The notes below the pieces were generated by a model that made no database searches, had not been told where the DNA came from, and saw nothing but the letters and a program-made list of their open reading frames with translations. From Bacteroidales bacterium (GTDB taxonomy: Bacteria; Bacteroidota; Bacteroidia; Bacteroidales; UBA932): a stretch of 64,000 nucleotides of DNA. The DNA lies in the NCBI GenBank assembly GCA_017631435.1, contig JAGBTG010000056.1, positions 62,001 through 126,000 on the forward strand, in the 5' to 3' direction. Position numbers and translations under genes: made by a program. This document shows, one piece after another, positions 1 through 64,000 of this stretch. Within the stretch, counting starts at the first letter, position 1. The number at the start of each line of letters is the position of its first letter.

Positions 1-2286
1 TTTAGTGAGCGAATTGAAAAGGATCTGTTCATCAAGCCTGTTGAGGAACTCTGGGGTGAATGCCTTTTTAAGGGCTTTCTCAATGATGGCGCGGCTGTTG
101 GCTGCAGTATCGCGTTTGGTGGCGTTTGAAAAGCCCAATCCTTTGCCAAACTCCTTAAGTTCCTTGGTTCCAATGTTGGAGGTTAGGATGAGTACGGTGT
201 TGCGGAAATCAATGTGACGGCCGTTGCTGTCGGTAAGGCGACCTTCATCAAGAACCTGAAGCAGCAGGTTGAAGATGTCGGGATGGGCCTTCTCAATCTC
301 ATCCAACAGCACTACCGAGTACGGTTTGCGGCGTACCCTTTCGCTGAGCTGGCCTCCTTCGTTGTATCCCACATAGCCAGGAGGGGCTCCAATGAGGCGG
401 CTTACGGCATGTTTTTCCATGTATTCGCTCATGTCTATGCGGATGATGCTGTCGGGAGAATCAAACATGTATTGTGCAAGCACCTTGGCAAGCTGGGTTT
501 TTCCTACTCCGGTGGGGCCCAGGAACAGGAAGGTTCCTATTGGCTTGTTGGGGTCCTTTAGGCCGGCCCTGCTGCGCTGGATGGCGCGGGTTACGGTCTC
601 TACTGCCTGGTCTTGGCCAATGATCTTCTCTTTTAGGGTTGCGGCCATTGATGACAGCCTGTTCCCCTCGCTCTGTGCTATTTTGCTAACCGGAATATTG
701 GTGGACATACTTACAGTCTGGGCAATGTCCTCGGCGGTTACAATGGCAGGGGAGGCTGCCTGTTTCTTTTCCCATTTAAGCCTCTCGGCATCAAGTTCTG
801 AACGCTTCATTTTTTCAATGTCGCGGTAGATTGCGGCCTTTTCAAAGTCAGATTCGGCAACAGCCTCATGCTTCTCTGCAACAATTATTTCAATGGCTTT
901 CTCAAGAGTCTGTATCTTCTTGGAAACCTTAATGTTCTTCAGGTGAACGCGGCTGCCGGCCTCATCCATTATATCTATGGCCTTGTCGGGAAGACAACGG
1001 TCTGTTATGTATCTTTGGCTCAAAGCGATGCAGGCATTCAGCGCATCATCTGTGTATATTACGTTGTGGTGTTTCTGGTATCTCTCCTTAATGTTTTGGA
1101 GAATCCACATGGTTTCATCAAAATTGGTGGCCTCCACTATCACTTTCTGGAAGCGGCGCTCAAGGGCTCCATCCTTCTCAATGAACTGGCGGAACTCGTC
1201 CAAAGTGGTGGCTCCAATGCACTGGATCTCGCCACGTGCCAGGGCTGGTTTGAGCATGTTGGCGGCATCCAGAGAGCCTGCCGCGCCGCCTGCTCCAACA
1301 AGGGTGTGCATCTCGTCAATGAACAGGATTATGTTTGGATTTTTGCTCAGTTCGTTGAGGATTGCCTTCATTCTCTCCTCAAACTGGCCACGATACTTAG
1401 TGCCGGCTACAATTGATCCTATGTCCAAGGAAACCAGTCTTTTGCCAAGCAGTACACGTGAGACGTTCCTGTTGGCTATCCTTATTGCAAGCCCCTCTGC
1501 AATTGCAGATTTTCCAACTCCGGGCTCTCCAATAAGCACAGGGTTGTTCTTCTTTCTCCTTCCAAGAATCTGGGCGAGCCTTTCAATCTCCTTCTCCCTC
1601 CCCACAACAGGATCCAGCTTGTCTTCCATGGCTGCCTTGGTGAGGTCAAAGCCAAAACTGTCAAGCACAGGAGTCTTTCCTGCCTGAGGGGCCTTAGGTG
1701 CCTCAATCTTTGCGGCAACAGGGGATTTTTTCTTTTCATGCCGATAATTTTCCATCACTTCATCGTCGGGATGAGCGGCATCAAGTGGATTTTCTCTTCC
1801 CGACAGCCCATTTTGCTCCAATGTCTGGGATGCCTGGTCTGCTCCGTCTTTATCATCGGGAGCAAGGGTGTCCTTAACTTTGCTGTATGTAATTTCCTGT
1901 TGTTCAAGGTATTTTACGGAGTTGCCGTCCTGTGCCCTGAGGATTGCCAGGAAAAGGTGGCTTGCATCGGGTTTTACGCTGTGCATTGAGCGAGCCTCCA
2001 AAAACATCACCTTCAGCGCGTTCTCGCTAGCCTTTGAAAGTGCGAGGGAACCCTCTTCTTCCATTGGAATGGGATCTTTTGCCCTTACGGCATCCTCAAG
2101 GTGTGCCTTAAGCTGGGCAGTATTCACTCCCAACTGTACAAGAGTCTCTACTACAGCGTTTTCCCTATGCCTGAGCATACCCAAAACAAGATGGTCTGTT
2201 GAAACCGTATAGTTGCCCAGTCTCATAGCCTCTTCTTTGGCGTATGCAAGTATGTCGTTAAGTTCGTTGCTCAATTGTGATTGCAT
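1..2286 (-). CDS. clpC: ClpC-type AAA+ unfoldase, C-terminus cut by window edge
   Basis: Hsp100 ATPase that unfolds proteins in the cytoplasm and, in this family, feeds them to ClpP. The visible 762 codons start at an ATG at 2286 and stay open to base 1, so the stop and probably 60-90 residues are missing. In order: a Clp_N double repeat (about residues 1-145), a polar acidic linker, NBD1 with Walker A GEPGVGKS near residue 252, a short middle domain of the ClpC/ClpA kind with no long ClpB coiled coil, and NBD2 with GPTGVGKT near residue 588 followed by IDMSEYMEK. It is divergent from gyrA, with a 124-bp gap. I favour ClpC over ClpA from the N-domain and short middle domain. Two copies of the TCCCGACAG word lie inside it (449, 1798). 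Confidence 0.93.
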
Positions 2287-2353
2287 CTGTCTAAATTTTC
2301 CGCTAAAATAGGTAATTTTGTTTGCGTTTCTTTACCAAGTCAAAAAAAATGCC

Positions 2354-2361
2354 TAAATTTG
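2354..2361 (+). promoter_or_regulatory. -7 promoter element of gyrA
   Basis: TAAATTTG followed by T matches the Bacteroidota -7 consensus TAnnTTTGY and lies about 50 bases before the gyrA ATG. No convincing -33 TTTG was found at the usual distance, so the call rests on the -7 box alone. Confidence 0.5.
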
Positions 2362-2410
2362 TATGTTTTTACCGTACGTGTGTACGGGTCTGTATAATTA
2401 ACAAAAATTT

Positions 2411-4903
2411 ATGGAAATAGACGAGACACAAGGCAGGATACATCAGATCAACATTGAGGATCAGATGAAGAGTGCGTACATTGATTATTCAATGTCGGTA
2501 ATTGTATCCAGAGCACTTCCGGATGTGAGAGACGGCCTTAAACCGGTTCATAGAAGGGTACTTTACGGAATGAGCGAGTTGGGACTTACATCGGGAGGAC
2601 AATATAAGAAATCTGCCCGTATTGTTGGTGAGGTTTTGGGTAAGTACCATCCACACGGTGACTCCAGTGTGTATGATGCTATGGTGAGGTTGGCCCAGAA
2701 CTGGAGCATGAGGTACATGTTGGTTCAGGGTCAGGGTAACTTCGGTTCCATTGACGGAGATTCAGCGGCGGCAATGCGTTATACCGAGGCACGTTTCAAT
2801 GCCATGGCTGAGGAGGTATTGCTTGATCTTGACAAGAATACAGTTGATTTCAGAAATAACTTTGACGATACCCTACAGGAGCCTGTAGTGCTTCCTGCAA
2901 AAGCTCCGCTTCTTCTTTTGAACGGTGCTTCAGGTATTGCTGTAGGTATGGCTACAAATATGGCTCCGCACAACTTGAATGAGATTTGTGATGCCATCAT
3001 AGCATATATTGATGACAATGATATCACAGTTGACGGACTTCTTGAGCATGTGAAAGGTCCTGATTTCCCAACAGGTGGTATCATACAGGGTTATCAGGGT
3101 ATCAGGGACGCGTTTGAAACCGGACGTGGCCGCATTGTTGTAAGGGCCAAGACCGATATTGAGGTGAATGAGCACGGCCGTGAGACAATTGTTGTAACTG
3201 AGATCCCTTACATGGTTAACAAGAGGGAGCTTATTGAGAAGATTGCTGAGCTTGTTGAGGAGAAGAAGATTGAGGGCATTGCGTATGTGAACGACGAGAG
3301 TGACCGTAATGGTATGCGCATTGTAATCAGACTGAAGATGGGTGCTGTGGCAAATGTGGTTCTTAACACATTGTTCAAGTACACTGCGCTCCAGAGCAGT
3401 TTCTCTGTAAACAACATTGCGCTTGTAGACGGAAGACCAAGACTGCTTAACCTAAAGCAGCTTATCAAATACTATGTACGCCACAGACATGAGGTGGTTG
3501 TACGCAGGGCACAGTTTGAGCTGAACAAGGCAGAGGCAAGGGCTCATATCCTTGAGGGTCTGTTGAAGGCTTTGGATGTTCTTGATGAGGTAATTGCAAT
3601 CATCAGGGCTTCAAAGACCGTAGATGATGCAAAACAGGGATTGGTAGAGAGATTCCAGTTCACTGATGCTCAGGCAGCTGCAATTGTGGAGATGAGATTG
3701 CGCCAGCTTACCGGTCTGGAGAAGGAGAAACTTCAGAACGAGTACAATGAGCTTATGAAACTCATCAACCACCTTAAGGATGTCCTTGCAAGTGTTGCCC
3801 TTCAGATGGGCATTATCAAGGATGAGCTTGAGGGCTTGAAGGCAAAATTCGGCGATGACAGAAGAACAGAGATTGTCCCTTCTGCAGACGAGTTCAATCC
3901 TGAGGATTTTTATCCCGACGAGGATGTTGTAATTACCATTTCTCACTTGGGATACATAAAGAGGACCCCACTTAACGAGTACAGACTCCAGAATAGGGGT
4001 GGTGTAGGTGCAAAAGGCAGCACAACCCGTGAGGAAGATTTCATTGAGCACATTTATGTTGCAAACATGCACAGCACAATGATGTTCTTCACCCAAAAAG
4101 GAAAATGTTTCTGGCTTAAGGTATATGACGTTCCTGAGGGAACCAAGACGTCGAAGGGCCGCGCGATACAGAACGTTATCAACATTGAGCCTGATGACAA
4201 GGTTTGTGCATACTTGAATGTTCCTACCTTGAACGATGAGGAGTATATCAACAACAACTACATTGTCCTTGGAACCAAGAGGGGTACCATAAAGAAGACA
4301 TCACTTGAGGCATATTCAAGACCAAGGGTAAATGGTGTAAATGCAATTACTGTAAGGGAAGGTGATGAACTTATGGAGGCTATCCTTACCAACGGCAACA
4401 ATGAGATCCTGATTGCAGGACGAGACGGCAAGTGTGTAAGGTTCAACGAGCAGGATGCAAGGGCAATTGGCCGAACCAGCGCAGGTGTCCGTGGAATCAG
4501 CATTGAGGACGATGATGAAGTGGTTGGTATGATTTGTGTAGATCCATCTTTGGTGGTTGAGCAGAACAGGACTATCCTTGTGGTAAGTGAGAACGGATTT
4601 GGCAAGAAATCTGAACTTGAGGACTACAGGCTCACAAGCAGGGGAACCAAAGGTGTGAAAACACTTAACATAACTGAAAGGACAGGCAAGCTTGTTGCAT
4701 TGAAATCTGTTACTGAGGACAATGACCTGATGATTATCAACAAGTCGGGTATTACAATCAGGGTTGCAGTATCAGATATCCGTGTTGCCGGAAGGGCTAC
4801 ACAGGGAGTGAAGCTGATAAACCTAAGGGAGGGTGACAGCATAGCTGCAGTATGTGTAGTGAACAAGAGCGAGGACAAACCCGCAGAAATAGTTGAAGAA
4901 TAA
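2411..4903 (+). CDS. gyrA: DNA gyrase subunit A
   Basis: Breakage-reunion subunit of DNA gyrase, which negatively supercoils DNA as an A2B2 complex with GyrB. The 830 residues carry the winged-helix region with the catalytic tyrosine in AAMRYTEAR (Tyr124). The quinolone-determining region [12 protein letters not shown] keeps Ser85 and Asp89, so no classical resistance change is seen. The coiled-coil tower and six C-terminal beta-pinwheel repeats follow. The GyrA-box is [10 protein letters not shown], close to forms usual in Bacteroidales. An acidic tail ([10 protein letters not shown]) ends the protein. ParC is the alternative, but the GyrA-box and length favour GyrA. It is followed after 29 bases by a TPR gene on the same strand. 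Confidence 0.96.
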
Positions 4904-4932
4904 CAAATATTTATATTTTTAATTTTTAAGAG

Positions 4933-6267
4933 ATGAAAAAATTATTGTTTCTAGCAGTTGCCCTAGTAATGGTTGCAACTGGTGCCAATGCCCAGACAAA
5001 GGCTGTTAATGATGCAGTGAAAGCTGTAAACAAAGCTAAAGCTGAGTCAGAGAACCCTAAAAAAGCAGGTGCTTCTGCAACATGGGTCAAATTGGCTAAT
5101 GCTTATATAGCATGTTATGACGCTCCTGCTAACGGACTTTTGGCAGGTTCTCCAAAATTCCAGATTGATATGGTATTGAAAGGTCAGCCAGCTCTTTCTT
5201 CTGAGCAGGTTGAGAAAGGTGGCAAAATGCTTGAGGCTGTTACTTATGTAGACAAAGTACTTTATTTTGACGAGACAGGTGCTCTACAGGCATGGGTTGT
5301 TACCAAAAATGTAATTGAGAACACTTTGCAGCTTGCTTTTGAGGCAGCTTCAAAAGCTGTTGAGCTAGATGCAAAAAATGCACAGGCAAAACCTCTTGGT
5401 GAGATTTTCAGCGGTTTGAAACAGAGACACTTTGATGCTGCAATGTTCCACAATGCACTTGGTAACTACGCTGAGTCTTCAGTTGAGTTTGAGAGCGCTA
5501 TGAATGTTGCTGCCCATCCTTTTGTTGGTGAGGTTGATTCAACTTTGGCTTATTACTCAGGTGTTACTGCTACCATGGCAGGCGACCACAAGAGAGCAAT
5601 CAAGTTCTATGACTATTGCCAGTCTATCAACTTTGAGCAGAAAGGTGAGGTTGCTGCAGCATTGGCAGAGGAGCACAAAGCTCTTGGCGATACTGTAAAA
5701 TGTAAGGAGATCCTTACTGCAGGTTTCGCAAAATTCCCTACTAACCAGTCTATCCTTGTAGCTCTTATCAACGTATACCGTGAGTCTAACGAGGATCCTG
5801 CAAAAGTTCTTGAGGTTTTGAAAGTAGCTCAGAACAACGAGCCAAACAACGCAAGTTTGTTCTATGCTGAGGGTGATGTTTACAAAAACCTTGGCCAGCT
5901 TGAGGATGCAATTGCTGCATTCAAGAAAGCAGGTGAGATTGACGTAAACTACATCTTTGCTCCATATTCAGAAGGTGCTACTTACTATGATCTAGCTATT
6001 AAGATTGACGAGAAAGCTCAGGCTGAGATGGACGATGAGAAATATATGGCTTTGAAAGAGCAGGTTGACCAGGCATTGCTTAACGCTATTGCTCCATTTG
6101 AGAAAGCATTTGAGATTGGTGGCAAAAACCCAGACTTCAAAGACGTTCAGGTTGTATGTGCTGAGTATTTGAAGAACATCTTCTTCCGTTTCCGTGATAA
6201 AGAGGCTTCATTCCAGGAGAAATATGACAAATACAATCAGTTTGCTGCAGATAACAAAGCTAACTAA
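4933..6267 (+). CDS. Exported tetratricopeptide-repeat protein
   Basis: A 444-residue protein with a clear signal peptide ending GANAQ, so it is exported to the periplasm or outer membrane. The rest is alpha-helical with TPR-like units most evident from about residue 160 on (ALGNYAESSVEFESAM, NLGQLEDAIAAFKKAGEI). The N-terminal part is rich in Ala and Lys. Codon use is strongly biased to a narrow codon set, suggesting high expression. TPR proteins mediate protein-protein contacts; no catalytic motif is visible and no partner can be named. It follows gyrA by 29 bases with no terminator between, and a strong terminator follows it. Confidence 0.85.
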   Translation: MKKLLFLAVALVMVATGANAQTKAVNDAVKAVNKAKAESENPKKAGASATWVKLANAYIACYDAPANGLLAGSPKFQIDMVLKGQPALSSEQVEKGGKMLEAVTYVDKVLYFDETGALQAWVVTKNVIENTLQLAFEAASKAVELDAKNAQAKPLGEIFSGLKQRHFDAAMFHNALGNYAESSVEFESAMNVAAHPFVGEVDSTLAYYSGVTATMAGDHKRAIKFYDYCQSINFEQKGEVAAALAEEHKALGDTVKCKEILTAGFAKFPTNQSILVALINVYRESNEDPAKVLEVLKVAQNNEPNNASLFYAEGDVYKNLGQLEDAIAAFKKAGEIDVNYIFAPYSEGATYYDLAIKIDEKAQAEMDDEKYMALKEQVDQALLNAIAPFEKAFEIGGKNPDFKDVQVVCAEYLKNIFFRFRDKEASFQEKYDKYNQFAADNKAN

Positions 6268-6295
6268 TCTGTACTTTACTGAGTTATCCTAATAG

Positions 6296-6324
6296 GGCAG
6301 TCACCATGTGGCTGCCTTTTTTTT
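6296..6324 (+). terminator. Rho-independent terminator after the TPR gene
   Basis: A 9-bp stem (6296-6304 with 6308-6316, one T-G wobble) with a 3-base loop, followed directly by eight T residues. It ends the gyrA/TPR transcription unit. Confidence 0.85.
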
Positions 6325-6427
6325 GTGTGCGGAATGGGGCTTTCCCGGTACAAAGTTGCCCCATTGGCGGAAGATTGGAACAACTTTGGTTTCTTTGTTG
6401 TATATTTGAAAATTATTGTTTTTGAAA

Positions 6428-7195
6428 ATGTCAATAAAGAAGAAAATATCAAAAGGGTTTGTAGTGATTGGAACCATCTTGCTGGTTTCAAGTGTAGTTT
6501 CCATTTATGAGTTCATAAGGATGAGAAACACTGTAGCAAACCTTATTAACGACAATATTTCTGCCATAACCACTTCCCGACAGCTCCTTGAGGTTGCCGA
6601 TGAATATAATTTCAATCTTTTGGAGGGGATGGGTGATGACCATTGGATGCTAAATCTGAAGGATGAGGATGACAACAGGTTCAGTGATCATCTTGCCCAG
6701 GTGCGTGACAAGTTTACAACACCGCAGGAGAGGAGATATGCAGATTCGGTACTGTATGCATATACCAGTTATATATGGATAATGAACGATGCATCAAAAG
6801 TATGGCACGATGACTATTCCGAGAGGAGAAGCTGGTATTTTACAAAACTTCATCCGGTGTACATACAGTTGAGGGGATATCTTCAGAAACTTACCCATAC
6901 GAGTCAGGAGGCGCTGGCAGAAAACTCCCTCACTATGACAGAAAGCTTTTACAGAAGCATCATGCCTGGAGTGGTTACCGTTATGATTGGTATCATCATG
7001 GTGTTCCTGTTCAATTATTTCATCAACTTTTACTTTGTGAATCCTCTTCTGAGAATTTCGGAGGGAATTTCAGACTATATCCTAAGGAAGAAGAGCTACA
7101 ATGTGCTTGTAGAAAATGATGATGAGCTTAAGGTGCTCAACGATAATGTAAAGGAGCTTGTGGAGAGTAACAGGAAACTCAGTAAACGCGTATAG
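6428..7195 (+). CDS. Two-helix membrane protein with HAMP-like region
   Basis: The 255-residue reading from the ATG at 6428 (MSIKKKISK) is preferred over an in-frame TTG four codons earlier. A first transmembrane helix at about residues 9-28 and a second at about 180-203 enclose a mostly helical extracytoplasmic domain resembling four-helix-bundle sensor domains. The cytoplasmic tail (DYILRKKSYNV...DELKVLNDNVKELVESNRKLSKRV) looks like a HAMP segment running into a coiled coil. No kinase or methyl-acceptor domain follows, so it looks like a sensor input without an output domain. It ends 3 bases before trkH and is probably co-transcribed with it, so it may sense envelope conditions for potassium uptake; that role is inference. 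Confidence 0.7.
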   Translation: MSIKKKISKGFVVIGTILLVSSVVSIYEFIRMRNTVANLINDNISAITTSRQLLEVADEYNFNLLEGMGDDHWMLNLKDEDDNRFSDHLAQVRDKFTTPQERRYADSVLYAYTSYIWIMNDASKVWHDDYSERRSWYFTKLHPVYIQLRGYLQKLTHTSQEALAENSLTMTESFYRSIMPGVVTVMIGIIMVFLFNYFINFYFVNPLLRISEGISDYILRKKSYNVLVENDDELKVLNDNVKELVESNRKLSKRV

Positions 7196-7198
7196 GGA

Positions 7199-8644
7199 AT
7201 GAATATCAGTGTAGTTACAAGAAATATTGGCATTGCACTGCTGTTTAACGCTATGTTCATGTTCATAAGCGTTATAGTTTCTGTTGTATATAATTTTGAT
7301 TCTGCATTTTCCCCTTTGCTGCTCAGTGGCGTAATCACTTTTACTACCGGACTCTTTCCGCTTATCTTTGTACGCAAACATGAAGAGATACACATTAAGG
7401 AGGGCTTTACAATCATAGTGCTTTCCTGGATACTTTCGTGCCTGTTCGGTATGTTGCCGTATGTTTTGTGGGGAGGTGAGTTTACCCTTATAAATGCCTG
7501 GTTTGAGAGTGTTTCGGGGTATACTACAACAGGAGGTACAATCCTGCAGGATATTGAGGCGCTGCCAAAGAGCCTGATATTCTGGCGTTCTTCAACTCAT
7601 TTCATTGGCGGTATTGGAGTAGTTGTATTTATGCTCCTTATTCTTCCTATGGTGAGTACATTCAAAATGAGGCTCAGTAAGCTGGAGATGTCTTCCCTTT
7701 CAAAGGAGAACTACAAGTTGAGGACAAAGGAGGCCATAAGGGTTATCTCTACAGTCTTTGTAGGGCTTACAGCCTTGTCTTTTGGCGCATATATGCTTGC
7801 CGGTATGGGGCCGTTTGATGCAATCAACCATGCGTTCAGCGTAGCGGCAACTGGTGGTTTCAGTACAAGAAACGCATCCATAGGGGCTTTTGATTCTTTC
7901 TGGATAGAGTTTGTATCAGTTATATTCATGATAGTTGGAGGTATGCATTTTGGCCTTATCTATGCTACTTTTGCAAAACGTTCAACCAAACTTTTTACCT
8001 CTCCTGTAACCAAGGTATATTTGGGTACTATTGCTGTTGCATCTGTTGTGGTGGCTGTAGACCTTTTTACTTCAAGAGTTGACGGCGGATTTTGGGCAAC
8101 TTTGTGGAACAGTATTTTCAACACTGTTTCGTATATCTCCACTACAGGTTTTGCAACTGTTGATTGCAGTGTATGGCCTCCTCTTTCGGTGCTTATTCTT
8201 ATGTTCCTTTCTGTGCAGTGTGCCTGCTCGGGATCTACGTCGGGAGGATTGAAAACAGACAGGATCATCATTTTCTGGAAGAGTTTCAGGGTGCAGTTGC
8301 AGAAACAGATGCATCCGAGTGCCGTGATTCCGGTGAGGGTGGGTTCTTCAATTGTGGAGAGCCAGTTGGTTTCTGCTGTGCAGCTTTATGTTGTTGTGTA
8401 TTTCCTTTTCCTTTTTGTGGGTGCTGCGGCACTTTGTGCAATGGGAGTTGATTATATGGATGCTTTTTCGGCATCGGTTTCCAATCTGGGCAATGTGGGT
8501 CCCGGTTTCGGTTCTGTAGGTTCTCTGGAGAATTTCTCACAGATTCCTATTCTTGGCAAGTTTGTCCTTTCGGCGCAGATGCTGTTCGGACGTCTTGAAA
8601 TCTATTCATTGCTTATAATGTTCTCAATCTGGAAATGGCGGTAG
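7199..8644 (+). CDS. trkH: TrkH-family potassium transporter, membrane subunit
   Basis: Polytopic inner-membrane potassium-translocating subunit of 481 residues. It has the family's repeated M1-P-M2 units with filter-like strings SGYTTTGGT (about residue 107), AATGGFSTR (about 219) and SYISTTGFATVD (about 314). The last unit reads SNLGNVGPGFGSVG. The usual cytoplasmic NAD-binding TrkA gene is not in this window. The gene starts three bases after the HAMP-like gene and overlaps the following helicase gene by 10 bases, so the three form one transcription unit. Confidence 0.93.
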   Translation: MNISVVTRNIGIALLFNAMFMFISVIVSVVYNFDSAFSPLLLSGVITFTTGLFPLIFVRKHEEIHIKEGFTIIVLSWILSCLFGMLPYVLWGGEFTLINAWFESVSGYTTTGGTILQDIEALPKSLIFWRSSTHFIGGIGVVVFMLLILPMVSTFKMRLSKLEMSSLSKENYKLRTKEAIRVISTVFVGLTALSFGAYMLAGMGPFDAINHAFSVAATGGFSTRNASIGAFDSFWIEFVSVIFMIVGGMHFGLIYATFAKRSTKLFTSPVTKVYLGTIAVASVVVAVDLFTSRVDGGFWATLWNSIFNTVSYISTTGFATVDCSVWPPLSVLILMFLSVQCACSGSTSGGLKTDRIIIFWKSFRVQLQKQMHPSAVIPVRVGSSIVESQLVSAVQLYVVVYFLFLFVGAAALCAMGVDYMDAFSASVSNLGNVGPGFGSVGSLENFSQIPILGKFVLSAQMLFGRLEIYSLLIMFSIWKWR

Positions 8645-10053
8645 AGAAGTATCTTGAGGGGTTGTTTGTGCAGAAGCTGGGGATGGAGCCTACGGCAGGA
8701 CAGATGGAGCTGTTTGAAAAGCTGGGGGAGTTTCTTACGTTGCCGCAGGATGAGTTCCCTATTCTTGTTGTAAGAGGTTATGCGGGTACGGGAAAAACCA
8801 CTGCAATATCTGCTTTCATTAAGGTGCTGAAGGATCTCAAGTATAAATATATTCTTCTTGCACCTACCGGCAGGGCTGCAAAGGTGCTTTCCAATTATTC
8901 CGGTGTGCAGGCCAAGACCATCCACAAGCAGATTTACAGGCAGAAGTCATTGGCCGACAAAGAGGCAAATTTCAGGATTGATTTCAACAAGAGCAGAGAT
9001 ACTGTTTATATTGTGGATGAGGCTTCACTCATTACTATTGGAACAGGAATGGAGAGTACCATTTTCGGTTCCGGAGATCTGTTGGAAGACCTCATTTCAT
9101 ATATAAGACAGAATCCTGGCAACAGGCTTATCCTTATGGGTGATTCAGCCCAGCTCCCTCCAATTGGTATGGATGAGTCTCCGGCTTTGGATTTTGATTA
9201 TATTTCGCAGTATGCACCCTTGCGTGCAGTAACTTTGAGGGATGTGGTGCGTCAAGCCGGTGAGAGCGGTATCCTTTTCAATGCCACCCGTCTGAGGGAG
9301 CAGATAGAGAGAGGTGATACTGATGCTCCGGTGTTCAGATGTGAGGGGTTTGATGATTTCAGGAGGCTGCAGGGAGGAGAATTGATTGAGGAACTGGACG
9401 GGGCAATCTCAAAATATGGGTTGGATGAGGTGGTGGTGTTGTGCCGTTCAAATTTGAGGGCCAACAAGTATAATATGGGTATCCGCCAGACTGTCCTGTT
9501 TATGGAGGAGCAGCTTACCAGAGGTGACAAACTGATGATAGTGAAGAACTGCTACCAGTTTTTGGAGAATGTTCCGGAACTCGATTTTATTGCAAATGGG
9601 GATGTGGCCGAACTGGTAAGGATAGGTGGTTACGAAGAGCGTTACGGACTCAATTTTGCGCAGGCTACATTGCGTTTTCCGGATTATGATGATGTGGAGA
9701 TTGAGGCAAAGGTAATTCTTGATACATTGTCTTCCGTTTCACCCTCTTTGGATAAAGAGCAGCAAAAGGCCCTTTTTGAAGGTGTGTATGCAGATTATGA
9801 AGAGGTTACAGTGCGAAAAAAACGTATGGAGAAGGTGCGTGAAGACAAGTATTACAATGCATTGCAGATAAAATATGCCACAGCCATTACCGGACACAAG
9901 TCTCAGGGAGGGCAGTGGAAGTGCGTGTTTGTAGACAATAATCTTTGGAAGGACGATATTTCCATGGATGATCTGAAGTGGCTCTATACTGCCATTACAC
10001 GTGGAGTGGAAAAGGTGTATCTTGTGAATTTCAAGGACAAATATTTTGAATGA
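8635..10053 (+). CDS. RecD/Pif1-like superfamily 1 DNA helicase
   Basis: A 472-residue ATP-dependent DNA helicase of the AAA_30 plus UvrD_C_2 type. Walker A is GYAGTGKTT at residues 48-56, Walker B is VYIVDEAS, motif III is LILMGDSAQLPP, and the C-terminal 2B/motif V-VI region contains GHKSQGGQW and YTAITRGVEKVYLV. It has neither the RecBCD-specific N-terminus nor a nuclease domain, so it resembles the short RecD-like helicases common in Bacteroidota and is probably involved in replication or repair. The start ATG lies inside the end of trkH (10-base overlap), implying translational coupling. Confidence 0.88.
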   Translation: MAVEKYLEGLFVQKLGMEPTAGQMELFEKLGEFLTLPQDEFPILVVRGYAGTGKTTAISAFIKVLKDLKYKYILLAPTGRAAKVLSNYSGVQAKTIHKQIYRQKSLADKEANFRIDFNKSRDTVYIVDEASLITIGTGMESTIFGSGDLLEDLISYIRQNPGNRLILMGDSAQLPPIGMDESPALDFDYISQYAPLRAVTLRDVVRQAGESGILFNATRLREQIERGDTDAPVFRCEGFDDFRRLQGGELIEELDGAISKYGLDEVVVLCRSNLRANKYNMGIRQTVLFMEEQLTRGDKLMIVKNCYQFLENVPELDFIANGDVAELVRIGGYEERYGLNFAQATLRFPDYDDVEIEAKVILDTLSSVSPSLDKEQQKALFEGVYADYEEVTVRKKRMEKVREDKYYNALQIKYATAITGHKSQGGQWKCVFVDNNLWKDDISMDDLKWLYTAITRGVEKVYLVNFKDKYFE

Positions 10054-10103
10054 TTCCCAAAAGTGGGTAACTTTATTTTTTAATTCCGAAAATTTTGAAT
10101 GAT

Positions 10104-12281
10104 ATGAGAATAAGAAGATTTTTGTTTTCGGTGGTGCTTCTTTGCTTTGCTGCAGGAGTGTCATCTTATGCGCAGGAGGGGGTAAAAAAGGCCCTAACTC
10201 CAGAGGAACTTATAGGCAGATTGCCTGAGGGGGTGATCAACCAGCTCCCTATGGTTGCAGGATGGAAAGATAATGAGGTACTTAAACTTGCCCAGAGAGA
10301 GGTCCGTGGATTCAAGATGTTTGAGTACAATGTGAAGACAGGTGTGCAGACAGCTGTGGAGAATACTCCAAAAGAGATTGCTCCTGTGCCTGAGGCAATG
10401 GTCAAATTTATGGGGCTTCCCCTTGCAAAAGAGGTGAAGAACCCTACACTTTCACCGCAGGGAGACAAAGTGGCATTTACTGATGCTTCAAACAACTTGT
10501 GTGTGTGGGATGCTGCAAGTGGTGAGGTTAAAAAACTTACCACAGACGGTACAAATGTGATAATGAACGGCTATGCTTCTTGGGTTTATTATGAGGAGAT
10601 TCTTGGAAGACCTTCCAAATACAAGGCTTTCTGGTGGAGCCCTTGCGGCAAGAAGATTGCCTACTACAAGTTTGACGACAGCCAGATTCCCATGTTTCCA
10701 ATCTATGATTCACGCGGCAAGCACGGCTTCATTACAGAGACCCGCTACCCTAAGGCTGGAGACAGAAACCCTGAGGTTAAGATTGCTTTTGTTTCAGTAG
10801 AGGACGGTGCAACTGTTTGGGCAGACTTTGACCATACTGTAGACCAGTACTTTGGAATTCCGTTCTGGAATGCCGACGGCAGCCGTTTCATCATTCCATG
10901 GATGCCACGCGAGCAGAACAATCTTGTACTTTATACCGTTAATCCTGCAGACGGTTCCAAAGATTTCATCTACAACGAGGAGCAGAAGACCTGGATTGAC
11001 TGGATGGAGGATATGCAGTTTGTTGAGGACGGTTTCTTTATGGTGCGTGATTTTGAGATGTGGGAGCAGATCTACTTCCAGTCTTTCGACGGTAAGCGCC
11101 TTGAGAAGATTACCGACGGCAAGAACTGGGGTATCAGGTTCATTAAGGTAGACATGAAGGGTGGTGCAATCTATTTCACTGCCCGCAGGGAGGTTTCAAC
11201 CAGAAATGATTTCTATAAAGTTGATCTTAAAACCAAGAAAATCACCAGATTGTCTTTTGGAGAGTATAATTTTGTAAATGTTTCACTTTCTCCCGACAAC
11301 AAATACTATACTGCACTTTACTCAAATTCAACCACCCCAACCCGTCTGGCAGTTGTGGATGTGAAAAAGGCGCAGAAGGCTTCCGAGGCTAAAGTTGCCC
11401 CTAAGGTGGCATTTGAAAAATCGTCGGGAGTAAAAATACTTGCAGACCAGAAAGGTGAGAAGTTTGATGAGTATAAACTTGCCATTCCTCAGATGCTGTC
11501 AATTACTGTTGACGGTTATGTGCTTCCTGCTCAGGTGATTTGGCCTTTGGATCTTGATTCTACAAAGAAATATCCTGTACTTGTGAGCATGTACGGCGGT
11601 CCTAATGCCGGTACTGTTATGGATACCTGGAAGGGTATTTCAGAGAAGACCCAGTGGTGGGCAAATGAGGGTGTCATTCAGATTGCCATTGACCACAGGG
11701 CCAGCGGACACTGCGGTAAGGAGGGCTTGAACTTCCTTCACAGGAACCTGCTTAACATAGAGCTTGTAGACTACATTGAGTGGATGAAGGAGCTTCATAA
11801 GCTTCCGTTTGTGAACAGGGAAAAAGTTGGTATTACTGGTTTCTCTTACGGTGGTTCAATGACTATGCTTGCCTGCACAGCCGGCAATGATTATTTCAAA
11901 TATGGTATTGCAGGTGGCGGTGTGTATGACTGGGGATTGTACGATACCCACTATACAGAGCGTTATATGGACCGTCCTCAGGATAATCCCGACGGTTATG
12001 CCAACACCAGAATGATGCTGAAGGTTAACCGCTACAAGGGTGATTCTACCAACTACGTGAAGATTACCCACGGTTCTTCTGATGATAATGTGCATATGCA
12101 GAACACCATGCAGCTGATCAATGCTTTGCAGGATGCCGGCAAGCAGTTCGACCTTATGATTTATCCGGGTGAGTTCCACGGCTACAGAGGCAGGAAATCT
12201 GTCCATTCAACCACCGGCGACTACATTTTCTGGTACCGCCATTTGTTGGAAAAGGATGTGCCTGCTGTTCTTGTGAGATAA
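10104..12281 (+). CDS. Dipeptidyl-peptidase IV (S9B family)
   Basis: Secreted serine peptidase that removes X-Pro or X-Ala dipeptides from peptide N-termini. The ATG at 10104 gives 725 residues with a signal peptide (MRIRRFLFSVVLL...SSYAQ); the longer reading starts from TTG. The N-terminal beta-propeller contains the WVYYEEILGRP segment whose paired Glu bind the substrate amino terminus. The C-terminal alpha/beta hydrolase has the nucleophile in GFSYGGS (about residue 577), the acid in GSSDDNVH and the His in YPGEFHGYRG. Length matches the family. It is probably a single-gene unit, starting 50 bases after the helicase and followed by a strong terminator. Confidence 0.93.
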   Translation: MRIRRFLFSVVLLCFAAGVSSYAQEGVKKALTPEELIGRLPEGVINQLPMVAGWKDNEVLKLAQREVRGFKMFEYNVKTGVQTAVENTPKEIAPVPEAMVKFMGLPLAKEVKNPTLSPQGDKVAFTDASNNLCVWDAASGEVKKLTTDGTNVIMNGYASWVYYEEILGRPSKYKAFWWSPCGKKIAYYKFDDSQIPMFPIYDSRGKHGFITETRYPKAGDRNPEVKIAFVSVEDGATVWADFDHTVDQYFGIPFWNADGSRFIIPWMPREQNNLVLYTVNPADGSKDFIYNEEQKTWIDWMEDMQFVEDGFFMVRDFEMWEQIYFQSFDGKRLEKITDGKNWGIRFIKVDMKGGAIYFTARREVSTRNDFYKVDLKTKKITRLSFGEYNFVNVSLSPDNKYYTALYSNSTTPTRLAVVDVKKAQKASEAKVAPKVAFEKSSGVKILADQKGEKFDEYKLAIPQMLSITVDGYVLPAQVIWPLDLDSTKKYPVLVSMYGGPNAGTVMDTWKGISEKTQWWANEGVIQIAIDHRASGHCGKEGLNFLHRNLLNIELVDYIEWMKELHKLPFVNREKVGITGFSYGGSMTMLACTAGNDYFKYGIAGGGVYDWGLYDTHYTERYMDRPQDNPDGYANTRMMLKVNRYKGDSTNYVKITHGSSDDNVHMQNTMQLINALQDAGKQFDLMIYPGEFHGYRGRKSVHSTTGDYIFWYRHLLEKDVPAVLVR

Positions 12282-12301
12282 TGGACAGTTGATTATTGTA
12301 T

Positions 12302-12332
12302 AAAGACCGGTTTCCTATGACCGGTCTTTTTT
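12302..12332 (+). terminator. Terminator after dipeptidyl-peptidase gene
   Basis: AAAGACCGG pairs with CCGGTCTTT across a short loop, followed by six T residues. It sits between convergent genes. The remaining 75 bases up to 12408 hold nothing I can identify. Confidence 0.85.
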
Positions 12333-12408
12333 ATGTATTATATAAGGATGAGATATCCAATAGGGGGACGACGCAGTCTCCTCTGCTTCGCCATTTGTTA
12401 TAATAAAA

Positions 12409-13737
12409 TTATTTCGCTGAAGTGATGATAAGGACCTTCTCACCGTTGTGGAGAGTTACTGCAAAGATATGGTGGGAACCGCCGTCCTTTATTCCCGACA
12501 GCTTTTTGAGGGCATTGGTGTCCATAGGAAAGTTTCTGGCAGTGAAGTCTGCCTTAGGGAACCTTTTGGCAACTTCTTTGAGGCTCTTCTTGTTGAATGG
12601 AATTACTTCTTCTATGCAGAACGTCTTGCCCGGGAAGTCTGCTATTTCTTCATCTGATGTGTACAGATGTGTGCTTACAGCCAATTTCTGGCAACCGTAC
12701 CTCTCTGAAATAAGTTTGTACGCACCCGCTTTGAGCATACCTTTTCCGGGTTCATACAGGTATTTGCCTAAATTGCTTGTATATGTGGCTGTTGCGGATT
12801 CCTCTTCACTTATTTTTATTGTTACGTCGTCTTTTTGTACAATTATTTGATTATCAGTAGATTGGTTTTTTGTATTTGTAAAACAAATCTGGTTTCCATT
12901 TTGTAATGCGTTGATATTATGTTTGTTGTACAAAAGGACGACGTTAATTAAAGGTTCGGATCCGGAGTGCTCGCGGTCGAGCAGGAATAGCAGTTCCTTG
13001 CACTCGTTCTCTACTGTTACAATGTATACGGCACGTGTGTTTGGAAGATATTTAAGGTTCAGCTTTATGTCTGCCATAGGGGAGACCTTTATCAGTACAT
13101 AGCGGCTGATGGCAAACAGATCTTCCTGCAGGTCAATGACATTTGGCTCATAGTCTTGCAGCAGGATGGCCTTGTCGCCTGTGGCGGTGCGCCGGGCAGG
13201 ATCTATGTATACAAGGGAAATCTCTTTCTGTACCAGTTCCTTCAGTACTGCGCACCCGTCTGCTGTAACATCACGGTTGCTTACAATGATGTTGGTGGCG
13301 CCGAGCTGGGAGAAATTGTATTCTGTTGCCTCGCACAGTTCTGTGGTGCGCTCAAAATAATAGTGGGTTGATGCTGCCTGCGAGATAAAGTATGAATCTA
13401 TTCCCATACCTCCAGTTAGGTCGGCTGTTTTGATGCTGCAGGGAGTATCACTGTCGGGAAGATTATTGAAAAGCTCCTTGATTATCCTCTGCTTGAGGAG
13501 TGCTGTAGTTTGGGAACTCCCTTGCTCTACCGAAACAGAAAAAGGGTATGCCAGTGCAAGATTCTCCCACCAGAGAGGTGCCTTTATCTTCATCTTTGCC
13601 CTGGCCTGGATGCACTTGGCGCAAAGTGGCAGATTTACCCCCTCTGGTGCTTTGCCCAGCAGCAGACGGGTTACGTCTGCATTCCCGTTGGCTTTGATGA
13701 ACTCTATGTCTTTTTCTGTAAGCATATCATTTTGCAC
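12409..13737 (-). CDS. THUMP-like domain class I SAM methyltransferase with in-frame palindromic insertion
   Basis: A 442-residue protein resembling the Bacteroidota THUMP-like/class I methyltransferases. It has a helical N-terminus, a SAM-binding motif TADLTGGMGIDSYF (about residue 104), an acidic strand with LVYIDPARR (about 180) and a C-terminal THUMP-like part (YLYEPGKGMLKAGAYK). The substrate is unknown; RNA is likely by analogy. Residues of about 264-306 (INVVLLYN to VQKDDVT) are encoded by a 127-bp inverted-repeat element related to one at 20912-21042, and these residues are low-complexity and Asn-rich. From memory of related proteins, this stretch is absent or much shorter. It lies 21 bases after the MATE gene and is probably in one operon with it. 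Confidence 0.8.
   Translation of the reverse strand: MQNDMLTEKDIEFIKANGNADVTRLLLGKAPEGVNLPLCAKCIQARAKMKIKAPLWWENLALAYPFSVSVEQGSSQTTALLKQRIIKELFNNLPDSDTPCSIKTADLTGGMGIDSYFISQAASTHYYFERTTELCEATEYNFSQLGATNIIVSNRDVTADGCAVLKELVQKEISLVYIDPARRTATGDKAILLQDYEPNVIDLQEDLFAISRYVLIKVSPMADIKLNLKYLPNTRAVYIVTVENECKELLFLLDREHSGSEPLINVVLLYNKHNINALQNGNQICFTNTKNQSTDNQIIVQKDDVTIKISEEESATATYTSNLGKYLYEPGKGMLKAGAYKLISERYGCQKLAVSTHLYTSDEEIADFPGKTFCIEEVIPFNKKSLKEVAKRFPKADFTARNFPMDTNALKKLSGIKDGGSHHIFAVTLHNGEKVLIITSAK
12821..12947. repeat. Palindromic element copy A, inside a coding gene
   Basis: The left arm (12821-12842) is a 22-bp word starting GTTACGTCGTC and ending TTTGTACAA. The right arm (12926-12947) is its inverted, slightly diverged copy. 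The left arm is identical over all 22 bases to both arms of the element at 20912-21042, and the total lengths agree (127 and 131 bp). The interior shares TTGATT and GATT blocks but is otherwise diverged. Length and frame allow read-through in the methyltransferase gene. Confidence 0.7.
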
Positions 13738-13758
13738 TTTTGGACAATGTCAGAATGG

Positions 13759-15105
13759 TCAATTGTTTGTGGTAAATCCTTTGGTTATTTTGTTGAACCT
13801 GTATAGGAACAGGATTGCTGCAAGCATCAGTCCGGCAAGCAGACCAAGCCATACACCTACAGGTCCAAGGCCGAATGTGGTACCGGCAAAATATGCAAAC
13901 GGCAGTCCTATTATGTAGTATGTGAACAATGATGTTACAAGTGGCCACTTGACATCTGCAAGGGCTCTCAAAGAGGCCAGGGCAGAGAGCTGGACTGCAT
14001 CAAACAGCTGGAAAGCTGCTGCTACATAAAGCAGTTTTGATGCAATTTCCGCCACATGATGGTCCTGGGTAAAAATGTATGGAATAACATCATTGAACAA
14101 TATGAATGTAATTCCTGCAAGGGCCATAAGGGCTATGCTTATATGGGATGCGGCAAAACCAGCCTTCCTTGCATCAGCAAAACGTCTCTCGCCGTATTGG
14201 TGTGATACCCTGATTGTTGCAGCAACTCCTACACCTTGGGCAACCATAAATGAAAATGTTATTATAGTTTGCGAAGCCTGGTGTGCAGCCATAGCCACCT
14301 CTCCAAACCATCCGGCCATAATGCCGGCAATGCTGAAAGTGGTAACTTCAACAAGACCCTGGAATGACATTGGGAAAGATGTTTTCATTACATCTTTGAA
14401 CTGGCTGAAATTCAGTGCACGGAATCTTATGTCACCCAAATATCTCTTGTAGAGTTTTCCCGACAGCAATATTGCAATTCCAATCCCCAGCATTGCACAT
14501 CTGCTGATGAAGGTTGCCCATGCCGCACCTGCTACACCCATTGCTTCCATTCCTAAATGTCCGAAGATCAGAACCCAGTTGAGGAATATGTTGAGTATAT
14601 TGCAGAATACGGTGATGTACATTGTGTACTTGGTATTTCCCACCCCCTCTGTGAGAGCCCTTAAAACATAAAAAATGATGAATGGTGCAAGAGACCAGAC
14701 CATAATCCTGTAGTACTCCCTTGCATAACCCAGAATTCTCGGATCCTGGCCCATGTGGTCCATAAGCGGTACTGCAGCCATCATTATTGCCATTACGGAT
14801 ATGCACATCAATGCATTGAGCAGTATGCCGTTGGTGAAATATTCAGATACTTTGCCGTGTTCTCCGCGTCCGTAACTTTGACCAATGAAAGGGATAAGGC
14901 CCTGGGTGAAACAGGTGCAGAAAACAAGCCCCATAGAGAAAAGGGCATTTGCAAAGCCTACACCCGCAAACTGGCTGGTTCCCAGCTGCCCCACCATTAT
15001 ATTGTCTGCAAACTGCACTATCATCTGGCCTGCCTGTGTAATCATTACGGGGATAGCCAGGGAAAGATTGCGTTTGTAGAAAGGTATATAACTTTTAATA
15101 TTCAT
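13759..15105 (-). CDS. MATE-family multidrug/sodium antiporter
   Basis: Inner-membrane efflux transporter of 448 residues with twelve predicted helices in two homologous halves. The N-terminal half shows MITQAGQMIVQFADNIMVGQLG and the C-terminal half MSFQGLVEVTTFSIAG, as in NorM/DinF relatives. The ATG at 15105 is chosen because a -7 promoter box lies at 15128-15135, which rules out the longer reading from 15162. It is divergent from the phosphohexomutase gene. The transported compound cannot be predicted. Confidence 0.9.
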   Translation of the reverse strand: MNIKSYIPFYKRNLSLAIPVMITQAGQMIVQFADNIMVGQLGTSQFAGVGFANALFSMGLVFCTCFTQGLIPFIGQSYGRGEHGKVSEYFTNGILLNALMCISVMAIMMAAVPLMDHMGQDPRILGYAREYYRIMVWSLAPFIIFYVLRALTEGVGNTKYTMYITVFCNILNIFLNWVLIFGHLGMEAMGVAGAAWATFISRCAMLGIGIAILLSGKLYKRYLGDIRFRALNFSQFKDVMKTSFPMSFQGLVEVTTFSIAGIMAGWFGEVAMAAHQASQTIITFSFMVAQGVGVAATIRVSHQYGERRFADARKAGFAASHISIALMALAGITFILFNDVIPYIFTQDHHVAEIASKLLYVAAAFQLFDAVQLSALASLRALADVKWPLVTSLFTYYIIGLPFAYFAGTTFGLGPVGVWLGLLAGLMLAAILFLYRFNKITKGFTTNN

Positions 15106-15127
15106 CTGCATTCTTCTCAAAGGGTTG

Positions 15128-15135
15128 CAAAGGTA
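15128..15135 (-). promoter_or_regulatory. -7 promoter element of the MATE operon
   Basis: On the minus strand TACCTTTG followed by C is a perfect TAnnTTTGY match, 22 bases before the chosen MATE start codon. Confidence 0.55.
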
Positions 15136-15182
15136 GGTAAATTTTGCTAAATTCGCACTCATTAAAACTAACGTGTAATTTT

Positions 15183-16841
15183 ATGGAAAATAACTATTTG
15201 GCAGTTGCCCAGCAGTGGTTGGGCAGCGATTATGACGAGCAGACCCGCAAAGAGGTTCAGGACCTTATGGACAATAATCCTAAAGAGTTGGAGGAAAGCT
15301 TTTACAGAATGCTTGAATTTGGTACCGGCGGTTTGCGTGGAATCATGGGTGTAGGTACAAATAGAATGAACAAATATACTGTAGGAATGGCTACTCAGGG
15401 AGTTGCAAACTACTTGAAACAGTGCTACAAAGACCTTCCTCAGATTTCAGTGGCTGTATCTTATGACAGCCGTAACAACAGTGCTTACTTTGCACAGATT
15501 ACAGCAAACGTATTTGCAGCAAACGGCATTAAAGTTTACTTGTTTGATTCATTGCGTCCAGTGCCGGAGCTTAGCTACTCTATCCGCCACTTGAAATGCC
15601 AGAGCGGTGTAATGGTTACAGCTTCACACAACCCTAAAGAGTACAACGGTTACAAGGCATACTGGGAGGACGGTGCACAGGTTACAGCACCTCATGATAC
15701 CAACATCATTGACGAGGTAAGAAAAATCACTTCTCCTGCACAGGTTAAGTTCACTGGCGGTGAGGAGAACATCCAGATGGTTGGAGCTGATGTGGATGAG
15801 GCTTACTTGAACGATGTTTCAACACTTCTTCTTTCTCCAGAGGCAGTTGCAAAACATGCAGACCTTAAAATGGTTTACACTCCGCTTCACGGAACAGGTA
15901 TCACCCTTGTACCTAAGATCTTCAAGAAAATGGGCTTCACCAATCTTTCACTTGTAGAGGCACAGGTAGAGAGCAACGGTGATTTCCCTACTGTACATTC
16001 TCCAAACCCTGAGGAGAATTCGGCACTTGAGATGGCAGTTGCACAGGCAGAGGCTATTGGCGCAGACCTTGTAATGGCTACTGACCCTGATGCAGACCGC
16101 GTAGGTATTGCAATAAGGGACAATGAGGGTAAGATTACCCTTTTGAACGGTAACCAGACTGCATCCCTTCTAACTTACTACTTGCTTCAGCGCTGGAGCG
16201 AGCTTGGCAAGCTTAACGAGAACACTTACATTGTAAAGACTATTGTAACAACTGAGCTTATGGCAGCTATGGCCAAGAAGTATGGTGTAAAATGCTACAA
16301 TGTCCTTACAGGTTTCAAACATATTGCCACAATCGTTAGAGAGAACGAGGGCAAGGCTACTTTCATTGGTGGTGGCGAGGAGAGCTACGGTTACAATGCA
16401 GGTGAGTTTGTAAGGGATAAGGATGCTGTTATCACTTGTGCTTTGGTTGCTGAGTGTGCTGCATGGTGCGCAGAGAAAGGCAAGACCCTTTACCAGTTGC
16501 TTCAGGATATCTACGCTGAGTACGGTATGTACAAGGAGTCCCTTCTTTCACTTACAAAGAAAGGCAAGGCTGGTTTGGAGGAGATTCAGGCTATGATGGC
16601 TTCTTACAGATCTAACCCTCCTAAACAGCTTGCAGGTTCTGATGTGATTAAAGTTATTGACTACAACAAACCTGAGGAGACAGGTCTTCCTAAATCAAAC
16701 GTACTTCAGTTCTATATGGCAGACGGTGCAGTAGTTTCTGTACGTCCTAGCGGTACTGAGCCTAAGATCAAGTTCTACTTTGGTGTTACAGGCGCAGATT
16801 GCGACGCTAAGATTGCTGCCCTAAGAAAAGAGTTTGAGTAA
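15183..16841 (+). CDS. Phosphoglucomutase/phosphomannomutase family enzyme
   Basis: Alpha-D-phosphohexomutase that interconverts hexose 1- and 6-phosphates in the cytoplasm. The ATG at 15183 (MENNYLAVAQ) gives 552 residues, the PgcA-like length. All four family motifs are present: phosphoserine loop VTASHNPKEYNGYK (Ser near 147), metal loop TDPDADRVG (about 300), sugar-binding GGEESYGYN (about 397) and phosphate-binding RPSGTEPKIKF (about 520). The substrate (glucose or mannose) cannot be decided from sequence alone. Strong codon bias suggests high expression. It starts 78 bases from the divergent MATE gene and ends 12 bases before the first GH3 gene. Confidence 0.92.
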   Translation: MENNYLAVAQQWLGSDYDEQTRKEVQDLMDNNPKELEESFYRMLEFGTGGLRGIMGVGTNRMNKYTVGMATQGVANYLKQCYKDLPQISVAVSYDSRNNSAYFAQITANVFAANGIKVYLFDSLRPVPELSYSIRHLKCQSGVMVTASHNPKEYNGYKAYWEDGAQVTAPHDTNIIDEVRKITSPAQVKFTGGEENIQMVGADVDEAYLNDVSTLLLSPEAVAKHADLKMVYTPLHGTGITLVPKIFKKMGFTNLSLVEAQVESNGDFPTVHSPNPEENSALEMAVAQAEAIGADLVMATDPDADRVGIAIRDNEGKITLLNGNQTASLLTYYLLQRWSELGKLNENTYIVKTIVTTELMAAMAKKYGVKCYNVLTGFKHIATIVRENEGKATFIGGGEESYGYNAGEFVRDKDAVITCALVAECAAWCAEKGKTLYQLLQDIYAEYGMYKESLLSLTKKGKAGLEEIQAMMASYRSNPPKQLAGSDVIKVIDYNKPEETGLPKSNVLQFYMADGAVVSVRPSGTEPKIKFYFGVTGADCDAKIAALRKEFE

Positions 16842-16853
16842 CATATAATTAAT

Positions 16854-19157
16854 ATGAAAAGACAACTAATTAACAGAGCAGCCCTGGCTGCTCTGTTTTT
16901 ATCGTTTTTGGTACCGGTGTCATTGAGTGCATATCACCGCGCAAAAAAGATTTACAAATATCCGTCACAGGAGAAGGTTGACCGTCAGGTAGATTCTGTA
17001 TTCCGCACACTTTCCACAAGAGAGAAAATTGGCCAGATTATGGTTATTGAGTTCTCTTCTAATGAGGGAAAGAAAAGGCTTGCGGAGCAGAAAAGACTTA
17101 TCAAGAAGTACAAGATTGGTGGCCTTATTCCTATGAATGACCTTCTTGTGCCCGCTATGGAGAGGATGAACCTTCTCAACAGTTGGGCAAAAGTTCCACT
17201 CCTTATTACTCTCGACGGTGAGTGGGGAACCGGTATGCGATGGAAGGAGATCCCTTCATACCAGCGTTTCATGCAGATGGGAGCATTGGGCAACGACAAT
17301 CTTGTAGAGGAAGCCGGCAGGCTTATAGGCCAGGAGCATCGTATGCTTAAGATTCAGGTGAATTTTTCTCCCGACATGGATATCAATAACAACCCGAACA
17401 ACCCTGCTATCAACACCAGGTCATTTGGTGAGGACAAGGAGAAGGTTGCCCAGTATGGTATTGCCATGATGCGCGGTATGCGCTATGGTGGTGTTGCAGG
17501 TTCTGCAAAACATTTCCCTGGCCACGGAGATACTGATGTGGATTCTCATCTTGGTCTACCTTTGCTTCCTTTCTCTGCAGAGAGATTGGATACCCTTGAG
17601 ATGTACCCTTTCAAACGTCTGATTGCTGACGGTGTTGATATGGTAATGGTTGCCCACTTGAGCATACCTGCTTTGGATCCGTCGGGAACACCATCATCTA
17701 TTTCAAAACCTATCGTTACCGGTATTCTGAAGGAGAAATTGGGCTACGACGGTATCATCTGTACCGATGCCTTGAATATGGACGGTGTTGCAAAGGAGAG
17801 CGGTCTTGAGAAAAAGGATATCCCTTTGGCTGCGTACAAAGCTGGTGCTGATATGCTCCTTATGCCGGAGGATGTTGAGAACTCAATTCTTGTCATTGAG
17901 GAGGCGCTCAAACGTGGTGAGATTTCTATGGTGGGGCTGGATATGAGAGTTAAGAAGATGCTTGCCCTTAAGGCACGTCTTGGCTTGTTTGACAAAGGAT
18001 ATGATCCTTATGTGAATATTGATGAACTGGATATGCTCACAGATCAGGAGAATACAGGTGTGCATATGCAGGAAAAGCTCAAGCTCATAAAGGATATTTC
18101 AAAGGAGTCAATGACTCTCCTTTATAATGACAATTCATGCGGCTTTGGCCTTCCTGTAAACTTTGATGGTAAGAAAGTTGCCTATGTAGGTTACAAGAAC
18201 CCTGAGCTTGGCCACGAATTCGGTACCCTTGCAAAACGTTACGGAGACGTGGATACCCTGCTACTTGGCAGCGACGCTTCAATTGCAGCCCTGAGGGATG
18301 CCCGCAACAAGTTGCGTGACTATGACCTTATCATTATGGGCTTTAACCAGACCGACCAGCGTCCGCACAAGAACTACGCGCTTGTGAATGAGGATATCAA
18401 CTTCATCACAGACTGGGCGGCAGAGCAGCCTATGATAGCTGTTTATCTTGGCTCTCCATATGCCATTACCCGCATCCCAGGACACAAGAACTTCACTGCA
18501 TTCCTCCTTGGATACAGCATGAGCCAGGTGAACAACTTTGCCGCTGCACAGGCAGTATTTGGCGGAATCCCAGTTAAAGGAGTCCTTCCTGTAACTGCAG
18601 CATCATTTAAAGTAGGGGAGAGCATTATTATTCCCGACAGATATCGTGAGGAATACGATCATTTTGTAGGTTCAAAAGCCGATTCACTTTTGAATGTTCC
18701 TTATAATATGAAGGAGAGGAGTGCATATATCTCACTTCTTCCGCAGGTGGCAGAGCTGCTTGCAAGTGGCAAGGTTTCTTTGGACGACACTATTGGAGAA
18801 CTTCTTGATACTGATGATATAAATGCATCAAGAACACTTGCAAAAGTATTCTATGGTTATGAGGATAAAGTGAATGCGTATTACCTTCAGGCTATTGTAA
18901 ATAAATACCGAAGGTATGCCAACATAGAGGATGTTTCACAGAAACTTTGGGCTGAACTTGGAATGAATTCAACAAAATTCTCTGAAAATAAAGTCTATTC
19001 TACAGGATACAGTATCTCTGAAGTTATTACAACAGAATCAGATGTGAAGAAAATGGAGTTCGTTTTCCGTAATATGGGTAAATATGCAGGCAAGCAGATT
19101 TTCACAGAAGAGGCTGCAAAGCATATGTGCTGTTTTATAAAATACATTGTTGAGTAA
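16854..19157 (+). CDS. GH3 beta-N-acetylhexosaminidase-like protein with decayed C-terminal domain
   Basis: An exported 767-residue protein whose first 580 residues are a GH3 glycosidase of the NagZ type. It has KHFPGHGDTDVDSH with the catalytic Asp-His dyad loop near residue 218 and the nucleophile in TDALNMDGV near 304. NagZ-type enzymes remove N-acetylglucosamine from cell-wall muropeptides. The last 175 residues (from IIIPDRYREE) resemble a shrunken class C beta-lactamase-like domain of the kind fused to GH3 in related bacteria: the remnant VAELLASGKVSLDDTIGELL is visible, but I find no S-x-x-K or Y-x-N motif, so it is probably not catalytic. It lies 9 bases before a paralogue lacking this extension. 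Confidence 0.85.
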   Translation: MKRQLINRAALAALFLSFLVPVSLSAYHRAKKIYKYPSQEKVDRQVDSVFRTLSTREKIGQIMVIEFSSNEGKKRLAEQKRLIKKYKIGGLIPMNDLLVPAMERMNLLNSWAKVPLLITLDGEWGTGMRWKEIPSYQRFMQMGALGNDNLVEEAGRLIGQEHRMLKIQVNFSPDMDINNNPNNPAINTRSFGEDKEKVAQYGIAMMRGMRYGGVAGSAKHFPGHGDTDVDSHLGLPLLPFSAERLDTLEMYPFKRLIADGVDMVMVAHLSIPALDPSGTPSSISKPIVTGILKEKLGYDGIICTDALNMDGVAKESGLEKKDIPLAAYKAGADMLLMPEDVENSILVIEEALKRGEISMVGLDMRVKKMLALKARLGLFDKGYDPYVNIDELDMLTDQENTGVHMQEKLKLIKDISKESMTLLYNDNSCGFGLPVNFDGKKVAYVGYKNPELGHEFGTLAKRYGDVDTLLLGSDASIAALRDARNKLRDYDLIIMGFNQTDQRPHKNYALVNEDINFITDWAAEQPMIAVYLGSPYAITRIPGHKNFTAFLLGYSMSQVNNFAAAQAVFGGIPVKGVLPVTAASFKVGESIIIPDRYREEYDHFVGSKADSLLNVPYNMKERSAYISLLPQVAELLASGKVSLDDTIGELLDTDDINASRTLAKVFYGYEDKVNAYYLQAIVNKYRRYANIEDVSQKLWAELGMNSTKFSENKVYSTGYSISEVITTESDVKKMEFVFRNMGKYAGKQIFTEEAAKHMCCFIKYIVE

Positions 19158-19166
19158 GGAGTTTCT

Positions 19167-20912
19167 ATGAATACAAGATTATTTAAAAGGTTTGTACTGC
19201 TATTGATGTTTGCTCCGTTCTGTATATCAGCTCAAGACAAACATCTGGGAGAGTATAAATACCCTTCACAGGAGAAGATAGACCGCCAGGTGGATTCTGT
19301 GTTCCGCACACTCTCTACCAGGGAGAAGATAGCACAGATTATGGTAATTGACTTCACCTCTGCAGACAGCAAAAAGATGCAGAAGATACAGAAGAAGCTT
19401 GTGAAGAAGGAAAAAATAGGTGGAATAATCCCATTGGGAGAGAAATCATACCCTGGTGCAATTGCCAGGATGAACCAGCTGAATAAATGGTCAAAAATAC
19501 CTATGCTTGTAACTTTGGATGCAGAGTGGGGTGTAGGTATGCGTTGGAATGAGGTGCTTTCTTATCCGTTCTTCATGCAGTTGGGCGCCCTGTCAAGCGA
19601 TTCTCTTATTTATGTAATGGGCAGATCAATTGCCCAGGAGTGCAGGGCCTTGAAGATTCAGGTGAATTACACTCCGGTTGTTGATATTAACAACAATCCT
19701 CATAAGTTCATTGTAAACTTCAGAACCTTTGGTGAGGACAAGGAGAAGGTTGCAAACTATGCATCTGCAATGATGCGCGGTATGAAAGACGGAGGTGTTG
19801 CCGGTTCTGCAAAACATTTCCCTGGCCACGGAGAGACCAATGTGGATTCTCATCTTGCATTGCCGTTGCTCTCTTTCACCGCTGAGCGTCTTGATTCTTT
19901 GGAGCTGTATCCGTTCAAACGTCAGATAGCAGAGGGTGTTGATATGATTATGGTTGGACATATGAATGTACCTGCCTTTGATCCGTCGGGAACACCATCT
20001 TCAATTTCTTATCCTATTGTTACCGGACTTTTGAGGGAGAAATTGGGTTTTGAGGGTATCATCATTACAGATGCTCTGAATATGCACGGTGTTTCAAAGG
20101 ACAGTGGTTTGGAGAAGAAGGATATTCCTTTGGCGGCGTACAAGGCCGGTGTTGACATTCTCCTTATGCCTGAGGATGTGCAGGAGTCAATTTCCGTTAT
20201 TGAGAAGGCTTTGCGCAATGGTGAGATTACCATGGAGAGCCTTGATATGAGGGTTAAGAAGATGCTTGCCCTTAAAGCACGTCTGGGAGTGCTTGACAAA
20301 GGTTATGATCCAATTGCCCATACAGATGCGATTAATGGCCTTAAAGAGGAGAAACTGGCTTTGATCAACCAGATTTGTGAAGAGACAATGACATTGGTGT
20401 TCAATGACAATTCTGAAGGTTATGGTCTGCCTGTTTCAACTGAAGGCAAGAAAGTGGCTTATGTAGGTTTCCGAAACCCTGAGGTGGGTGCAGAGTTTGC
20501 TGCAACTGCTTCCAACTATGGCCAGTTGGATACAGTGCTTCTTGGTAACGATGCCACTTTGGAGGATTTGAAGGCTGCTAAAGAGACGGTTAAAGATTAT
20601 GATCTTGTTATCTTTGGTTTCAACAAGACCCTTCAGCAGGTTTACAGAAACTTTGATCTTGTAGAAGAGCAGGTACAGTTCATTACTGATTGGGCTGCAC
20701 AGCAACCGATGATTGCCGTTTACCTTGGCTCACCTTATGCTATTACCAAGATGCCGGACCATAAGAACTTTAAGGCTTACGTCCTAGGATATACAGATAC
20801 CAAAGCCAATGCCCGTGCCGCTGCCAAACTTGTCTTTGGCGCCATTGCACCTAAAGGTGTGCTGCCGGTTACTGCCGGTCCATTCCCTGTAGGTCACAGC
20901 GTGAGCTTTTAA
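19167..20912 (+). CDS. GH3 beta-N-acetylhexosaminidase-like protein
   Basis: Tandem paralogue of the preceding gene with 581 residues, a signal peptide (ending CISAQ) and a complete NagZ-like GH3 domain: KHFPGHGETNVDSH near residue 215 and the nucleophile in TDALNMHGV. It stops where the neighbour's C-terminal extension begins (GPFPVGHSVSF). Export of both proteins suggests action on peptidoglycan fragments or other GlcNAc glycans in the periplasm. The TAA stop overlaps the first base of the palindromic element at 20912. Confidence 0.88.
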   Translation: MNTRLFKRFVLLLMFAPFCISAQDKHLGEYKYPSQEKIDRQVDSVFRTLSTREKIAQIMVIDFTSADSKKMQKIQKKLVKKEKIGGIIPLGEKSYPGAIARMNQLNKWSKIPMLVTLDAEWGVGMRWNEVLSYPFFMQLGALSSDSLIYVMGRSIAQECRALKIQVNYTPVVDINNNPHKFIVNFRTFGEDKEKVANYASAMMRGMKDGGVAGSAKHFPGHGETNVDSHLALPLLSFTAERLDSLELYPFKRQIAEGVDMIMVGHMNVPAFDPSGTPSSISYPIVTGLLREKLGFEGIIITDALNMHGVSKDSGLEKKDIPLAAYKAGVDILLMPEDVQESISVIEKALRNGEITMESLDMRVKKMLALKARLGVLDKGYDPIAHTDAINGLKEEKLALINQICEETMTLVFNDNSEGYGLPVSTEGKKVAYVGFRNPEVGAEFAATASNYGQLDTVLLGNDATLEDLKAAKETVKDYDLVIFGFNKTLQQVYRNFDLVEEQVQFITDWAAQQPMIAVYLGSPYAITKMPDHKNFKAYVLGYTDTKANARAAAKLVFGAIAPKGVLPVTAGPFPVGHSVSF

Positions 20913-21042
20913 AGTTACGTCGTCTTTTTGTACAAATCGTTGATTGTTAACGGATTAAAAAATAGGGTTTACAGAAAACTGTAAACCCTTAATTTGTATC
21001 ACCCTGTAAATCAGTTACTTGTACAAAAAGACGACGTAACTT
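20912..21042. repeat. Palindromic element copy B between convergent genes
   Basis: Perfect 24-bp inverted arms at 20912-20935 and 21019-21042 enclose a 10-bp hairpin (20965-20988, GGGTTTACAG with CTGTAAACCC). The right arm encodes the last residues of PssA (SYVVFLYK and stop). The arms match copy A at 12821-12947 over 22 bases, so this is a dispersed element and not an ordinary terminator. Confidence 0.75.
20965..20988. terminator. Bidirectional hairpin between GH3 and pssA
   Basis: A 10-bp perfect stem with an AAAA loop, inside palindromic element B. It lies between two convergent genes and could end both transcripts; the following T tracts are short. Confidence 0.5.
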
Positions 21043-21722
21043 AAAATGTTTACAATAATGTAGGTTAGGAATATTGCCAGTACAATAAGGCTCCAGTTAA
21101 GACCAAGTACTGCAACGGCTATGGCAAGTACAGCCACTATTCCAAGGAATGAGAAGCGGGCTTTGTTGTCTGCCCATTTGAGTGATTTGAATTTGAAGGA
21201 GAACATTGGAATTTCGCATACAAGCAGATAGCAAAGGACCAATGAGACCATTGGAACAATGTATGAGTTTGCTGTAAGGAAATCATATACGCAAGGATAT
21301 GTTTGGCTGGCATAGATTAGTGAACCGCAGATAAGGGCACATGATGGGGTTGCCAATCCAATGAAGTTCTCGCTTTGGCGGGTGTCAATATTGAATTTGG
21401 CAAGTCTCAGTCCGCTGAATACTGCAATAAGGAGTGGAAGGTAAACAAGGAAGTTTGCCTCTGCCTGGAAGCGGTACATTATCATTGCTGGGGCTACGCC
21501 AAAGGTAACCATATCTGCAAGTGAATCCAGCTCTTTTCCCATAGGGGAGTAGGCTTTGAGTGCACGTGCTGCAAGGCCGTCGCAAAAGTCAAATACGGCG
21601 CCGGCGATGATGCAAAGGAATGCAGTCTTGAAGTTTCCGTTAAGTGCCAGAATTGTGGCAAAGCAACCACTCAACAGGTTCATTGATGTGATGGCGTTTG
21701 GAATGTGTTTTGTTATACCCAT
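21015..21722 (-). CDS. pssA: CDP-diacylglycerol-serine O-phosphatidyltransferase
   Basis: Integral membrane enzyme making phosphatidylserine from CDP-diacylglycerol and serine, the first step to phosphatidylethanolamine. The 235 residues contain the CDP-alcohol phosphotransferase signature DGLAARALKAYSPMGKELDS (about residues 48-67) and several transmembrane helices. No phosphatidylserine decarboxylase gene is nearby. The final residues (SYVVFLYK) are encoded by the palindromic element, so the C-terminus was probably altered when the element inserted. It is convergent with the second GH3 gene. Confidence 0.92.
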   Translation of the reverse strand: MGITKHIPNAITSMNLLSGCFATILALNGNFKTAFLCIIAGAVFDFCDGLAARALKAYSPMGKELDSLADMVTFGVAPAMIMYRFQAEANFLVYLPLLIAVFSGLRLAKFNIDTRQSENFIGLATPSCALICGSLIYASQTYPCVYDFLTANSYIVPMVSLVLCYLLVCEIPMFSFKFKSLKWADNKARFSFLGIVAVLAIAVAVLGLNWSLIVLAIFLTYIIVNILSYVVFLYK

Positions 21723-21747
21723 AATATGATGTTCTCTTTCTTAAATA

Positions 21748-21774
21748 AGGGTGCCCCTTTTTGAGGAGCACCCT
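21748..21774 (-). terminator. Hairpin between the C1 peptidase gene and pssA
   Basis: On the minus strand AGGGTGC pairs with GCACCCT in an 11-bp stem (one T-G wobble) with a CAAAA loop, then TATTT. It lies downstream of the C1 peptidase gene ending at 21791 and upstream of pssA. Confidence 0.6.
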
Positions 21775-21790
21775 GAATCTCTTGGGAAAA

Positions 21791-22900
21791 TTATTTTATA
21801 CCCATTTTTGCCCTGATGGCTTTAGGGATTGAGTTCTTGTTCACAAGAATGTACATTGTTTTTGCTTTAATGTAATTCTCTGAAATGTAGTGGTAACCGT
21901 CTGCATTGCGGGTAAAGCCCCAAGAGTTTTTTGTTTTGTAGTATTTTACACCCTCCTGGTCTTTTGCAATACCTGTAATGTGCTCAAGATGGTCGTCTAC
22001 AGTAATGAAAGCCTCAAAGTCTTTCTGTCTGCTCTCCTGGGTTACAGGCAACTCGGTAGCTCTGTACTCAATCTGTTTCATTTTCTTAAGGGTATCAAGA
22101 GTATGAACTGCAATTGAGTGCTGCATTGCATAACCTGGCTCGTTGCTCAAGTCACCGCCCCAACATACAGTGTAACCGGTGTTGATTGCGTTGTCTATGA
22201 TAGCCATAAAGTCATCAAGCGGAACGTTGTACATCAACTGATGATCCCAGTTATCAGGAATCTCAAGCGGAACCTGCTGGTAGAAAGGATGATGGGTAAA
22301 GCTGGTAATCTCTATATAATCAGCAGGATTGATACCCAAGCTCTTGAAGAAGCTCTTTGCTGTATACTCTTTACCTCTGTAAGTGAATTTCTCAGGAACC
22401 TCGCCCAAGTAGAAATCAAACAGACCCTCAAGCATAGGGGCAGGGATCATTTTTTTCATTTCTACAGATTTCTCGCTTAGGGTTTTTACCCAACCACTCA
22501 AATCGTCGTGGTTATGGGTAGGAGAATCGTAGTTGATGCCGTCGTAGAACTCGTCGGGAACAAGGCCATGCTCAGCCATTGCATTGATGTACATGTGGGA
22601 AATTGAACCAGGGTTGATATTTCCATTGCCTGAACGGTAGTAGTTGTCGGCAATTCTCTTCATGTAGTTATGTCTCACTATGAACATTTCTGAAAGGTCG
22701 TGCTCACCTTTGCCCATTCTGATAAGCTCAGACTCAATGAAAGAGTTGGTTGAGAAACACCAGCAGGTACCGGTTTTTGCCTGGTTTTTCACAGGAGTTG
22801 CAGGGTTTTCTTTAACAACAGTAAACTCATATTTGTACTGTGCGGTTGCTGCTGTGCCAATGCAAAGTGCTGCAGCTGCCATCAATAAAGTCTTTTTCAT
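21791..22900 (-). CDS. Exported C1-family cysteine peptidase (bleomycin hydrolase-like)
   Basis: Papain-fold peptidase related to aminopeptidase C/bleomycin hydrolase, 369 residues, with a signal peptide ending ATAQ. The nucleophile is in NQAKTGTCWCFST (about residue 47). The catalytic His lies in DDHLEHITGIA and the Asn in YKTKNSWGFT. Unlike cytoplasmic bleomycin hydrolases it is predicted to be exported. It follows a close paralogue after 44 bases and was probably formed by tandem duplication. It may trim peptides in the periplasm; the substrate is unknown. Confidence 0.87.
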   Translation of the reverse strand: MKKTLLMAAAALCIGTAATAQYKYEFTVVKENPATPVKNQAKTGTCWCFSTNSFIESELIRMGKGEHDLSEMFIVRHNYMKRIADNYYRSGNGNINPGSISHMYINAMAEHGLVPDEFYDGINYDSPTHNHDDLSGWVKTLSEKSVEMKKMIPAPMLEGLFDFYLGEVPEKFTYRGKEYTAKSFFKSLGINPADYIEITSFTHHPFYQQVPLEIPDNWDHQLMYNVPLDDFMAIIDNAINTGYTVCWGGDLSNEPGYAMQHSIAVHTLDTLKKMKQIEYRATELPVTQESRQKDFEAFITVDDHLEHITGIAKDQEGVKYYKTKNSWGFTRNADGYHYISENYIKAKTMYILVNKNSIPKAIRAKMGIK

Positions 22901-22944
22901 GATAGTGTATTTTAAGTGTATTAAATTATTCTCCCGACAGTTTT

Positions 22945-24159
22945 TTATAGACCCAATTTAGCTCTGATCTCAGCAGGGATAGCTTTCTTGTTAACTACGA
23001 TGTTCATAGTTTTGTATTTTACGAAAGCCTCTGAAGCATACCAGATACCTTTGTATTTGCCGGTCTCACCCCATGAGTTCTTAACCATGTAGTATTTTGT
23101 ACCGTTCTGGTCTTTTGCAATACCGTAGATATGCATACCGTGGTCGTCGGTAGTGGTTTTGTTGTCGTAACCAACCTGTCTCATCTCCTGAGTGATCTCA
23201 AGCTCTTTGCCAGGAGCATCCTGGTTGTTCATTGCTGCATTTTTTTGCTCAGGTGATTTGCCAATCCATCTTGCCTCGTCTGAACCTGCCTCTTTCATGT
23301 TTGCAGCAACGTCAGGAACGATAGCAAGACCGTTACGGTTGAAACCTTTCTCACTTACGTCTGAGCCCCAAGCTACAGTGTAACCGTTCTCAATAGCGTA
23401 ATCGAAAATAGCCATCAACTCATCCATAGGAACGTTGTAAGAAAGCTCCCATCTCCAGTTGTCCGGAACCTCAATTGCAAACTGAGAATAGAATGGATGG
23501 TGAGTGAAAGAAGTGATTGAAACATAATCATCAGCGTTAAGTTTCAAATACTCTTTAGCATAAGTCTGAGGAGTGTACTCTTTGCCGTCAACAACAAATT
23601 TCTCAGGGCACTCGCCAAGGTAAGTGTTAAGGACAGCCTGAAGACCTTTGTGCCATACTGGAGAAAGTGATCTGTTAGGGTTTTTCTTAACAGCGTTCAC
23701 ATAAGCTTTAAGAATCTCGCAAAGCTCACCGTGTTTGTTAAGTTTCTCACCGTACTCAAGACCCTCCATCTCAGACTGAGGAACCATACCGTAATGTTTC
23801 AAAGTGTAGATAACATCACCGAATGAGCTTCCCTGCTCATAGTTAAGGTGACCGTCCAATCTTACAAATTTAACAGCTTTGTCTGAATAGCCGTTCCATA
23901 CAGGATACATCTCTGCAAGGTCAATATTTGCAGGAGCACCAGCCTTGATAGCCTCTGACTCAAGGAATGAAATTGTTGAGTAAGACCAGCAAGTACCTGA
24001 ATTTGCCTGGTTCTTGATAGGTGTAATAGGGTTCTCTTTAACAACAGTAAACTGATAACCGGCAGGTTTCTCAGCCTCTTTCTTTCCCTTTTTCTGAGCG
24101 AAAGCAGAAGTCATTGCAACTGCAATCACCAACATGGTTGAAAGTGTTTTCTTTAGCAT
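22945..24159 (-). CDS. Exported C1-family cysteine peptidase, paralogue
   Basis: A 404-residue exported peptidase of the same family: signal peptide ending AFAQ, then a Lys-rich stretch, the nucleophile in NQANSGTCWSYST (about residue 57), His in TDDHGMHIYGIA and Asn in YMVKNSWGET. Compared with its downstream neighbour it has an insertion of about 35 residues before the His region. A perfect -7 promoter box lies 45 bases upstream of the ATG, so this gene probably leads a two-gene operon. Codon bias suggests high expression. Confidence 0.87.
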   Translation of the reverse strand: MLKKTLSTMLVIAVAMTSAFAQKKGKKEAEKPAGYQFTVVKENPITPIKNQANSGTCWSYSTISFLESEAIKAGAPANIDLAEMYPVWNGYSDKAVKFVRLDGHLNYEQGSSFGDVIYTLKHYGMVPQSEMEGLEYGEKLNKHGELCEILKAYVNAVKKNPNRSLSPVWHKGLQAVLNTYLGECPEKFVVDGKEYTPQTYAKEYLKLNADDYVSITSFTHHPFYSQFAIEVPDNWRWELSYNVPMDELMAIFDYAIENGYTVAWGSDVSEKGFNRNGLAIVPDVAANMKEAGSDEARWIGKSPEQKNAAMNNQDAPGKELEITQEMRQVGYDNKTTTDDHGMHIYGIAKDQNGTKYYMVKNSWGETGKYKGIWYASEAFVKYKTMNIVVNKKAIPAEIRAKLGL

Positions 24160-24204
24160 AATAGTTTATTTTAAGTTATTGATTTTTTTAGTTGTCTTAT
24201 CTTA

Positions 24205-24212
24205 CAAAGATA
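24205..24212 (-). promoter_or_regulatory. -7 promoter element of the C1 peptidase operon
   Basis: TATCTTTG followed by T on the minus strand is a perfect TAnnTTTGY match, 45 bases before the start codon at 24159. Confidence 0.55.
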
Positions 24213-24295
24213 ATGTTTTTTATTGCATATACAATATGTCTGCAAGAGGTTTGTGATTTCTTCCCGACAGAATTCTGTGAGCAGAGTTGCTACTT

Positions 24296-24330
24296 AAAAA
24301 AAATGTGCACGGAAATGCGTTCCGTGCACA
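24296..24330 (-). terminator. Rho-independent terminator of clpB
   Basis: On the minus strand an 11-bp perfect stem (24304-24314 with 24320-24330), loop of five, followed by a run of eight T residues. It starts 19 bases after the clpB stop. Confidence 0.88.
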
Positions 24331-24349
24331 AAATCTTAAACTTGAGGGG

Positions 24350-26497
24350 CTAATTCCCAAAATAGAGTTTTCCATCAGGGCAGCTTACCAGTATCTTGCC
24401 GTCGCCAGAAACTTTGCCGCCTATAATCTGGGTAGCCAGTTCGTTGATCAGTTCCTTCTGCAGCAGCCTTTTTATAGGACGGGCGCCATAGGCAATGTCA
24501 TATCCCTTGGATGCCAGATATTCAAGCGCCTCAGGGGAGAATGTGAGTTCAATTCCCTTCTCCGCAAGAAGTTCCTGGATCTGACGGATCTGCAGCATGA
24601 GGATACCACGGATATTGTCGGGAGTAAGAGGCTCAAACATTATTACCTCATCAATCCTGTTGAGGAATTCAGGCCTTACGCTTCTCTTGAGCACTTCCAT
24701 AACTGCTCCTTTACAGTCCTCCAATGCCTGCTCCTTGTTTACATCATTGATTTTGAGCATGTAATCCTGGATTATATCACTTCCAACATTACTTGTCATT
24801 ATGAGGATGGTGTTCTTGAAGTTTACAGTACGCCCTTTGCCATCTGTAAGGCGTCCGTCATCAAGCACCTGAAGCAACACATTGAATACATCGGGGTGGG
24901 CTTTTTCTATCTCATCAAACAGTACAACTGAGTATGGCTTACGTCTCACAGCCTCAGTGAGTTGTCCCCCTTCATCGTAACCTACGTAGCCTGGAGGCGC
25001 ACCAACCAGACGGGTAACGGCAAAACTCTCCTGATACTCGCTCATGTCAATCCTGGTCATGAGGTTCTCATCGTTGAACAGGAACTCGGCCAGCGCTTTT
25101 GCAAGCTCAGTCTTGCCAACTCCGGTAGTACCCAGGAACAGGAATGATCCGAGAGGTCTCTTCTCATTCTGCAAACCGGCACGGGAACGGCGTACAGCAT
25201 CAGATACAGCCTTTATAGCCTCGTCCTGGCCGATCACCCTCTTATGCAGTTCCTCCTCTAGATGCAGCAGTTTGTCCTTCTCGCTCTGGAGCATCCTTTT
25301 TACAGGAATACCGGTCCATTTGGCAACTACCTCTGCAATATCCTCAGGGTTAACCTCTTCATTTATAAGAGGATTCTCATTTGCAGCCTTCTGAGCCTCC
25401 AGCTCCTGTATCTTTGCCTGCAGGTTGCCAATCTTTCCGTATCTTATCTCAGCTACCTTTGCATAATCACCATTTCTCTCAGCTTCATCAGCCTTAATCT
25501 TCAACTCTTCCACTTCCCGACGGCAATTCTGGATTGAGTCCAGTAACGCCTTCTCCTCCTTCCATTGTTTGTCATATACCTTCTGTTCAGCCTGAAGTTG
25601 CTCCAGCTGGGTGGTAATCTCGGTCAGTTTAGGAGATTTGCCCTCCCTCTTTATGGCAGCCTTCTCAATTTCCAGCTGTTTTATCTTCCTGTTCAGCTCA
25701 TCTATCTTCTCCGGTACAGAATTCATCTCCAGACGGAGTTTGGATGCAGCCTCATCAATGAGGTCTATGGCTTTGTCGGGAAGAAAACGGTTGGTTATAT
25801 ATCTGTGCGACAGGTCTACTGCCGCTATGATTGCATCATCCTCAATGCGTACTTTGTGGTGGTTCTCATACTTCTCCTTGAGTCCGCGTAGGATGGAGAT
25901 GCTCTCTGCCGGAGTAGGCTCATCCACCATCACCATCTGGAAGCGGCGCTCAAGGGCCTTGTCCTGCTCAAAATATTTCTGGTATTCGTCCAATGTTGTT
26001 GAACCTACAGTGCGCAGTTCACCGCGGGCCAGTGCCGGCTTAAGAATGTTTGCCGCATCCATTGCTCCGCTGCTCTTGCCGGCTCCCACAAGTGTGTGGA
26101 TTTCATCTATATATAGGATTATTTCTCCTTGGCTTTCAATTACTTCCTTTACAACTCCCTTAAGGCGCTCCTCAAACTCACCCTGGTATTTTGCTCCGGC
26201 AATAAGGGCTCCCATATCTAGGGAATATATCTTCTTGTCCTTGAGGTTCTCGGCAACGTCGCTATGTACAATCCTTTGTGCAAGCCCCTCAGCAATGGCT
26301 GTTTTGCCCACACCCGGCTCACCAACAAGAATAGGATTGTTTTTTGTGCGTCGGCTAAGGATCTGAAGTACCCTGCGGATCTCTTCATCACGTCCTATAA
26401 CCGGGTCCAATTTCCCTTTCTTTGCCAAATCTATCAAATCTGTAGCATAGCGCTGCAATGCGCTTCCCTGCTCATTCTGCTGATTGTATCCGTTCAT
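24350..26497 (-). CDS. clpB: ClpB disaggregase lacking the N-terminal domain
   Basis: Hsp100 disaggregase working with DnaK on aggregated proteins. The 715 residues begin immediately before NBD1: Walker A1 GEPGVGKT is at residues 59-66. A long coiled-coil middle domain (about 280-410), which marks ClpB, and NBD2 with GTTGVGKTE near 455 follow. The Clp_N domain of about 150 residues found in usual 860-residue ClpB is missing. The start is well supported: AGGAGG sits seven bases before the ATG at 26497, and no Clp_N coding is seen upstream. Escherichia coli makes a similar short form from an internal start; here the gene itself encodes only the short form. A strong terminator follows. Confidence 0.92.
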
Positions 26498-26621
26498 ATC
26501 TTGTCCTCCTGTATTGCTTTAATTAACAATCTCTGCATCGGTAGCGTTCAAAATATTTACCAAAGCTGATTCTGTGACAAAATGGCAGAGGTTATATTAT
26601 GGTTCTTTTGGGCTTTATTGT

Positions 26622-26629
26622 TATTTTTG
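26622..26629 (+). promoter_or_regulatory. -7 promoter element of the DUF6913-like gene
   Basis: TATTTTTG followed by C matches TAnnTTTGY and lies 18 bases before the ATG at 26648. This argues against the longer in-frame start at 26582. Confidence 0.45.
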
Positions 26630-26647
26630 CACCAAATTAGGATTTAT

Positions 26648-27211
26648 ATGTTTGCATTTTTGAAGAACATCAGGAGAAGAAGGAGAATGAAGGCTTTGGA
26701 GGTGTCGCATATTCGGGTTTTTCCTAATGTGGAAGAACTTGAAAGGGTGGCCCTTGTATGGAGAATGGAGAATCAGGAGGAGGTTGCCCAACTCGATGCG
26801 GTTTTGGATTTCTTCAAATCTGCAAAGTTGGAAGCAACTGTTGTGATTGTGGAACATGGCAAGATATTCAGGAGCAAGGCTGCTAGAGAGGAATTTTCTT
26901 TGCTTTGTGATGATAAGGGGGTGATGTTTATCCCTAAAGACGAGGTCAAGTGGTACGGTTTTCCAAAAGGGGAGGTTGTGAAGCAGTTGTTCCATGAACC
27001 TCAGTATGATATGTGTGTCTGTATTTGCGGGAGTTCAGATTTTACTGTTGAGTATCTGGCATCTGGTATAAAATCCAATTTTACAGCAGGTATGTTTGAG
27101 CCGCAGTGGTGCAATTTCAGCTTTATCCTTAAGAAAGGGAGTTTCCTCCCGACAGCTCAGGAGTACCTTGTAGCACTGTTTGAGTATATGCGTAAAATGA
27201 ACCAGGAATAA
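26648..27211 (+). CDS. DUF6913-like Bacteroidota protein of unknown function
   Basis: A 187-residue soluble protein starting MFAFLKNIRRRRRM. Its alternating beta/alpha pattern (RVALVWRMENQEEV, EATVVIVEHGK, YDMCVCICGSSDFTVEYLASGIKSNFTAGMF) resembles the conserved family now called DUF6913, recalled from memory. No catalytic motif is visible. The start is placed by the promoter box upstream; an in-frame ATG at 26582 would add a hydrophobic stretch that I take to be untranslated. It is followed by an inverted repeat and a TPR gene on the same strand. Confidence 0.6.
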   Translation: MFAFLKNIRRRRRMKALEVSHIRVFPNVEELERVALVWRMENQEEVAQLDAVLDFFKSAKLEATVVIVEHGKIFRSKAAREEFSLLCDDKGVMFIPKDEVKWYGFPKGEVVKQLFHEPQYDMCVCICGSSDFTVEYLASGIKSNFTAGMFEPQWCNFSFILKKGSFLPTAQEYLVALFEYMRKMNQE

Positions 27212-27212
27212 T

Positions 27213-27253
27213 TTTGCGCACTCTGCGCACGAAAGGAGCATTCTGTGCGCAAA
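27213..27253. repeat. GC-rich inverted repeat with alternative arms
   Basis: TTTGCGCAC (27213-27221) can pair with GTGCGCAAA (27245-27253). A second GCGCAC just after the left arm offers a competing partner. It lies between the DUF6913-like and TPR genes and could be a terminator or attenuator. No T run follows. Confidence 0.5.
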
Positions 27254-27334
27254 GTCAGTGCCGGAGAGGTCAAGCGTGGAGAAATATAGGATTACGGTAG
27301 ATACTCCGGGCAGCAAAGAAAAAAGTGTTTATTT

Positions 27335-28477
27335 ATGGAGAGCAATAATTTTTTGAATGATAGGGAGGGGGAGTTCCCAGGTGCGTATGAAGATTTCCTG
27401 AGTGCCAAGGCGCAGGGGTGTCTTCAGGAGCTTGATTTGTCGGAGGAGGCATTTGAGTATGTGCTGGAGAGGTTGTTGGATGAAGGGGGAGAGGAGTGCG
27501 AGGAGGATGTACTGGTGCTGTCGGGAATAGCATTTGGAAAGTTCCCGTACTCAATGAATTTGCTCAGCAGGTATTGTGATGCCCTTATACTTTCCGGTAA
27601 TCCCGACAATGCATTGGAGATTATGGAACCCTATGCAGACTCTTATGCGCAGGTGCAAGGTTTCCATTTTTTGCTTGTAAGGGCAAATATTGCCAAGAGG
27701 CAGTTCAGGCATGCAAGAGAGCATTTCTACAAGGCATTGGAGTGTACTGCGGATGAGGCGGAGACTGTTGATTCAATTTGCGCTATGGTACAGGATTGCA
27801 TTGATGCGCAGAATTACAGGGAGGCAGTATTTTACCTTGAGAGGGCAGAGAGGATCAGACCGCTCCCGTATGAGTATTATAATGATTATGCGTTCTGTTA
27901 TGACAGACTTGATGATCCGCAGAAGGCTGTGCAGTATTATGACCTGTATCTTGATAAAAATCCGTTCAATGATACTGTATGGTTCAATATGGGAACTGTA
28001 CAGGCCCGTTTGAAGGATTTTGACAAGGCGATTGAAGCGTTTGAGTATTCAATAGCGCTCAATGGGGGCAATTCATCATCTTTGTACAATCTGGCTGTGG
28101 TTTATATGAACCTGCAGCGTTACAGGGAGGCTGCCCTTACGTTTGAGGAGTTTGTGAAGATTGATGAGGATATTCTGGGAAGGCTTGGGCTGGGAGAGTC
28201 TTATATCAGGCTTGAGAGACATGATGAGGCTGTAGAGCAGTTTGAACTTGTGCTGGCAGATGGTGAGCGTACTGCAGAAGGTCATGCAGGGTTGGATACC
28301 GTAAGGGCCATCCAGAGCTGCCGAAGTGGTGAAACGGAGCGTTTTAAGGAGCTGTTCATGAAGATTTTTGTTACTGGAACTGCTTGGTTGGGTGTAGTTT
28401 ACGATATGTTGCCCCATTTGCAGCATGAGAAGTGGTTCCTTGAGTTTTTGGAAAATATTAAAAAAGATATCAATTGA
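27335..28477 (+). CDS. Cytoplasmic tetratricopeptide-repeat protein
   Basis: A 380-residue protein without signal peptide, with an acidic N-terminus and at least six TPR units from about residue 70 (AFCYDRLDDPQKAVQYYDLYL, NMGTVQARLKDFDKAIEAFEYS, NLAVVYMNLQRYREAALTFEEF). It is probably a scaffold; no enzymatic domain is seen. Its stop lies 2 bases before the DUF368 gene, so the two are likely co-translated. Confidence 0.85.
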   Translation: MESNNFLNDREGEFPGAYEDFLSAKAQGCLQELDLSEEAFEYVLERLLDEGGEECEEDVLVLSGIAFGKFPYSMNLLSRYCDALILSGNPDNALEIMEPYADSYAQVQGFHFLLVRANIAKRQFRHAREHFYKALECTADEAETVDSICAMVQDCIDAQNYREAVFYLERAERIRPLPYEYYNDYAFCYDRLDDPQKAVQYYDLYLDKNPFNDTVWFNMGTVQARLKDFDKAIEAFEYSIALNGGNSSSLYNLAVVYMNLQRYREAALTFEEFVKIDEDILGRLGLGESYIRLERHDEAVEQFELVLADGERTAEGHAGLDTVRAIQSCRSGETERFKELFMKIFVTGTAWLGVVYDMLPHLQHEKWFLEFLENIKKDIN

Positions 28478-28479
28478 TT

Positions 28480-29388
28480 ATGGCAAATTTATTAAAGTAT
28501 GTAGGTGTAGCCTTTAAAGGTGCATGTATGGGCGCTGCAGATGTGATTCCTGGTGTGAGCGGCGGAACAATCGCTTTCCTTATGGGTATTTATCAGGAGT
28601 TGTTGGATTCAATCAAGTCTGTAAACGGGGAGGCTTTCAAACTTCTTTTTAAAGGGAAGATTGCTGAGTTCTGGAAACATATTAACGGAAATTTCCTTGC
28701 AAGCCTGTTTGTGGGTATCCTTGTGAGTGTGTTCTCGCTAGCCCGTCTGATGAAATACCTTCTTGAGTTCCATCCGATTCCACTTTGGAGCTTTTTCTTT
28801 GGACTTATCCTTGCTTCGGCAATCTATATCCTTAAAGGATTGGACAAATGGAGTATTCAGAATATAGTATCATTGCTTATAGGCGTGGGCATTGCTGCAT
28901 TCATTTGCGTTGCCAGCCCTGCGCAGACTCCGGATGCACTTTGGTTCATTTTCTTGAGCGGTGCAATTGCAATTTGTGCAATGATTCTTCCAGGAATATC
29001 GGGAAGCTTCATTTTGTTGCTTCTTGGCAAATATGCATTTGTGATGACTGCCGTTACAGAGCTTAATATTCCTGTACTGGCTGTATTTGCAGTGGGTTGT
29101 GCTGTTGGTATTGTAAGCTTTTCACATTTCTTGAGCTGGTTGCTCAAGAAGTTCTATATGCTTACAATTGCCCTTTTGAGCGGTTTCATGTTGGGCTCGC
29201 TTCTCAAGGTGTGGCCATGGAAAGTTCCAGGTGCTTCCGAAGGTTTTGATTATCCTGCTCTTCCTGCGCAGTTTGAGCAGGTTACCGGACTTGAGTCACA
29301 GCTTGGCACTTCCATAGCATTTGCAGTCCTTGGACTTGCCATTGTACTTGTGATTGAGTTTGTAGCAGCTAAAGGGGAGAAGAAATAA
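28480..29388 (+). CDS. DUF368-family membrane protein (undecaprenyl-phosphate translocase type)
   Basis: A 302-residue polytopic membrane protein. The signature GAADVIPGVSGGTIAFLMGIYQ near the N-terminus and a second copy (AICAMILPGISGSFILLLLGKY) near residue 165 identify DUF368. Members of this family (PopT) have been linked to recycling undecaprenyl phosphate across the inner membrane for wall and surface-glycan synthesis. The ATG at 28480 is preferred over an upstream TTG. It follows the TPR gene by two bases. Confidence 0.87.
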   Translation: MANLLKYVGVAFKGACMGAADVIPGVSGGTIAFLMGIYQELLDSIKSVNGEAFKLLFKGKIAEFWKHINGNFLASLFVGILVSVFSLARLMKYLLEFHPIPLWSFFFGLILASAIYILKGLDKWSIQNIVSLLIGVGIAAFICVASPAQTPDALWFIFLSGAIAICAMILPGISGSFILLLLGKYAFVMTAVTELNIPVLAVFAVGCAVGIVSFSHFLSWLLKKFYMLTIALLSGFMLGSLLKVWPWKVPGASEGFDYPALPAQFEQVTGLESQLGTSIAFAVLGLAIVLVIEFVAAKGEKK

Positions 29389-29412
29389 TTTTCTTCCCGA
29401 CAGATACAGTCA

Positions 29413-30102
29413 ATGAAGATTTTGAAGAACATATTGGCGTCATTTGTCATTTCGTTTGCATGGATTAGTGCTGGTGCCCAGCCGCGCCTGATAGCATTGG
29501 AATATGATATTTATTTTAAGGAAGGCAAATATTCACTTACAGAAAACTGTCTGGTCAATCCGCAATTGTTTGCCTCCCTTAAGGATTCCATACCACAAAC
29601 ATTCAGAAAAGGATATTTCGTATACACTTTGAAACATCATGGTGTAATGGGAGTTGAATCACCCTGCGGTGATTACAGTGAGAACGATACAATTGCCAGA
29701 AAACGGGCAGAGTCAATGGCAGACTGGTTGAAAGCTCATACAATCCTTACAAAACCGCATATACAGTACAGAGGCAATGATTGGCTTCTTCTTCTGAGTC
29801 ATATAGGTGAGGAGTATGAAGATTTGCCACATAAGAATGAAGTTAAAGAGATTATCTACAATAATTTGCAAACATTGGAAGAATCTCCTGAAATCTCAGC
29901 CAAGTTGTTGGTACAGCTAAAAGAACTGCGTGGAGGAGAGTCCTACAAATATATTGAAGAGAATGTCTTCCCAAGAATGAGATACTGTAAGGTCTATGCA
30001 TACTATTACTCCCAACCAAAAGAGAAAAATGTATTCCCGATAAAACCTGTATTTTCTGCATTCCATTTGGAGTTGCCCATGAAGGTGGAAAAGATGAGAT
30101 GA
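29413..30102 (+). CDS. Exported protein resembling OmpA-like fimbria-associated domains
   Basis: A 229-residue protein with a signal peptide ending SAGAQ. The middle and end (RKRAESMADWLKAH..., GNDWLLLLSHIGEEYEDLPHKNEVKEII..., LKELRGGESYKYIEENVFPRMR) follow the pattern of the peptidoglycan-binding-like region of Bacteroidales DUF3868/OmpA-type outer-membrane proteins, by recollection. The N-terminal barrel or lipoprotein part of those proteins is missing, so it may be a short relative. Function unknown. It begins 24 bases after the DUF368 stop, with a TCCCGACAG word in the gap. Confidence 0.6.
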   Translation: MKILKNILASFVISFAWISAGAQPRLIALEYDIYFKEGKYSLTENCLVNPQLFASLKDSIPQTFRKGYFVYTLKHHGVMGVESPCGDYSENDTIARKRAESMADWLKAHTILTKPHIQYRGNDWLLLLSHIGEEYEDLPHKNEVKEIIYNNLQTLEESPEISAKLLVQLKELRGGESYKYIEENVFPRMRYCKVYAYYYSQPKEKNVFPIKPVFSAFHLELPMKVEKMR

Positions 30103-30109
30103 AAAATTA

Positions 30110-30144
30110 ACCCCCGTTGGAGCATTTCTTATTCCAGCGGGGGT
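30110..30144. terminator. Bidirectional terminator between convergent genes
   Basis: A 12-bp stem (ACCCCCGTTGGA with TCCAGCGGGGGT, one T-G pair) with an 11-base loop, between the plus-strand exported-protein gene and upp. Confidence 0.75.
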
Positions 30145-30149
30145 ATCTG

Positions 30150-30773
30150 TTATTTGGTTCCAAAAATTCTGTCACCGGCATCTCCAAGGCCTGGAAGGAT
30201 GTAGTTCTTCTCGTTGAGGCCTTCATCAAGTGATGCAAGGTAGATGTCTACATCGGGATGTTTCTCCTGTACGGCCTTCAATCCTTGGGGCGACGCTACA
30301 AGGCTCATCATTCTGATGGATGTGAAACCGTCATTCTTAAGTCGGGTAATTGCGTCAATTGCACTTCCACCGGTAGCCAGCATAGGGTCAGTTACAATTA
30401 CAAGACGGTCTTTTGTCTTTGGCATCTTGTAGTAGTAGAAAACAGGAAGGCAGGTCTCTTCATCCCTGTACATTCCTATATGACCTACGCGTGCAGACGG
30501 GATAAGGGTTGTAAGTCCTTCTACCATACCAAGTCCTGCTCGCAAGATTGGGGCAATCACAACTTTTTTCCCCTCTATTTTTGGAGCATTCATTTTCATC
30601 AGAGGTGTCTCTATCTCTTCATATGTCAAAGGGAAATCTTTAGTGATCTCGTAGCCCATAAGCATAGAAATCTCCTTAAGAAGTTCTCTGAACTTTATTG
30701 TTGAAGTCTCCTTGTTTCTCATGATGCTCAGCTTGTGCTGCACAAGCGGATGGTCTATAATGTGTACTGCCAT
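30150..30773 (-). CDS. upp: Uracil phosphoribosyltransferase
   Basis: Converts uracil and PRPP to UMP in pyrimidine salvage. The 207 residues carry the PRPP-binding loop [14 protein letters not shown] (about residue 123) and the uracil-binding C-terminal loop near [15 protein letters not shown]. Length matches the family. It is divergent from a uracil permease gene, which fits a joint salvage function. A -7 box and a 6-bp inverted repeat (GTTCTG/CAGAAC, 30792-30807) lie in the shared intergenic region. Confidence 0.95.
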
Positions 30774-30791
30774 GATGAAAGTGAAATTTTA

Positions 30792-30846
30792 GTTCTGTTT
30801 GCAGAACAAATTTAGCAATGATTTGTAATATTTATGGTTAAATTTG
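30792..30846. promoter_or_regulatory. Divergent promoters and possible operator of upp and uracil permease
   Basis: Minus strand: TAAATTTG followed by T at 30814-30807 for upp. Plus strand: TAAATTTG followed by C at 30839-30846 for the permease. The upp side is overlapped by an inverted repeat GTTCTG-TTTG-CAGAAC at 30792-30807, a possible regulator-binding site. The operator is inference from symmetry and position. Confidence 0.45.
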
Positions 30847-30869
30847 CAAAAACCACATGCAAATTTTTT

Positions 30870-32060
30870 ATGAGTAAACTTAATCCAGTCCAAAAGACTG
30901 TTGTTGGTGCACAGTTTCTCTTTGTGGCCTTTGGTGCAACAGTCCTTGTACCGCTACTGGTAGGTCTTGATCCCTCTGTAGCCCTGTTTACTGCAGGTTT
31001 GGGTACCCTTATTTTCCACGCTGTAACCAAAGGAAAAGTTCCGATTTTCCTTGGCAGCAGTTTTGCTTTCATTGCACCAATCATTAAGGCAACAGAGTTG
31101 TATGGCCTTCCGGGTACATTGTGCGGACTTGTTGCCGTTGGCGCAGTCTACGGAATTATGAGTGCATTGGTCCGCCTCAGAGGCATAGGCTTTGTTACCA
31201 GACTTTTCCCTCCAATAGTGGTTGGTCCCGTAATCATGCTTATAGGCCTTTCATTGGCCGGTACAGGTGTTGATATGGCAAAAGGGAATTGGTTGCTTGC
31301 AATTGTAGCATTGCTCACAACTGTGGCGGTTAACCTGTTTGCAAAAGGACTTCTTAAGCTCATACCAATTTTTGCCGGTATAGTGGTTGGATATATTGTA
31401 GCGGCAGTTACAGGAAATGTAGATTTCAAGCCTGTACTGGATGCCCCATGGTTTGCCTTGCCTGCATTTGTAAGGCCGGAGTTCTGTTGGGAGGCAATAG
31501 TATTTATGATCCCTGTGGCAATAGCGCCGGTAATTGAGCATATTGGAGATGTTTATGCCATCAATGAGGTGACCGGAAACGATTATGTGAAAGATCCGGG
31601 TCTCCACCGTACTATGCTGGGCGACGGTCTGGCATGTGTGGCTGCATCCCTTATAGGCGGACCTCCTGTTACAACCTATTCAGAGGTTACAGGTGCCGTT
31701 TCACTTACAAAGATTTCAGATCCTTCGGTGTTGAGGATTGCCGGTGTGTTTGGAATCTTGTTTTCAATTGTCGGGAAGATGAGTGCTTTGCTAAAGACCA
31801 TTCCAAGTGCTGTTCTTGGAGGAATTATGCTGTTGCTGTTCGGTACAATTGCTTCTGTGGGTATAAATACCCTTGTGAAGAACAAGGTTGATATGGGAAA
31901 TACCAGAAACCTGGTTATCTCTTCACTTATTCTTACCCTTGGAATTGGCGGTGCCGAGATGCATATTGGTCCTGTTACTTTTGGCGGTATTGGCCTTGCA
32001 GCCTTGGTTGGAGTGATCCTCAATCTTGTCATTCCTGGCAAAGAGCCTGTGAAAGACTAG
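30870..32060 (+). CDS. uraA: Uracil/xanthine permease, NCS2 family
   Basis: A 396-residue inner-membrane nucleobase-proton symporter of the UraA type. Signatures are GAQFLFVAFGATVLVPLL at the N-terminus, MIPVAIAPVIEHIGDVYAIN (about residue 226) and the GGPPVTTYSEVTGAV loop (about 272). The start at 30870 (MSKLNPVQ) is preferred because the longer reading would overlap the promoter box at 30839-30846. Its partner upp lies on the other side of the divergent promoter. The stop codon overlaps that of the radical SAM gene on the opposite strand (shared CTAG). Confidence 0.92.
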   Translation: MSKLNPVQKTVVGAQFLFVAFGATVLVPLLVGLDPSVALFTAGLGTLIFHAVTKGKVPIFLGSSFAFIAPIIKATELYGLPGTLCGLVAVGAVYGIMSALVRLRGIGFVTRLFPPIVVGPVIMLIGLSLAGTGVDMAKGNWLLAIVALLTTVAVNLFAKGLLKLIPIFAGIVVGYIVAAVTGNVDFKPVLDAPWFALPAFVRPEFCWEAIVFMIPVAIAPVIEHIGDVYAINEVTGNDYVKDPGLHRTMLGDGLACVAASLIGGPPVTTYSEVTGAVSLTKISDPSVLRIAGVFGILFSIVGKMSALLKTIPSAVLGGIMLLLFGTIASVGINTLVKNKVDMGNTRNLVISSLILTLGIGGAEMHIGPVTFGGIGLAALVGVILNLVIPGKEPVKD

Positions 32061-32758
32061 TCTCCCACACCAAAATCTGTATTGTGCAGGAGAATGTCCA
32101 CTCTTGGATTGTCTTTATACAGAGGGTAAATTTTATCAGCAAATATCTGGCGCACCTCTTCATCCGGTTGGAGAGGTGCGTTGTTTTCTACCATAATGTT
32201 CACGCAGATCCTCCCAAAATGTTTCAGGCCTGTTTCAATATCCTCCATCATACTTTCATAGGACTGTCCGGGCAGGCCAAAAAGGAGGCAGCACTCGTTG
32301 AACCCCTGGGCAATCTTTGCAGGATCGCTTTCCTTAATGCCCTTTTTCATTATCTCTTCCCGATAGGTTGCATTGAATGTTTCCACCCCAATCTTCATCT
32401 TTACCTGTGTTCCCACCTGAGCAAAGGATTCCCTTAGGGCAGGGATGAACCTGCGGTAGAGCCAGTGGCACTCAAAGTGTACAGTGGCAATGTCCTTGGC
32501 CTTGCAAGTGGCAATAATGGCCTTCATAGTGCTTGAATCCAGTTCACAGAAAGAACCGGAATTGACCACCTCCAATGTTCCGTATTTGCCGGTAACCTGG
32601 TTCAAGGCTTCAGTATTTATTTTAAGGTTGGCATGCTCATCGCAAGATGCATCCTGGTGATAATCGCAGAAAGCACATCTGCGGTAACGGCATCCCTGCC
32701 CCCTGAGCAGCACAATCTCGCGGGGATTCTTTTCTGTTATAACCGAATATCTCTGCAT
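32057..32758 (-). CDS. Radical SAM protein of unknown substrate
   Basis: A 233-residue protein with an iron-sulfur cysteine cluster near residues 23-31 in GCRYRRCAFCDYH. The spacing is Cys-X4-Cys-X2-Cys, not the usual CX3CX2C. An Elp3-like radical SAM core follows (HFECHWLYRRFIPALRE, MKIGVETFNATYREEIMKKG, LFGLPGQSYESMMEDI). It is shorter than typical radical SAM enzymes and has no auxiliary domain. It starts 1 base after the queuosine-precursor transporter gene, so a link to queuosine or deazapurine metabolism is possible, but it is not QueE-like in its cluster motif. Confidence 0.75.
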   Translation of the reverse strand: MQRYSVITEKNPREIVLLRGQGCRYRRCAFCDYHQDASCDEHANLKINTEALNQVTGKYGTLEVVNSGSFCELDSSTMKAIIATCKAKDIATVHFECHWLYRRFIPALRESFAQVGTQVKMKIGVETFNATYREEIMKKGIKESDPAKIAQGFNECCLLFGLPGQSYESMMEDIETGLKHFGRICVNIMVENNAPLQPDEEVRQIFADKIYPLYKDNPRVDILLHNTDFGVGD

Positions 32759-32759
32759 G

Positions 32760-33428
32760 CTAGAACCTTTTCTTCTTCATGTACAATATTGCAGCGTAAG
32801 CCAGCGGTGTTCCAAATATGGCCTCAATTGCAAGTTTCATGATGTATTGCGAAACAATCATTAGAATGATGTCTCTTGTGGTAACTACACCCAGGAATGC
32901 AATAAGTACAAACGGTACAGTATCAAAAATATAACCTATGATTGAACTTCCAATTGTACGCACCCAAAGGCGTTTTCCTTTGGTCTTGCTTTTGATTTTG
33001 TCCATAAGCCAGGCATTTGAAATCTCGCCAAGGAGGAATCCTGTAAGCGATCCCAGTACAATTCTTGGCACATAATTGAATACGGTATCATAAGCCTGCG
33101 CTGTAGTATCCAGGTAATCAGGTGAAGGGAGCCATACTCCAACCTGTGTGCACAATACCACAAACACATTGCACAGGAATGCCAGAATGATTGTCTTCTT
33201 GGCTATTTTGTATCCCCACATCTCAGTGAGGACATCTCCCAACATATATGCAAGCGGGAAGGTGATTGTGCCGGCATCAAAATAAAACAGATTGAAAAAT
33301 CCTATGACCTTTACAGCCATAAGGTTTGATACGATGTAGCACAGAATGAAAAGTACAGTAACGATAACATACGGCGACAATTTGCCGTCTGTCCGGTTTT
33401 TGAAAGGGTTTTCCGATACCTTGTCCAT
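32760..33428 (-). CDS. yhhQ: Queuosine-precursor transporter, VUT/YhhQ family
   Basis: A 222-residue inner-membrane protein with about six helices. The motifs (ISNLMAVKVI-like start of helix 1, FPLAYMLGDVLTEMWGYK, and the region FLLGEISNAWLMDKIK) place it in the YhhQ/QPTR family that imports 7-deazaguanine precursors such as preQ0/preQ1 for tRNA queuosine. The ATG at 33428 (MDKVSENP) is chosen over the longer reading. It leads a two-gene unit with the radical SAM gene and is divergent from the M1 peptidase gene. I saw no preQ1 riboswitch in the 100-base upstream gap. Confidence 0.87.
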   Translation of the reverse strand: MDKVSENPFKNRTDGKLSPYVIVTVLFILCYIVSNLMAVKVIGFFNLFYFDAGTITFPLAYMLGDVLTEMWGYKIAKKTIILAFLCNVFVVLCTQVGVWLPSPDYLDTTAQAYDTVFNYVPRIVLGSLTGFLLGEISNAWLMDKIKSKTKGKRLWVRTIGSSIIGYIFDTVPFVLIAFLGVVTTRDIILMIVSQYIMKLAIEAIFGTPLAYAAILYMKKKRF

Positions 33429-33496
33429 AATTTCAAATTTTAATTGTGCGAAAGTAATTGATTTGTGCGGAAGATGCAAATTCCCATTCAATCAAT

Positions 33497-33504
33497 TATA
33501 TTTG
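33497..33504 (+). promoter_or_regulatory. -7 promoter element of the M1 peptidase gene
   Basis: TATATTTG followed by T matches TAnnTTTGY and lies 24 bases before the ATG at 33529. Confidence 0.5.
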
Positions 33505-33528
33505 TATACAGTTATAGACGTCACTGGA

Positions 33529-36081
33529 ATGAAACATCTTTTTTATTTGACAATAGTCATGTTGGCTGCAATAGCCTGTACTACCCGGTTACAAACCGGA
33601 ATGTATGAACCTGGCGTTTCCCACGAACTTGCACAGTATCGTAAGGAGCATATAAGCAACCTGGAATACACATTGCATTTCAGTATCCCTGAAAGGAAGG
33701 ATACTCCTGTAGAAGGAAAAATAAGGATAGGTTTCACTTTGGAGCAGCCACAGGAGACAATAATTGATTTCCGCAAGACAGAGAATGTACATAGTGTAGT
33801 GGCCAATGGCGCACATTTGCAATATGAACTCAAAAATGAGCACATCATCCTCCCTGCCTCAGCCACGGAGAAGGGGACAAATGAGGTGGAGATTGTATTT
33901 ACCCCAGAGGACCAGTCACTCAACCGCAACGAAGAGTTTCTATATACCCTTCTTGTTCCCGACAGGGCCAGGACACTCTTCCCTTGTTTCGACCAGCCGG
34001 ATCTGAAAGCTTCTTTCAACCTGTCGCTCCAGATACCTGCAGAGTGGGTGGCAGTTTCCAACTCGCCGCAGCGGTCAGCGCGGCTGCAGCACCCTGAACA
34101 AACCACAAAGCTCATAAACTTCAACCCAACAGAACCCCTGAGCACATACCTTTTCTCATTTGTGGCAGGAAAGTTCACAAAAGAGACATATACCGGCAAC
34201 GGACACACTTTTGCCGCATACCATAGGGAGACAGAGCCATATAAAGTGGCACAGCTCCCAACTATCTTCAAGCAGGTGGTAATGTCGCTGGATTGGATGG
34301 AGGATTACACAGGGGTGCCGTATCCGTTTGCAAAATATGATTTCATCATCCTGCCGGGCTTCCAGTATGGAGGCATGGAGCACACCGGGGCAACATTGTA
34401 CAATGATACCCGGATGTTCCTTTCAAAGAATCCTACTCCCGACGAAGAACTCCGCCGTGCGGCTCTCATAGCCCACGAAACAGCCCACATGTGGTTTGGG
34501 GACTTTGTAACAATGAAATGGTTTGATGACGTATGGACCAAAGAGGTATTTGCCAGCTACTTTGGCCAGAAGATAACAGAACCAATGTTCCCGGAGATCA
34601 ACCATCAGCTGAACTGGCTCAAGAGCATTACAACATCAGCGTTGGGGGAAGACCGCACACTTGGTGGAACAGCAATCAAACAGCCGCTTGAAAACCTCAG
34701 TAGCGCCGGACTTGTATACAACAACATCATATACAACAAGGCTCCCGTAATGCTCAAGAAACTGGTGGAGATAATGGGAGAGGAGGCTTTCAGGGCAGGA
34801 ATCCACGATTATCTTGTTGCATATTCTTACGGCAATGCCACTTGGGATGATCTTGTGAAAATACTTGACAGCAAGACAGGTGCAGATCTTGTATCCTTCA
34901 GCGATGTATGGGTGAACAGCAACGGTATGCCGTGGCTCACTTTCTCATTGGAAAATGATACACTTGCCGTCTCCCAATCTGATCCATATGGCAGGGGGCT
35001 TTTATGGCCACAAAGTTTCAAAGTTGCTCTAAAGGAATTTGACCTCTCTCCATTCAAGAGTGAAGAAAAAGTGGTTGAGGTTGTGATGGACAGGGAGACT
35101 GTAAAAATACCTGTCGGGAAGAACAGTTCCCTAAATGCCCTTAACTGTGATGGCAGGGGGTATGGATATTTTCGCTATGATGATCCTCGTGAATTGGAAT
35201 TTGCTTTGGATTTATGGTATACAAATGAAGATGAGGTGTCTGTGCAGTCACAGCTGATGAACCTGTATGAAGCTTTCCAGCATGGGGAACTGCCGGCAGA
35301 GACATTATTGGAAAGACTGATGTGTCCATTGGCAGATTACAATGAACCTTATTGTAAAGCATTACAAAATCCTTTGATAGCCTCAACGGTATGTAATTAT
35401 ATATCAGTCCTTTTGCCCGAAGCTAAAAACAGTGTGCTTGAAAGGGGGCTTTTATTGATGTCGCAAGACCATCCTATTGCTTCCTACAGGCTGCCGTTGC
35501 TCAGAGCCCTAATCTCCAATGCATCTGATTCACTTGTATGGAAAGAATTGCATTCCATCTGGAGTGAAGCCTCGCATCCTCTTCTTTCGGAGAATGACTA
35601 CATGACTCTGGCGTGGGAACTGGCTATCCGCAACCCGCATCTGCAACAGGAGATAATCGCCACCCAAAGTGCCCGTATCCTTAATCCCGACAGAAAACGT
35701 CAGTTTGAGTTCATTGCCAGGGCCACCACTCCGGATGTGGCAGCGCAGGAAGAGCTTTTCAGGTCATTGTTGCAGGCTGAAAACAGGAGAGTGGAGCCAT
35801 GGGCATTGAAAACTTTGTCTTACCTGTGCCATCCTTTGCGGGAGGAGCAGGCTGTAAAATACATCCGTCCGGCTTTGGATTCATTGCCGTACATCCAACG
35901 GACCAGCGACATCTTCTTCCCCATGAACTGGACCCGTACCCTGCTCGGCAGATTCCGCTCACCTGATGCACTTGAGGAAGTTGAGAAATTCCTTGCAGAT
36001 AACCCGGATTTTCCGCCACTGCTCAAGAGCAAGGTCCTTCAGGCATCCTGGAGCCTGCAGAGGAGGAATAAAGCCAATTAA
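33529..36081 (+). CDS. M1-family zinc aminopeptidase lipoprotein
   Basis: An 850-residue exported lipoprotein with lipobox LAAIAC near residue 17. The M1 catalytic core shows the amino-terminal recognition motif GGMEHTGA (about 281) and the zinc site HETAHMWFGD followed by Glu 18 residues later (about 314-336). The C-terminal half is helical, as in larger M1 enzymes. It removes N-terminal residues from peptides, probably at the envelope. The start follows a -7 box; the in-frame start at 33346 lies inside the divergent neighbour. Three TCCCGACAG words occur inside this gene (33957, 35111, 35685). Confidence 0.92.
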   Translation: MKHLFYLTIVMLAAIACTTRLQTGMYEPGVSHELAQYRKEHISNLEYTLHFSIPERKDTPVEGKIRIGFTLEQPQETIIDFRKTENVHSVVANGAHLQYELKNEHIILPASATEKGTNEVEIVFTPEDQSLNRNEEFLYTLLVPDRARTLFPCFDQPDLKASFNLSLQIPAEWVAVSNSPQRSARLQHPEQTTKLINFNPTEPLSTYLFSFVAGKFTKETYTGNGHTFAAYHRETEPYKVAQLPTIFKQVVMSLDWMEDYTGVPYPFAKYDFIILPGFQYGGMEHTGATLYNDTRMFLSKNPTPDEELRRAALIAHETAHMWFGDFVTMKWFDDVWTKEVFASYFGQKITEPMFPEINHQLNWLKSITTSALGEDRTLGGTAIKQPLENLSSAGLVYNNIIYNKAPVMLKKLVEIMGEEAFRAGIHDYLVAYSYGNATWDDLVKILDSKTGADLVSFSDVWVNSNGMPWLTFSLENDTLAVSQSDPYGRGLLWPQSFKVALKEFDLSPFKSEEKVVEVVMDRETVKIPVGKNSSLNALNCDGRGYGYFRYDDPRELEFALDLWYTNEDEVSVQSQLMNLYEAFQHGELPAETLLERLMCPLADYNEPYCKALQNPLIASTVCNYISVLLPEAKNSVLERGLLLMSQDHPIASYRLPLLRALISNASDSLVWKELHSIWSEASHPLLSENDYMTLAWELAIRNPHLQQEIIATQSARILNPDRKRQFEFIARATTPDVAAQEELFRSLLQAENRRVEPWALKTLSYLCHPLREEQAVKYIRPALDSLPYIQRTSDIFFPMNWTRTLLGRFRSPDALEEVEKFLADNPDFPPLLKSKVLQASWSLQRRNKAN

Positions 36082-36086
36082 AGTTA

Positions 36087-36120
36087 AAAATCCCTGTCAG
36101 ATGCTTCTGGCAGGGATTTT
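36087..36120. terminator. Bidirectional terminator between M1 peptidase and ABC-F genes
   Basis: A 14-bp stem (AAAATCCCTG...CAGGGATTTT with one wobble) and a 6-base loop between convergent genes, with flanking A and T tracts on both strands. Confidence 0.85.
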
Positions 36121-36121
36121 C

Positions 36122-37759
36122 TTAATTCTTTCTCTCAATCTCGCGGAGGTTCTCCATTTTCTTCTTCTCAAGGAAATCGTAGACGCCGCCGAGGTGCTCA
36201 ATTACACGCTTGTTTGAGAATTCGTATACCTTGCTCACCAGGCCGTCGAGGAAGTCACGGTCGTGGGACACTACAATGAGGGTGCCGTCGAAGTTCTTCA
36301 GTGCCTCCTTCAGGATGTCCTTGGTTTTCAGGTCAAGGTGGTTGGTTGGCTCGTCGAGAATAAGCATGTTCACAGGCTCAAGAAGGAGTTTGATCATGGC
36401 CAGTCTGGTCCTTTCTCCTCCCGACAGAACTTTTACCATTTTCTCAGAGTCATCCTTGCCGAACATGAATGCTCCCAGGATGTCCCTCAACTTGGTGCGG
36501 ATATCGCCCACTGCAACATCGTCAACTGTCTTGAATACAGTCTTTTCCTCGTCGAGAAGAGATGCCTCATTCTGTGCAAAATAACCTATCTTAAGGTTGT
36601 GGCCAAGTGCCAGTTCACCGGTGAAATCTATCTGTCCCATAATGGCTTTCACCATGGTTGACTTACCCTCGCCGTTTTTGCCCACAAAGGCAACCTTGTC
36701 ACCGCGTTCAATGGTAATTGAGGCGTTGTTGAATACCTGGTGATTGCCGTAGGCCTTGCCCAAGCCGTTGGTTACCACCGGATAAGAGCCTGAGCGTGGG
36801 GCAGGGGGGAACCTCAGGTTCAATGCGCTTCTGTCCTCCGGATCCACCTCCAGGATCTCAAGTTTCTCCAGCATCCTTACGCGCGACTGCACCTGGTTGG
36901 TCTTTGAGTAAGTTCCCTTGAACCTCTCAATGAACTCCTTGGTCTCGGCAATCATCTTCTGCTGGTTGTCGTAAGCAGCCTGTTGCTGCTGGCGGCGCTC
37001 AGCCCTCAGTTCAAGATATTTTGAATAGTTGACCTTGTAATCATAGATCTTGCCCATTGTAATCTCAATGGTTCTGGTGGTGATATGGTCTACAAACGCT
37101 TTGTCGTGGGAGATAACCATTACTGAGTTGGCGCTGTTGATGATAAAATCCTCAAGCCACTCAATAGACTCAATATCAAGGTGGTTGGTAGGCTCATCCA
37201 ACAAAAGGAGGGTAGGTTTCTGCAACAGGATTTTTGCCAGCTCAATTCGCATTCTCCAGCCTCCGGAGAACTCTGATGTCTGCCTCTGCAAATCGCTTCG
37301 CACAAATCCAAGTCCCATTAGGGTGCGCTCCACATCTTCCTGATAGTTGGTAAGGTCTATCCTGTAGAATTTCTCAGAAAGGGCAGTAACCTTTTCAATG
37401 AGCCCCATATACTCGTCACTGTCATAATCTGTACGCACGGTAAGCTCATTGTTGATGCTCTCAATCTCCCTCTCAATCTCAAACAGATGCTTAAATGCCA
37501 GGCACGCCTCCTCAAACACGGTACGGCCGTTCTCCACCATCAGGTGCTGCGGAAGATAACCGATCTTGCCTCCGTCGGTAACAGTAACCTTGCCTCGGTT
37601 AGGGGTCTTCACACCTGCCAGAATCTTTAGCATGGTAGATTTGCCCGCGCCGTTCTTGCCCATAAGTGCAATGCGGTCCTTGTCATTTATAACAAATGAA
37701 ATGTCCTTGAAAAGCGTTGTGCCGCTGAATTCTACTGTTAGTCCGTCTACTGAAACCAT
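36122..37759 (-). CDS. ABC-F family ATPase
   Basis: A 545-residue soluble protein with two ABC ATPase domains and no membrane segments. Walker A motifs are GKNGAGKST (about residue 35) and GKNGEGKST (about 362). The signatures are SGGWRMR and LSGGERTR, and the two Walker B motifs are LLLLDEPTNHLD and MLILDEPTNHLD. The helical linker between them (about 245-320) is the arm that contacts tRNA on the ribosome in ABC-F proteins. Most members ease ribosome stalling; some give antibiotic protection, but the general housekeeping type is more likely here. A perfect -7 box lies 20 bases upstream of the ATG. Confidence 0.92.
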   Translation of the reverse strand: MVSVDGLTVEFSGTTLFKDISFVINDKDRIALMGKNGAGKSTMLKILAGVKTPNRGKVTVTDGGKIGYLPQHLMVENGRTVFEEACLAFKHLFEIEREIESINNELTVRTDYDSDEYMGLIEKVTALSEKFYRIDLTNYQEDVERTLMGLGFVRSDLQRQTSEFSGGWRMRIELAKILLQKPTLLLLDEPTNHLDIESIEWLEDFIINSANSVMVISHDKAFVDHITTRTIEITMGKIYDYKVNYSKYLELRAERRQQQQAAYDNQQKMIAETKEFIERFKGTYSKTNQVQSRVRMLEKLEILEVDPEDRSALNLRFPPAPRSGSYPVVTNGLGKAYGNHQVFNNASITIERGDKVAFVGKNGEGKSTMVKAIMGQIDFTGELALGHNLKIGYFAQNEASLLDEEKTVFKTVDDVAVGDIRTKLRDILGAFMFGKDDSEKMVKVLSGGERTRLAMIKLLLEPVNMLILDEPTNHLDLKTKDILKEALKNFDGTLIVVSHDRDFLDGLVSKVYEFSNKRVIEHLGGVYDFLEKKKMENLREIERKN

Positions 37760-37779
37760 CTTTTTTTAATTTGAGGCCA

Positions 37780-37787
37780 CAAAGATA
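37780..37787 (-). promoter_or_regulatory. -7 promoter element of the ABC-F gene
   Basis: TATCTTTG followed by T on the minus strand is a perfect TAnnTTTGY match, 20 bases before the start codon. Confidence 0.55.
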
Positions 37788-37811
37788 ATACACTGCACGT
37801 GTATTGACAAG

Positions 37812-37846
37812 AGCGGGCCCTGTAGTACCATTCTACGGGGCCCGCT
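37812..37846 (-). terminator. GC-rich hairpin after the porin gene
   Basis: A 14-bp stem (AGCGGGCCC plus five more pairs) with a 7-base loop, 24 bases after the porin stop. No T run follows, so termination may be weak or rho-assisted. Confidence 0.6.
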
Positions 37847-37870
37847 GCTAAACTACCTGTAAAATACTTC

Positions 37871-38851
37871 CTATAACCCGAAGTAGAAGCTCACATATCC
37901 GGCGTAAGCATTATCTGCACCGGATGCCTTAGGCATGCTCATCCTGAAATTGGGGGCAAGTTTCACATATTTGCCCAACTTGAACTGTGCGCCAAGTACG
38001 GCAACCTGCTCATCTTTGGCAATATTCCAGTCATCTTTGGAACACAAATTGTCATATCTTGCAAAAATCTCTGTTTTTTCCGACAGTTTTACGGTTGAGA
38101 ATACAGAGTATCCGTGCTGGTCTGCACCATCTGCAAATGAAGCGTTCTTCATGGCATTATACTCTGCACCAACAGAGAAACCGTCACCTTTGTATCCTAT
38201 AAATGCTGCAAAATTGGTTGTGTTTTTCTGGGAGTCATCAGCCCCCTCATTTACCGAACCGTAAAGTCTCACGCTTAGCCCATTTACTGGTGTAAGAGTA
38301 ACACCTGCCCCGTAGTTGAGACCGTCTTTTTTCTGCAGTTTCTTGTATCCTTCACCGTTTACAATGATTGCATCAGCAGAAATAAAACCATTGAATTTGT
38401 ATGAAGCAGAAATTCCAAGGTCTGCACTGTGACCGAATTTGTACATATCCTGAAAATCCTTCATGATATACCTGTATCCCCAGAACTTCTCCTGAAAATT
38501 GAACTGTATATTGGAAATCAGACCCCCGTTGAGGGTAAAATTGTCTTTCCTCCAAGTAATCATGGCATTCTTTACATATGCAAGACGGTTATTGTCCGAT
38601 ACATCTGAAGATTTGCCCATATCAAGTACACTTTTTACAGAAAGACCGTTTCCAAGATTGTACGCATACCCAAGGTAACTTCTTTCAAGTTCAAAGCCCC
38701 TTACATCATTTTCAGCGCCAAAACCGGTATTGAAATTTCCAAATACCTGTACAATTGCCTTACCCTTAGGCTCTTCCACTTTTGCATTCTGCGCCTGAGC
38801 GCCCAAACCCATGCAAGCCAAAACGGCTGCCAAAATCAATTTCTTTCTCAT
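37871..38851 (-). CDS. Outer-membrane porin-like beta-barrel protein
   Basis: A 326-residue protein with a signal peptide ending GAQAQ and a C-terminal beta strand ending in an aromatic-x-leucine pattern (YVSFYFGL). Alternating hydrophobic strands with Gly and aromatic residues run throughout (FELERSYLGYAYNLGNGLSV, TEIFARYDNLCSKDDWNIAK), as in phosphate-selective porin O/P-like proteins. The next gene upstream on this strand is a Na/Pi cotransporter, which fits phosphate uptake, but specificity cannot be read from the sequence. A perfect -7 box precedes it by 26 bases. Confidence 0.75.
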   Translation of the reverse strand: MRKKLILAAVLACMGLGAQAQNAKVEEPKGKAIVQVFGNFNTGFGAENDVRGFELERSYLGYAYNLGNGLSVKSVLDMGKSSDVSDNNRLAYVKNAMITWRKDNFTLNGGLISNIQFNFQEKFWGYRYIMKDFQDMYKFGHSADLGISASYKFNGFISADAIIVNGEGYKKLQKKDGLNYGAGVTLTPVNGLSVRLYGSVNEGADDSQKNTTNFAAFIGYKGDGFSVGAEYNAMKNASFADGADQHGYSVFSTVKLSEKTEIFARYDNLCSKDDWNIAKDEQVAVLGAQFKLGKYVKLAPNFRMSMPKASGADNAYAGYVSFYFGL

Positions 38852-38877
38852 CTTTTGTTGTTTTAATTTTTACGCTG

Positions 38878-38885
38878 CAAAATTA
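38878..38885 (-). promoter_or_regulatory. -7 promoter element of the porin gene
   Basis: TAATTTTG followed by C on the minus strand matches TAnnTTTGY, 26 bases before the start codon at 38851. Confidence 0.5.
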
Positions 38886-38939
38886 TCGGGATTAAATTTA
38901 GTAATTATTTCATTAAGGTTAAGTTTTTGTTAAATGAAT

Positions 38940-38972
38940 AGTGACCTTTTTGACGTCGTCAAAAAGGTCACT
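38940..38972. terminator. Perfect 15-bp palindromic hairpin after the Na/Pi gene
   Basis: Arms 38940-38954 and 38958-38972 pair perfectly around a GTC loop; the stem contains five T-A pairs. It starts 25 bases after the stop of the Na/Pi cotransporter. There is no T run after it on the minus strand. It may be a terminator or a protein-binding palindrome. Confidence 0.6.
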
Positions 38973-38997
38973 TCCGCTTTATACACTATGTTGTTTT

Positions 38998-40755
38998 TTA
39001 TTTTTTTACAAATGCCTTTTCAAGGTCTTGGGAGATGTTTATGATGAAATCACCCATTTTCTCCAGTTCGCTTACAAGATCCATGTAGTAGATACTGCTC
39101 TGGTAGTTCTTGCTTCCGTTCTCAATTCCCTCAATTTCAGTGTCTCTAAGATAGTTTCTGAGGGTATTGATCTGGGTTTCGGCCTGGTATGCATTGGAAA
39201 TGCCTGTGAGTGTGCCTTTGTGGGCTGCGTTAAGGTTCTCTATCATCTGCATGTATGCGTTTTCAACGGTTGCGGCCATCTTCTCCAGATTGTTGATAGT
39301 CTGAGGGTCGAATGTCCTCTTGTGCCCGTTCTTTCTAGCAATGATGCGGCTGATTGTTTCGCCTGAATCTCCAAGTGACTCCAATTCTCCAATGATCTTG
39401 TACATTGCTTTAATCTTTACAGATGTCTCTTCACTTATGTCGCCGGCTGATACCGAGTTGAGGAAATTGGCAATTTCCAGTTCTATGCGGTCGGCTATCT
39501 CCTCGTATTTTACCAGTTTGGTACGTATCTGCTCAAATTCGTCGGGATGAGAATCTGCCATTGCCTGTTTTGCGTACTGCAGGCCGTTGTGGGAGATGGT
39601 TGCAAAGTGGATAATTTCCTTGAATGCCTGCTCTGTTGCCAATTCAGGGGTTCCTATAGGGCCAGCATTGATGTACATGAGTCTGTGTGGCTCTTTCTCC
39701 TGATTCTCATTGGATTTGATGATTTTGCATACGAGTTTTTCAATAGCCGGGATAAACCATATGAGGATGCAGGTGTTTATGGTGTTGAACAAAGTGTGGA
39801 GCATTGAAAGTCCAAATAATGCAGCCGTCTGTGAAGGGCTCTGCACCATGGTTCCGTCTGCAGCAGTAATGGCCTCAACCACAAATCCTTGGGATGCCGG
39901 GTTTGGAACAGCAAATATTGTTGAAGTTATGAATCCTGTAAGTTTGAGGAATAGCGGGAATGCAATCAGTGCCCAGATTACTCCAAACAAATTGAATACT
40001 GTGTGTGCGAGTGCTGCCCTTTTTGCCGAAGTGTTTGCAACAGCAGCGGCTATGTTGGCGGTGATTGTTGTTCCTATATTTTCTCCAAGTACCATAGCAC
40101 ATGCCATGTCAAACCTTATCCATCCCATATTGAGCATAATGAGGGTGAGGGCCATGGTTGCACTTGATGACTGGAGCACCAATGTGAGCAGTGTGCCAAA
40201 AATGAGGAAGACAATTACAGATCCAAAACCGTATCCTTGCCATCCCTGGATAAATGACAGTACCTCAGGTGTTTTCTGTAAATCCGGAACTGACTCTTTC
40301 ATAAGGGAAAGTCCAAGGAACAGAAGTGAAAAGCCTACAATAAGCTCAGAAATGTTTCTTCTCTGGTCTTTCTTGGAAATTGAGAATACAAAACCAAGTG
40401 CCATAAGTGGAACTGCAAGGATTGAGATGTCTGCCTTGAATCCAAGCCATGATACAAGCCATGCGGTTACTGTTGTGCCTATATTGGCACCCATGATAAC
40501 GCTGATTGCCTGTATTAATGTAAGAAGGCCGGCATTTACAAAACTTACAACCATTACGGTTGTTGCACTTGATGACTGGATTACAGTTGTGATGCCCAAT
40601 CCTGTTAGGACCCCTTTAAATGGGCTTGAAGTCATTGATGAGAGGAAATTTCTCAGCCTGTCACCAGCTGCCTTCTGAAGTCCGGCACTCATCATGTTCA
40701 TTCCAAACAGGAACATTCCAAGAGCACCCAGCAGTGTTAGAATTTGTAATATCAT
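38998..40755 (-). CDS. Na/Pi cotransporter with PhoU-like domain
   Basis: A 585-residue NptA-type protein. Two inverted membrane repeats carry the hallmark QSSSATTVMVVSF (about residue 61) and QSSSATMALTL (about 195), each followed by GxNIGTT. From about residue 370 a cytoplasmic helical PhoU-like domain follows (IGELESLGDSGETISRI). It takes up phosphate or exports it with sodium. It starts 7 bases after a small membrane-protein gene and is followed downstream by a porin, suggesting a phosphate-handling cluster. Confidence 0.9.
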   Translation of the reverse strand: MILQILTLLGALGMFLFGMNMMSAGLQKAAGDRLRNFLSSMTSSPFKGVLTGLGITTVIQSSSATTVMVVSFVNAGLLTLIQAISVIMGANIGTTVTAWLVSWLGFKADISILAVPLMALGFVFSISKKDQRRNISELIVGFSLLFLGLSLMKESVPDLQKTPEVLSFIQGWQGYGFGSVIVFLIFGTLLTLVLQSSSATMALTLIMLNMGWIRFDMACAMVLGENIGTTITANIAAAVANTSAKRAALAHTVFNLFGVIWALIAFPLFLKLTGFITSTIFAVPNPASQGFVVEAITAADGTMVQSPSQTAALFGLSMLHTLFNTINTCILIWFIPAIEKLVCKIIKSNENQEKEPHRLMYINAGPIGTPELATEQAFKEIIHFATISHNGLQYAKQAMADSHPDEFEQIRTKLVKYEEIADRIELEIANFLNSVSAGDISEETSVKIKAMYKIIGELESLGDSGETISRIIARKNGHKRTFDPQTINNLEKMAATVENAYMQMIENLNAAHKGTLTGISNAYQAETQINTLRNYLRDTEIEGIENGSKNYQSSIYYMDLVSELEKMGDFIINISQDLEKAFVKK

Positions 40756-40761
40756 AAGCTG

Positions 40762-41208
40762 TTATTTAATTATTTTCTCAATTTGTGCTATGTTGAACCC
40801 TTTAATCTCTGTTACGGGCTCATAAGAGTATGGAATATACTCAAAGAGCTGGATATAACTTTTACCCCATTTGGGACTGTAATAGATATCAAGTTTCACA
40901 GTTTTGCCTTCACCCTCTTTAGATACGTCTATTTGAGGTTTGCCTGATTCAACGGCCTTCTTTATTGCTTCAAGTTCTTCATGTTTGAAATAGAGTTCTT
41001 TCCTGTAGTAGGTTTCTTCTGTGCCTTCCAGTTTATACATACTTTTGAAAAGGGCCAGGAACAGTACACCTGTAAGAAGAAAGAAAAATCCTGCAATGTT
41101 CAAGCCTGTGCCGTATGGTAGAAACATTAATGCAGCTCCTGCAATAATAAGTGATAATGATACAATAATATCGTTGGCAGAGCGTACTCTGCTGAAATTC
41201 AAATTCAT
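40762..41208 (-). CDS. Small two-helix membrane protein
   Basis: The ATG at 41208 gives 148 residues (MNLNFSRVRSA). Two closely spaced transmembrane helices lie at about 17-60. A hydrophilic C-terminal domain follows (EETYYRKELYFKHEELEAIKKAVESGKPQIDVS..., ending NIAQIEKIIK). I do not recognise a family. It ends 6 bases before the Na/Pi cotransporter gene, so it is probably part of that operon and may be an accessory subunit; that is inference. Confidence 0.65.
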   Translation of the reverse strand: MNLNFSRVRSANDIIVSLSLIIAGAALMFLPYGTGLNIAGFFFLLTGVLFLALFKSMYKLEGTEETYYRKELYFKHEELEAIKKAVESGKPQIDVSKEGEGKTVKLDIYYSPKWGKSYIQLFEYIPYSYEPVTEIKGFNIAQIEKIIK

Positions 41209-41297
41209 AATTGATATAGTTTTTAGTTGGTAAATACATAAGAAAAGGATGCGCCATGCGTATGGCACACAAGAGGGTTGGGTTGCATTATACCAAT

Positions 41298-41681
41298 CTA
41301 AATGATAAGTCTGCAAAACCTGATGAACTGGTTTGCCGGTTCTGCAGGAGATGCTATGGTTACGGAATTATTGTATGAAAGATTTGGTGAAAGATATGAA
41401 GTGTTGTGCTTGCCTGATTTCAATGTTGCCAACTGGCATTTCCCAAAAGAGGCGCTCCTCTTGTTCTTTTTAATGAGCCTCGACGGACATTGTGCAGAAG
41501 AGATCTGGTGTAATGCAATGCATATATCTTTTTGGGGCTCAAACCGGGTATGCTGGTATTGGCTGCATTCTTTTGTGTGCGCAGGGTGATCCTCCTGCAT
41601 GAATAAATCTTCCTGCATGGATATGCCGGAAATCGCAGACAGCACAATTGCCAGGAAAATATATTTGAACACGCTCTTCAT
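41298..41681 (-). CDS. Small exported or membrane-anchored hypothetical protein
   Basis: A 127-residue protein whose start at 41681 (MKSVFKYIFLAIVLS) follows a perfect -7 box by 18 bases. It has one N-terminal hydrophobic segment, then a polar Ser/His/Cys-containing body without recognisable domain, ending FCRLII. The end resembles that of another small protein at 43211-43576 (LLGRLII), which has a similar length and N-terminus; the two flank the NhaD gene. It is followed after 89 bases by the small membrane protein of the Na/Pi cluster. Function unknown. Confidence 0.5.
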   Translation of the reverse strand: MKSVFKYIFLAIVLSAISGISMQEDLFMQEDHPAHTKECSQYQHTRFEPQKDICIALHQISSAQCPSRLIKKNKRSASFGKCQLATLKSGKHNTSYLSPNLSYNNSVTIASPAEPANQFIRFCRLII

Positions 41682-41699
41682 TCTTGTTGCAAATATAAA

Positions 41700-41707
41700 C
41701 ATGATTG
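41700..41707 (-). promoter_or_regulatory. -7 promoter element of the small exported protein gene
   Basis: TATATTTG followed by C on the minus strand is a perfect TAnnTTTGY match, 18 bases before the ATG at 41681. It excludes the longer reading from 41720. Confidence 0.5.
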
Positions 41708-41786
41708 CGGAGAGAACCACCCATCACCCCGCAATCTTTATGAATCTTAATATTATTGTAACAATTTGCAGATTATTCTGCGCAGA

Positions 41787-43118
41787 TTAGAAGAGGAGGG
41801 ACTGCAGGAACAGTACACCTACACCTGCTGCATACCCCAAGAATGCTATAAGTGTAACATTCTTGAAATACCATGCAAAATCAATTTTCTCCAGTCCCAT
41901 TGCTATCACACCCGCTGCAGATCCAATGATAAGCAAGCTTCCACCAACACCTGCACAATAGGTAAGCAATAGCCAGAACATTCCATTTTGGCTGAATGCC
42001 TGGAGATATGCAGGGTCTGCGCTTGCTGCAATAACTTCTGGAGTAGCTATAGGGTACATGCCCATACACGCTGCTACCAATGGAACGTTATCTACTATAG
42101 AAGAAAGTACACCTACGGATGCTGCTATTGTAAATATCTCATGCACCTGAGTGTCAAGGAAATCTGCAACGGAACCGAGGATTCCTGCACTCTGGAGACC
42201 TGCAACCGACATAAGGATACCCAGGAAGAACAGTATTGTTGGCATATCAATATGTTTGAGCACCTTAGATACCCTGTTCTTGATGGATTCCTCAAGGTCC
42301 CTTTTCCTGCCGTACAAAATCTCTGTAAGAATCCAAAGTCCGCCAAGGACAAACATGATTCCAAGGTACGGAGGCAGACCAGTTACACTCTTGAATACCG
42401 GTACAAACAGCAGACCCAATACGCCTACCGCAAAGATACCCCTGCTGAACCTGTGACCGATACCTTGTGGAAGTCTCAGTTCCATAGGCTGGCTTGAGAA
42501 AATGTCACCGGTGTTTTTCCTGAACTTGACAGATGTTATCAAAAGGGGAACAAGCAGTGAGACCAGACAAGGGAGGATAAGATAGTATACCAGTGGACCG
42601 GTAGTTACATTACCTCTCATCCACAGCATAATTGTGGTGATATCTCCAATTGGAGACCATGCACCACCGCTGTTGGCCGCAATGACTATAATACTTGAGA
42701 ATATCCATCTGTCGGCAGGTTTGGCAATGATTTTTCGGAGCATCATAATCATTACAATGGTGGTTGTCATATTGTCGAGAACTGCAGACATAAAGAATGT
42801 AATGCCGGCCATAAGCCATAACAGCCTGAATTTCTTGCGTGTGGTAATGTATTTTGTGATAATGTAAAAACCGCCATGCGTATCAATAAGATCTACAATA
42901 GTCATGGCTCCAATAAGGAACACCAATGTTTCACAGGTGCTTCCCAGATGTTCCAGCAATTCAGGGCCAATATTGGCCTGCGGGTCCATAATAGCATATA
43001 CAGACCATATAAGTCCAAACATAAAGAGCGCTGTAGCGGCCTTGTCAATCTTGATTTTATGTTCCAGGGCAATGCATGCATATCCCAGAATAAATATTGT
43101 TATAAGCAAAGGTATCAT
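41787..43118 (-). CDS. nhaD: Sodium/proton antiporter NhaD type
   Basis: A 443-residue polytopic membrane protein of the ion transporter superfamily. It exchanges sodium (or lithium) for protons. Family features include LDNMTTTIVMIMMLRKI (about residue 113), NSGGAWSPIGDITTIMLW (about 148), VDNVPLVAACMGMYP (about 352) and a C-terminal GVGGSLLIIGSAAGV. It lies between two small hypothetical proteins and close to the Na/Pi cotransporter, suggesting a sodium-homeostasis neighbourhood. Upstream it has the head-to-head TCCCGACAG hairpin. Confidence 0.92.
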   Translation of the reverse strand: MIPLLITIFILGYACIALEHKIKIDKAATALFMFGLIWSVYAIMDPQANIGPELLEHLGSTCETLVFLIGAMTIVDLIDTHGGFYIITKYITTRKKFRLLWLMAGITFFMSAVLDNMTTTIVMIMMLRKIIAKPADRWIFSSIIVIAANSGGAWSPIGDITTIMLWMRGNVTTGPLVYYLILPCLVSLLVPLLITSVKFRKNTGDIFSSQPMELRLPQGIGHRFSRGIFAVGVLGLLFVPVFKSVTGLPPYLGIMFVLGGLWILTEILYGRKRDLEESIKNRVSKVLKHIDMPTILFFLGILMSVAGLQSAGILGSVADFLDTQVHEIFTIAASVGVLSSIVDNVPLVAACMGMYPIATPEVIAASADPAYLQAFSQNGMFWLLLTYCAGVGGSLLIIGSAAGVIAMGLEKIDFAWYFKNVTLIAFLGYAAGVGVLFLQSLLF

Positions 43119-43151
43119 GTGAAAATCTCAATAATGAATTATACAATGTTT

Positions 43152-43173
43152 CTCCCGACAGGAAACTGTCGGG
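43152..43173. repeat. Head-to-head pair of the TCCCGACAG word forming a hairpin
   Basis: TCCCGACAG at 43152-43160 and its reverse complement at 43165-43173 are separated by GAAA, giving a 9-bp perfect stem with a 4-base loop between the small exported-protein gene and nhaD. T residues follow on the plus strand, but no plus-strand gene ends there. Paired recognition words that double as hairpins are typical of uptake sequences in Neisseria and Haemophilus. Confidence 0.8.
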
Positions 43174-43210
43174 AAGAATATATTTTTTATAGGATGTAAA
43201 TTTTATCTTA

Positions 43211-43576
43211 CTATATGATTAGTCTGCCCAGCAGAAAAATATGCCTGTGGAAAGCAGTTATGGCAGGGAGTGAATTGTGCAGCAGGCTGATTCTGCTCAG
43301 ATTCCGGCCACATTTGTTTGTTGTTTCTCCTTGCTTGATGCCGTATCTGGCAAATGGGTGTCCTACAGATTTGCCTTCTGGTGTATGATGTGTTGAATAA
43401 TTGCTTTCCGTAGCCAGGGCATCTGACGGCAATTCACAGCTGTTGCTGCACTCCTGCAAATAGTATACATATTCCGGACAATGGTCTTTTTCAATAACTG
43501 CACCACCCTTTCCCGACGGGTATGATGCCGTGAAAAAGGAGACCAATGCTGTTATTATGGAGATATATACTTTCAT
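43211..43576 (-). CDS. Small exported hypothetical protein
   Basis: The 121-residue reading from the ATG at 43576 (MKVYISIITALVSFFTASYP) has an N-terminal signal-like segment followed by a Cys/His-rich polar part (DHCPEYVYYLQECSNSCELP) and a hydrophobic end LLGRLII. It resembles the other small protein at 41298-41681 in size, layout and last residues, though overall similarity is weak. A perfect -7 box ends only 7 bases upstream of the start codon, so the transcript may be nearly leaderless or the true start may be further in. It also lies 24 bases after the patatin gene. Confidence 0.45.
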   Translation of the reverse strand: MKVYISIITALVSFFTASYPSGKGGAVIEKDHCPEYVYYLQECSNSCELPSDALATESNYSTHHTPEGKSVGHPFARYGIKQGETTNKCGRNLSRISLLHNSLPAITAFHRHIFLLGRLII

Positions 43577-43583
43577 GGGGGCG

Positions 43584-43591
43584 CAAAGATA
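43584..43591 (-). promoter_or_regulatory. -7 promoter element abutting the small exported protein start
   Basis: TATCTTTG followed by C on the minus strand matches TAnnTTTGY. It ends 7 bases before the ATG at 43576, unlike the 18-50 bases seen at most other genes here. Confidence 0.4.
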
Positions 43592-43600
43592 ACACAAATT

Positions 43601-45973
43601 TTAAAAATAGTGTCCCAGACTGAAATACAGATTCACTTTGTTGGAAATGTTTGATGAACAAACATTCACGCTTAAAGGACCAATTTTGGTATCTATTGAA
43701 TATCTTGCACCGGCACCCCACCAGTTGGAAGAGTTATAGCCATAGAGTTCCCCCCATTCCAGATAGTCCTTTTCTTTCAGAAAATTCTTCATATTTATGC
43801 TGGAACGTGCGTAATTGGCCATTGCTGTAATGTAGTGGTTTTTAAGAAGCCTTATTCTCAGGTCTGCTCTGATAATGGCAATATTGTTGAAAGCCAAAGA
43901 TATCTTGTTCACGCCAATAAACGGGAGATGCTGGTCTATATACCTTCCCATCTCCATACCCCCTACCAGATTGTTCATACACAGGTATGCAGGTACCGGT
44001 CCCCCGAAAATGGGATTCCAACTCTCAGTAGTGCCGTTTTTTGCCCCCTTGCCAAAAAGGATGCTTCCGTACAGTTGGGGGATCAGTACTACTTTATCCT
44101 GAATTACAGGTATATAACTTTCAAATCCAAGCACAACGGATCCATATTGGAGAGTTTGTGTGCCTTTTGATGAAAAGATAGCATCTTTCCAGGAAAAATC
44201 AACTCTTCCCTTTGCGCCTGTTGAAGGAAATTTGTTGCGGTTGAGATTATCTAAACAGAAATATGCAAACGAACCGAGAGTATTTATGTGCCGGTTGTCT
44301 TTATCAACAGCCTCGTGGCCGGAATACATTACTTTGCGTGGATTGAAGAATTCTCCCTCCAATCCTACACCCATACTTACACTCCTGGAGTAATTCTCGG
44401 AGAGATAAAGTCTGAGTTTGTGCTGAAGGAATTTCATATTCATCACAAGTTCATCCATATCATATACATCAAGCTCAGAATTTCTGAATTTATATTCAAT
44501 GTTTATTCTTGGATAAAACATGTGTCCGAATGATAAATTTGCCTTGAGCCATTGGTTGCCGCCCAATTTGGTATCAACAGACGCCTTGAGTCCACTCAGC
44601 CGGTTACTGTTGTATCCTAAATGGAGCAGCAGGGATAGCATATCCTGGGAATCAAAACGGAAACCCAGACCAAAATCGTGCGGCTGTTTCTCAACACAGT
44701 TGAATCTCAGGATATACGAGCCGGTTGAATCTGGATTGTTGTGGAGTGTATATGTGATATTGTTGTAAGTTCCTAATCCATAGTATAATGAAACGGCTTC
44801 GTCCAGCTCGGTCTTGCTTATGCAGTTACCTTGTCCTACCTTAAATTTCCGGCGCATCCACTTTTCTATATCCTTGTTTATACCCTTAAACTCTATTGTG
44901 GATACCGGTACACGCTCATTTATAATATTTACAGCTTTCTTTTTGCCTGCAGTATCTTTCCCCGTAATTTCTTCTTGCGGAAACAATTTGGCCTTAAGGG
45001 CATTAAAGTTCCCCTCCTGAAGTTTGGCCGCTTCATATCCGCTTTCTGTAACCCTTGCAACACTTTCTGCATCAAAACTCAACATGCCAACCCCTCTAAG
45101 ATCCGGACTTATGAAAATGTCGCACATCTGATGATACTTGTCATAATTCTTGTCTGTAATGATCTCCTTCAATTGCTGCACCTGGGACAATATGGACGAA
45201 AGATTGTCCATATCTTCCTCCAGCCCCGGGGACATGCTTACCCCTATTATGTAATCTGCGCCCATGGCCCGGCACTGTTCAGCGGGAAAATTGTTCACCA
45301 ACCCTCCATCAACATACATTGTTTCACTCATTTTTATAGGGTCAAACAGAATGGGAATTGCCATGGAAGCTCTCAGTGAATTGGAAAAGATACCCCTGTC
45401 AAGCACATCTGCCTCCCCATTTTTCATATTGGTAGCAATACATATGAATGGGGTTGGCAAATCTGCAAAAGAGATGGAGTCTGAATATCCTACTGAAAGG
45501 GAATTGAACAGGTTGAGAAGTTTGTCTCCAGAAACAATCCCTTTAGGGAGGGAATTCTTGAAAGACCTTGCCTGCAGTTCCAGACTGTCTGTATCAACCG
45601 AGAACGGGATATTGATCAGTTGTGTGCCCTTTTCATATTTTTCATCAAAGGAAATTTTCTTTCTGTCTACATCATTACTTATGAGGTTGTCCCAGTCAAC
45701 GGAGTTGATTATCTCCAGAATCTCATTGGAAGAGTACCCCAGTGCATACAAGCCACCCACAATTGACCCCATACTTGTACCTGCAATATAATCTATAGGA
45801 ATTCCGGCCTCCTCAATATACTTGAGGACTCCTATATGGGCAGCACCTTTTGCTCCGCCTCCCGACAGAACCAGTCCAACCTTGGGTCGGGACTGTACCT
45901 TTATTGTATCTTGTGAATATGCTGTATGTGAAATCAGTACCAGTAATACAATAAGGTTTGCTATGAATCTCAT
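43601..45973 (-). CDS. Patatin-like phospholipase with BamA-type C-terminal barrel
   Basis: A 790-residue exported protein with a signal peptide ending TAYSQ. The patatin domain has the oxyanion loop LSGGGAKG (residues 37-43), the nucleophile in GTSMG (65-69) and the catalytic Asp in VDGG (about 218). A POTRA-like segment and a C-terminal outer-membrane beta-barrel follow, ending VNLYFSLGHYF. This PlpD-like layout marks type Vd-related phospholipases, but the passenger may stay attached. It probably acts on lipids at the outer membrane. Confidence 0.9.
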   Translation of the reverse strand: MRFIANLIVLLVLISHTAYSQDTIKVQSRPKVGLVLSGGGAKGAAHIGVLKYIEEAGIPIDYIAGTSMGSIVGGLYALGYSSNEILEIINSVDWDNLISNDVDRKKISFDEKYEKGTQLINIPFSVDTDSLELQARSFKNSLPKGIVSGDKLLNLFNSLSVGYSDSISFADLPTPFICIATNMKNGEADVLDRGIFSNSLRASMAIPILFDPIKMSETMYVDGGLVNNFPAEQCRAMGADYIIGVSMSPGLEEDMDNLSSILSQVQQLKEIITDKNYDKYHQMCDIFISPDLRGVGMLSFDAESVARVTESGYEAAKLQEGNFNALKAKLFPQEEITGKDTAGKKKAVNIINERVPVSTIEFKGINKDIEKWMRRKFKVGQGNCISKTELDEAVSLYYGLGTYNNITYTLHNNPDSTGSYILRFNCVEKQPHDFGLGFRFDSQDMLSLLLHLGYNSNRLSGLKASVDTKLGGNQWLKANLSFGHMFYPRINIEYKFRNSELDVYDMDELVMNMKFLQHKLRLYLSENYSRSVSMGVGLEGEFFNPRKVMYSGHEAVDKDNRHINTLGSFAYFCLDNLNRNKFPSTGAKGRVDFSWKDAIFSSKGTQTLQYGSVVLGFESYIPVIQDKVVLIPQLYGSILFGKGAKNGTTESWNPIFGGPVPAYLCMNNLVGGMEMGRYIDQHLPFIGVNKISLAFNNIAIIRADLRIRLLKNHYITAMANYARSSINMKNFLKEKDYLEWGELYGYNSSNWWGAGARYSIDTKIGPLSVNVCSSNISNKVNLYFSLGHYF

Positions 45974-46036
45974 TTTAATGTGTGAATTAATCTAATTACC
46001 CGTAAAAATAATCAATTATATACAACCTTACAAAAC

Positions 46037-46310
46037 AGTAATGCCGTAATTCAGAGCAGATGAGATTTATTTTGTAGGAGTATCTTGCGACAAGAACAAA
46101 GGAGCATGGGAGAAAGCTGTAAGGGCAGAGGAAGTTAAGGGTATTCAACTGTACCTGGAGCCTGAAAACACTTTTATGGATGATTATGAAATTACAGGTA
46201 TTCCACGTTTCATCCTCCTTGACAAAGAGGGTAAGATAATCTCAGCAAAAGCAACAGCCCCTTCTGATCCAAAGACCGAAGAGACCATTGCTGCTCTTCT
46301 TGCCAAATAG
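46037..46310 (+). pseudogene. Remnant of a thioredoxin-fold (TlpA/AhpC-like) protein
   Basis: From 46040 to the TAG at 46308-46310 a plus-strand frame reads EIYFVGVSCDKNKGAWEKAV, then YEITGIPRFILLDKEGKIIS and ends IAALLAK. This is the C-terminal half of a thioredoxin-like lipoprotein or TlpA family member, including the cis-Pro loop (GIPRF). A stop (TAA at 46037) lies just upstream in frame and there is no start codon, so the N-terminal half with the CXXC site is gone. It occupies the 382-base gap between the patatin gene and thiD. Confidence 0.75.
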
Positions 46311-46337
46311 GGGAGCAACCAGTTGATTTATATCTTT

Positions 46338-46377
46338 ATCCACCATTACTTGCATTTACCTGCTTGTAGTGGTGGAT
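46338..46377. terminator. Hairpin overlapping the end of thiD
   Basis: ATCCACCA pairs with TGGTGGAT in an imperfect 17-bp stem with a 6-base loop. It overlaps the last codons of thiD and lies after the thioredoxin remnant, so it may terminate transcripts from both sides. Confidence 0.5.
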
Positions 46378-47204
46378 TTGTTATGCCACAGCGGCCCGTT
46401 ACCTTTTCCTATATTTCTTTTGCTCCCTTCAATGATTGCTACGGTAACATATTCCTTGGCTTTGCTGATGGATGATTCCAGTATGTCTCCGGTTACGGCG
46501 GCTGCTCCTTCAGCAATTGATGCTGATATGTATGTTGCTATTGCAGAAGATAATGTGCATCCGGTGCCATGCAGGTTGGTGCTCTCTATTTTAGGGCCGG
46601 CAAAGTGACTGGTGGAGCCGTTGGGAAAAGCCAGGACATCACACATTGTATCACCTGTGAGATGCCCTCCCTTTATTAGGACACATGTCTGATATCTGTG
46701 TGCCAGTTCCTTTGCGGCCTGTTCCATTTGGGGGAATGACTCTATTTTCCTTCTCAACAGAACTTCTGCTTCATGCAGGTTGGGTGTTATTAGTGTAGCC
46801 AACGGTATCAGTGTTTTTTCTATGCACTCCATTATGTCCTCATCAATGAGCCTGTGGCCGCTTGTGGAGACCATTACCGTGTCAAACACTACAAACGGCG
46901 GGGCATATTCCCTTATGGATTGGGCTATGCATTTTACAATTTCAGCATCTTTTACCATTCCAATTTTTATGGCTTGGGGTTCTATGTCCTCCATTACAGC
47001 CTTTATCTGTTCTGATACTATTCTGGCCGGTATTGGGAATATCTCTTTTACCCCCAAAGTATTCTGTACGGTAAGGGCTGTTATTGCACTTGCAGCATAC
47101 CCTCCCAAGGCGGTAATGGCCTTTATATCTGCCTGTATTCCAGCGCCTCCGCTAGGATCTGAGCCGGCTATTGTAAGCACTTTATATGTTTTATCCTTTT
47201 TCAT
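46356..47204 (-). CDS. thiD: Hydroxymethylpyrimidine/phosphomethylpyrimidine kinase
   Basis: Phosphorylates HMP and then HMP-P to the pyrophosphate used in thiamin synthesis. The ATG at 47204 (MKKDKTYKVLTIAGSD) gives 282 residues; earlier in-frame starts lie inside the preceding gene. It has the ribokinase-like signatures AGSDPSGGAGIQAD near the N-terminus and STNLHGTGCTLSSAIA near residue 212. Last gene of the thi operon. Without thiC in this locus, ThiD may work on salvaged HMP or on the product of a distant ThiC. Confidence 0.92.
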   Translation of the reverse strand: MKKDKTYKVLTIAGSDPSGGAGIQADIKAITALGGYAASAITALTVQNTLGVKEIFPIPARIVSEQIKAVMEDIEPQAIKIGMVKDAEIVKCIAQSIREYAPPFVVFDTVMVSTSGHRLIDEDIMECIEKTLIPLATLITPNLHEAEVLLRRKIESFPQMEQAAKELAHRYQTCVLIKGGHLTGDTMCDVLAFPNGSTSHFAGPKIESTNLHGTGCTLSSAIATYISASIAEGAAAVTGDILESSISKAKEYVTVAIIEGSKRNIGKGNGPLWHNKSTTTSR

Positions 47205-47209
47205 AAGAT

Positions 47210-47812
47210 TTATTTCATTTTTTGTATCAGATTTTCCAGTTCCATAATTGCATCTTCCAATGTAGCCCGGTTCCATACTGCACCCAAAACTGCCACACCT
47301 CCAAAACCCAATTTCTTGACCGATTGGATATTTGAACTGGAAATTCCACCGAGTGCCACTACTTTGTTGTCTATAATCCCATTTTCAGAGGCATCTTTGA
47401 GAGCATGATAAGAGAAACCGGCATTGTACCCGGCTTTTGATATGCTGTCAAATACAGGGCTGAGAGTCAAATAATTGCAACTGTCCTTATTGGCTGCAAT
47501 CTCTTCCAGTGAATGACAGGAGCGGCTTATGCTGCAATGTTTCCAGTATTCACCTTTAAGGTGTATTTCCGGATTCCTGGAGTTCAGGTGTACCCCCTTA
47601 AGGCGGTATTTTGCAGCTAGCGGAAAATGGTCGTGAAGCACAATCCTGTTATGGAAATTGCTGTTTATCTGCAGTATAATCTCTTCCGTTTCCCACTCCG
47701 TCAAGCCGGGTTTCCGCAGGTGAAATGTAAAATCATATTCCCCCATAAGAGCATTTATCCAAAGAGGCTCCCCATCAAAAACTTTTTCTTTACTGATTAC
47801 AATCAATTTCAT
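47210..47812 (-). CDS. ThiE/TenI-like protein
   Basis: A 200-residue TIM-barrel protein of the thiamine-phosphate synthase/TenI family. It keeps the phosphate-binding C-terminal pattern ALGGISSSNIQSVKKLGFGGVAVLG and HLNSRNPE in the middle, but lacks the pyrophosphate-binding residues as clear as in the ThiE at 50410. In thi operons of this phylum a second ThiE/TenI copy is common; TenI-type proteins aromatise the thiazole phosphate product. It overlaps the ThiF-like gene by 4 bases and is followed by thiD after 5. Confidence 0.78.
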   Translation of the reverse strand: MKLIVISKEKVFDGEPLWINALMGEYDFTFHLRKPGLTEWETEEIILQINSNFHNRIVLHDHFPLAAKYRLKGVHLNSRNPEIHLKGEYWKHCSISRSCHSLEEIAANKDSCNYLTLSPVFDSISKAGYNAGFSYHALKDASENGIIDNKVVALGGISSSNIQSVKKLGFGGVAVLGAVWNRATLEDAIMELENLIQKMK

Positions 47813-48513
47813 AATCCAATAACATTAAATTCCATTCTGCACAAATCCACTGTCATTAATTTTCCCGACAGTTTCTCTCCAAATCCGCAAATCAATTTAA
47901 TGGCTTCATTGGCCTGCAGGGCCCCGATGACCCCTGCACAAGTGCCTATGGCGGGAACTGCTTCAACTGTATGTGGTTCCTCTTGGGGCCACAAATCCCG
48001 CAGTCTCCTGAAGCAGGTGGCATCATTGAATACCGAAACATATCCGCAGAACCCCTCTATTGCCCCATAAATGTACGGTATGGAGAGCCTTTCAGTGATG
48101 TCACTTGCCAGATACCTGGCTTCCATGTTGTCGCATGCGTCAACCACTATATCGTAGCATGAGATTATATTGCTGATTTGTGCAATATTATTGCAGCTTA
48201 TTTTCTCAGCGTATATGTTTATGCACACATCACTGTTGAGTCCCTTCAACCTGGCAGCCGCTGCCTTTACCTTCAATTGCCCAAGGTCTTTCTCTTCATA
48301 AAGCACCTGGCGGTTGAGGTTGCTTTCACTTACACAATCATAATCTGTCAGACCTATTGTACCCACTCCAGCTGAGGTAAGATATAGGGCTACAGGTGAA
48401 CCAAGTCCACCTGCCCCTATAATAAGCACTTTGGCATCCCGCAGTTTCTGTTGTCCATCTTTCCCTATTTCCGGAATGGAAATTTGTCGGGAGTATCTTT
48501 CCATTTCTTTCAT
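47809..48513 (-). CDS. thiF: ThiF-like adenylyltransferase
   Basis: E1-like enzyme that adenylates the C-terminal glycine of ThiS. The 234 residues include the nucleotide loop IIGAGGLGSPVALYL (about 31-45), the arginine motif ESNLNRQVLY (about 65) and DACDNMEARYL. The usual zinc-binding Cys-X-X-Cys after the crossover loop reads CFRRL here, so one of the expected cysteines is missing, and no second CXXC is seen; the protein may not bind zinc. There is no rhodanese domain. It overlaps both neighbours by 4 bases. Confidence 0.85.
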   Translation of the reverse strand: MKEMERYSRQISIPEIGKDGQQKLRDAKVLIIGAGGLGSPVALYLTSAGVGTIGLTDYDCVSESNLNRQVLYEEKDLGQLKVKAAAARLKGLNSDVCINIYAEKISCNNIAQISNIISCYDIVVDACDNMEARYLASDITERLSIPYIYGAIEGFCGYVSVFNDATCFRRLRDLWPQEEPHTVEAVPAIGTCAGVIGALQANEAIKLICGFGEKLSGKLMTVDLCRMEFNVIGL

Positions 48514-49643
48514 AATGCGGTATGTGCAATTAAATCAAAAGATGAATCCCAATCTTTCCATACCGGTTCAAGTCCCAGTTCCTTAAGGCGGCGGCAAACT
48601 TCCGCTGCAGTGCGTGAGTCGCTTACTTCAAACTGTTCAAGGGCCTGGGGATAAGTAAAATAGCCTCCAGGTTCGGTCTTGCTCTCTGCGCTCATTGTAG
48701 TAACTCCCAATGTTGCCATATTGTCCCGGATATAAGGTGTTTCACGGGTTGAGTATGATATGTCCACGTCGTGGTCAAATATCCTCATTGCAAATGTGAG
48801 TTGGGCCAGTTCCTTGTCATTCATTATCACATTGGGCTGGAATCCGCCGTTCTCGGCAGGGCGCATCCTTGGAAAGTTTACGCTGTACTTGGTCTTCCAG
48901 TATTGCCGCTGCAAATAGCGGAGGTGATGGGCCATGAACGTTACATCTGTCCTCCAGTCTTCCAGCCCTATAAGTACACCCATCCCTATGGAGTGCACTC
49001 CGGCTTCACCCATACGGTCCGGGGCATTTACCCTCCACTCAAAATTGGCCTTCATGCCGCGCGGATGATAGATGTTGTACCTCTCCTTGTTGTATGTTTC
49101 CTGAAAACAGATTACTCCATTAAGCCCGTGGTTTGTCAGTTCCCGGTATTCTTCACTCTTGAGCGGCATAACCTCAATTTTCAGGTTTGAGAAATACTTT
49201 TTGGCAATATCCAGTGCCTTGGCAAGATATGGAACCCCGGCCTTTGCAGGATTTTCTCCCGTTACAAGGAGGATACTCTCAAACGGCCCCAATTGCTTGA
49301 TTGCCTTGTATTCATTCTCCATCTCCTCAAAGGTGAGTATGGTGCGGGGCATTGGATTGCTGATGTGGAAACCGCAATATACACACGAGTTTGCACATGA
49401 ATTGGTAAGGTACAGAGGAATGAACAGCGACATGGTGCGTCCAAACCGCTCCTGTGTATATTTTTGGCTCAGCACAGCCATCTCCTCCAGAAACGGGGCG
49501 GCAGCCGGTGAAATCAGGGCTATGAAGTCTTCAACGGTGCAATGTTCTTTCCTCAATGCCCTGCGTACATCGGTTGCAGTTTTGGAATGGATCTTTTCAG
49601 TAATTTCATTCCACGTCAATTTTTCTATCTCTTCTGAAAACAT
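48510..49643 (-). CDS. thiH: 2-iminoacetate synthase ThiH
   Basis: Radical SAM enzyme that cleaves tyrosine to dehydroglycine for thiazole formation. The 377 residues have the iron-sulfur motif NSCANSCVYCGFH (CX3CX2C, near residue 85) and the ThiH C-terminal region. Using tyrosine-derived iminoacetate (ThiH), not glycine oxidase ThiO, fits an anaerobe. It starts 5 bases after thiG; in related Bacteroidales thiC usually lies between these two genes but is absent here. Confidence 0.94.
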   Translation of the reverse strand: MFSEEIEKLTWNEITEKIHSKTATDVRRALRKEHCTVEDFIALISPAAAPFLEEMAVLSQKYTQERFGRTMSLFIPLYLTNSCANSCVYCGFHISNPMPRTILTFEEMENEYKAIKQLGPFESILLVTGENPAKAGVPYLAKALDIAKKYFSNLKIEVMPLKSEEYRELTNHGLNGVICFQETYNKERYNIYHPRGMKANFEWRVNAPDRMGEAGVHSIGMGVLIGLEDWRTDVTFMAHHLRYLQRQYWKTKYSVNFPRMRPAENGGFQPNVIMNDKELAQLTFAMRIFDHDVDISYSTRETPYIRDNMATLGVTTMSAESKTEPGGYFTYPQALEQFEVSDSRTAAEVCRRLKELGLEPVWKDWDSSFDLIAHTAL

Positions 49644-49648
49644 AGTTG

Positions 49649-50425
49649 TCAGTTATTTAGAAATTGTGTAAGTGGTGATGATGCCGATGCTTTAAAGTTG
49701 TGGTCTACAGCGCCCAATCCCGCTTCAAATGCCCTGCGCCCGGCAATTACTGCTTCCTTAAAGGCCAGTGCCATTTCAACAGGATTTCCAGCCACGGCAA
49801 TGGCTGTGTTTACCAGACATGCAGAGGCACCCATTTCCATTGCTTCTGCCGCATGGCTTGGAGCGCCCAACCCCGCATCCACTATCACTGGAACATTAGC
49901 CTGCTCAATGATGATACGGAGGAAATCACGTGTCTGTAACCCTTTGTTGGTTCCAATAGGGGCACCAAGCGGCATTACGGTTGCGGCTCCCGCCTCTTCC
50001 AGGTGTTTGCATAGGGTAGGGTCGGCCTGGCAGTAGGGGAGAACAACAAATCCAAGTTTTACCAGCTGCTCTGTTGCCTTCAGGGTTTCAATGGAATCCG
50101 GAAGCAGGTATTTGGGATCTGGGTGGATCTCAAGTTTCAGCCAGTTGGTTCCAAATGCCTCACGGGCCATCTGGGCTGCAAATACAGCCTCCTCAGCATT
50201 GCGTACACCCGAGGTGTTGGGCAACAATTGGATATTTGGATTGAGTATGTGGTTCAAAAGGTCATCTTCCTTATCATTTAAATCTACGCGCTTCATTGCT
50301 ACCGTTACCATCTCTGTGGCAGAAGCAATAATGGCCTCTTTCATCTGTGCGTTGGAACTGAACTTTCCGGTTCCAAGAAACAGACGTGAGTTGAATTCAC
50401 GTCCTGCAATTACAAGTTTTTCCAT
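49649..50425 (-). CDS. thiG: Thiazole synthase
   Basis: Forms the thiazole phosphate ring from deoxyxylulose 5-phosphate, ThiS thiocarboxylate and iminoacetate. The 258-residue TIM-barrel protein has the Schiff-base region [11 protein letters not shown] (Lys near 44), [12 protein letters not shown] (about 146) and [22 protein letters not shown] (about 175). Length is typical. It overlaps thiE by 16 bases, indicating coupled translation. Confidence 0.95.
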
Positions 50426-51039
50426 GATTGTGCAATTTTTATGATTCTTTTCATTTCCTCTACTGGATTGTCAGCGTTCAATATGCTGCTGCTTAGTGCA
50501 ATGCCATCTATTCCCAATTCCATCAGATTGGGAATGTCGTGCTCTGTGATTCCCCCAATGGCCACTACGGGTATTGCAATGTTGTTCTCCTTCATTTTGG
50601 AGATTATCTGCCTGTATCCTTCAATGCCTAAAATGGGGGAGAGGTTGGCTTTGGTTGTGGTATAGCGGAACGGGCCGCACCCTATGTAGTTGGCTCCTGC
50701 CCGGTATAGATTTTCCACATCTTCAAATGTATTTGCTGTGCCGCCGATTATTGCTTTCTCTCCAAGAATCTCCCTGGCTTTCCCGATGGGCATGTCGAGT
50801 TTTCCCAAATGGACACCGTCTGGATGAATATCTTTGGCAATCTCCACACAATCATCTATGATGAATGTTGCATGATGCTTTTCACACATGCTTTTCACCT
50901 CTTTTGCTGCGGCATATATTTCTTCCGGTGTGGAATTTTTCATCCTCAACTGAATCCACCGGCAACCTCCCTCAAGTGCCAGGCGGGCAGATTCCACATA
51001 AGAGTACCTTCCGGTACAGTGTGTAATGAACTGTACCAT
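50410..51039 (-). CDS. thiE: Thiamine-phosphate synthase
   Basis: Joins HMP-pyrophosphate and thiazole phosphate to thiamine phosphate. The 209 residues contain [13 protein letters not shown] (about 26), [20 protein letters not shown] (about 60) and the phosphate-binding end [27 protein letters not shown]. This is the better of the two ThiE-family genes in the operon for true synthase activity, because it keeps the DDC/DGVHLG pyrophosphate region. It starts 1 base after thiS and overlaps thiG. Confidence 0.93.
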
Positions 51040-51040
51040 A

Positions 51041-51238
51041 TCAACCTCCGCAAACTGCTTTGATGATTATTAGGGAATCTCCATGTGCAATGGGGCAATT
51101 CTCCCATTGTGGGCGGGAAATGATACGGTTGTTTACCGCCACGGCAATCCCAGCCGGCGGCAAATTGAGTTGTTGTGACAGAAGAAGCAGATTTGATGCT
51201 GTGGTCTCAACCTCCCTGTTGTTTACTGTTACCTTCAT
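51041..51238 (-). CDS. thiS: Sulfur-carrier protein ThiS
   Basis: A 65-residue ubiquitin-like sulfur carrier ending in Gly-Gly (AVCGG), the site of adenylation and thiocarboxylation. The ATG at 51238 (MKVTVNNREVE) matches family length; the longer frame from 51310 would read through the riboswitch terminator and is rejected. First gene of the thi operon, directly downstream of the TPP riboswitch. Confidence 0.93.
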   Translation of the reverse strand: MKVTVNNREVETTASNLLLLSQQLNLPPAGIAVAVNNRIISRPQWENCPIAHGDSLIIIKAVCGG

Positions 51239-51285
51239 AGCGATAATTTTTAAGTAAAAACTGCAAAGAGGCGATTCCTTAAACG

Positions 51286-51315
51286 AAAAAAACGTATATC
51301 CGGTGGACATACGTT
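51286..51315 (-). terminator. Riboswitch-controlled terminator upstream of thiS
   Basis: On the minus strand an 11-bp stem (51315-51305 with 51301-51291, one G-T pair) and a 3-base loop are followed by seven T residues. Placed between the TPP aptamer and thiS, it is the likely expression platform, ending transcription when TPP is bound. Confidence 0.8.
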
Positions 51316-51329
51316 AACTCATCTTATTA

Positions 51330-51404
51330 TCCACAATTCCTACGGCAGTACTGGCTGCATCAGGTTCGAGGGTATAATCTCAGCCTTTTTAAGGCACCCC
51401 TTTG
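51330..51404 (-). ncRNA. TPP riboswitch (THI element)
   Basis: The minus strand carries the conserved THI-box blocks in order: GGGGTGCC, GGCTGAGA, ATACCC, GAACCTGAT and, after a short arm, CGTAGGA. They lie about 90 bases before thiS with a terminator between, so the aptamer senses thiamin pyrophosphate and controls the whole thi operon. Confidence 0.93.
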
Positions 51405-51420
51405 TTTCTATTTTATACCA

Positions 51421-51446
51421 CAAAGTTATTATTTTTTTTAAATTTG
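51421..51446. promoter_or_regulatory. Divergent -7 elements of the thi operon and esterase gene
   Basis: Minus strand TAACTTTG followed by T (51428-51421) lies just upstream of the TPP aptamer. Plus strand TAAATTTG followed by C (51439-51446) lies 30 bases before the esterase ATG. Both match TAnnTTTGY. Confidence 0.5.
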
Positions 51447-51476
51447 CTATACAGTAAAATGAAATTTTAAACTTAT

Positions 51477-52361
51477 ATGAAAAGGACCCTAAGGATATTG
51501 TTCATTACAATTGTATCTTTCCTGGTATCTTCACTTGCAAATCATTTGCAGGCTGCAGAAAGGTGCAAGGACTATACATGCATAATAGATGGATTGGAGA
51601 GAAGTTACAAACTTTATCTTCCCAGTGATATAAAGCCCGGGGCCCCACTTGTTTTTGTACTGCATGGTTATGGGGCAAATCCCAATCATGTAGTTGGTAA
51701 AGGCTTTAATGAGGCGGCAGACAGGCATGGGTTTGCTGTTTGCTATCCGTCGGGAACAAAGGATGGAAGGGGAAATCCCTGCTGGAATGTGGGGTATCCG
51801 TTTCAGGAAGATATGGAGGTTGATGACATCTCATTTGTTTGCAAACTTGCCGCCAAACTGCAGAAAGAGCATGACCTGAGCAGGAAAAACACATTTTTTA
51901 CGGGGATGTCAAATGGCGGTGAGATGTGCTATCTGCTGGCTTATTGCGGGCAGAAAACATTTAAGGCGGTTGCTCCAATTGCCGGACTTACAATGGCTTG
52001 GATGCCTGAGAAATACAGGAAACTGAACAAAATTCCGCTTTTTGAGATACATGGAACAGAAGACAGGGTTTCTGAATGGACTGGCGATATGGAAAATAAA
52101 GGGGGCTGGGGGGCATACCTTCCAGTGCCTGAAGCGGTAGATTATTGGGTAAAGGCCAATGGCTGCACCAGAGAGGATATTGTTGAGATCCCGCAAAAAG
52201 ATTCTTGTTCCCACAAAATCATTGCCCATAAATTCTCAGGCAAGAAACGTACCCCTCAGGTTTGGCTATACGAGGTAGTTGGCGGTGTACACTCATGGTT
52301 CAATGAAGATATGGATACCGCTGAAGAGGTTTGCAAGTTTTTCAGCATTTATTTGGAATAG
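51477..52361 (+). CDS. Exported esterase of the PHB-depolymerase/feruloyl-esterase-like family
   Basis: A 294-residue alpha/beta hydrolase with a signal peptide ending LQAAE. It has the oxyanion segment FVLHGYGANP (about 59), the nucleophile in GMSNGGEM (about 143), the acid in HGTEDRVSEW and the His in VGGVHSWF near the C-terminus. This layout is that of LpqC/feruloyl-esterase-like hydrolases acting on plant or polymer esters. The exact ester is unknown. It is divergent from the thi operon and is followed by a DUF1810 gene after 29 bases. Confidence 0.83.
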   Translation: MKRTLRILFITIVSFLVSSLANHLQAAERCKDYTCIIDGLERSYKLYLPSDIKPGAPLVFVLHGYGANPNHVVGKGFNEAADRHGFAVCYPSGTKDGRGNPCWNVGYPFQEDMEVDDISFVCKLAAKLQKEHDLSRKNTFFTGMSNGGEMCYLLAYCGQKTFKAVAPIAGLTMAWMPEKYRKLNKIPLFEIHGTEDRVSEWTGDMENKGGWGAYLPVPEAVDYWVKANGCTREDIVEIPQKDSCSHKIIAHKFSGKKRTPQVWLYEVVGGVHSWFNEDMDTAEEVCKFFSIYLE

Positions 52362-52390
52362 GGATTTGACAAGATTCAGGAGGACCCGTT

Positions 52391-52822
52391 ATGAACTATG
52401 ATTTGCAAAGATTTTTGGATGCGCAAGCACTGATGTACCAGCAGGCATTAAAGGAAGTTGAGGCAGGAAAGAAAGAGGACCATTGGATCTGGTTTATTTT
52501 TCCGCAACTCAAAGGCCTGGGTAAAAGCAACAGTTCCAGATACTTTGGCATTAGTGGCATTGACGAGGCCAGAGCCTATTATGAGCATCCGGTATTGGGA
52601 GCCAGACTCAGGGAGGTAACTGGAGCATTGTTGATGAATGATAAAAGTGCTGAAGAGATATTTGGCAAATTGGATGCCCAAAAGGTCCGTTCCTGTATGA
52701 CCCTTTTCAACCACATAGCAAAATATGTTCTTGAAAATGAAGATGATATATTCCAGAAGGCTTTAAACAAGTTTTATGATGGAAAGGGTGATGCCCTTAC
52801 GGGGAAGATGTTGTATGAATGA
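52391..52822 (+). CDS. DUF1810 family protein
   Basis: A 143-residue soluble protein with the characteristic DUF1810 strings YDLQRFLDAQ at the start, KKEDHWIWFIFPQLKGLG near residue 28 and a helical end (KVRSCMTLFNHIA). The function of this widespread family is not settled. It follows the esterase gene on the same strand. Confidence 0.87.
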   Translation: MNYDLQRFLDAQALMYQQALKEVEAGKKEDHWIWFIFPQLKGLGKSNSSRYFGISGIDEARAYYEHPVLGARLREVTGALLMNDKSAEEIFGKLDAQKVRSCMTLFNHIAKYVLENEDDIFQKALNKFYDGKGDALTGKMLYE

Positions 52823-52852
52823 CACTCTCAAAAGTGCCTCATCTAAAGCAAA

Positions 52853-52884
52853 CACCACCGCCAGAAAGTACTCTGGCGGTGGTG
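52853..52884. terminator. Bidirectional hairpin between convergent genes
   Basis: A 13-bp perfect stem (CACCACCGCCAGA with TCTGGCGGTGGTG) and a 6-base loop, between the DUF1810 gene and the lipoprotein hydrolase. T runs are poor. Confidence 0.7.
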
Positions 52885-52902
52885 CTCATTCATAAAGGTT
52901 GC

Positions 52903-53619
52903 TTATTTCGTATGTGAAAAGAATTCTTTCAAGAGTTCAGGGGTACATTCTATTGCGTCACCGCCGTGTTTTTGGTCTGGGCAGTATTTATATTTGATAT
53001 TTATACCTTGCTCCACTAGTTCATCCACTCGTGCGGTGCAGTCGCCCTCGCTTGCTGTACTGAAAAAATACACTGGAATGCTCACCGGTCTAGGGCTTGA
53101 ACAAGACATTGATATTGCCGCGGCAAATACATCCGGGTGCATTTGGGCATAATCCCAGGCTCCACGTCCACCGTCAGATGATCCTGTTACGTAAATTCTG
53201 GTGGTGTCAATAAGTCCCTTATTTGCGTAATCATCAATGATGTGCTTTACATCATCATAGCAATCTATCCATTTGATGGTTTCTGTGAGGTTTGCCTTAT
53301 AGCATACAGGGAACAGAGCAACAGCTTTAGTCCCGCTCTCTTTCAAGTATTGCAGGATATATTCGTCGGCATCGCAACAATCAAAATGATTGGGGTGATA
53401 GAACATGTCGTGTTTCGGACGGTCATGCACTCCGCCATGCAGCCAAAGCCATAAAATGGCTTTACCAGGTTTGTCGGCATTGATATATATTACTTTGCAA
53501 GGGACATTATAAGTAAATTCGCCCTCGGGAAAAATCACTTCACATTGTTTTTTATTGCATTTGTTGTTGCTACACGCCACCAATAGCAACGCTGCAGCTA
53601 GAAAATAAAGATATCTCAT
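52903..53619 (-). CDS. Lipoprotein alpha/beta hydrolase
   Basis: A 238-residue exported lipoprotein with lipobox LLLVACSN (Cys near residue 16). The hydrolase core has LWLHGG (about 59), the nucleophile in GSSDGGRG (about 146) and a His in DQKHGGDAI near the end. It looks like a small esterase or peptidase related to PHB-depolymerase-like proteins. Substrate unknown. Its upstream region contains the nested inverted repeats at 53715-53868. Confidence 0.78.
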   Translation of the reverse strand: MRYLYFLAAALLLVACSNNKCNKKQCEVIFPEGEFTYNVPCKVIYINADKPGKAILWLWLHGGVHDRPKHDMFYHPNHFDCCDADEYILQYLKESGTKAVALFPVCYKANLTETIKWIDCYDDVKHIIDDYANKGLIDTTRIYVTGSSDGGRGAWDYAQMHPDVFAAAISMSCSSPRPVSIPVYFFSTASEGDCTARVDELVEQGINIKYKYCPDQKHGGDAIECTPELLKEFFSHTK

Positions 53620-53714
53620 AATATTTATGCTATTGTTTAAATAATCCTATTTATAGTCTATACAAAAATATAGAATTATTATAAATTCTGCACGAATCTC
53701 TGGCAATTGTTTCC

Positions 53715-53868
53715 GTTCCTGCAATTCGTTGTCCACGCTTACCCCCTTTACACACCTCTGTAATTGGGGGTAGCGTGGCAGACTCAACAAAATTGTTGAA
53801 TTGTCCACACCCATCCCCTTTAGAATGCCCTGTAGGCATGCTTAGTGTGGACAACGAATTGCAGGAAC
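53715..53868. repeat. Structured inverted-repeat element of 154 bp
   Basis: Perfect 22-bp terminal inverted arms (53715-53736 and 53847-53868, GTTCCTGCAATTCG... ) enclose a second stem: CCACGCTTACCCCC (53733-53746) with GGGGGTAGCGTGG (53766-53778, one bulged T), a small palindrome CAACAAAATTGTTG and a hairpin ATGCCCTGTAGGCAT. The inner stem shares CCAC with the outer arm, so two structures compete. It could be a MITE-like element or a structured leader RNA of the hydrolase gene. No reading frame inside it is convincing. Confidence 0.6.
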
Positions 53869-53906
53869 TGGTCTGCATTACACCTGGAGTACCTTGCGCG
53901 TGGGAA

Positions 53907-53936
53907 TAAAAAAAGACTCCAGAACAAGTTCTGAAG
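53907..53936 (-). terminator. Terminator next to the displaced tRNA-Lys 3' end
   Basis: On the minus strand a 9-bp stem (CTTCAGAAC with GTTCTGGAG, one T-G pair) is followed by TCTTTTTTT. It lies 10 bases after the 16-bp copy of the tRNA-Lys 3' end, so it was probably the original tRNA terminator before the island inserted. Confidence 0.75.
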
Positions 53937-53945
53937 CCTATCTTA

Positions 53946-53961
53946 GTGACCCGCCAGGGGA
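53946..53961. repeat. Left boundary repeat (att-like copy of the tRNA-Lys 3' end)
   Basis: GTGACCCGCCAGGGGA is identical over 16 bases to 55889-55904, which is the 3' end of the tRNA-Lys gene. The two copies are in the same orientation and 1943 bp apart, as expected of attL/attR. Confidence 0.7.
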
Positions 53962-54182
53962 ATTTTAGAGTTATTTAACGTACACCTATATCACCTATTT
54001 TCAAATTGTTAGGTTTCATTAAATGTAACATTGGTGTACATAGGTATACGAGAAAATATGAAGTTTCGGAAAGATTTTCGGAAAAGGTTAACCTTATTCA
54101 CATAAATTTATTTCTTATTTTACCCATAACTATTTGTTATTTTGTTGATAAGGTTGTTATGTAGTCTAATGTAATATTAAAG

Positions 54183-54258
54183 ATTTGGTGGATAATGACA
54201 AAACGGCATTATTAAATTTGGTGGATAATGACATTTTGGGTGTAAAACATTTGGTGGA
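54183..54258. repeat. Three direct repeats phased at 33 bp upstream of the ATPase
   Basis: ATTTGGTGGATAATGACA occurs at 54183 and 54216, and its first ten bases again at 54249, so each starts exactly 33 bp (three helical turns) after the last. They end 40 bases before the ATPase start. Such phased iterons usually bind a regulator or a replication protein. Confidence 0.75.
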
Positions 54259-54298
54259 AAAATCTAAATGTACTATTTTAGTCTAAAATTTAAAGTCG

Positions 54299-55645
54299 AT
54301 GGCAGAGGATATAATTCGTTTTAAGAGAAAGATGTATGACACTATGCTCAAATGGAAACAAGAGCGTAATGGTGATACTGCAATGCTTATACAAGGTGCT
54401 CGTCGTGTTGGTAAATCAACTATAGCAGAGGAGTTTGCTCGCAATGAGTATAAGTCATATATATTGATTGATTTTTCAAAAGTCTCAAAAGAGGTTAGTG
54501 ATTTGTTTAACGATATATCAGACTTAAACTATTTATTCCTAAGATTACAATTTATTTTTCAGGTTGAATTACATGAAAGGGAATCGGTAATTATATTTGA
54601 TGAAGTTCAATTACAGCCCCTTGCAAGACAAGCTATTAAGCATCTTGTAAAAGACCACAGATATGACTATATTGAAACCGGTTCTTTAATTTCAGTGAGG
54701 TCAAAGAGTAAGAATATCATTATTCCAAGTGAAGAAACAAAGGTTAATATGTATCCAATGGACTATGAAGAATTCAGATGGGCGTTGGGTGATACCGCCA
54801 CTATACCTTTGTTGCGTACTGCTTTCGAAAAAAAGATTCCTCTAGGAGATGCTACACATAGAAAGCTTATGAGAGATTTTCGCTTGTATATGCTTATCGG
54901 TGGTATGCCACAGGCTGTTGCAGCCTACATAAGGACAAATAATTTTACTGCTGTAGATTTAGCCAAACGGGATATTATCGCTTTATATGAAGAGGATTTC
55001 GGTAAGATTGATGATTCAGGAAGGGCTAAAGCAATGTTCGATGCTATTCCTGCGCAGTTAAGTAAAAACACAATGCGTTATCAGGTAGGTAAAGCAATCC
55101 CAGAAGAACGGGCAGAACGCGTAATAAATGTCATAAAGGATATGGAAGACTCTATGACAACTAATATAGCGTTTCATTCAGATGACCCGAATGTAGGATT
55201 GGCTTTAACAAAGAATTTGGAGTATTTTAAGATGTATACATCTGATACAGGTCTATTCGTAACACTCGCATTCAAGGATAGTGATATAACAGAAAATATT
55301 ATTTATGAGAAATTGCTTAGCGATAAGTTAAGTACTAACCTTGGATACGTATATGAAAATATGATTGCTCAGATGCTTGTCGCTAACGGCAAAGAGTTAT
55401 TCTATCATACAATACCTTATGCTGAGGGCAAGAAGTATTACGAGATTGATTTCGTTATCACAGAAAAGCATAAGATATCTCCAATTGAGGTAAAATCATC
55501 GGGATACAAGTCACACAAATCATTGGACGAGTTTTGTACAAAGTTCTCAGACCGCATTATGAACAAATATGTGATATATACCAAGGATTATAAACGTGAG
55601 AATGGCGTGGATTATATTCCAGTATATATGACTATGTTCTTGTAA
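54299..55645 (+). CDS. AAA ATPase with DUF4143 domain
   Basis: A 448-residue P-loop ATPase of the AAA_14 plus DUF4143 kind. Walker A GARRVGKST is near residue 34, Walker B VIIFDEVQL near 102 and the sensor-like ETGSLIS near 125. The C-terminal DUF4143 region carries a PD-(D/E)XK-like pattern EIDFVI...ISPIEVKSS (about 384-400). These proteins are abundant in Bacteroidota, often in several copies; their role is unknown, although a nuclease-like C-terminus suggests DNA transactions or defence. The gene is more AT-rich and uses different codons from its neighbours, a sign of transfer. It is the only gene of the tRNA-Lys island. Confidence 0.85.
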   Translation: MAEDIIRFKRKMYDTMLKWKQERNGDTAMLIQGARRVGKSTIAEEFARNEYKSYILIDFSKVSKEVSDLFNDISDLNYLFLRLQFIFQVELHERESVIIFDEVQLQPLARQAIKHLVKDHRYDYIETGSLISVRSKSKNIIIPSEETKVNMYPMDYEEFRWALGDTATIPLLRTAFEKKIPLGDATHRKLMRDFRLYMLIGGMPQAVAAYIRTNNFTAVDLAKRDIIALYEEDFGKIDDSGRAKAMFDAIPAQLSKNTMRYQVGKAIPEERAERVINVIKDMEDSMTTNIAFHSDDPNVGLALTKNLEYFKMYTSDTGLFVTLAFKDSDITENIIYEKLLSDKLSTNLGYVYENMIAQMLVANGKELFYHTIPYAEGKKYYEIDFVITEKHKISPIEVKSSGYKSHKSLDEFCTKFSDRIMNKYVIYTKDYKRENGVDYIPVYMTMFL

Positions 55646-55843
55646 ATAACAATTATATTATGTGTAGCGAATATAAAATTTCATATATCAAAGAATTTAT
55701 AAGGAGATTTGCAAAGAGATTCAGCCGTCATGAGCATGTAGTTTGAATATCTACACAATTTCAAAGGAATATAATTTCTTGAGACTGCCCGAAAAATGGG
55801 AAGGCGACACACATTACCAAAATTTTCGGAAAAACCATAAAAG

Positions 55844-55881
55844 AAAAATCGCAAGAACTTGATTTTCAAGTGCTTGCGATT
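55844..55881 (-). terminator. Terminator downstream of tRNA-Lys
   Basis: On the minus strand a 15-bp stem with one mismatch (AATCGCAAG...CTTGCGATT outer, ACTTGA/TCAAGT inner) and an AAA loop is followed by TTTTT, eight bases after the tRNA end. The rest of 55646-55843 holds no gene I can support. Confidence 0.8.
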
Positions 55882-55888
55882 CCGTTCT

Positions 55889-55904
55889 GTGACCCGCCAG
55901 GGGA
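55889..55904. repeat. Right boundary repeat at the tRNA-Lys 3' end
   Basis: GTGACCCGCCAGGGGA, the 3' end of tRNA-Lys plus one base, identical to 53946-53961. Confidence 0.7.
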
Positions 55905-55962
55905 TCGAACCCTGGACCCCAACATTAAGAGTGTCGTGCTCTACCAGCTGAGCTAGCGAGTC
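55890..55962 (-). tRNA. tRNA-Lys (anticodon CTT)
   Basis: A 73-nt cloverleaf: a 7-bp acceptor stem (GACTCGC with GCGGGTC, one G-T), D-arm AGCTCAGCTGGTAGAGC, anticodon stem CGACA/TGTTG with loop CTCTTAA (anticodon CTT, reads AAG), and T-arm with GGTTCGATCC. Discriminator A; CCA is not encoded. Its 3' end is the integration site of the small island. Confidence 0.95.
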
Positions 55963-55974
55963 GGACTGGTGAAG

Positions 55975-56048
55975 TGATCCAGAAGGGATTCGAACCCCTG
56001 ACCCACAGATTAGAAATCTGTTGCTCTATCCAGCTGAGCTACTGGACC
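55975..56048 (-). tRNA. tRNA-Arg (anticodon TCT)
   Basis: A 74-nt cloverleaf: acceptor GGTCCAG with CTGGATC, D-arm AGCTCAGCTGGATAGAGC, anticodon stem ACAGA/TCTGT with loop TTTCTAA (anticodon TCT, reads AGA), and T-arm GGTTCGAATCC. CCA is not encoded. It lies 12 bases upstream of tRNA-Lys in the same direction, so they are probably one transcript. Confidence 0.95.
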
Positions 56049-56161
56049 AGTCCCGCCGTGGCTGATTGCCTTAGCGGGTGCAAATATAGGAGGTTTTTTT
56101 GGTTCTGCAAAATTTTTTTGCACAAAAGTTGTTATCTTTACAATAAAATCAATGTTTGGAG

Positions 56162-58057
56162 ATGAATAGGAGGTTGTGCATACTTTTTTTGGCTGTGATT
56201 ATTGGTACAATGTGCCCTGCAGTGGCATTGTGCCAAGACCGCACCCCTGCACAAGACTCCCAGCCGCAACACACTCTTCCTCATATTCTCGACAGTCTCC
56301 GCCACTATGCCCAGCAGAGGGAGACCATGCAAACGCAGTATGAGGCAAATCTAAAGATAAAATCCCAGGTGGATGTGCTCCACAAGGGTTTTTTCCCAGC
56401 ACTGGTGCCATACCTTAACAGGGCAAAGCTCAGTGAGGGAAGTTTCACACAGCAGTATACTGGTACTCTCAAACACACTGCCCAAGACAGCACCTCAACA
56501 ACACTAACTCCGCTGGATAAGGAGAATAGTCTGATTGTCAAGGAATTTACAGAACACATTACCTCGTTGGCGCAGAATATAAATGTCTATTCGCAGTATA
56601 TCTACGGGAACATATATTCTCCGTTGGCATATCTGTCGGGAAAATACTATGATTTTTCATTGGATTCCACATGGATCCACAATGGCAATACACATTACAG
56701 GATTGTCTTCACTCCTAAAATCAACAATTACAAGTTTGTGGAGGGGTATATTATAACAACCCAAAATGACTGGTCTATAAGGGATATGCATATTGCTGGA
56801 AATATGGAGTTTGGGCAATATTGCAATATTGTGCAGATGGGGGAGCAGGGGAGCCCGTATGAGCATCTGCCATCCCAGTTGCAGGTGAAGTTCAAGGGTA
56901 ACTTCTTGGGAACCAAGATCAATGCGGAAAGCGCCCATGAGTTTGCCTATACCCGCATTGGAGAGCATAATTTTCATCCCGACAGCACATTTTCGCCTCA
57001 GCCCCACCAGGATACTCTCTCCACCAGTTCCACCGGACAGAAAAGGCCTCAAAGAGGATATTTCCTTGTGAAAGACCGCTCCATGAATCTTAATGACAAG
57101 GGATACCTGTATATGGCTCCGCTGGTGAGCCCGCTGCTGTTCCATTACAGCACCAACAGCGGACTGTCGTACACCCAGAAACTCAAATATACACGGCAGC
57201 TCCAACACAACAAACTCTTCAGCATTTCGCCGCTCATTGGCTATAACTTCAAATATAAGGAGTTTTATTGGGCTGTAAACGGCAATTACCTCTATTCTCC
57301 TTCTACTAATGGCAGGATCTTCATTGAGGCCGGGAACGGCGTGCCGCAGGAATTGAGGACGTCGTATGCCAAATTGGGACACACTATAAATATAATGGAC
57401 AATATATCCATTACGGCCACTGCGGCACAGCTGCGTTATACGTGGCACAACAAGGAGGCACATCCTCAAGCAAAGACTTCATTTACTACCTTTGCGCCGG
57501 AGGTTGAGCTTCAGTACAGCAAAAAAGGTTATCCAACCTTTACCCTTGGATATGCCCACTCCATAAAAGGGATCTTTGGCAGCGATGTTGAGTTTGGTAG
57601 GGCGGAGTTTGACATGCAGCATCAGATAGAGGTTGGACCAATGCACTCTCTTACCTACAGGTTAGGGTTTGGATTAGCCATGGATTACAACTATCTCTAC
57701 TTTGTGCAGTTCAAGAACCTTAAAGACAACCACTTGCCTCATGGTTGGGATGATGATATAGGGGGGACGTTCAATCTCCTTTCATCTGTAAAATACCACG
57801 AGATAGACAAATACCTTAGAGCCAATATCCAATACGATGCTCCGCTTCTGCTGGTGCCTACACTCCTTAGAAAGGTAAAATACATCACCCGCGAGCGTCT
57901 GTACTGTAACCTCCTGTTGGTAGACACCATGAACCCCTACCTTGAGATGGGGTACGGCATAGGCACCAATATCTTTAACATGGGAATCTTCTGGGGAGGC
58001 GAGATTGACAAGTGGGATCGCATTGGGGTGAAATTTACATTTGAGATATTCAATTAA
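56162..58057 (+). CDS. DUF5686-like outer-membrane protein, short form
   Basis: A 631-residue exported protein with a signal peptide (ending VALCQD). The C-terminal half consists of barrel-like strands ending VKFTFEIFN, with the line NPYLEMGYGIGTNIFNMGIFWGG typical of the DUF5686 family. Typical members are about 800 residues with an N-terminal carboxypeptidase-regulatory-like beta domain; that domain is missing here, and the protein begins with a helical region. Function unknown. It precedes the DUF1460 gene by 29 bases and may share a transcript. Confidence 0.75.
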   Translation: MNRRLCILFLAVIIGTMCPAVALCQDRTPAQDSQPQHTLPHILDSLRHYAQQRETMQTQYEANLKIKSQVDVLHKGFFPALVPYLNRAKLSEGSFTQQYTGTLKHTAQDSTSTTLTPLDKENSLIVKEFTEHITSLAQNINVYSQYIYGNIYSPLAYLSGKYYDFSLDSTWIHNGNTHYRIVFTPKINNYKFVEGYIITTQNDWSIRDMHIAGNMEFGQYCNIVQMGEQGSPYEHLPSQLQVKFKGNFLGTKINAESAHEFAYTRIGEHNFHPDSTFSPQPHQDTLSTSSTGQKRPQRGYFLVKDRSMNLNDKGYLYMAPLVSPLLFHYSTNSGLSYTQKLKYTRQLQHNKLFSISPLIGYNFKYKEFYWAVNGNYLYSPSTNGRIFIEAGNGVPQELRTSYAKLGHTINIMDNISITATAAQLRYTWHNKEAHPQAKTSFTTFAPEVELQYSKKGYPTFTLGYAHSIKGIFGSDVEFGRAEFDMQHQIEVGPMHSLTYRLGFGLAMDYNYLYFVQFKNLKDNHLPHGWDDDIGGTFNLLSSVKYHEIDKYLRANIQYDAPLLLVPTLLRKVKYITRERLYCNLLLVDTMNPYLEMGYGIGTNIFNMGIFWGGEIDKWDRIGVKFTFEIFN

Positions 58058-58072
58058 CATATTAATTTTGTA

Positions 58073-58080
58073 CAAACTCA
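58073..58080 (+). promoter_or_regulatory. Possible -7 promoter element abutting the DUF1460 gene
   Basis: TAATTTTG followed by T matches TAnnTTTGY but ends only 6 bases before the ATG at 58087. If used, the transcript would be almost leaderless; it may be fortuitous because the gene could be co-transcribed with the upstream one. Confidence 0.3.
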
Positions 58081-58086
58081 ATTAAG

Positions 58087-58950
58087 ATGAAAAACATAAC
58101 AAAACTATTTGTTCTGGCACTTGCTCTCTGCCAGATAACATTTGCAAGCCAGCTTTTTGCACAGCAGAGTATGGATGCGCAGAGCAAAGCCAAATACGCA
58201 AAAATTTCAAAAGTGCTCCTTGAGAACAACCACAAAACTGTACCGGAACTCATGGTAATAGCAGCAAAGCAGATGCTTGGAACAGAGTATGTTGCAGGCT
58301 CGCTGGAGCTTGTACCTGAGAGACTTAAGGTATCTTTGGTGGAGACAGACTGCATCCTTTTTGTAGAAACCTGCATGGCAATGGCCATGAATGCAAAGAA
58401 AGGTTATGATTCTCCCGACAGTCTTTGTGCCGCCATACAGCGCACCCGCTACCGCAACGGCATCGTAGACGGTTATGCCAGCAGAATCCACTACACCAGC
58501 GAGTGGATCAGACAAGGAGAGGGGAGAGGTATCTTCAGGGAGATTACCGATGTTTTGAGTGGAGATAATCTGTCGGGACAAAGATTCTCATACATGAGCA
58601 AACACTCCTCTGCGTACAAACAATTGAAAGATAATCCTGCTGAGGTAGCAAGAATCTCCAAAATGGAGGATTATTTAAATTCATTCTCAGACTATTACGT
58701 TATCCCTAAAGCTGTTGTGAACAAGATGGACCACCTCTTGAAAGATGGCGATATCCTATGCTTCAACTCATCTGTAGAGGGGCTTGACATTGCCCATGTG
58801 GCAATTGTTTACCATAACGATAACGGCGAGGTTGGCTTTATCCATGCCTCGCAGGGAGACGGTAAAGTGGTAATTGATGAGAAAAGCATTCACAATTACG
58901 TGAACTCGCGCAAGAGCAATGATGGAATTAGAATTGTAAGGGTAAAATAA
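58087..58950 (+). CDS. DUF1460 family amidase-like protein
   Basis: A 287-residue exported protein with a signal peptide ending FAQQS. DUF1460 proteins have an NlpC/P60-like fold and cleave N-acetylmuramoyl-L-alanine-type bonds. The nucleophile region VETDCILFVETCM (Cys near residue 89), the conserved RTRYRNGIVDGYASRIHYTSEW (about 118) and a His in DIAHVAIVYHNDNG (about 236) are present. It is probably periplasmic and active on peptidoglycan fragments. Its stop codon overlaps the start of the DUF362 gene. Confidence 0.85.
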   Translation: MKNITKLFVLALALCQITFASQLFAQQSMDAQSKAKYAKISKVLLENNHKTVPELMVIAAKQMLGTEYVAGSLELVPERLKVSLVETDCILFVETCMAMAMNAKKGYDSPDSLCAAIQRTRYRNGIVDGYASRIHYTSEWIRQGEGRGIFREITDVLSGDNLSGQRFSYMSKHSSAYKQLKDNPAEVARISKMEDYLNSFSDYYVIPKAVVNKMDHLLKDGDILCFNSSVEGLDIAHVAIVYHNDNGEVGFIHASQGDGKVVIDEKSIHNYVNSRKSNDGIRIVRVK

Positions 58951-60107
58951 TGGAAAAATCAAAAGTTTACTACACCAACCTCCGCTGCAAGCCGGGGGTA
59001 AATCTATTGAAGAAGCTCCGCAACCTTGTTAAGGCTGCCGGAATAGAGCAGATAAATTTTGAGGGCCAGTACACAGCTGTAAAGCTTCACTTTGGTGAGC
59101 CCGGCAACATGGCTTACATCAGACCAAACTATGTTGCCACTGTTGTGGACTTGTTGAACTCCCTTGGAGCAAAGACCTTCCTTACAGATGCCAACACGCT
59201 GTACAAGGGTAGGAGAGACAACGCCGTAGACCACCTTAAAAGCGCTATGGTGAACGGCTTTAACCCAATAGCGGTAAATGCCAACGTAATTATTGCCGAC
59301 GGCCTTAAAGGCACCAACTACGCAGCCATTCCAATTGAAGGGGCAAAATACTGTCCTGCTCCAAAGATTGGCCAGGCAGTTGCAGACGCAGATATTGTAA
59401 TCTCAATCAGCCACTTTAAAGGTCATGAACAGGCCGGATTTGGCGGAGCATTGAAAAATCTTGGTATGGGATGTGCCAGCATTGCCGGCAAGCTTGAGCT
59501 CCACTCATCATCGCAGCCTAAAGTAAACGAAAAGAACTGCATAGGCTGCCGCATCTGTGAGAAAAACTGCAACCACGGCGCAATATCTGTTAATCCCGAC
59601 AGAAAAGCAGTAATTGATTACAGCAAATGTGTAGGCTGCGGCCAGTGCGTAGCCCTTTGCCAATACGCTGCAGCTGTCCTTGCCGAGTGGGATACCTCAG
59701 AGGTGCTCAACTGCAAGATTGCCGAGTACACCAAGGCTGTTCTCCAGGGCAAACCAAACTTCCACATAAGCCTGATTATGAACGTATCGCCTGAGTGCGA
59801 CTGCTGGGGCCACAACGATGTTCCCCTTGTACCGGACCTTGGCATGATGGCCTCATTTGATCCGGTAGCACTGGACCAGGCTTGTGCAGATTTGGTAAAC
59901 AAAGCACCGGTAATCAACGGCTGGCGCAAAGAAGAGGAGCCTTGTTCTTGCGGCTGCAATCATGAGCATGGAGATGCCCAAAGTGCGGGCCACGTCCACG
60001 ATGAACTCTTCAAACATATCCACCCTGATACCGATTGGGAAAGCGGTCTCCAGTACGCCCAGGAGATAGGTTTGGGCAGGAGGGAGTATGAACTTGTAGA
60101 GGTTTAG
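58950..60107 (+). CDS. DUF362 protein with two 4Fe-4S clusters
   Basis: A 385-residue cytoplasmic protein. The N-terminal DUF362 region (LHFGEPGNMAYIRPNY near 49, SHFKGHEQAGFGGALKNLGMG near 153) is followed by two ferredoxin motifs, CIGCRICEKNC (about 197) and CVGCGQCVALC (about 227). A Cys/His-rich string CSCGCNHEHG near 330 may bind metal. DUF362 proteins are redox proteins of unsettled role, found mainly in anaerobes. It starts at the TAATG overlap with the DUF1460 gene, so the two are coupled. Confidence 0.87.
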   Translation: MEKSKVYYTNLRCKPGVNLLKKLRNLVKAAGIEQINFEGQYTAVKLHFGEPGNMAYIRPNYVATVVDLLNSLGAKTFLTDANTLYKGRRDNAVDHLKSAMVNGFNPIAVNANVIIADGLKGTNYAAIPIEGAKYCPAPKIGQAVADADIVISISHFKGHEQAGFGGALKNLGMGCASIAGKLELHSSSQPKVNEKNCIGCRICEKNCNHGAISVNPDRKAVIDYSKCVGCGQCVALCQYAAAVLAEWDTSEVLNCKIAEYTKAVLQGKPNFHISLIMNVSPECDCWGHNDVPLVPDLGMMASFDPVALDQACADLVNKAPVINGWRKEEEPCSCGCNHEHGDAQSAGHVHDELFKHIHPDTDWESGLQYAQEIGLGRREYELVEV

Positions 60108-60109
60108 GA

Positions 60110-63100
60110 TTACTCCTCCTCTACAAGCACTATATCCGGATTTTCAACAAACTCAGCCAGACTGAGTTTGTTGAAAATGAATGTTTTGGTTAAATTACCC
60201 TCCTTGTGGGTATGGGTGATTGTCAACGGATCGTCGTTCCATCTGAAACTGTATTCAGGGCGGAGTGTAAGTTCATACCAGCTGTTATTATTATGGGCAG
60301 CATCCGGCGCGTGTACTGTCATACTGCCAATTCGGCTGTTGTTCCTTTCAAGGGCAAAAGAGACAAAAGCACCTGGCTCCATATTTTCCAAAGTCACCCC
60401 GTTATCATGTGATATTTTTATAGTGCCGGTAATTGGTCTGTTTGACAATCTGAACCTTTTGTCATAGAACACTGCAATCTGCTCGTTGTGTCCCTCTTTG
60501 TCGCTCACCCCTGCCAGTACTGGATCTGTAGTAATCAGAATCTCACCTTTGGTAACAGCATTCTTTTTCTGAAGGCTTACTTTCTTCCTCTCGTTTCGTT
60601 GGGCGTCGGTGTTGCCGGCATTGGCATCTGCAATCAGAGCATTGCCACCACTATAATTCACATTATTGAAATTGTTTATGCACGAGTCCCTCTCTGCCTC
60701 CCTGGTTGCACCAACTTTATATGCATATACACCATCTTTCAGTTTTATGAGTTTGTCTGTTCCGGCTGCATCCAGCATAGGTGCAACTATATACACATAG
60801 AATTTGGTACCAAAAGGGTCTACAGAGGCATTGTCGGCCGCTGAAAAGCTTGTAATGTCAAAATATACATCTATATTTCCAGCAGGGCCATAATCCAGCT
60901 CCACGTTGTCTATAACCTCCTCCTGTTGCCCTTCTATGATTGTTCCTGCAAGGCTGTTTGAAGCTCCTCCTGTACCCAGCTGTGCCGCAAAATGGAACGG
61001 GAGGTAGTTCTCAAGTTCAAAAATCAGAGAACGGTATCCTTTACCTTTATCAACTGAGTTTTCATTGCCGTAGGTACCCTGGGTTCCATCTGCAAATGCC
61101 TGCTCTGAGCCAGGCTGGTTAGAAGATATGCGCACCACCTCCTTGCTTTTTGCACGGTCTGTTATCATGTGTATAAGATATCCGGTCTTGTTTCCTCCTG
61201 TTTCAGGATAATTCATTTGATTGGGATCATTAAACCTGAAAGCATGAATCCTTCCTCCCGACCCCCACAATTCCTGATGGAAATCTATAAAAGTGCAATT
61301 GCACAAATCTGTAGCACCGTGTCCGTGCTTGTGTGAAAGGAACTCTGAGTAGAAGAAAAACTCATCATTGGTGCCTGTTTTTACAACCTCTTCATTCTTG
61401 TTGTTTCCAGTGGTCCTAAGATGGGTAAACACAAGTCCAAGATCTACAGGAGCATTCTTCTTCTGTGGAACAAGGATGTACTTTACATTCTCATCATATA
61501 TGCCCGTAGTTTCACTTATCTTCAGTCCTGGCATAGTAATCCTGTACTCTGCCGAGTTGTTGAAAACGATTGTCTTCTGAACGGAGTTGAACAATGGAGA
61601 CTCAATTGTAACCCACTCAATAAGGTTTGTATTGTTTTGTCTTGAAACAAGGTTCTTGAAATATATCCTCTGGTCACCTTTTGCAGTTACCGTATAAACG
61701 TATTTGTACCCTATAGGTTTGTTGTTGTCTTTATCTTCCTGGGTTGCGTATATATCCTTACCGTATTCATCGGGATTGCTCTGGTATGTGATTACCGGCA
61801 GCTCCCTTCCGGCTATATGCCTTACATCCACATTTGCTGCTGAAATGTATACATCAAACGGAAGCAGTTCATCCGGACACTCCGGTGGAACGGTAAATAG
61901 CAATGTAAGGTTTTCTCCGGCATCTGAGTTTACCTGGGTACTTACCCATACAGGGATAAAATCAAGGGCCTTAAGTATGGTAATCTTAATTTTGCGTTGC
62001 AGCAGCCCCTTTCTAATAACAACCGTTCCTGTTATTGTCTGTTTGTCATTGAGGGCATCAAGATTGTCGAGAACCACTGTAGCCTCATTGTAATCGCCGC
62101 TCTCCAGAGACATAAAATCGTTTATTGGCGGCTGTGACGATATCTCGCATCCGTCTGCCCACTCAATTACCGGCTTGTCTGCAGATGTAGTGGCTCTGCC
62201 GTCAATCCTGCTCAGGTAATATCCTAAATCTATAGTATAGTTTGCAATGCTTCCTCCCGGTGCATTCAAATCATACGAGGCATTATGGTACGGCTTTGAC
62301 AAAACCCAAGTGGTATTGCCGTTCCCGTCTGTTTGTGGGGTTGCCAGTATCTCCAGTGAGGTCTCATTCACTTTAAGTGAGTATGTGTTGTCTGTAATCT
62401 CATTAATCTCATCACTTATAGAGAGCCACACGTTGTTTGATGCAGGGGCGGTGAGGGCCTCCTCAAATGTCTTCTGGCCATAATACAGTTTTCCGGTAAT
62501 ATTTATGGTATAAGTGAAATTCCTCCTTATCTTCACATAATCTCCATCCTTGTCCATAAGGATAACCCTGTAATACAGATCCTCCTTGTCACCATTGTTG
62601 CGCCCTTTTATTATAATGCTCACCGGATCTGAACTCTTGTTGTCTGTTTCAAAAACCACTGTCTCCTCGGCAATGTCAACATCCTCCGGTGGAGACAGCC
62701 TTGTGGTATTGTGCGGAAGGGTAATGAAATCTGTAGTGGTCCAGTCGCAATCTCCAACCCACGTCTCGGTACCGTTTGAGGAGGTTACATTGGTAGTGAA
62801 ATTAAACCCTTTCTGTGGGTGGTACGGGGCAACGGTACCAAAAGCGCATGTATTGGTAACTGTAAAACCTTGCACATCAAACAACCCATCTTTAGACGGC
62901 ACCCAGAATCTTGCCTGATTTCTAAGCAGCCTTATTGGTTTATCGGGGGAGCCGTGGGTCTCCTTCAGCCTGTTTATAAAAGACTTGGCATCGGGAATAT
63001 CAGGACCATAGGCGGCAAAATATCCCCAATATATCACCATTCCCGACGATCCTTCCAATTTTGCAATCACATCATGCTCGGTCTGTCCTATAAAATTCTC

Positions 63101-63478
63101 CTCAGCAAAGGATGTTGTATTCTGATTGGCAATAAAATGGATTCTCCTGGTGTTCTCTGGAACAAGCACCTCATTAATTGAACCGCTTACGCTGAATCCG
63201 TTGCTTGAAGCTGCGCCCTGGCTTATTGTTACATTATCTACATGGGTGATGAAAACACCATAGTTGTCAAAACAGAAAAGGTTCATCTTGTTCACACCTT
63301 TACCGTCGGGATCAGCGGCCTTTGTAAGCCTCTCAATCATATCAGGTGCGCTGAAATACAGACTCACAGGCATATAACCCTCAGGTATTTTCTTCCAGTT
63401 GATGAACTCGTCCTTGTGGCAGGATGTTGAAATTGCAACGGCAAGTGCCAACAGGATATATTTTAATTTTCTTCTCAT
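60110..63478 (-). CDS. Large DUF4906-type fimbria-associated lipoprotein
   Basis: A 1122-residue exported lipoprotein with lipobox AISTSCHKDE (Cys near residue 20). The N-terminal part resembles FimB/Mfa2-type fimbrillin domains (PVSLYFSAPDMIERLTKAAD, NLFCFDNYGVFITHV). The long C-terminal part is made of beta-rich repeats as in the DUF4906 family of Bacteroidales surface proteins. It probably belongs to a fimbrial or adhesive assembly. It starts 5 bases after the upstream partial gene, so both are in one operon. A perfect 16-bp hairpin lies inside its last codons. Confidence 0.78.
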   Translation of the reverse strand: MRRKLKYILLALAVAISTSCHKDEFINWKKIPEGYMPVSLYFSAPDMIERLTKAADPDGKGVNKMNLFCFDNYGVFITHVDNVTISQGAASSNGFSVSGSINEVLVPENTRRIHFIANQNTTSFAEENFIGQTEHDVIAKLEGSSGMVIYWGYFAAYGPDIPDAKSFINRLKETHGSPDKPIRLLRNQARFWVPSKDGLFDVQGFTVTNTCAFGTVAPYHPQKGFNFTTNVTSSNGTETWVGDCDWTTTDFITLPHNTTRLSPPEDVDIAEETVVFETDNKSSDPVSIIIKGRNNGDKEDLYYRVILMDKDGDYVKIRRNFTYTINITGKLYYGQKTFEEALTAPASNNVWLSISDEINEITDNTYSLKVNETSLEILATPQTDGNGNTTWVLSKPYHNASYDLNAPGGSIANYTIDLGYYLSRIDGRATTSADKPVIEWADGCEISSQPPINDFMSLESGDYNEATVVLDNLDALNDKQTITGTVVIRKGLLQRKIKITILKALDFIPVWVSTQVNSDAGENLTLLFTVPPECPDELLPFDVYISAANVDVRHIAGRELPVITYQSNPDEYGKDIYATQEDKDNNKPIGYKYVYTVTAKGDQRIYFKNLVSRQNNTNLIEWVTIESPLFNSVQKTIVFNNSAEYRITMPGLKISETTGIYDENVKYILVPQKKNAPVDLGLVFTHLRTTGNNKNEEVVKTGTNDEFFFYSEFLSHKHGHGATDLCNCTFIDFHQELWGSGGRIHAFRFNDPNQMNYPETGGNKTGYLIHMITDRAKSKEVVRISSNQPGSEQAFADGTQGTYGNENSVDKGKGYRSLIFELENYLPFHFAAQLGTGGASNSLAGTIIEGQQEEVIDNVELDYGPAGNIDVYFDITSFSAADNASVDPFGTKFYVYIVAPMLDAAGTDKLIKLKDGVYAYKVGATREAERDSCINNFNNVNYSGGNALIADANAGNTDAQRNERKKVSLQKKNAVTKGEILITTDPVLAGVSDKEGHNEQIAVFYDKRFRLSNRPITGTIKISHDNGVTLENMEPGAFVSFALERNNSRIGSMTVHAPDAAHNNNSWYELTLRPEYSFRWNDDPLTITHTHKEGNLTKTFIFNKLSLAEFVENPDIVLVEEE
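60141..60177. terminator. Perfect hairpin inside the 3' coding end of the fimbria-type gene
   Basis: TTTTCAACAAACTCAG pairs with CTGAGTTTGTTGAAAA around CCAGA. It encodes FNKLSLAEFVEN on the minus strand and lies 33 bases after the DUF362 stop on the plus strand, so it could stop that transcript. No T run follows on either strand. Confidence 0.5.
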
Positions 63479-63483
63479 GGCTT

Positions 63484-64000
63484 CTATTGGTTTGTTTTGG
63501 TAGGAGATGGGGTATACACATCACGCACACAGCGCACTTTTGGATCGCCCGTATCTCCTGCAACCCCTGTTGCTACTGGTTGGCCGGATGCAGACCAGTA
63601 CTGGTTACCGGTAAGTACCACATCCATGGCAACCGAATTCTGCTGGAATTTTGCAATGATTCCAATCTCTTTTGTAGTTGGCAGGCGCCAGTCCTCCAGC
63701 CTTATAATATTCCCATTATTATCCCTGTATGTCTCTGCATATTCCCTGCAGTGTGTTTTTGCGGCGTTAGCAGCTGTCATCGCCTGTGTTGCTCCCAATC
63801 CCGACGCTATCATGAACGATGGTGATACCAGTTCATTGTTTTCATCAGAAGGATCTGTATAGCCATCTTTGTCAAGTGCCGGACGCCCCAGCTTGTAATC
63901 ACTTGATGTGGTTGTAATGGTTATATGGTACATACGTGGATTCAGATAATGGGATATGCTGGTATAGTAGTTAAGCTGGTATTTCTTATTCGTTCCCCAT
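63484..64000 (-). CDS. Fimbria-operon protein with Lcl-like/DUF1566-type end, partial
   Basis: The frame is open beyond base 64000, so only the last 171 residues are seen. They end with DWRLPTTKEIG, GNQYWSASGQPVA and VRCVRDVY, a pattern (WRLPT...YWSS...VRCVRD) shared by Lcl C-terminal/FISUMP-like domains, which often cap Bacteroidota surface adhesins. It lies just upstream of the DUF4906-type gene in the same direction and is probably another surface component of the same cluster. Confidence 0.7.
   Translation of the reverse strand, partial: WGTNKKYQLNYYTSISHYLNPRMYHITITTTSSDYKLGRPALDKDGYTDPSDENNELVSPSFMIASGLGATQAMTAANAAKTHCREYAETYRDNNGNIIRLEDWRLPTTKEIGIIAKFQQNSVAMDVVLTGNQYWSASGQPVATGVAGDTGDPKVRCVRDVYTPSPTKTNQ

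Follow-up and report, generated by a model that had tools for sequence, protein, structure and literature searches.

The window, which is the whole 64-kb stretch of DNA analysed, comes from a gut Bacteroidales bacterium and holds a Clp-family gene running off its start, an AAA_14/DUF4143 ATPase gene (54299-55645) and, between positions 449 and 59602, 25 copies of the nine-base word TCCCGACAG (word A), 18 on the plus strand and 7 on the minus strand (Table 1). This recount matched the original prediction exactly, and in 100 dinucleotide shuffles of the window 25 copies were never reached (mean 0.22, largest 2). The core TCCCGAC was found 52 times against 3.2 expected under an order-3 Markov model, with AG directly following in 25 of these sites, in good agreement with the roughly 50 cores, half continuing with AG, that had been described. 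Five copies are intergenic as judged from the ORF list, the same number as first claimed; the copies at 449 and 1798 were counted as genic, on the assumption that they fall in the Clp-family gene.

Table 1. Copies of the nine-base word and further copies of its seven-base core in the window
Feature	Position	Strand	Basis
TCCCGACAG copy	449..457	-	sequence count
TCCCGACAG copy	1798..1806	+	sequence count
TCCCGACAG copy	6575..6583	+	sequence count
TCCCGACAG copy	12493..12501	+	sequence count
TCCCGACAG copy	13451..13459	-	sequence count
TCCCGACAG copy	14458..14466	+	sequence count
TCCCGACAG copy	18632..18640	+	sequence count
TCCCGACAG copy, intergenic	22932..22940	+	sequence count, ORF list
TCCCGACAG copy, intergenic	24262..24270	+	sequence count, ORF list
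TCCCGACAG copy	27147..27155	+	sequence count
TCCCGACAG copy	27518..27526	-	sequence count
TCCCGACAG copy, intergenic	29395..29403	+	sequence count, ORF list
TCCCGACAG copy	33957..33965	+	sequence count
TCCCGACAG copy	35111..35119	-	sequence count
TCCCGACAG copy	35685..35693	+	sequence count
TCCCGACAG copy	36419..36427	+	sequence count
TCCCGACAG inverted pair, 4-base loop, intergenic	43153..43174	43153-43161 plus, 43166-43174 minus	
TCCCGACAG copy	45860..45868	+	sequence count
TCCCGACAG copy	47863..47871	+	sequence count
TCCCGACAG copy	56633..56641	-	sequence count
TCCCGACAG copy	56977..56985	+	sequence count
TCCCGACAG copy	58413..58421	+	sequence count
TCCCGACAG copy	58570..58578	-	sequence count
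TCCCGACAG copy	59594..59602	+	sequence count
core TCCCGAC	277..283	-	
core TCCCGAC	985..991	-	
core TCCCGAC	1765..1771	-	
core TCCCGAC	3913..3919	+	
core TCCCGAC	8239..8245	-	
core TCCCGAC	11291..11297	+	
core TCCCGAC	11423..11429	-	
core TCCCGAC	11987..11993	+	
core TCCCGAC	17369..17375	+	
core TCCCGAC	17681..17687	-	
core TCCCGAC	19985..19991	-	
core TCCCGAC	22553..22559	-	
core TCCCGAC	24617..24623	-	
core TCCCGAC	25515..25521	+	
core TCCCGAC	25775..25781	-	
core TCCCGAC	27601..27607	+	
core TCCCGAC	31770..31776	-	
core TCCCGAC	34437..34443	+	
core TCCCGAC	39541..39547	-	
core TCCCGAC	43511..43517	+	
core TCCCGAC	45886..45892	-	
core TCCCGAC	48486..48492	-	
core TCCCGAC	51749..51755	-	
core TCCCGAC	61256..61262	+	
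core TCCCGAC	63041..63047	+	
core TCCCGAC	63305..63311	-	
core TCCCGAC	63799..63805	+	

Genome-wide abundance and strand distribution

The whole 2.17-Mb genome carries 485 copies of TCCCGACAG versus 17 of the reversed-word control, which bears out the proposal of a genome-wide recognition word; most of the uptake-word properties tested are present. Enrichment of the word is about 100-fold, with one word about every 1.3 kilobases over the source genome. In A-word samples the mean core-to-core distance is 1.3–1.5 kb, the spacing of cores is about random (CV 0.89–1.10), and words are spread over contigs without long gaps. We looked for a gene-end bias of the word and found none. Some inverted pairs exist, but a hairpin-terminator role was set aside, as close pairs showed no visible excess over the spacing expectation: the three convergent and three divergent pairs within 30 bp in G000 are, by estimate, about what a 1.3-kb spacing predicts.

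From the 18:7 skew in the window, a polar role such as that of Chi or of a chromosome-orientation signal had been suggested. The skew is local, however, as the split over the whole genome is 231:254. In G034, a complete relative sampled as 21 stretches of 20 kb with the leading strand assigned from GC skew, the leading:lagging ratio of the word was 70:100, equal to that of anagram controls (1158:1647). Strand polarity is therefore absent over the source genome as a whole and, beyond composition, from the G034 stretches sampled, and the very strong replichore polarity of the KOPS type was found in neither, which rules out Chi/KOPS-like polarity as a genome-wide feature.

The word had also been described as missing from a transferred ATPase island. 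The ATPase gene indeed contains zero copies of TCCCGACAG, but the core-free gap over it (51749 to 56635, 4.9 kb) ranks only third in length among the gaps in the sampled portion of the contig, where the longest is 5.6 kb, so the gap is not exceptional by itself and a depletion at this gene was dropped. In G034, one of the two word-poorest of the 21 stretches (L137) is devoted to polysaccharide synthesis, and the other (L139) is a restriction-modification region with sugar genes behind it. Their word scarcity fits depletion in acquired DNA, an observation that we do not rely upon because both are low in GC.

Motif consensus and codon independence

The source-genome motif is longer than the nine-mer and reads approximately TnnTCCCGACRR, the G000 motif being derived from 294 cores in 431 kb. 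On the 5′ side of the core, T occupies −3 in 80% of sites, −6/−4 are T-rich and −1 is a pyrimidine in 75%, consistent with the T or C in a pyrimidine-rich run noted at the outset; on the 3′ side, a purine is found at +7 in 98% and at +8 in 90%. At non-coding sites (n = 34) the fraction with T at −3 is 0.91. The consensus of the seven-base core in G000 is strong, with an excess of 283 perfect copies versus 8 summed over all 21 single mismatches, and the same comparison for the core plus the two purines behind it gives 260 versus 88. In raw counts of the G000 nine-mer, single mismatches (179, of which 113 fall at the last two positions) outnumber perfect copies (112). The consensus is weaker in G034, where the perfect excess is 169, the single-mismatch excess is 87 and T at −3 reaches only 51%. 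Between sites, shared sequence is small beyond the near flanks, which speaks for an origin by mutation rather than by copying, and the copies fall in multiple frames and in intergenic DNA, as those of uptake words do.

A codon, dipeptide or composition artefact could produce such a word, and Pro-Asp is the commonest genic frame, accounting for 132 of the 155 sense cores. Synonymous shuffling, however, yielded 18.8 genic cores against the 260 observed and 2.1 genic nine-mers against 88 (in G034, 1.1 against 103). Among Pro codons CCC is used least, yet CCCGAC writes 140 of 336 Pro-Asp pairs; in both A genomes compared, the density of the word in intergenic DNA equals or exceeds that in genes, and A cores are missing at the same sites in species carrying another word (see below). 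The artefact is refuted here, and we give it virtually no chance. The original prediction had held that codon bias alone is insufficient and that the word falls in several reading frames, and had named a frequency near the codon-shuffled level as evidence against itself; the frequency lies far above that level, and the word is confined neither to one protein motif nor to one frame.

Dialects and site turnover across the genus

Testing relatives, as had been proposed, revealed that the word or a dialect of it is common among related species. Across 39 genomes of the genus, word A is present in 13, word B (ATCGCYGAG) occurs instead in 11, the palindrome TATCGCGATA is dominant in one (G012), and none of the three is dominant in 14. 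Minor palindromic forms occur elsewhere, including in G034 and B genomes, while words A and B themselves are asymmetric, and word B has little consensus beyond its nine bases. On a ClpB tree, the five B species form one clade (support 99/99), and the words of different clades exclude one another. By our reading, the dialects look pseudo-palindromic and half-site-like. A milder word excess was seen in genera g19 and g20. Two other candidates were dropped: GCATCTGAAC in G014 is a local repeat, as all 29 copies lie inside one 14-kb contig, and a possible dialect in G061, from another genus, had 6–8 copies in 48 kb and gained none from an extra 20 kb.

We compared orthologous sites in two regions located by ClpB-family matches, in which counts are of directed species pairs and hence not independent. 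Sites are maintained between close species: among six of these, the core persisted at 184 of the 327 sites compared, versus 720 of 3920 for anagrams. The B species had an A core at 0 of 249 corresponding sites (anagrams, 276 of 3975). Between the close A group and G034/G001, which carry the same word, 0 of 51 sites were common (anagrams, 25 of 685), and this lack of shared sites despite a shared word is what drive would produce, unlike a function tied to particular sites. Turnover is incomplete in places, since the close A species and G002 share 8 of 40 sites (anagrams, 11 of 501). Between B species, 116 of 276 B-word sites were kept, a rate scarcely higher than that of three control words (0 of 4, 6 of 16 and 24 of 76), so that maintenance is shown for A only. 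There was no sign of in-place conversion of A into B (0 of 260 versus 31 of 5200 at random positions); a weaker form gave 5 of 260, all at one site, versus 59 of 5200.

Proposed self-recognition in DNA exchange and alternative readings

The DUS of Neisseriaceae are words of about 10 bp in hundreds to thousands of copies whose dialects follow phylogeny, with a one-base insertion in the wadDUS dialect and two dialects in one genome (PMC3630211). The words described here resemble them in high copy number, shortness and several dialects in relatives, and differ in sequence and phylum, in palindromic variants, in the type IV pilus ATPase not being found and in that the uptake role is our inference. 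The USS of Pasteurellaceae have a 9-bp core with AT-rich flanks, two clade-wise types, a density near one per kb and an unusually strong consensus (PMC1626085), and a gene-end bias has been reported for them (PMC2346458). Core and flanks, clade-wise types, a density close to one per kb and, for the seven-base core in G000, a strong consensus recur here, whereas the sequence differs, G000 flanks lie mostly 5′ of the core and the words lack that bias. Palindromic forms are atypical of DUS or USS, and inverted pairs are frequent for DUS.

We judge the chance to be slightly better than even that the word forms the central part of a DNA-uptake-type self-recognition sequence with dialects, spread by biased exchange. 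A sequence-specific DNA-binding part of uptake or of transformation-linked recombination would prefer TnnTCCCGACRR DNA, and in sister clades the same preference would apply to other words. Word-bearing kin DNA would be taken up and recombined more often, and molecular drive would therefore let the word accumulate in all places where the encoded protein permits it, with positions turning over while the word itself stays. The agent would thus be DNA uptake or exchange, presumably with one reader per species. ComEC and DprA are each present in 38 of 39 genomes, those lacking a dominant word among them, and so do not track the word. For the ATPase of type IV pili and type II secretion (PF00437), none of the 39 genomes had a match over the cut-off and 31 gave weak matches below it, so that the putative reader would be of a new type, unlike the pilin-type receptors of Neisseria, where the minor pilin ComP binds DUS as receptor (PMC3868556, PMC12061091). 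In Riemerella, also of the Bacteroidota, transformation is described as needing ComEC, DprA, ComF, RecA and four function-unassigned proteins (PMC8459023). We found no report of competence for the genus, which is represented by assemblies only.

A methyltransferase acting with biased mismatch repair, as proposed for cyanobacterial HIP1 and alternate HIPs, could also create the enrichment, though we consider this unlikely. Each alternate HIP has a matching methyltransferase and about one site per 1000 nt (PMC4390886), and the density near one per kb, the other words in relatives and the palindromes of G012, G034 and the B genomes all recall these. Neither word A nor word B is a palindrome, however, the A flank is conserved out to −6, and the five B species placed on the tree cluster as a single clade, unlike the sporadic alternate HIPs; within the C5 class, the one searched, a methyltransferase (PF00145) was found in 13 of 39 genomes, and among the 13 that carry word A only 3 have one. 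Somewhat less probable again is a word that AddAB reads as a recombination signal in the manner of Chi. The word is short, over-represented, on both strands and spread over contigs, and PDDEXK_1 nuclease genes were over the cut-off in 38 of 39 genomes, several with a second PDDEXK_1 frame about 3–4 kb off that suggests an AddAB-like pair. Yet the nuclease is also present where no word dominates, the word changes inside one genus, G034 has no polarity beyond its anagram controls, and an enrichment of this strength is far above the level known for Chi. Binding by an abundant chromosome-organising or segregation protein, which we hold to be more doubtful still, would suit the lack of long gaps and the half-site look that we read in the dialects; against it stand the roughly random spacing, the absence of polarity, the complete exchange of one word for another inside one genus and the strong G000 core consensus, regulatory-protein sites usually being relaxed (PMC1626085).

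For the favoured uptake-type reading, a broader proposal, which we advance tentatively and at a little under even confidence, is pilus-independent, sequence-specific DNA exchange in gut Bacteroidales, with at least three dialects in this single genus (TCCCGACAG, ATCGCYGAG and TATCGCGATA) from related inverted TCS/SGA half-sites and a putative reader whose specificity drifts quickly enough for sister clades to become genetically isolated. Genome-wide uptake self-recognition words are known only from two proteobacterial families, both with type IV pili. Were HIP-like repair drive responsible instead, this would be the first HIP-like word with clade dialects known outside cyanobacteria. If the uptake-type reading is true, sequence-specific DNA exchange would have evolved again, with a new reader, in a Bacteroidota genus lacking the pilus ATPase, and natural transformation of gut Bacteroidales, and with it the genetic isolation of gut species, would become directly testable.

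Excess and shape of the word

On recounting, the window held 25 exact copies of the 9-mer TCCCGACAG (18 plus, 7 minus), the same figures as in the original prediction, versus 0.22 in dinucleotide shuffles. Its core, TCCCGAC, which had been put at about 50 copies, was seen 52 times versus 3.2 expected under an order-3 Markov model. An order-3 Markov scan of the 9-mers present 8 times or more ranked TCCCGACAG as the most over-represented in the window; other over-represented words there were CCTTAAGG (14, 2.2 expected), GTATTTTAC (10, 0.8 expected) and TGCGTACA (11, 1.6 expected). The whole source genome, G000, an 88% complete assembly of 59 contigs totalling 2.17 Mb, carries 231 + 254 copies on its two strands, and 7 + 10 of the reversed word. 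The claim that the word goes beyond codon bias was borne out by synonymous shuffling of genes called by a simple longest-ORF rule: G000 genes contain 260 cores versus a mean of 18.8 (largest of 20 shuffles, 26) and 88 nine-mers versus 2.1, and genes of the relative G034 contain 103 nine-mers versus 1.1. As predicted, the core falls in several reading frames, with all six frame-orientation classes represented and Pro-Asp most frequent; CCCGAC encodes 140 of 336 Pro-Asp pairs, despite CCC being the rarest proline codon. Under the same gene rule, the nine-mer was denser outside genes than within them, by a factor of 2.3 in G000 and of 2.6 in G034.

We aligned 294 cores from 431 kb of G000 (the window and 20 fetched stretches), and the full motif is about TnnTCCCGACRR. 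Upstream of the core, T occurs at −3 in 80% and at −6 and −4 in about 50%, with a pyrimidine at −1 in 75%; downstream, a purine occupies +7 in 98% and +8 in 90%, and the remaining positions carry at most 0.13 bits. Wider flanks are unrelated among the 294 cores, which argues against a copied repeat, and T at −3 is not a reading-frame effect because it is present in 0.91 of 34 non-coding sites. The G034 flank differs, with T in 70% at −6 and 51% at −3, and G at +8 in 94%. TCCCGATA is likewise over-represented (50 versus 5.9 in G000, 40 versus 5.1 in G034). Consensus is strong for the G000 core, where the perfect form has an excess of 283 versus a summed 8 for the 21 single mismatches; with two purines behind, the excesses are 260 and 88. 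The corresponding G034 values are 169 versus 87, and 172 versus 141 with the purines. For the G000 9-mer, single mismatches (179, of which 113 lie at the last two positions) outnumber the 112 perfect copies.

Dialects and turnover of sites

Elsewhere in the genus, 12 of 38 genomes are clearly enriched in TCCCGACAG, with 75 to 717 copies where controls give 6 to 21; together with G000 we call these A genomes. Milder excesses occur in G019 (54, control 13), G014 (46, control 23), G030 (33, control 15) and G005 (30, control 1). Samples of low-word genomes were scanned for replacement words in two rounds, of 6–40 kb and 34–140 kb. ATCGCYGAG turned up in G032, G004 and G003. Counted across the genus, it is abundant in 11 genomes, the B genomes, at 274 to 817 copies versus 5 to 20 for controls, and no A genome has more than 34; its density outside genes is slightly below that inside in G032 and G004. 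The G012 sample yielded a palindrome, TATCGCGATA, with 30 strand-wise counts (15 sites) versus 0.6. The 10-bp palindrome ATCGCGATA, each site of which is counted twice, numbers 360 in G012, which additionally has the B word (83, control 2). Palindrome counts in the 11 B genomes run from 99 to 224, and those of eight A genomes from 0 to 2. No word was found in the G008 sample, and the G014 candidate proved to be a local repeat, not a dialect. By the three word tests, no word dominates in 14 of the 39 genomes, some of which have intermediate counts (G023, 88 B and 135 palindrome; G037, 84 palindrome). G034 has further words, TCGCGACAG (43) and TCACGACAG (20) in 440 kb; of the 43 counts, 12 come from 6 sites of the 12-bp palindrome CTGTCGCGACAG, and GTCGCGAC was seen at 13 sites. 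In our view, a pair of inverted half-sites around TCS/SGA can be recognised in every dialect, ATCGC-Y-GAG having one extra base.

Beyond the genus, the next highest TCCCGACAG count among 395 genomes of the phylum (G000 and 394 others) was 95, in the 4.1-Mb genome G523 (control 14). Within the family (199 genomes, including 20 from this genus), TCSCGACA exceeded its control 8- to 16-fold in G000, G001, G009 and G034 and 2- to 7-fold in other A genomes. Certain genomes from other genera fall within this lower range (g20: G203 6.7-fold, G212 4.9-fold; g19: G220 4.0-fold; some of g3, g9, g15, g16 and g22, 2- to 3-fold); related or older dialects are thus possible in g19, g20 and other genera of the family. 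Samples of 3 to 48 kb from other genera gave no convincing word, those of G203 (4.7 kb) and G220 (7.1 kb) being too small to count against one there; G056 (g19) had 11 cores in 26 kb versus 2.5 expected.

In a midpoint-rooted tree of the single gene ClpB from 21 species, the five sampled B species form one clade (99/99), and two pairs that lack a dominant word, G030/G019 and G037/G029, fall in separate clades. A genomes lie on both sides and so are not one clade; the placement of G002, on a long branch, is uncertain. In codon alignments of two regions, six close A species kept cores in 184 of 327 directed comparisons (same-letter anagrams, 720/3920), versus 0/249 from A to B (276/3975) and 0/153 toward five species without a dominant word (200/2548). 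B words were kept among B species in 116/276, little above three control words (0/4, 6/16, 24/76), which leaves maintenance demonstrated for the A word alone. No B word lay at any of 260 A-word positions; random positions gave merely 31/5200. Shared sites between the close A group and other A genomes were 0/51 for G034/G001 (anagrams 25/685; one-way, the reverse direction having zero testable sites), 0/42 for G009 (38/539), 6/50 for G017/G021 (61/623) and 8/40 for G002 (11/501). Words are thus retained over short times and sit mostly at other places over long times, G002 being an exception that shares some, which suggests selection on having the word, not on its places.

What may drive the word

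The 18:7 strand skew in the window had been taken to fit a polar role such as Chi or chromosome orientation. That did not extend to the genome: strands are balanced in G000 (231 + 254), and in 21 stretches of 20 kb from the single 2.23-Mb contig of G034, with the leading strand taken from a noisy GC skew, cores split 70:100 leading to lagging, the same ratio as 119 CpG-bearing anagrams (1158:1647). No Chi- or KOPS-like polarity was seen in either set. A PDDEXK_1 nuclease occurs in 38 of 39 genomes. In 11 of the 13 A genomes its best match is unbroken; the match is cut near position 150 in the A genomes G034 and G001 and in 9 of 10 matched B genomes, the unbroken exception being G013. This may point to an AddAB-like protein whose form roughly follows the dialects, or may simply reflect phylogeny. 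The cyanobacterial HIPs share density and replacement words with the present system, but they are palindromes with an associated methyltransferase (PMC4390886). A C5-methyltransferase was found in 13 of 39 genomes, 3 of the 13 A genomes among them. Since most assemblies are incomplete, single gene absences mean little.

Uptake words offer the closest parallel. As reported, the DUS dialects of Neisseriaceae track phylogeny, one form having a one-base insertion and one genome two dialects (PMC3630211), and the USS of Pasteurellaceae is described as a 9-bp core with AT-rich flanks that occurs nearly once per kb and whose consensus is unusually strong (PMC1626085). The present word resembles such words in copy density, flanks, dialects and the lack of polarity, and in G000, less so in G034, also in the consensus of its core. 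It differs in that gene ends are not favoured and inverted pairs are not visibly in excess, and on the pilus test, where no T2SSE ATPase exceeded the cut-off in the 39 genomes (31 weak matches lay below it). ComEC and DprA each occur in 38 of 39. The open frame holding the ComEC match is 575 aa long in G000 (479 aa when counted from its first ATG) and 357–479 aa in other matched genomes; full-length ComEC is longer than these frames. Transformation of Riemerella, also of the Bacteroidota, is reported to require ComEC, DprA, ComF and RecA and four further proteins described as lacking homologues in known transformation machineries (PMC8459023), and tonBA or tonBB mutations are reported to inhibit it (PMC8383284); a route without a pilus is therefore not far-fetched.

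Located features in fetched stretches of the genus
Stretch	Genome	Positions	Feature
L012		91–1530	ComEC match
L139	G034	544–10700	RhuM-family protein, trypsin-like protein, Eco57I/TaqI-type methylase; 5-kb stretch with no ORF of 100 codons called; 0 copies of TC[CG]CGACAG
L117	G014	whole 14-kb contig	GCATCTGAAC ×29 in a regular pattern

As a whole word on either strand, TCCCGACAG was not found in 5.39 million papers of the open full-text literature, and no title or abstract among the matches listed described such a word in Bacteroidota; subscription papers and preprints lay outside both searches. The genome-wide word system with dialects is real and strong and, to our knowledge, undescribed. 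An uptake-type drive is its best reading, one to which we give roughly even chances, and a HIP-like drive and Chi follow.
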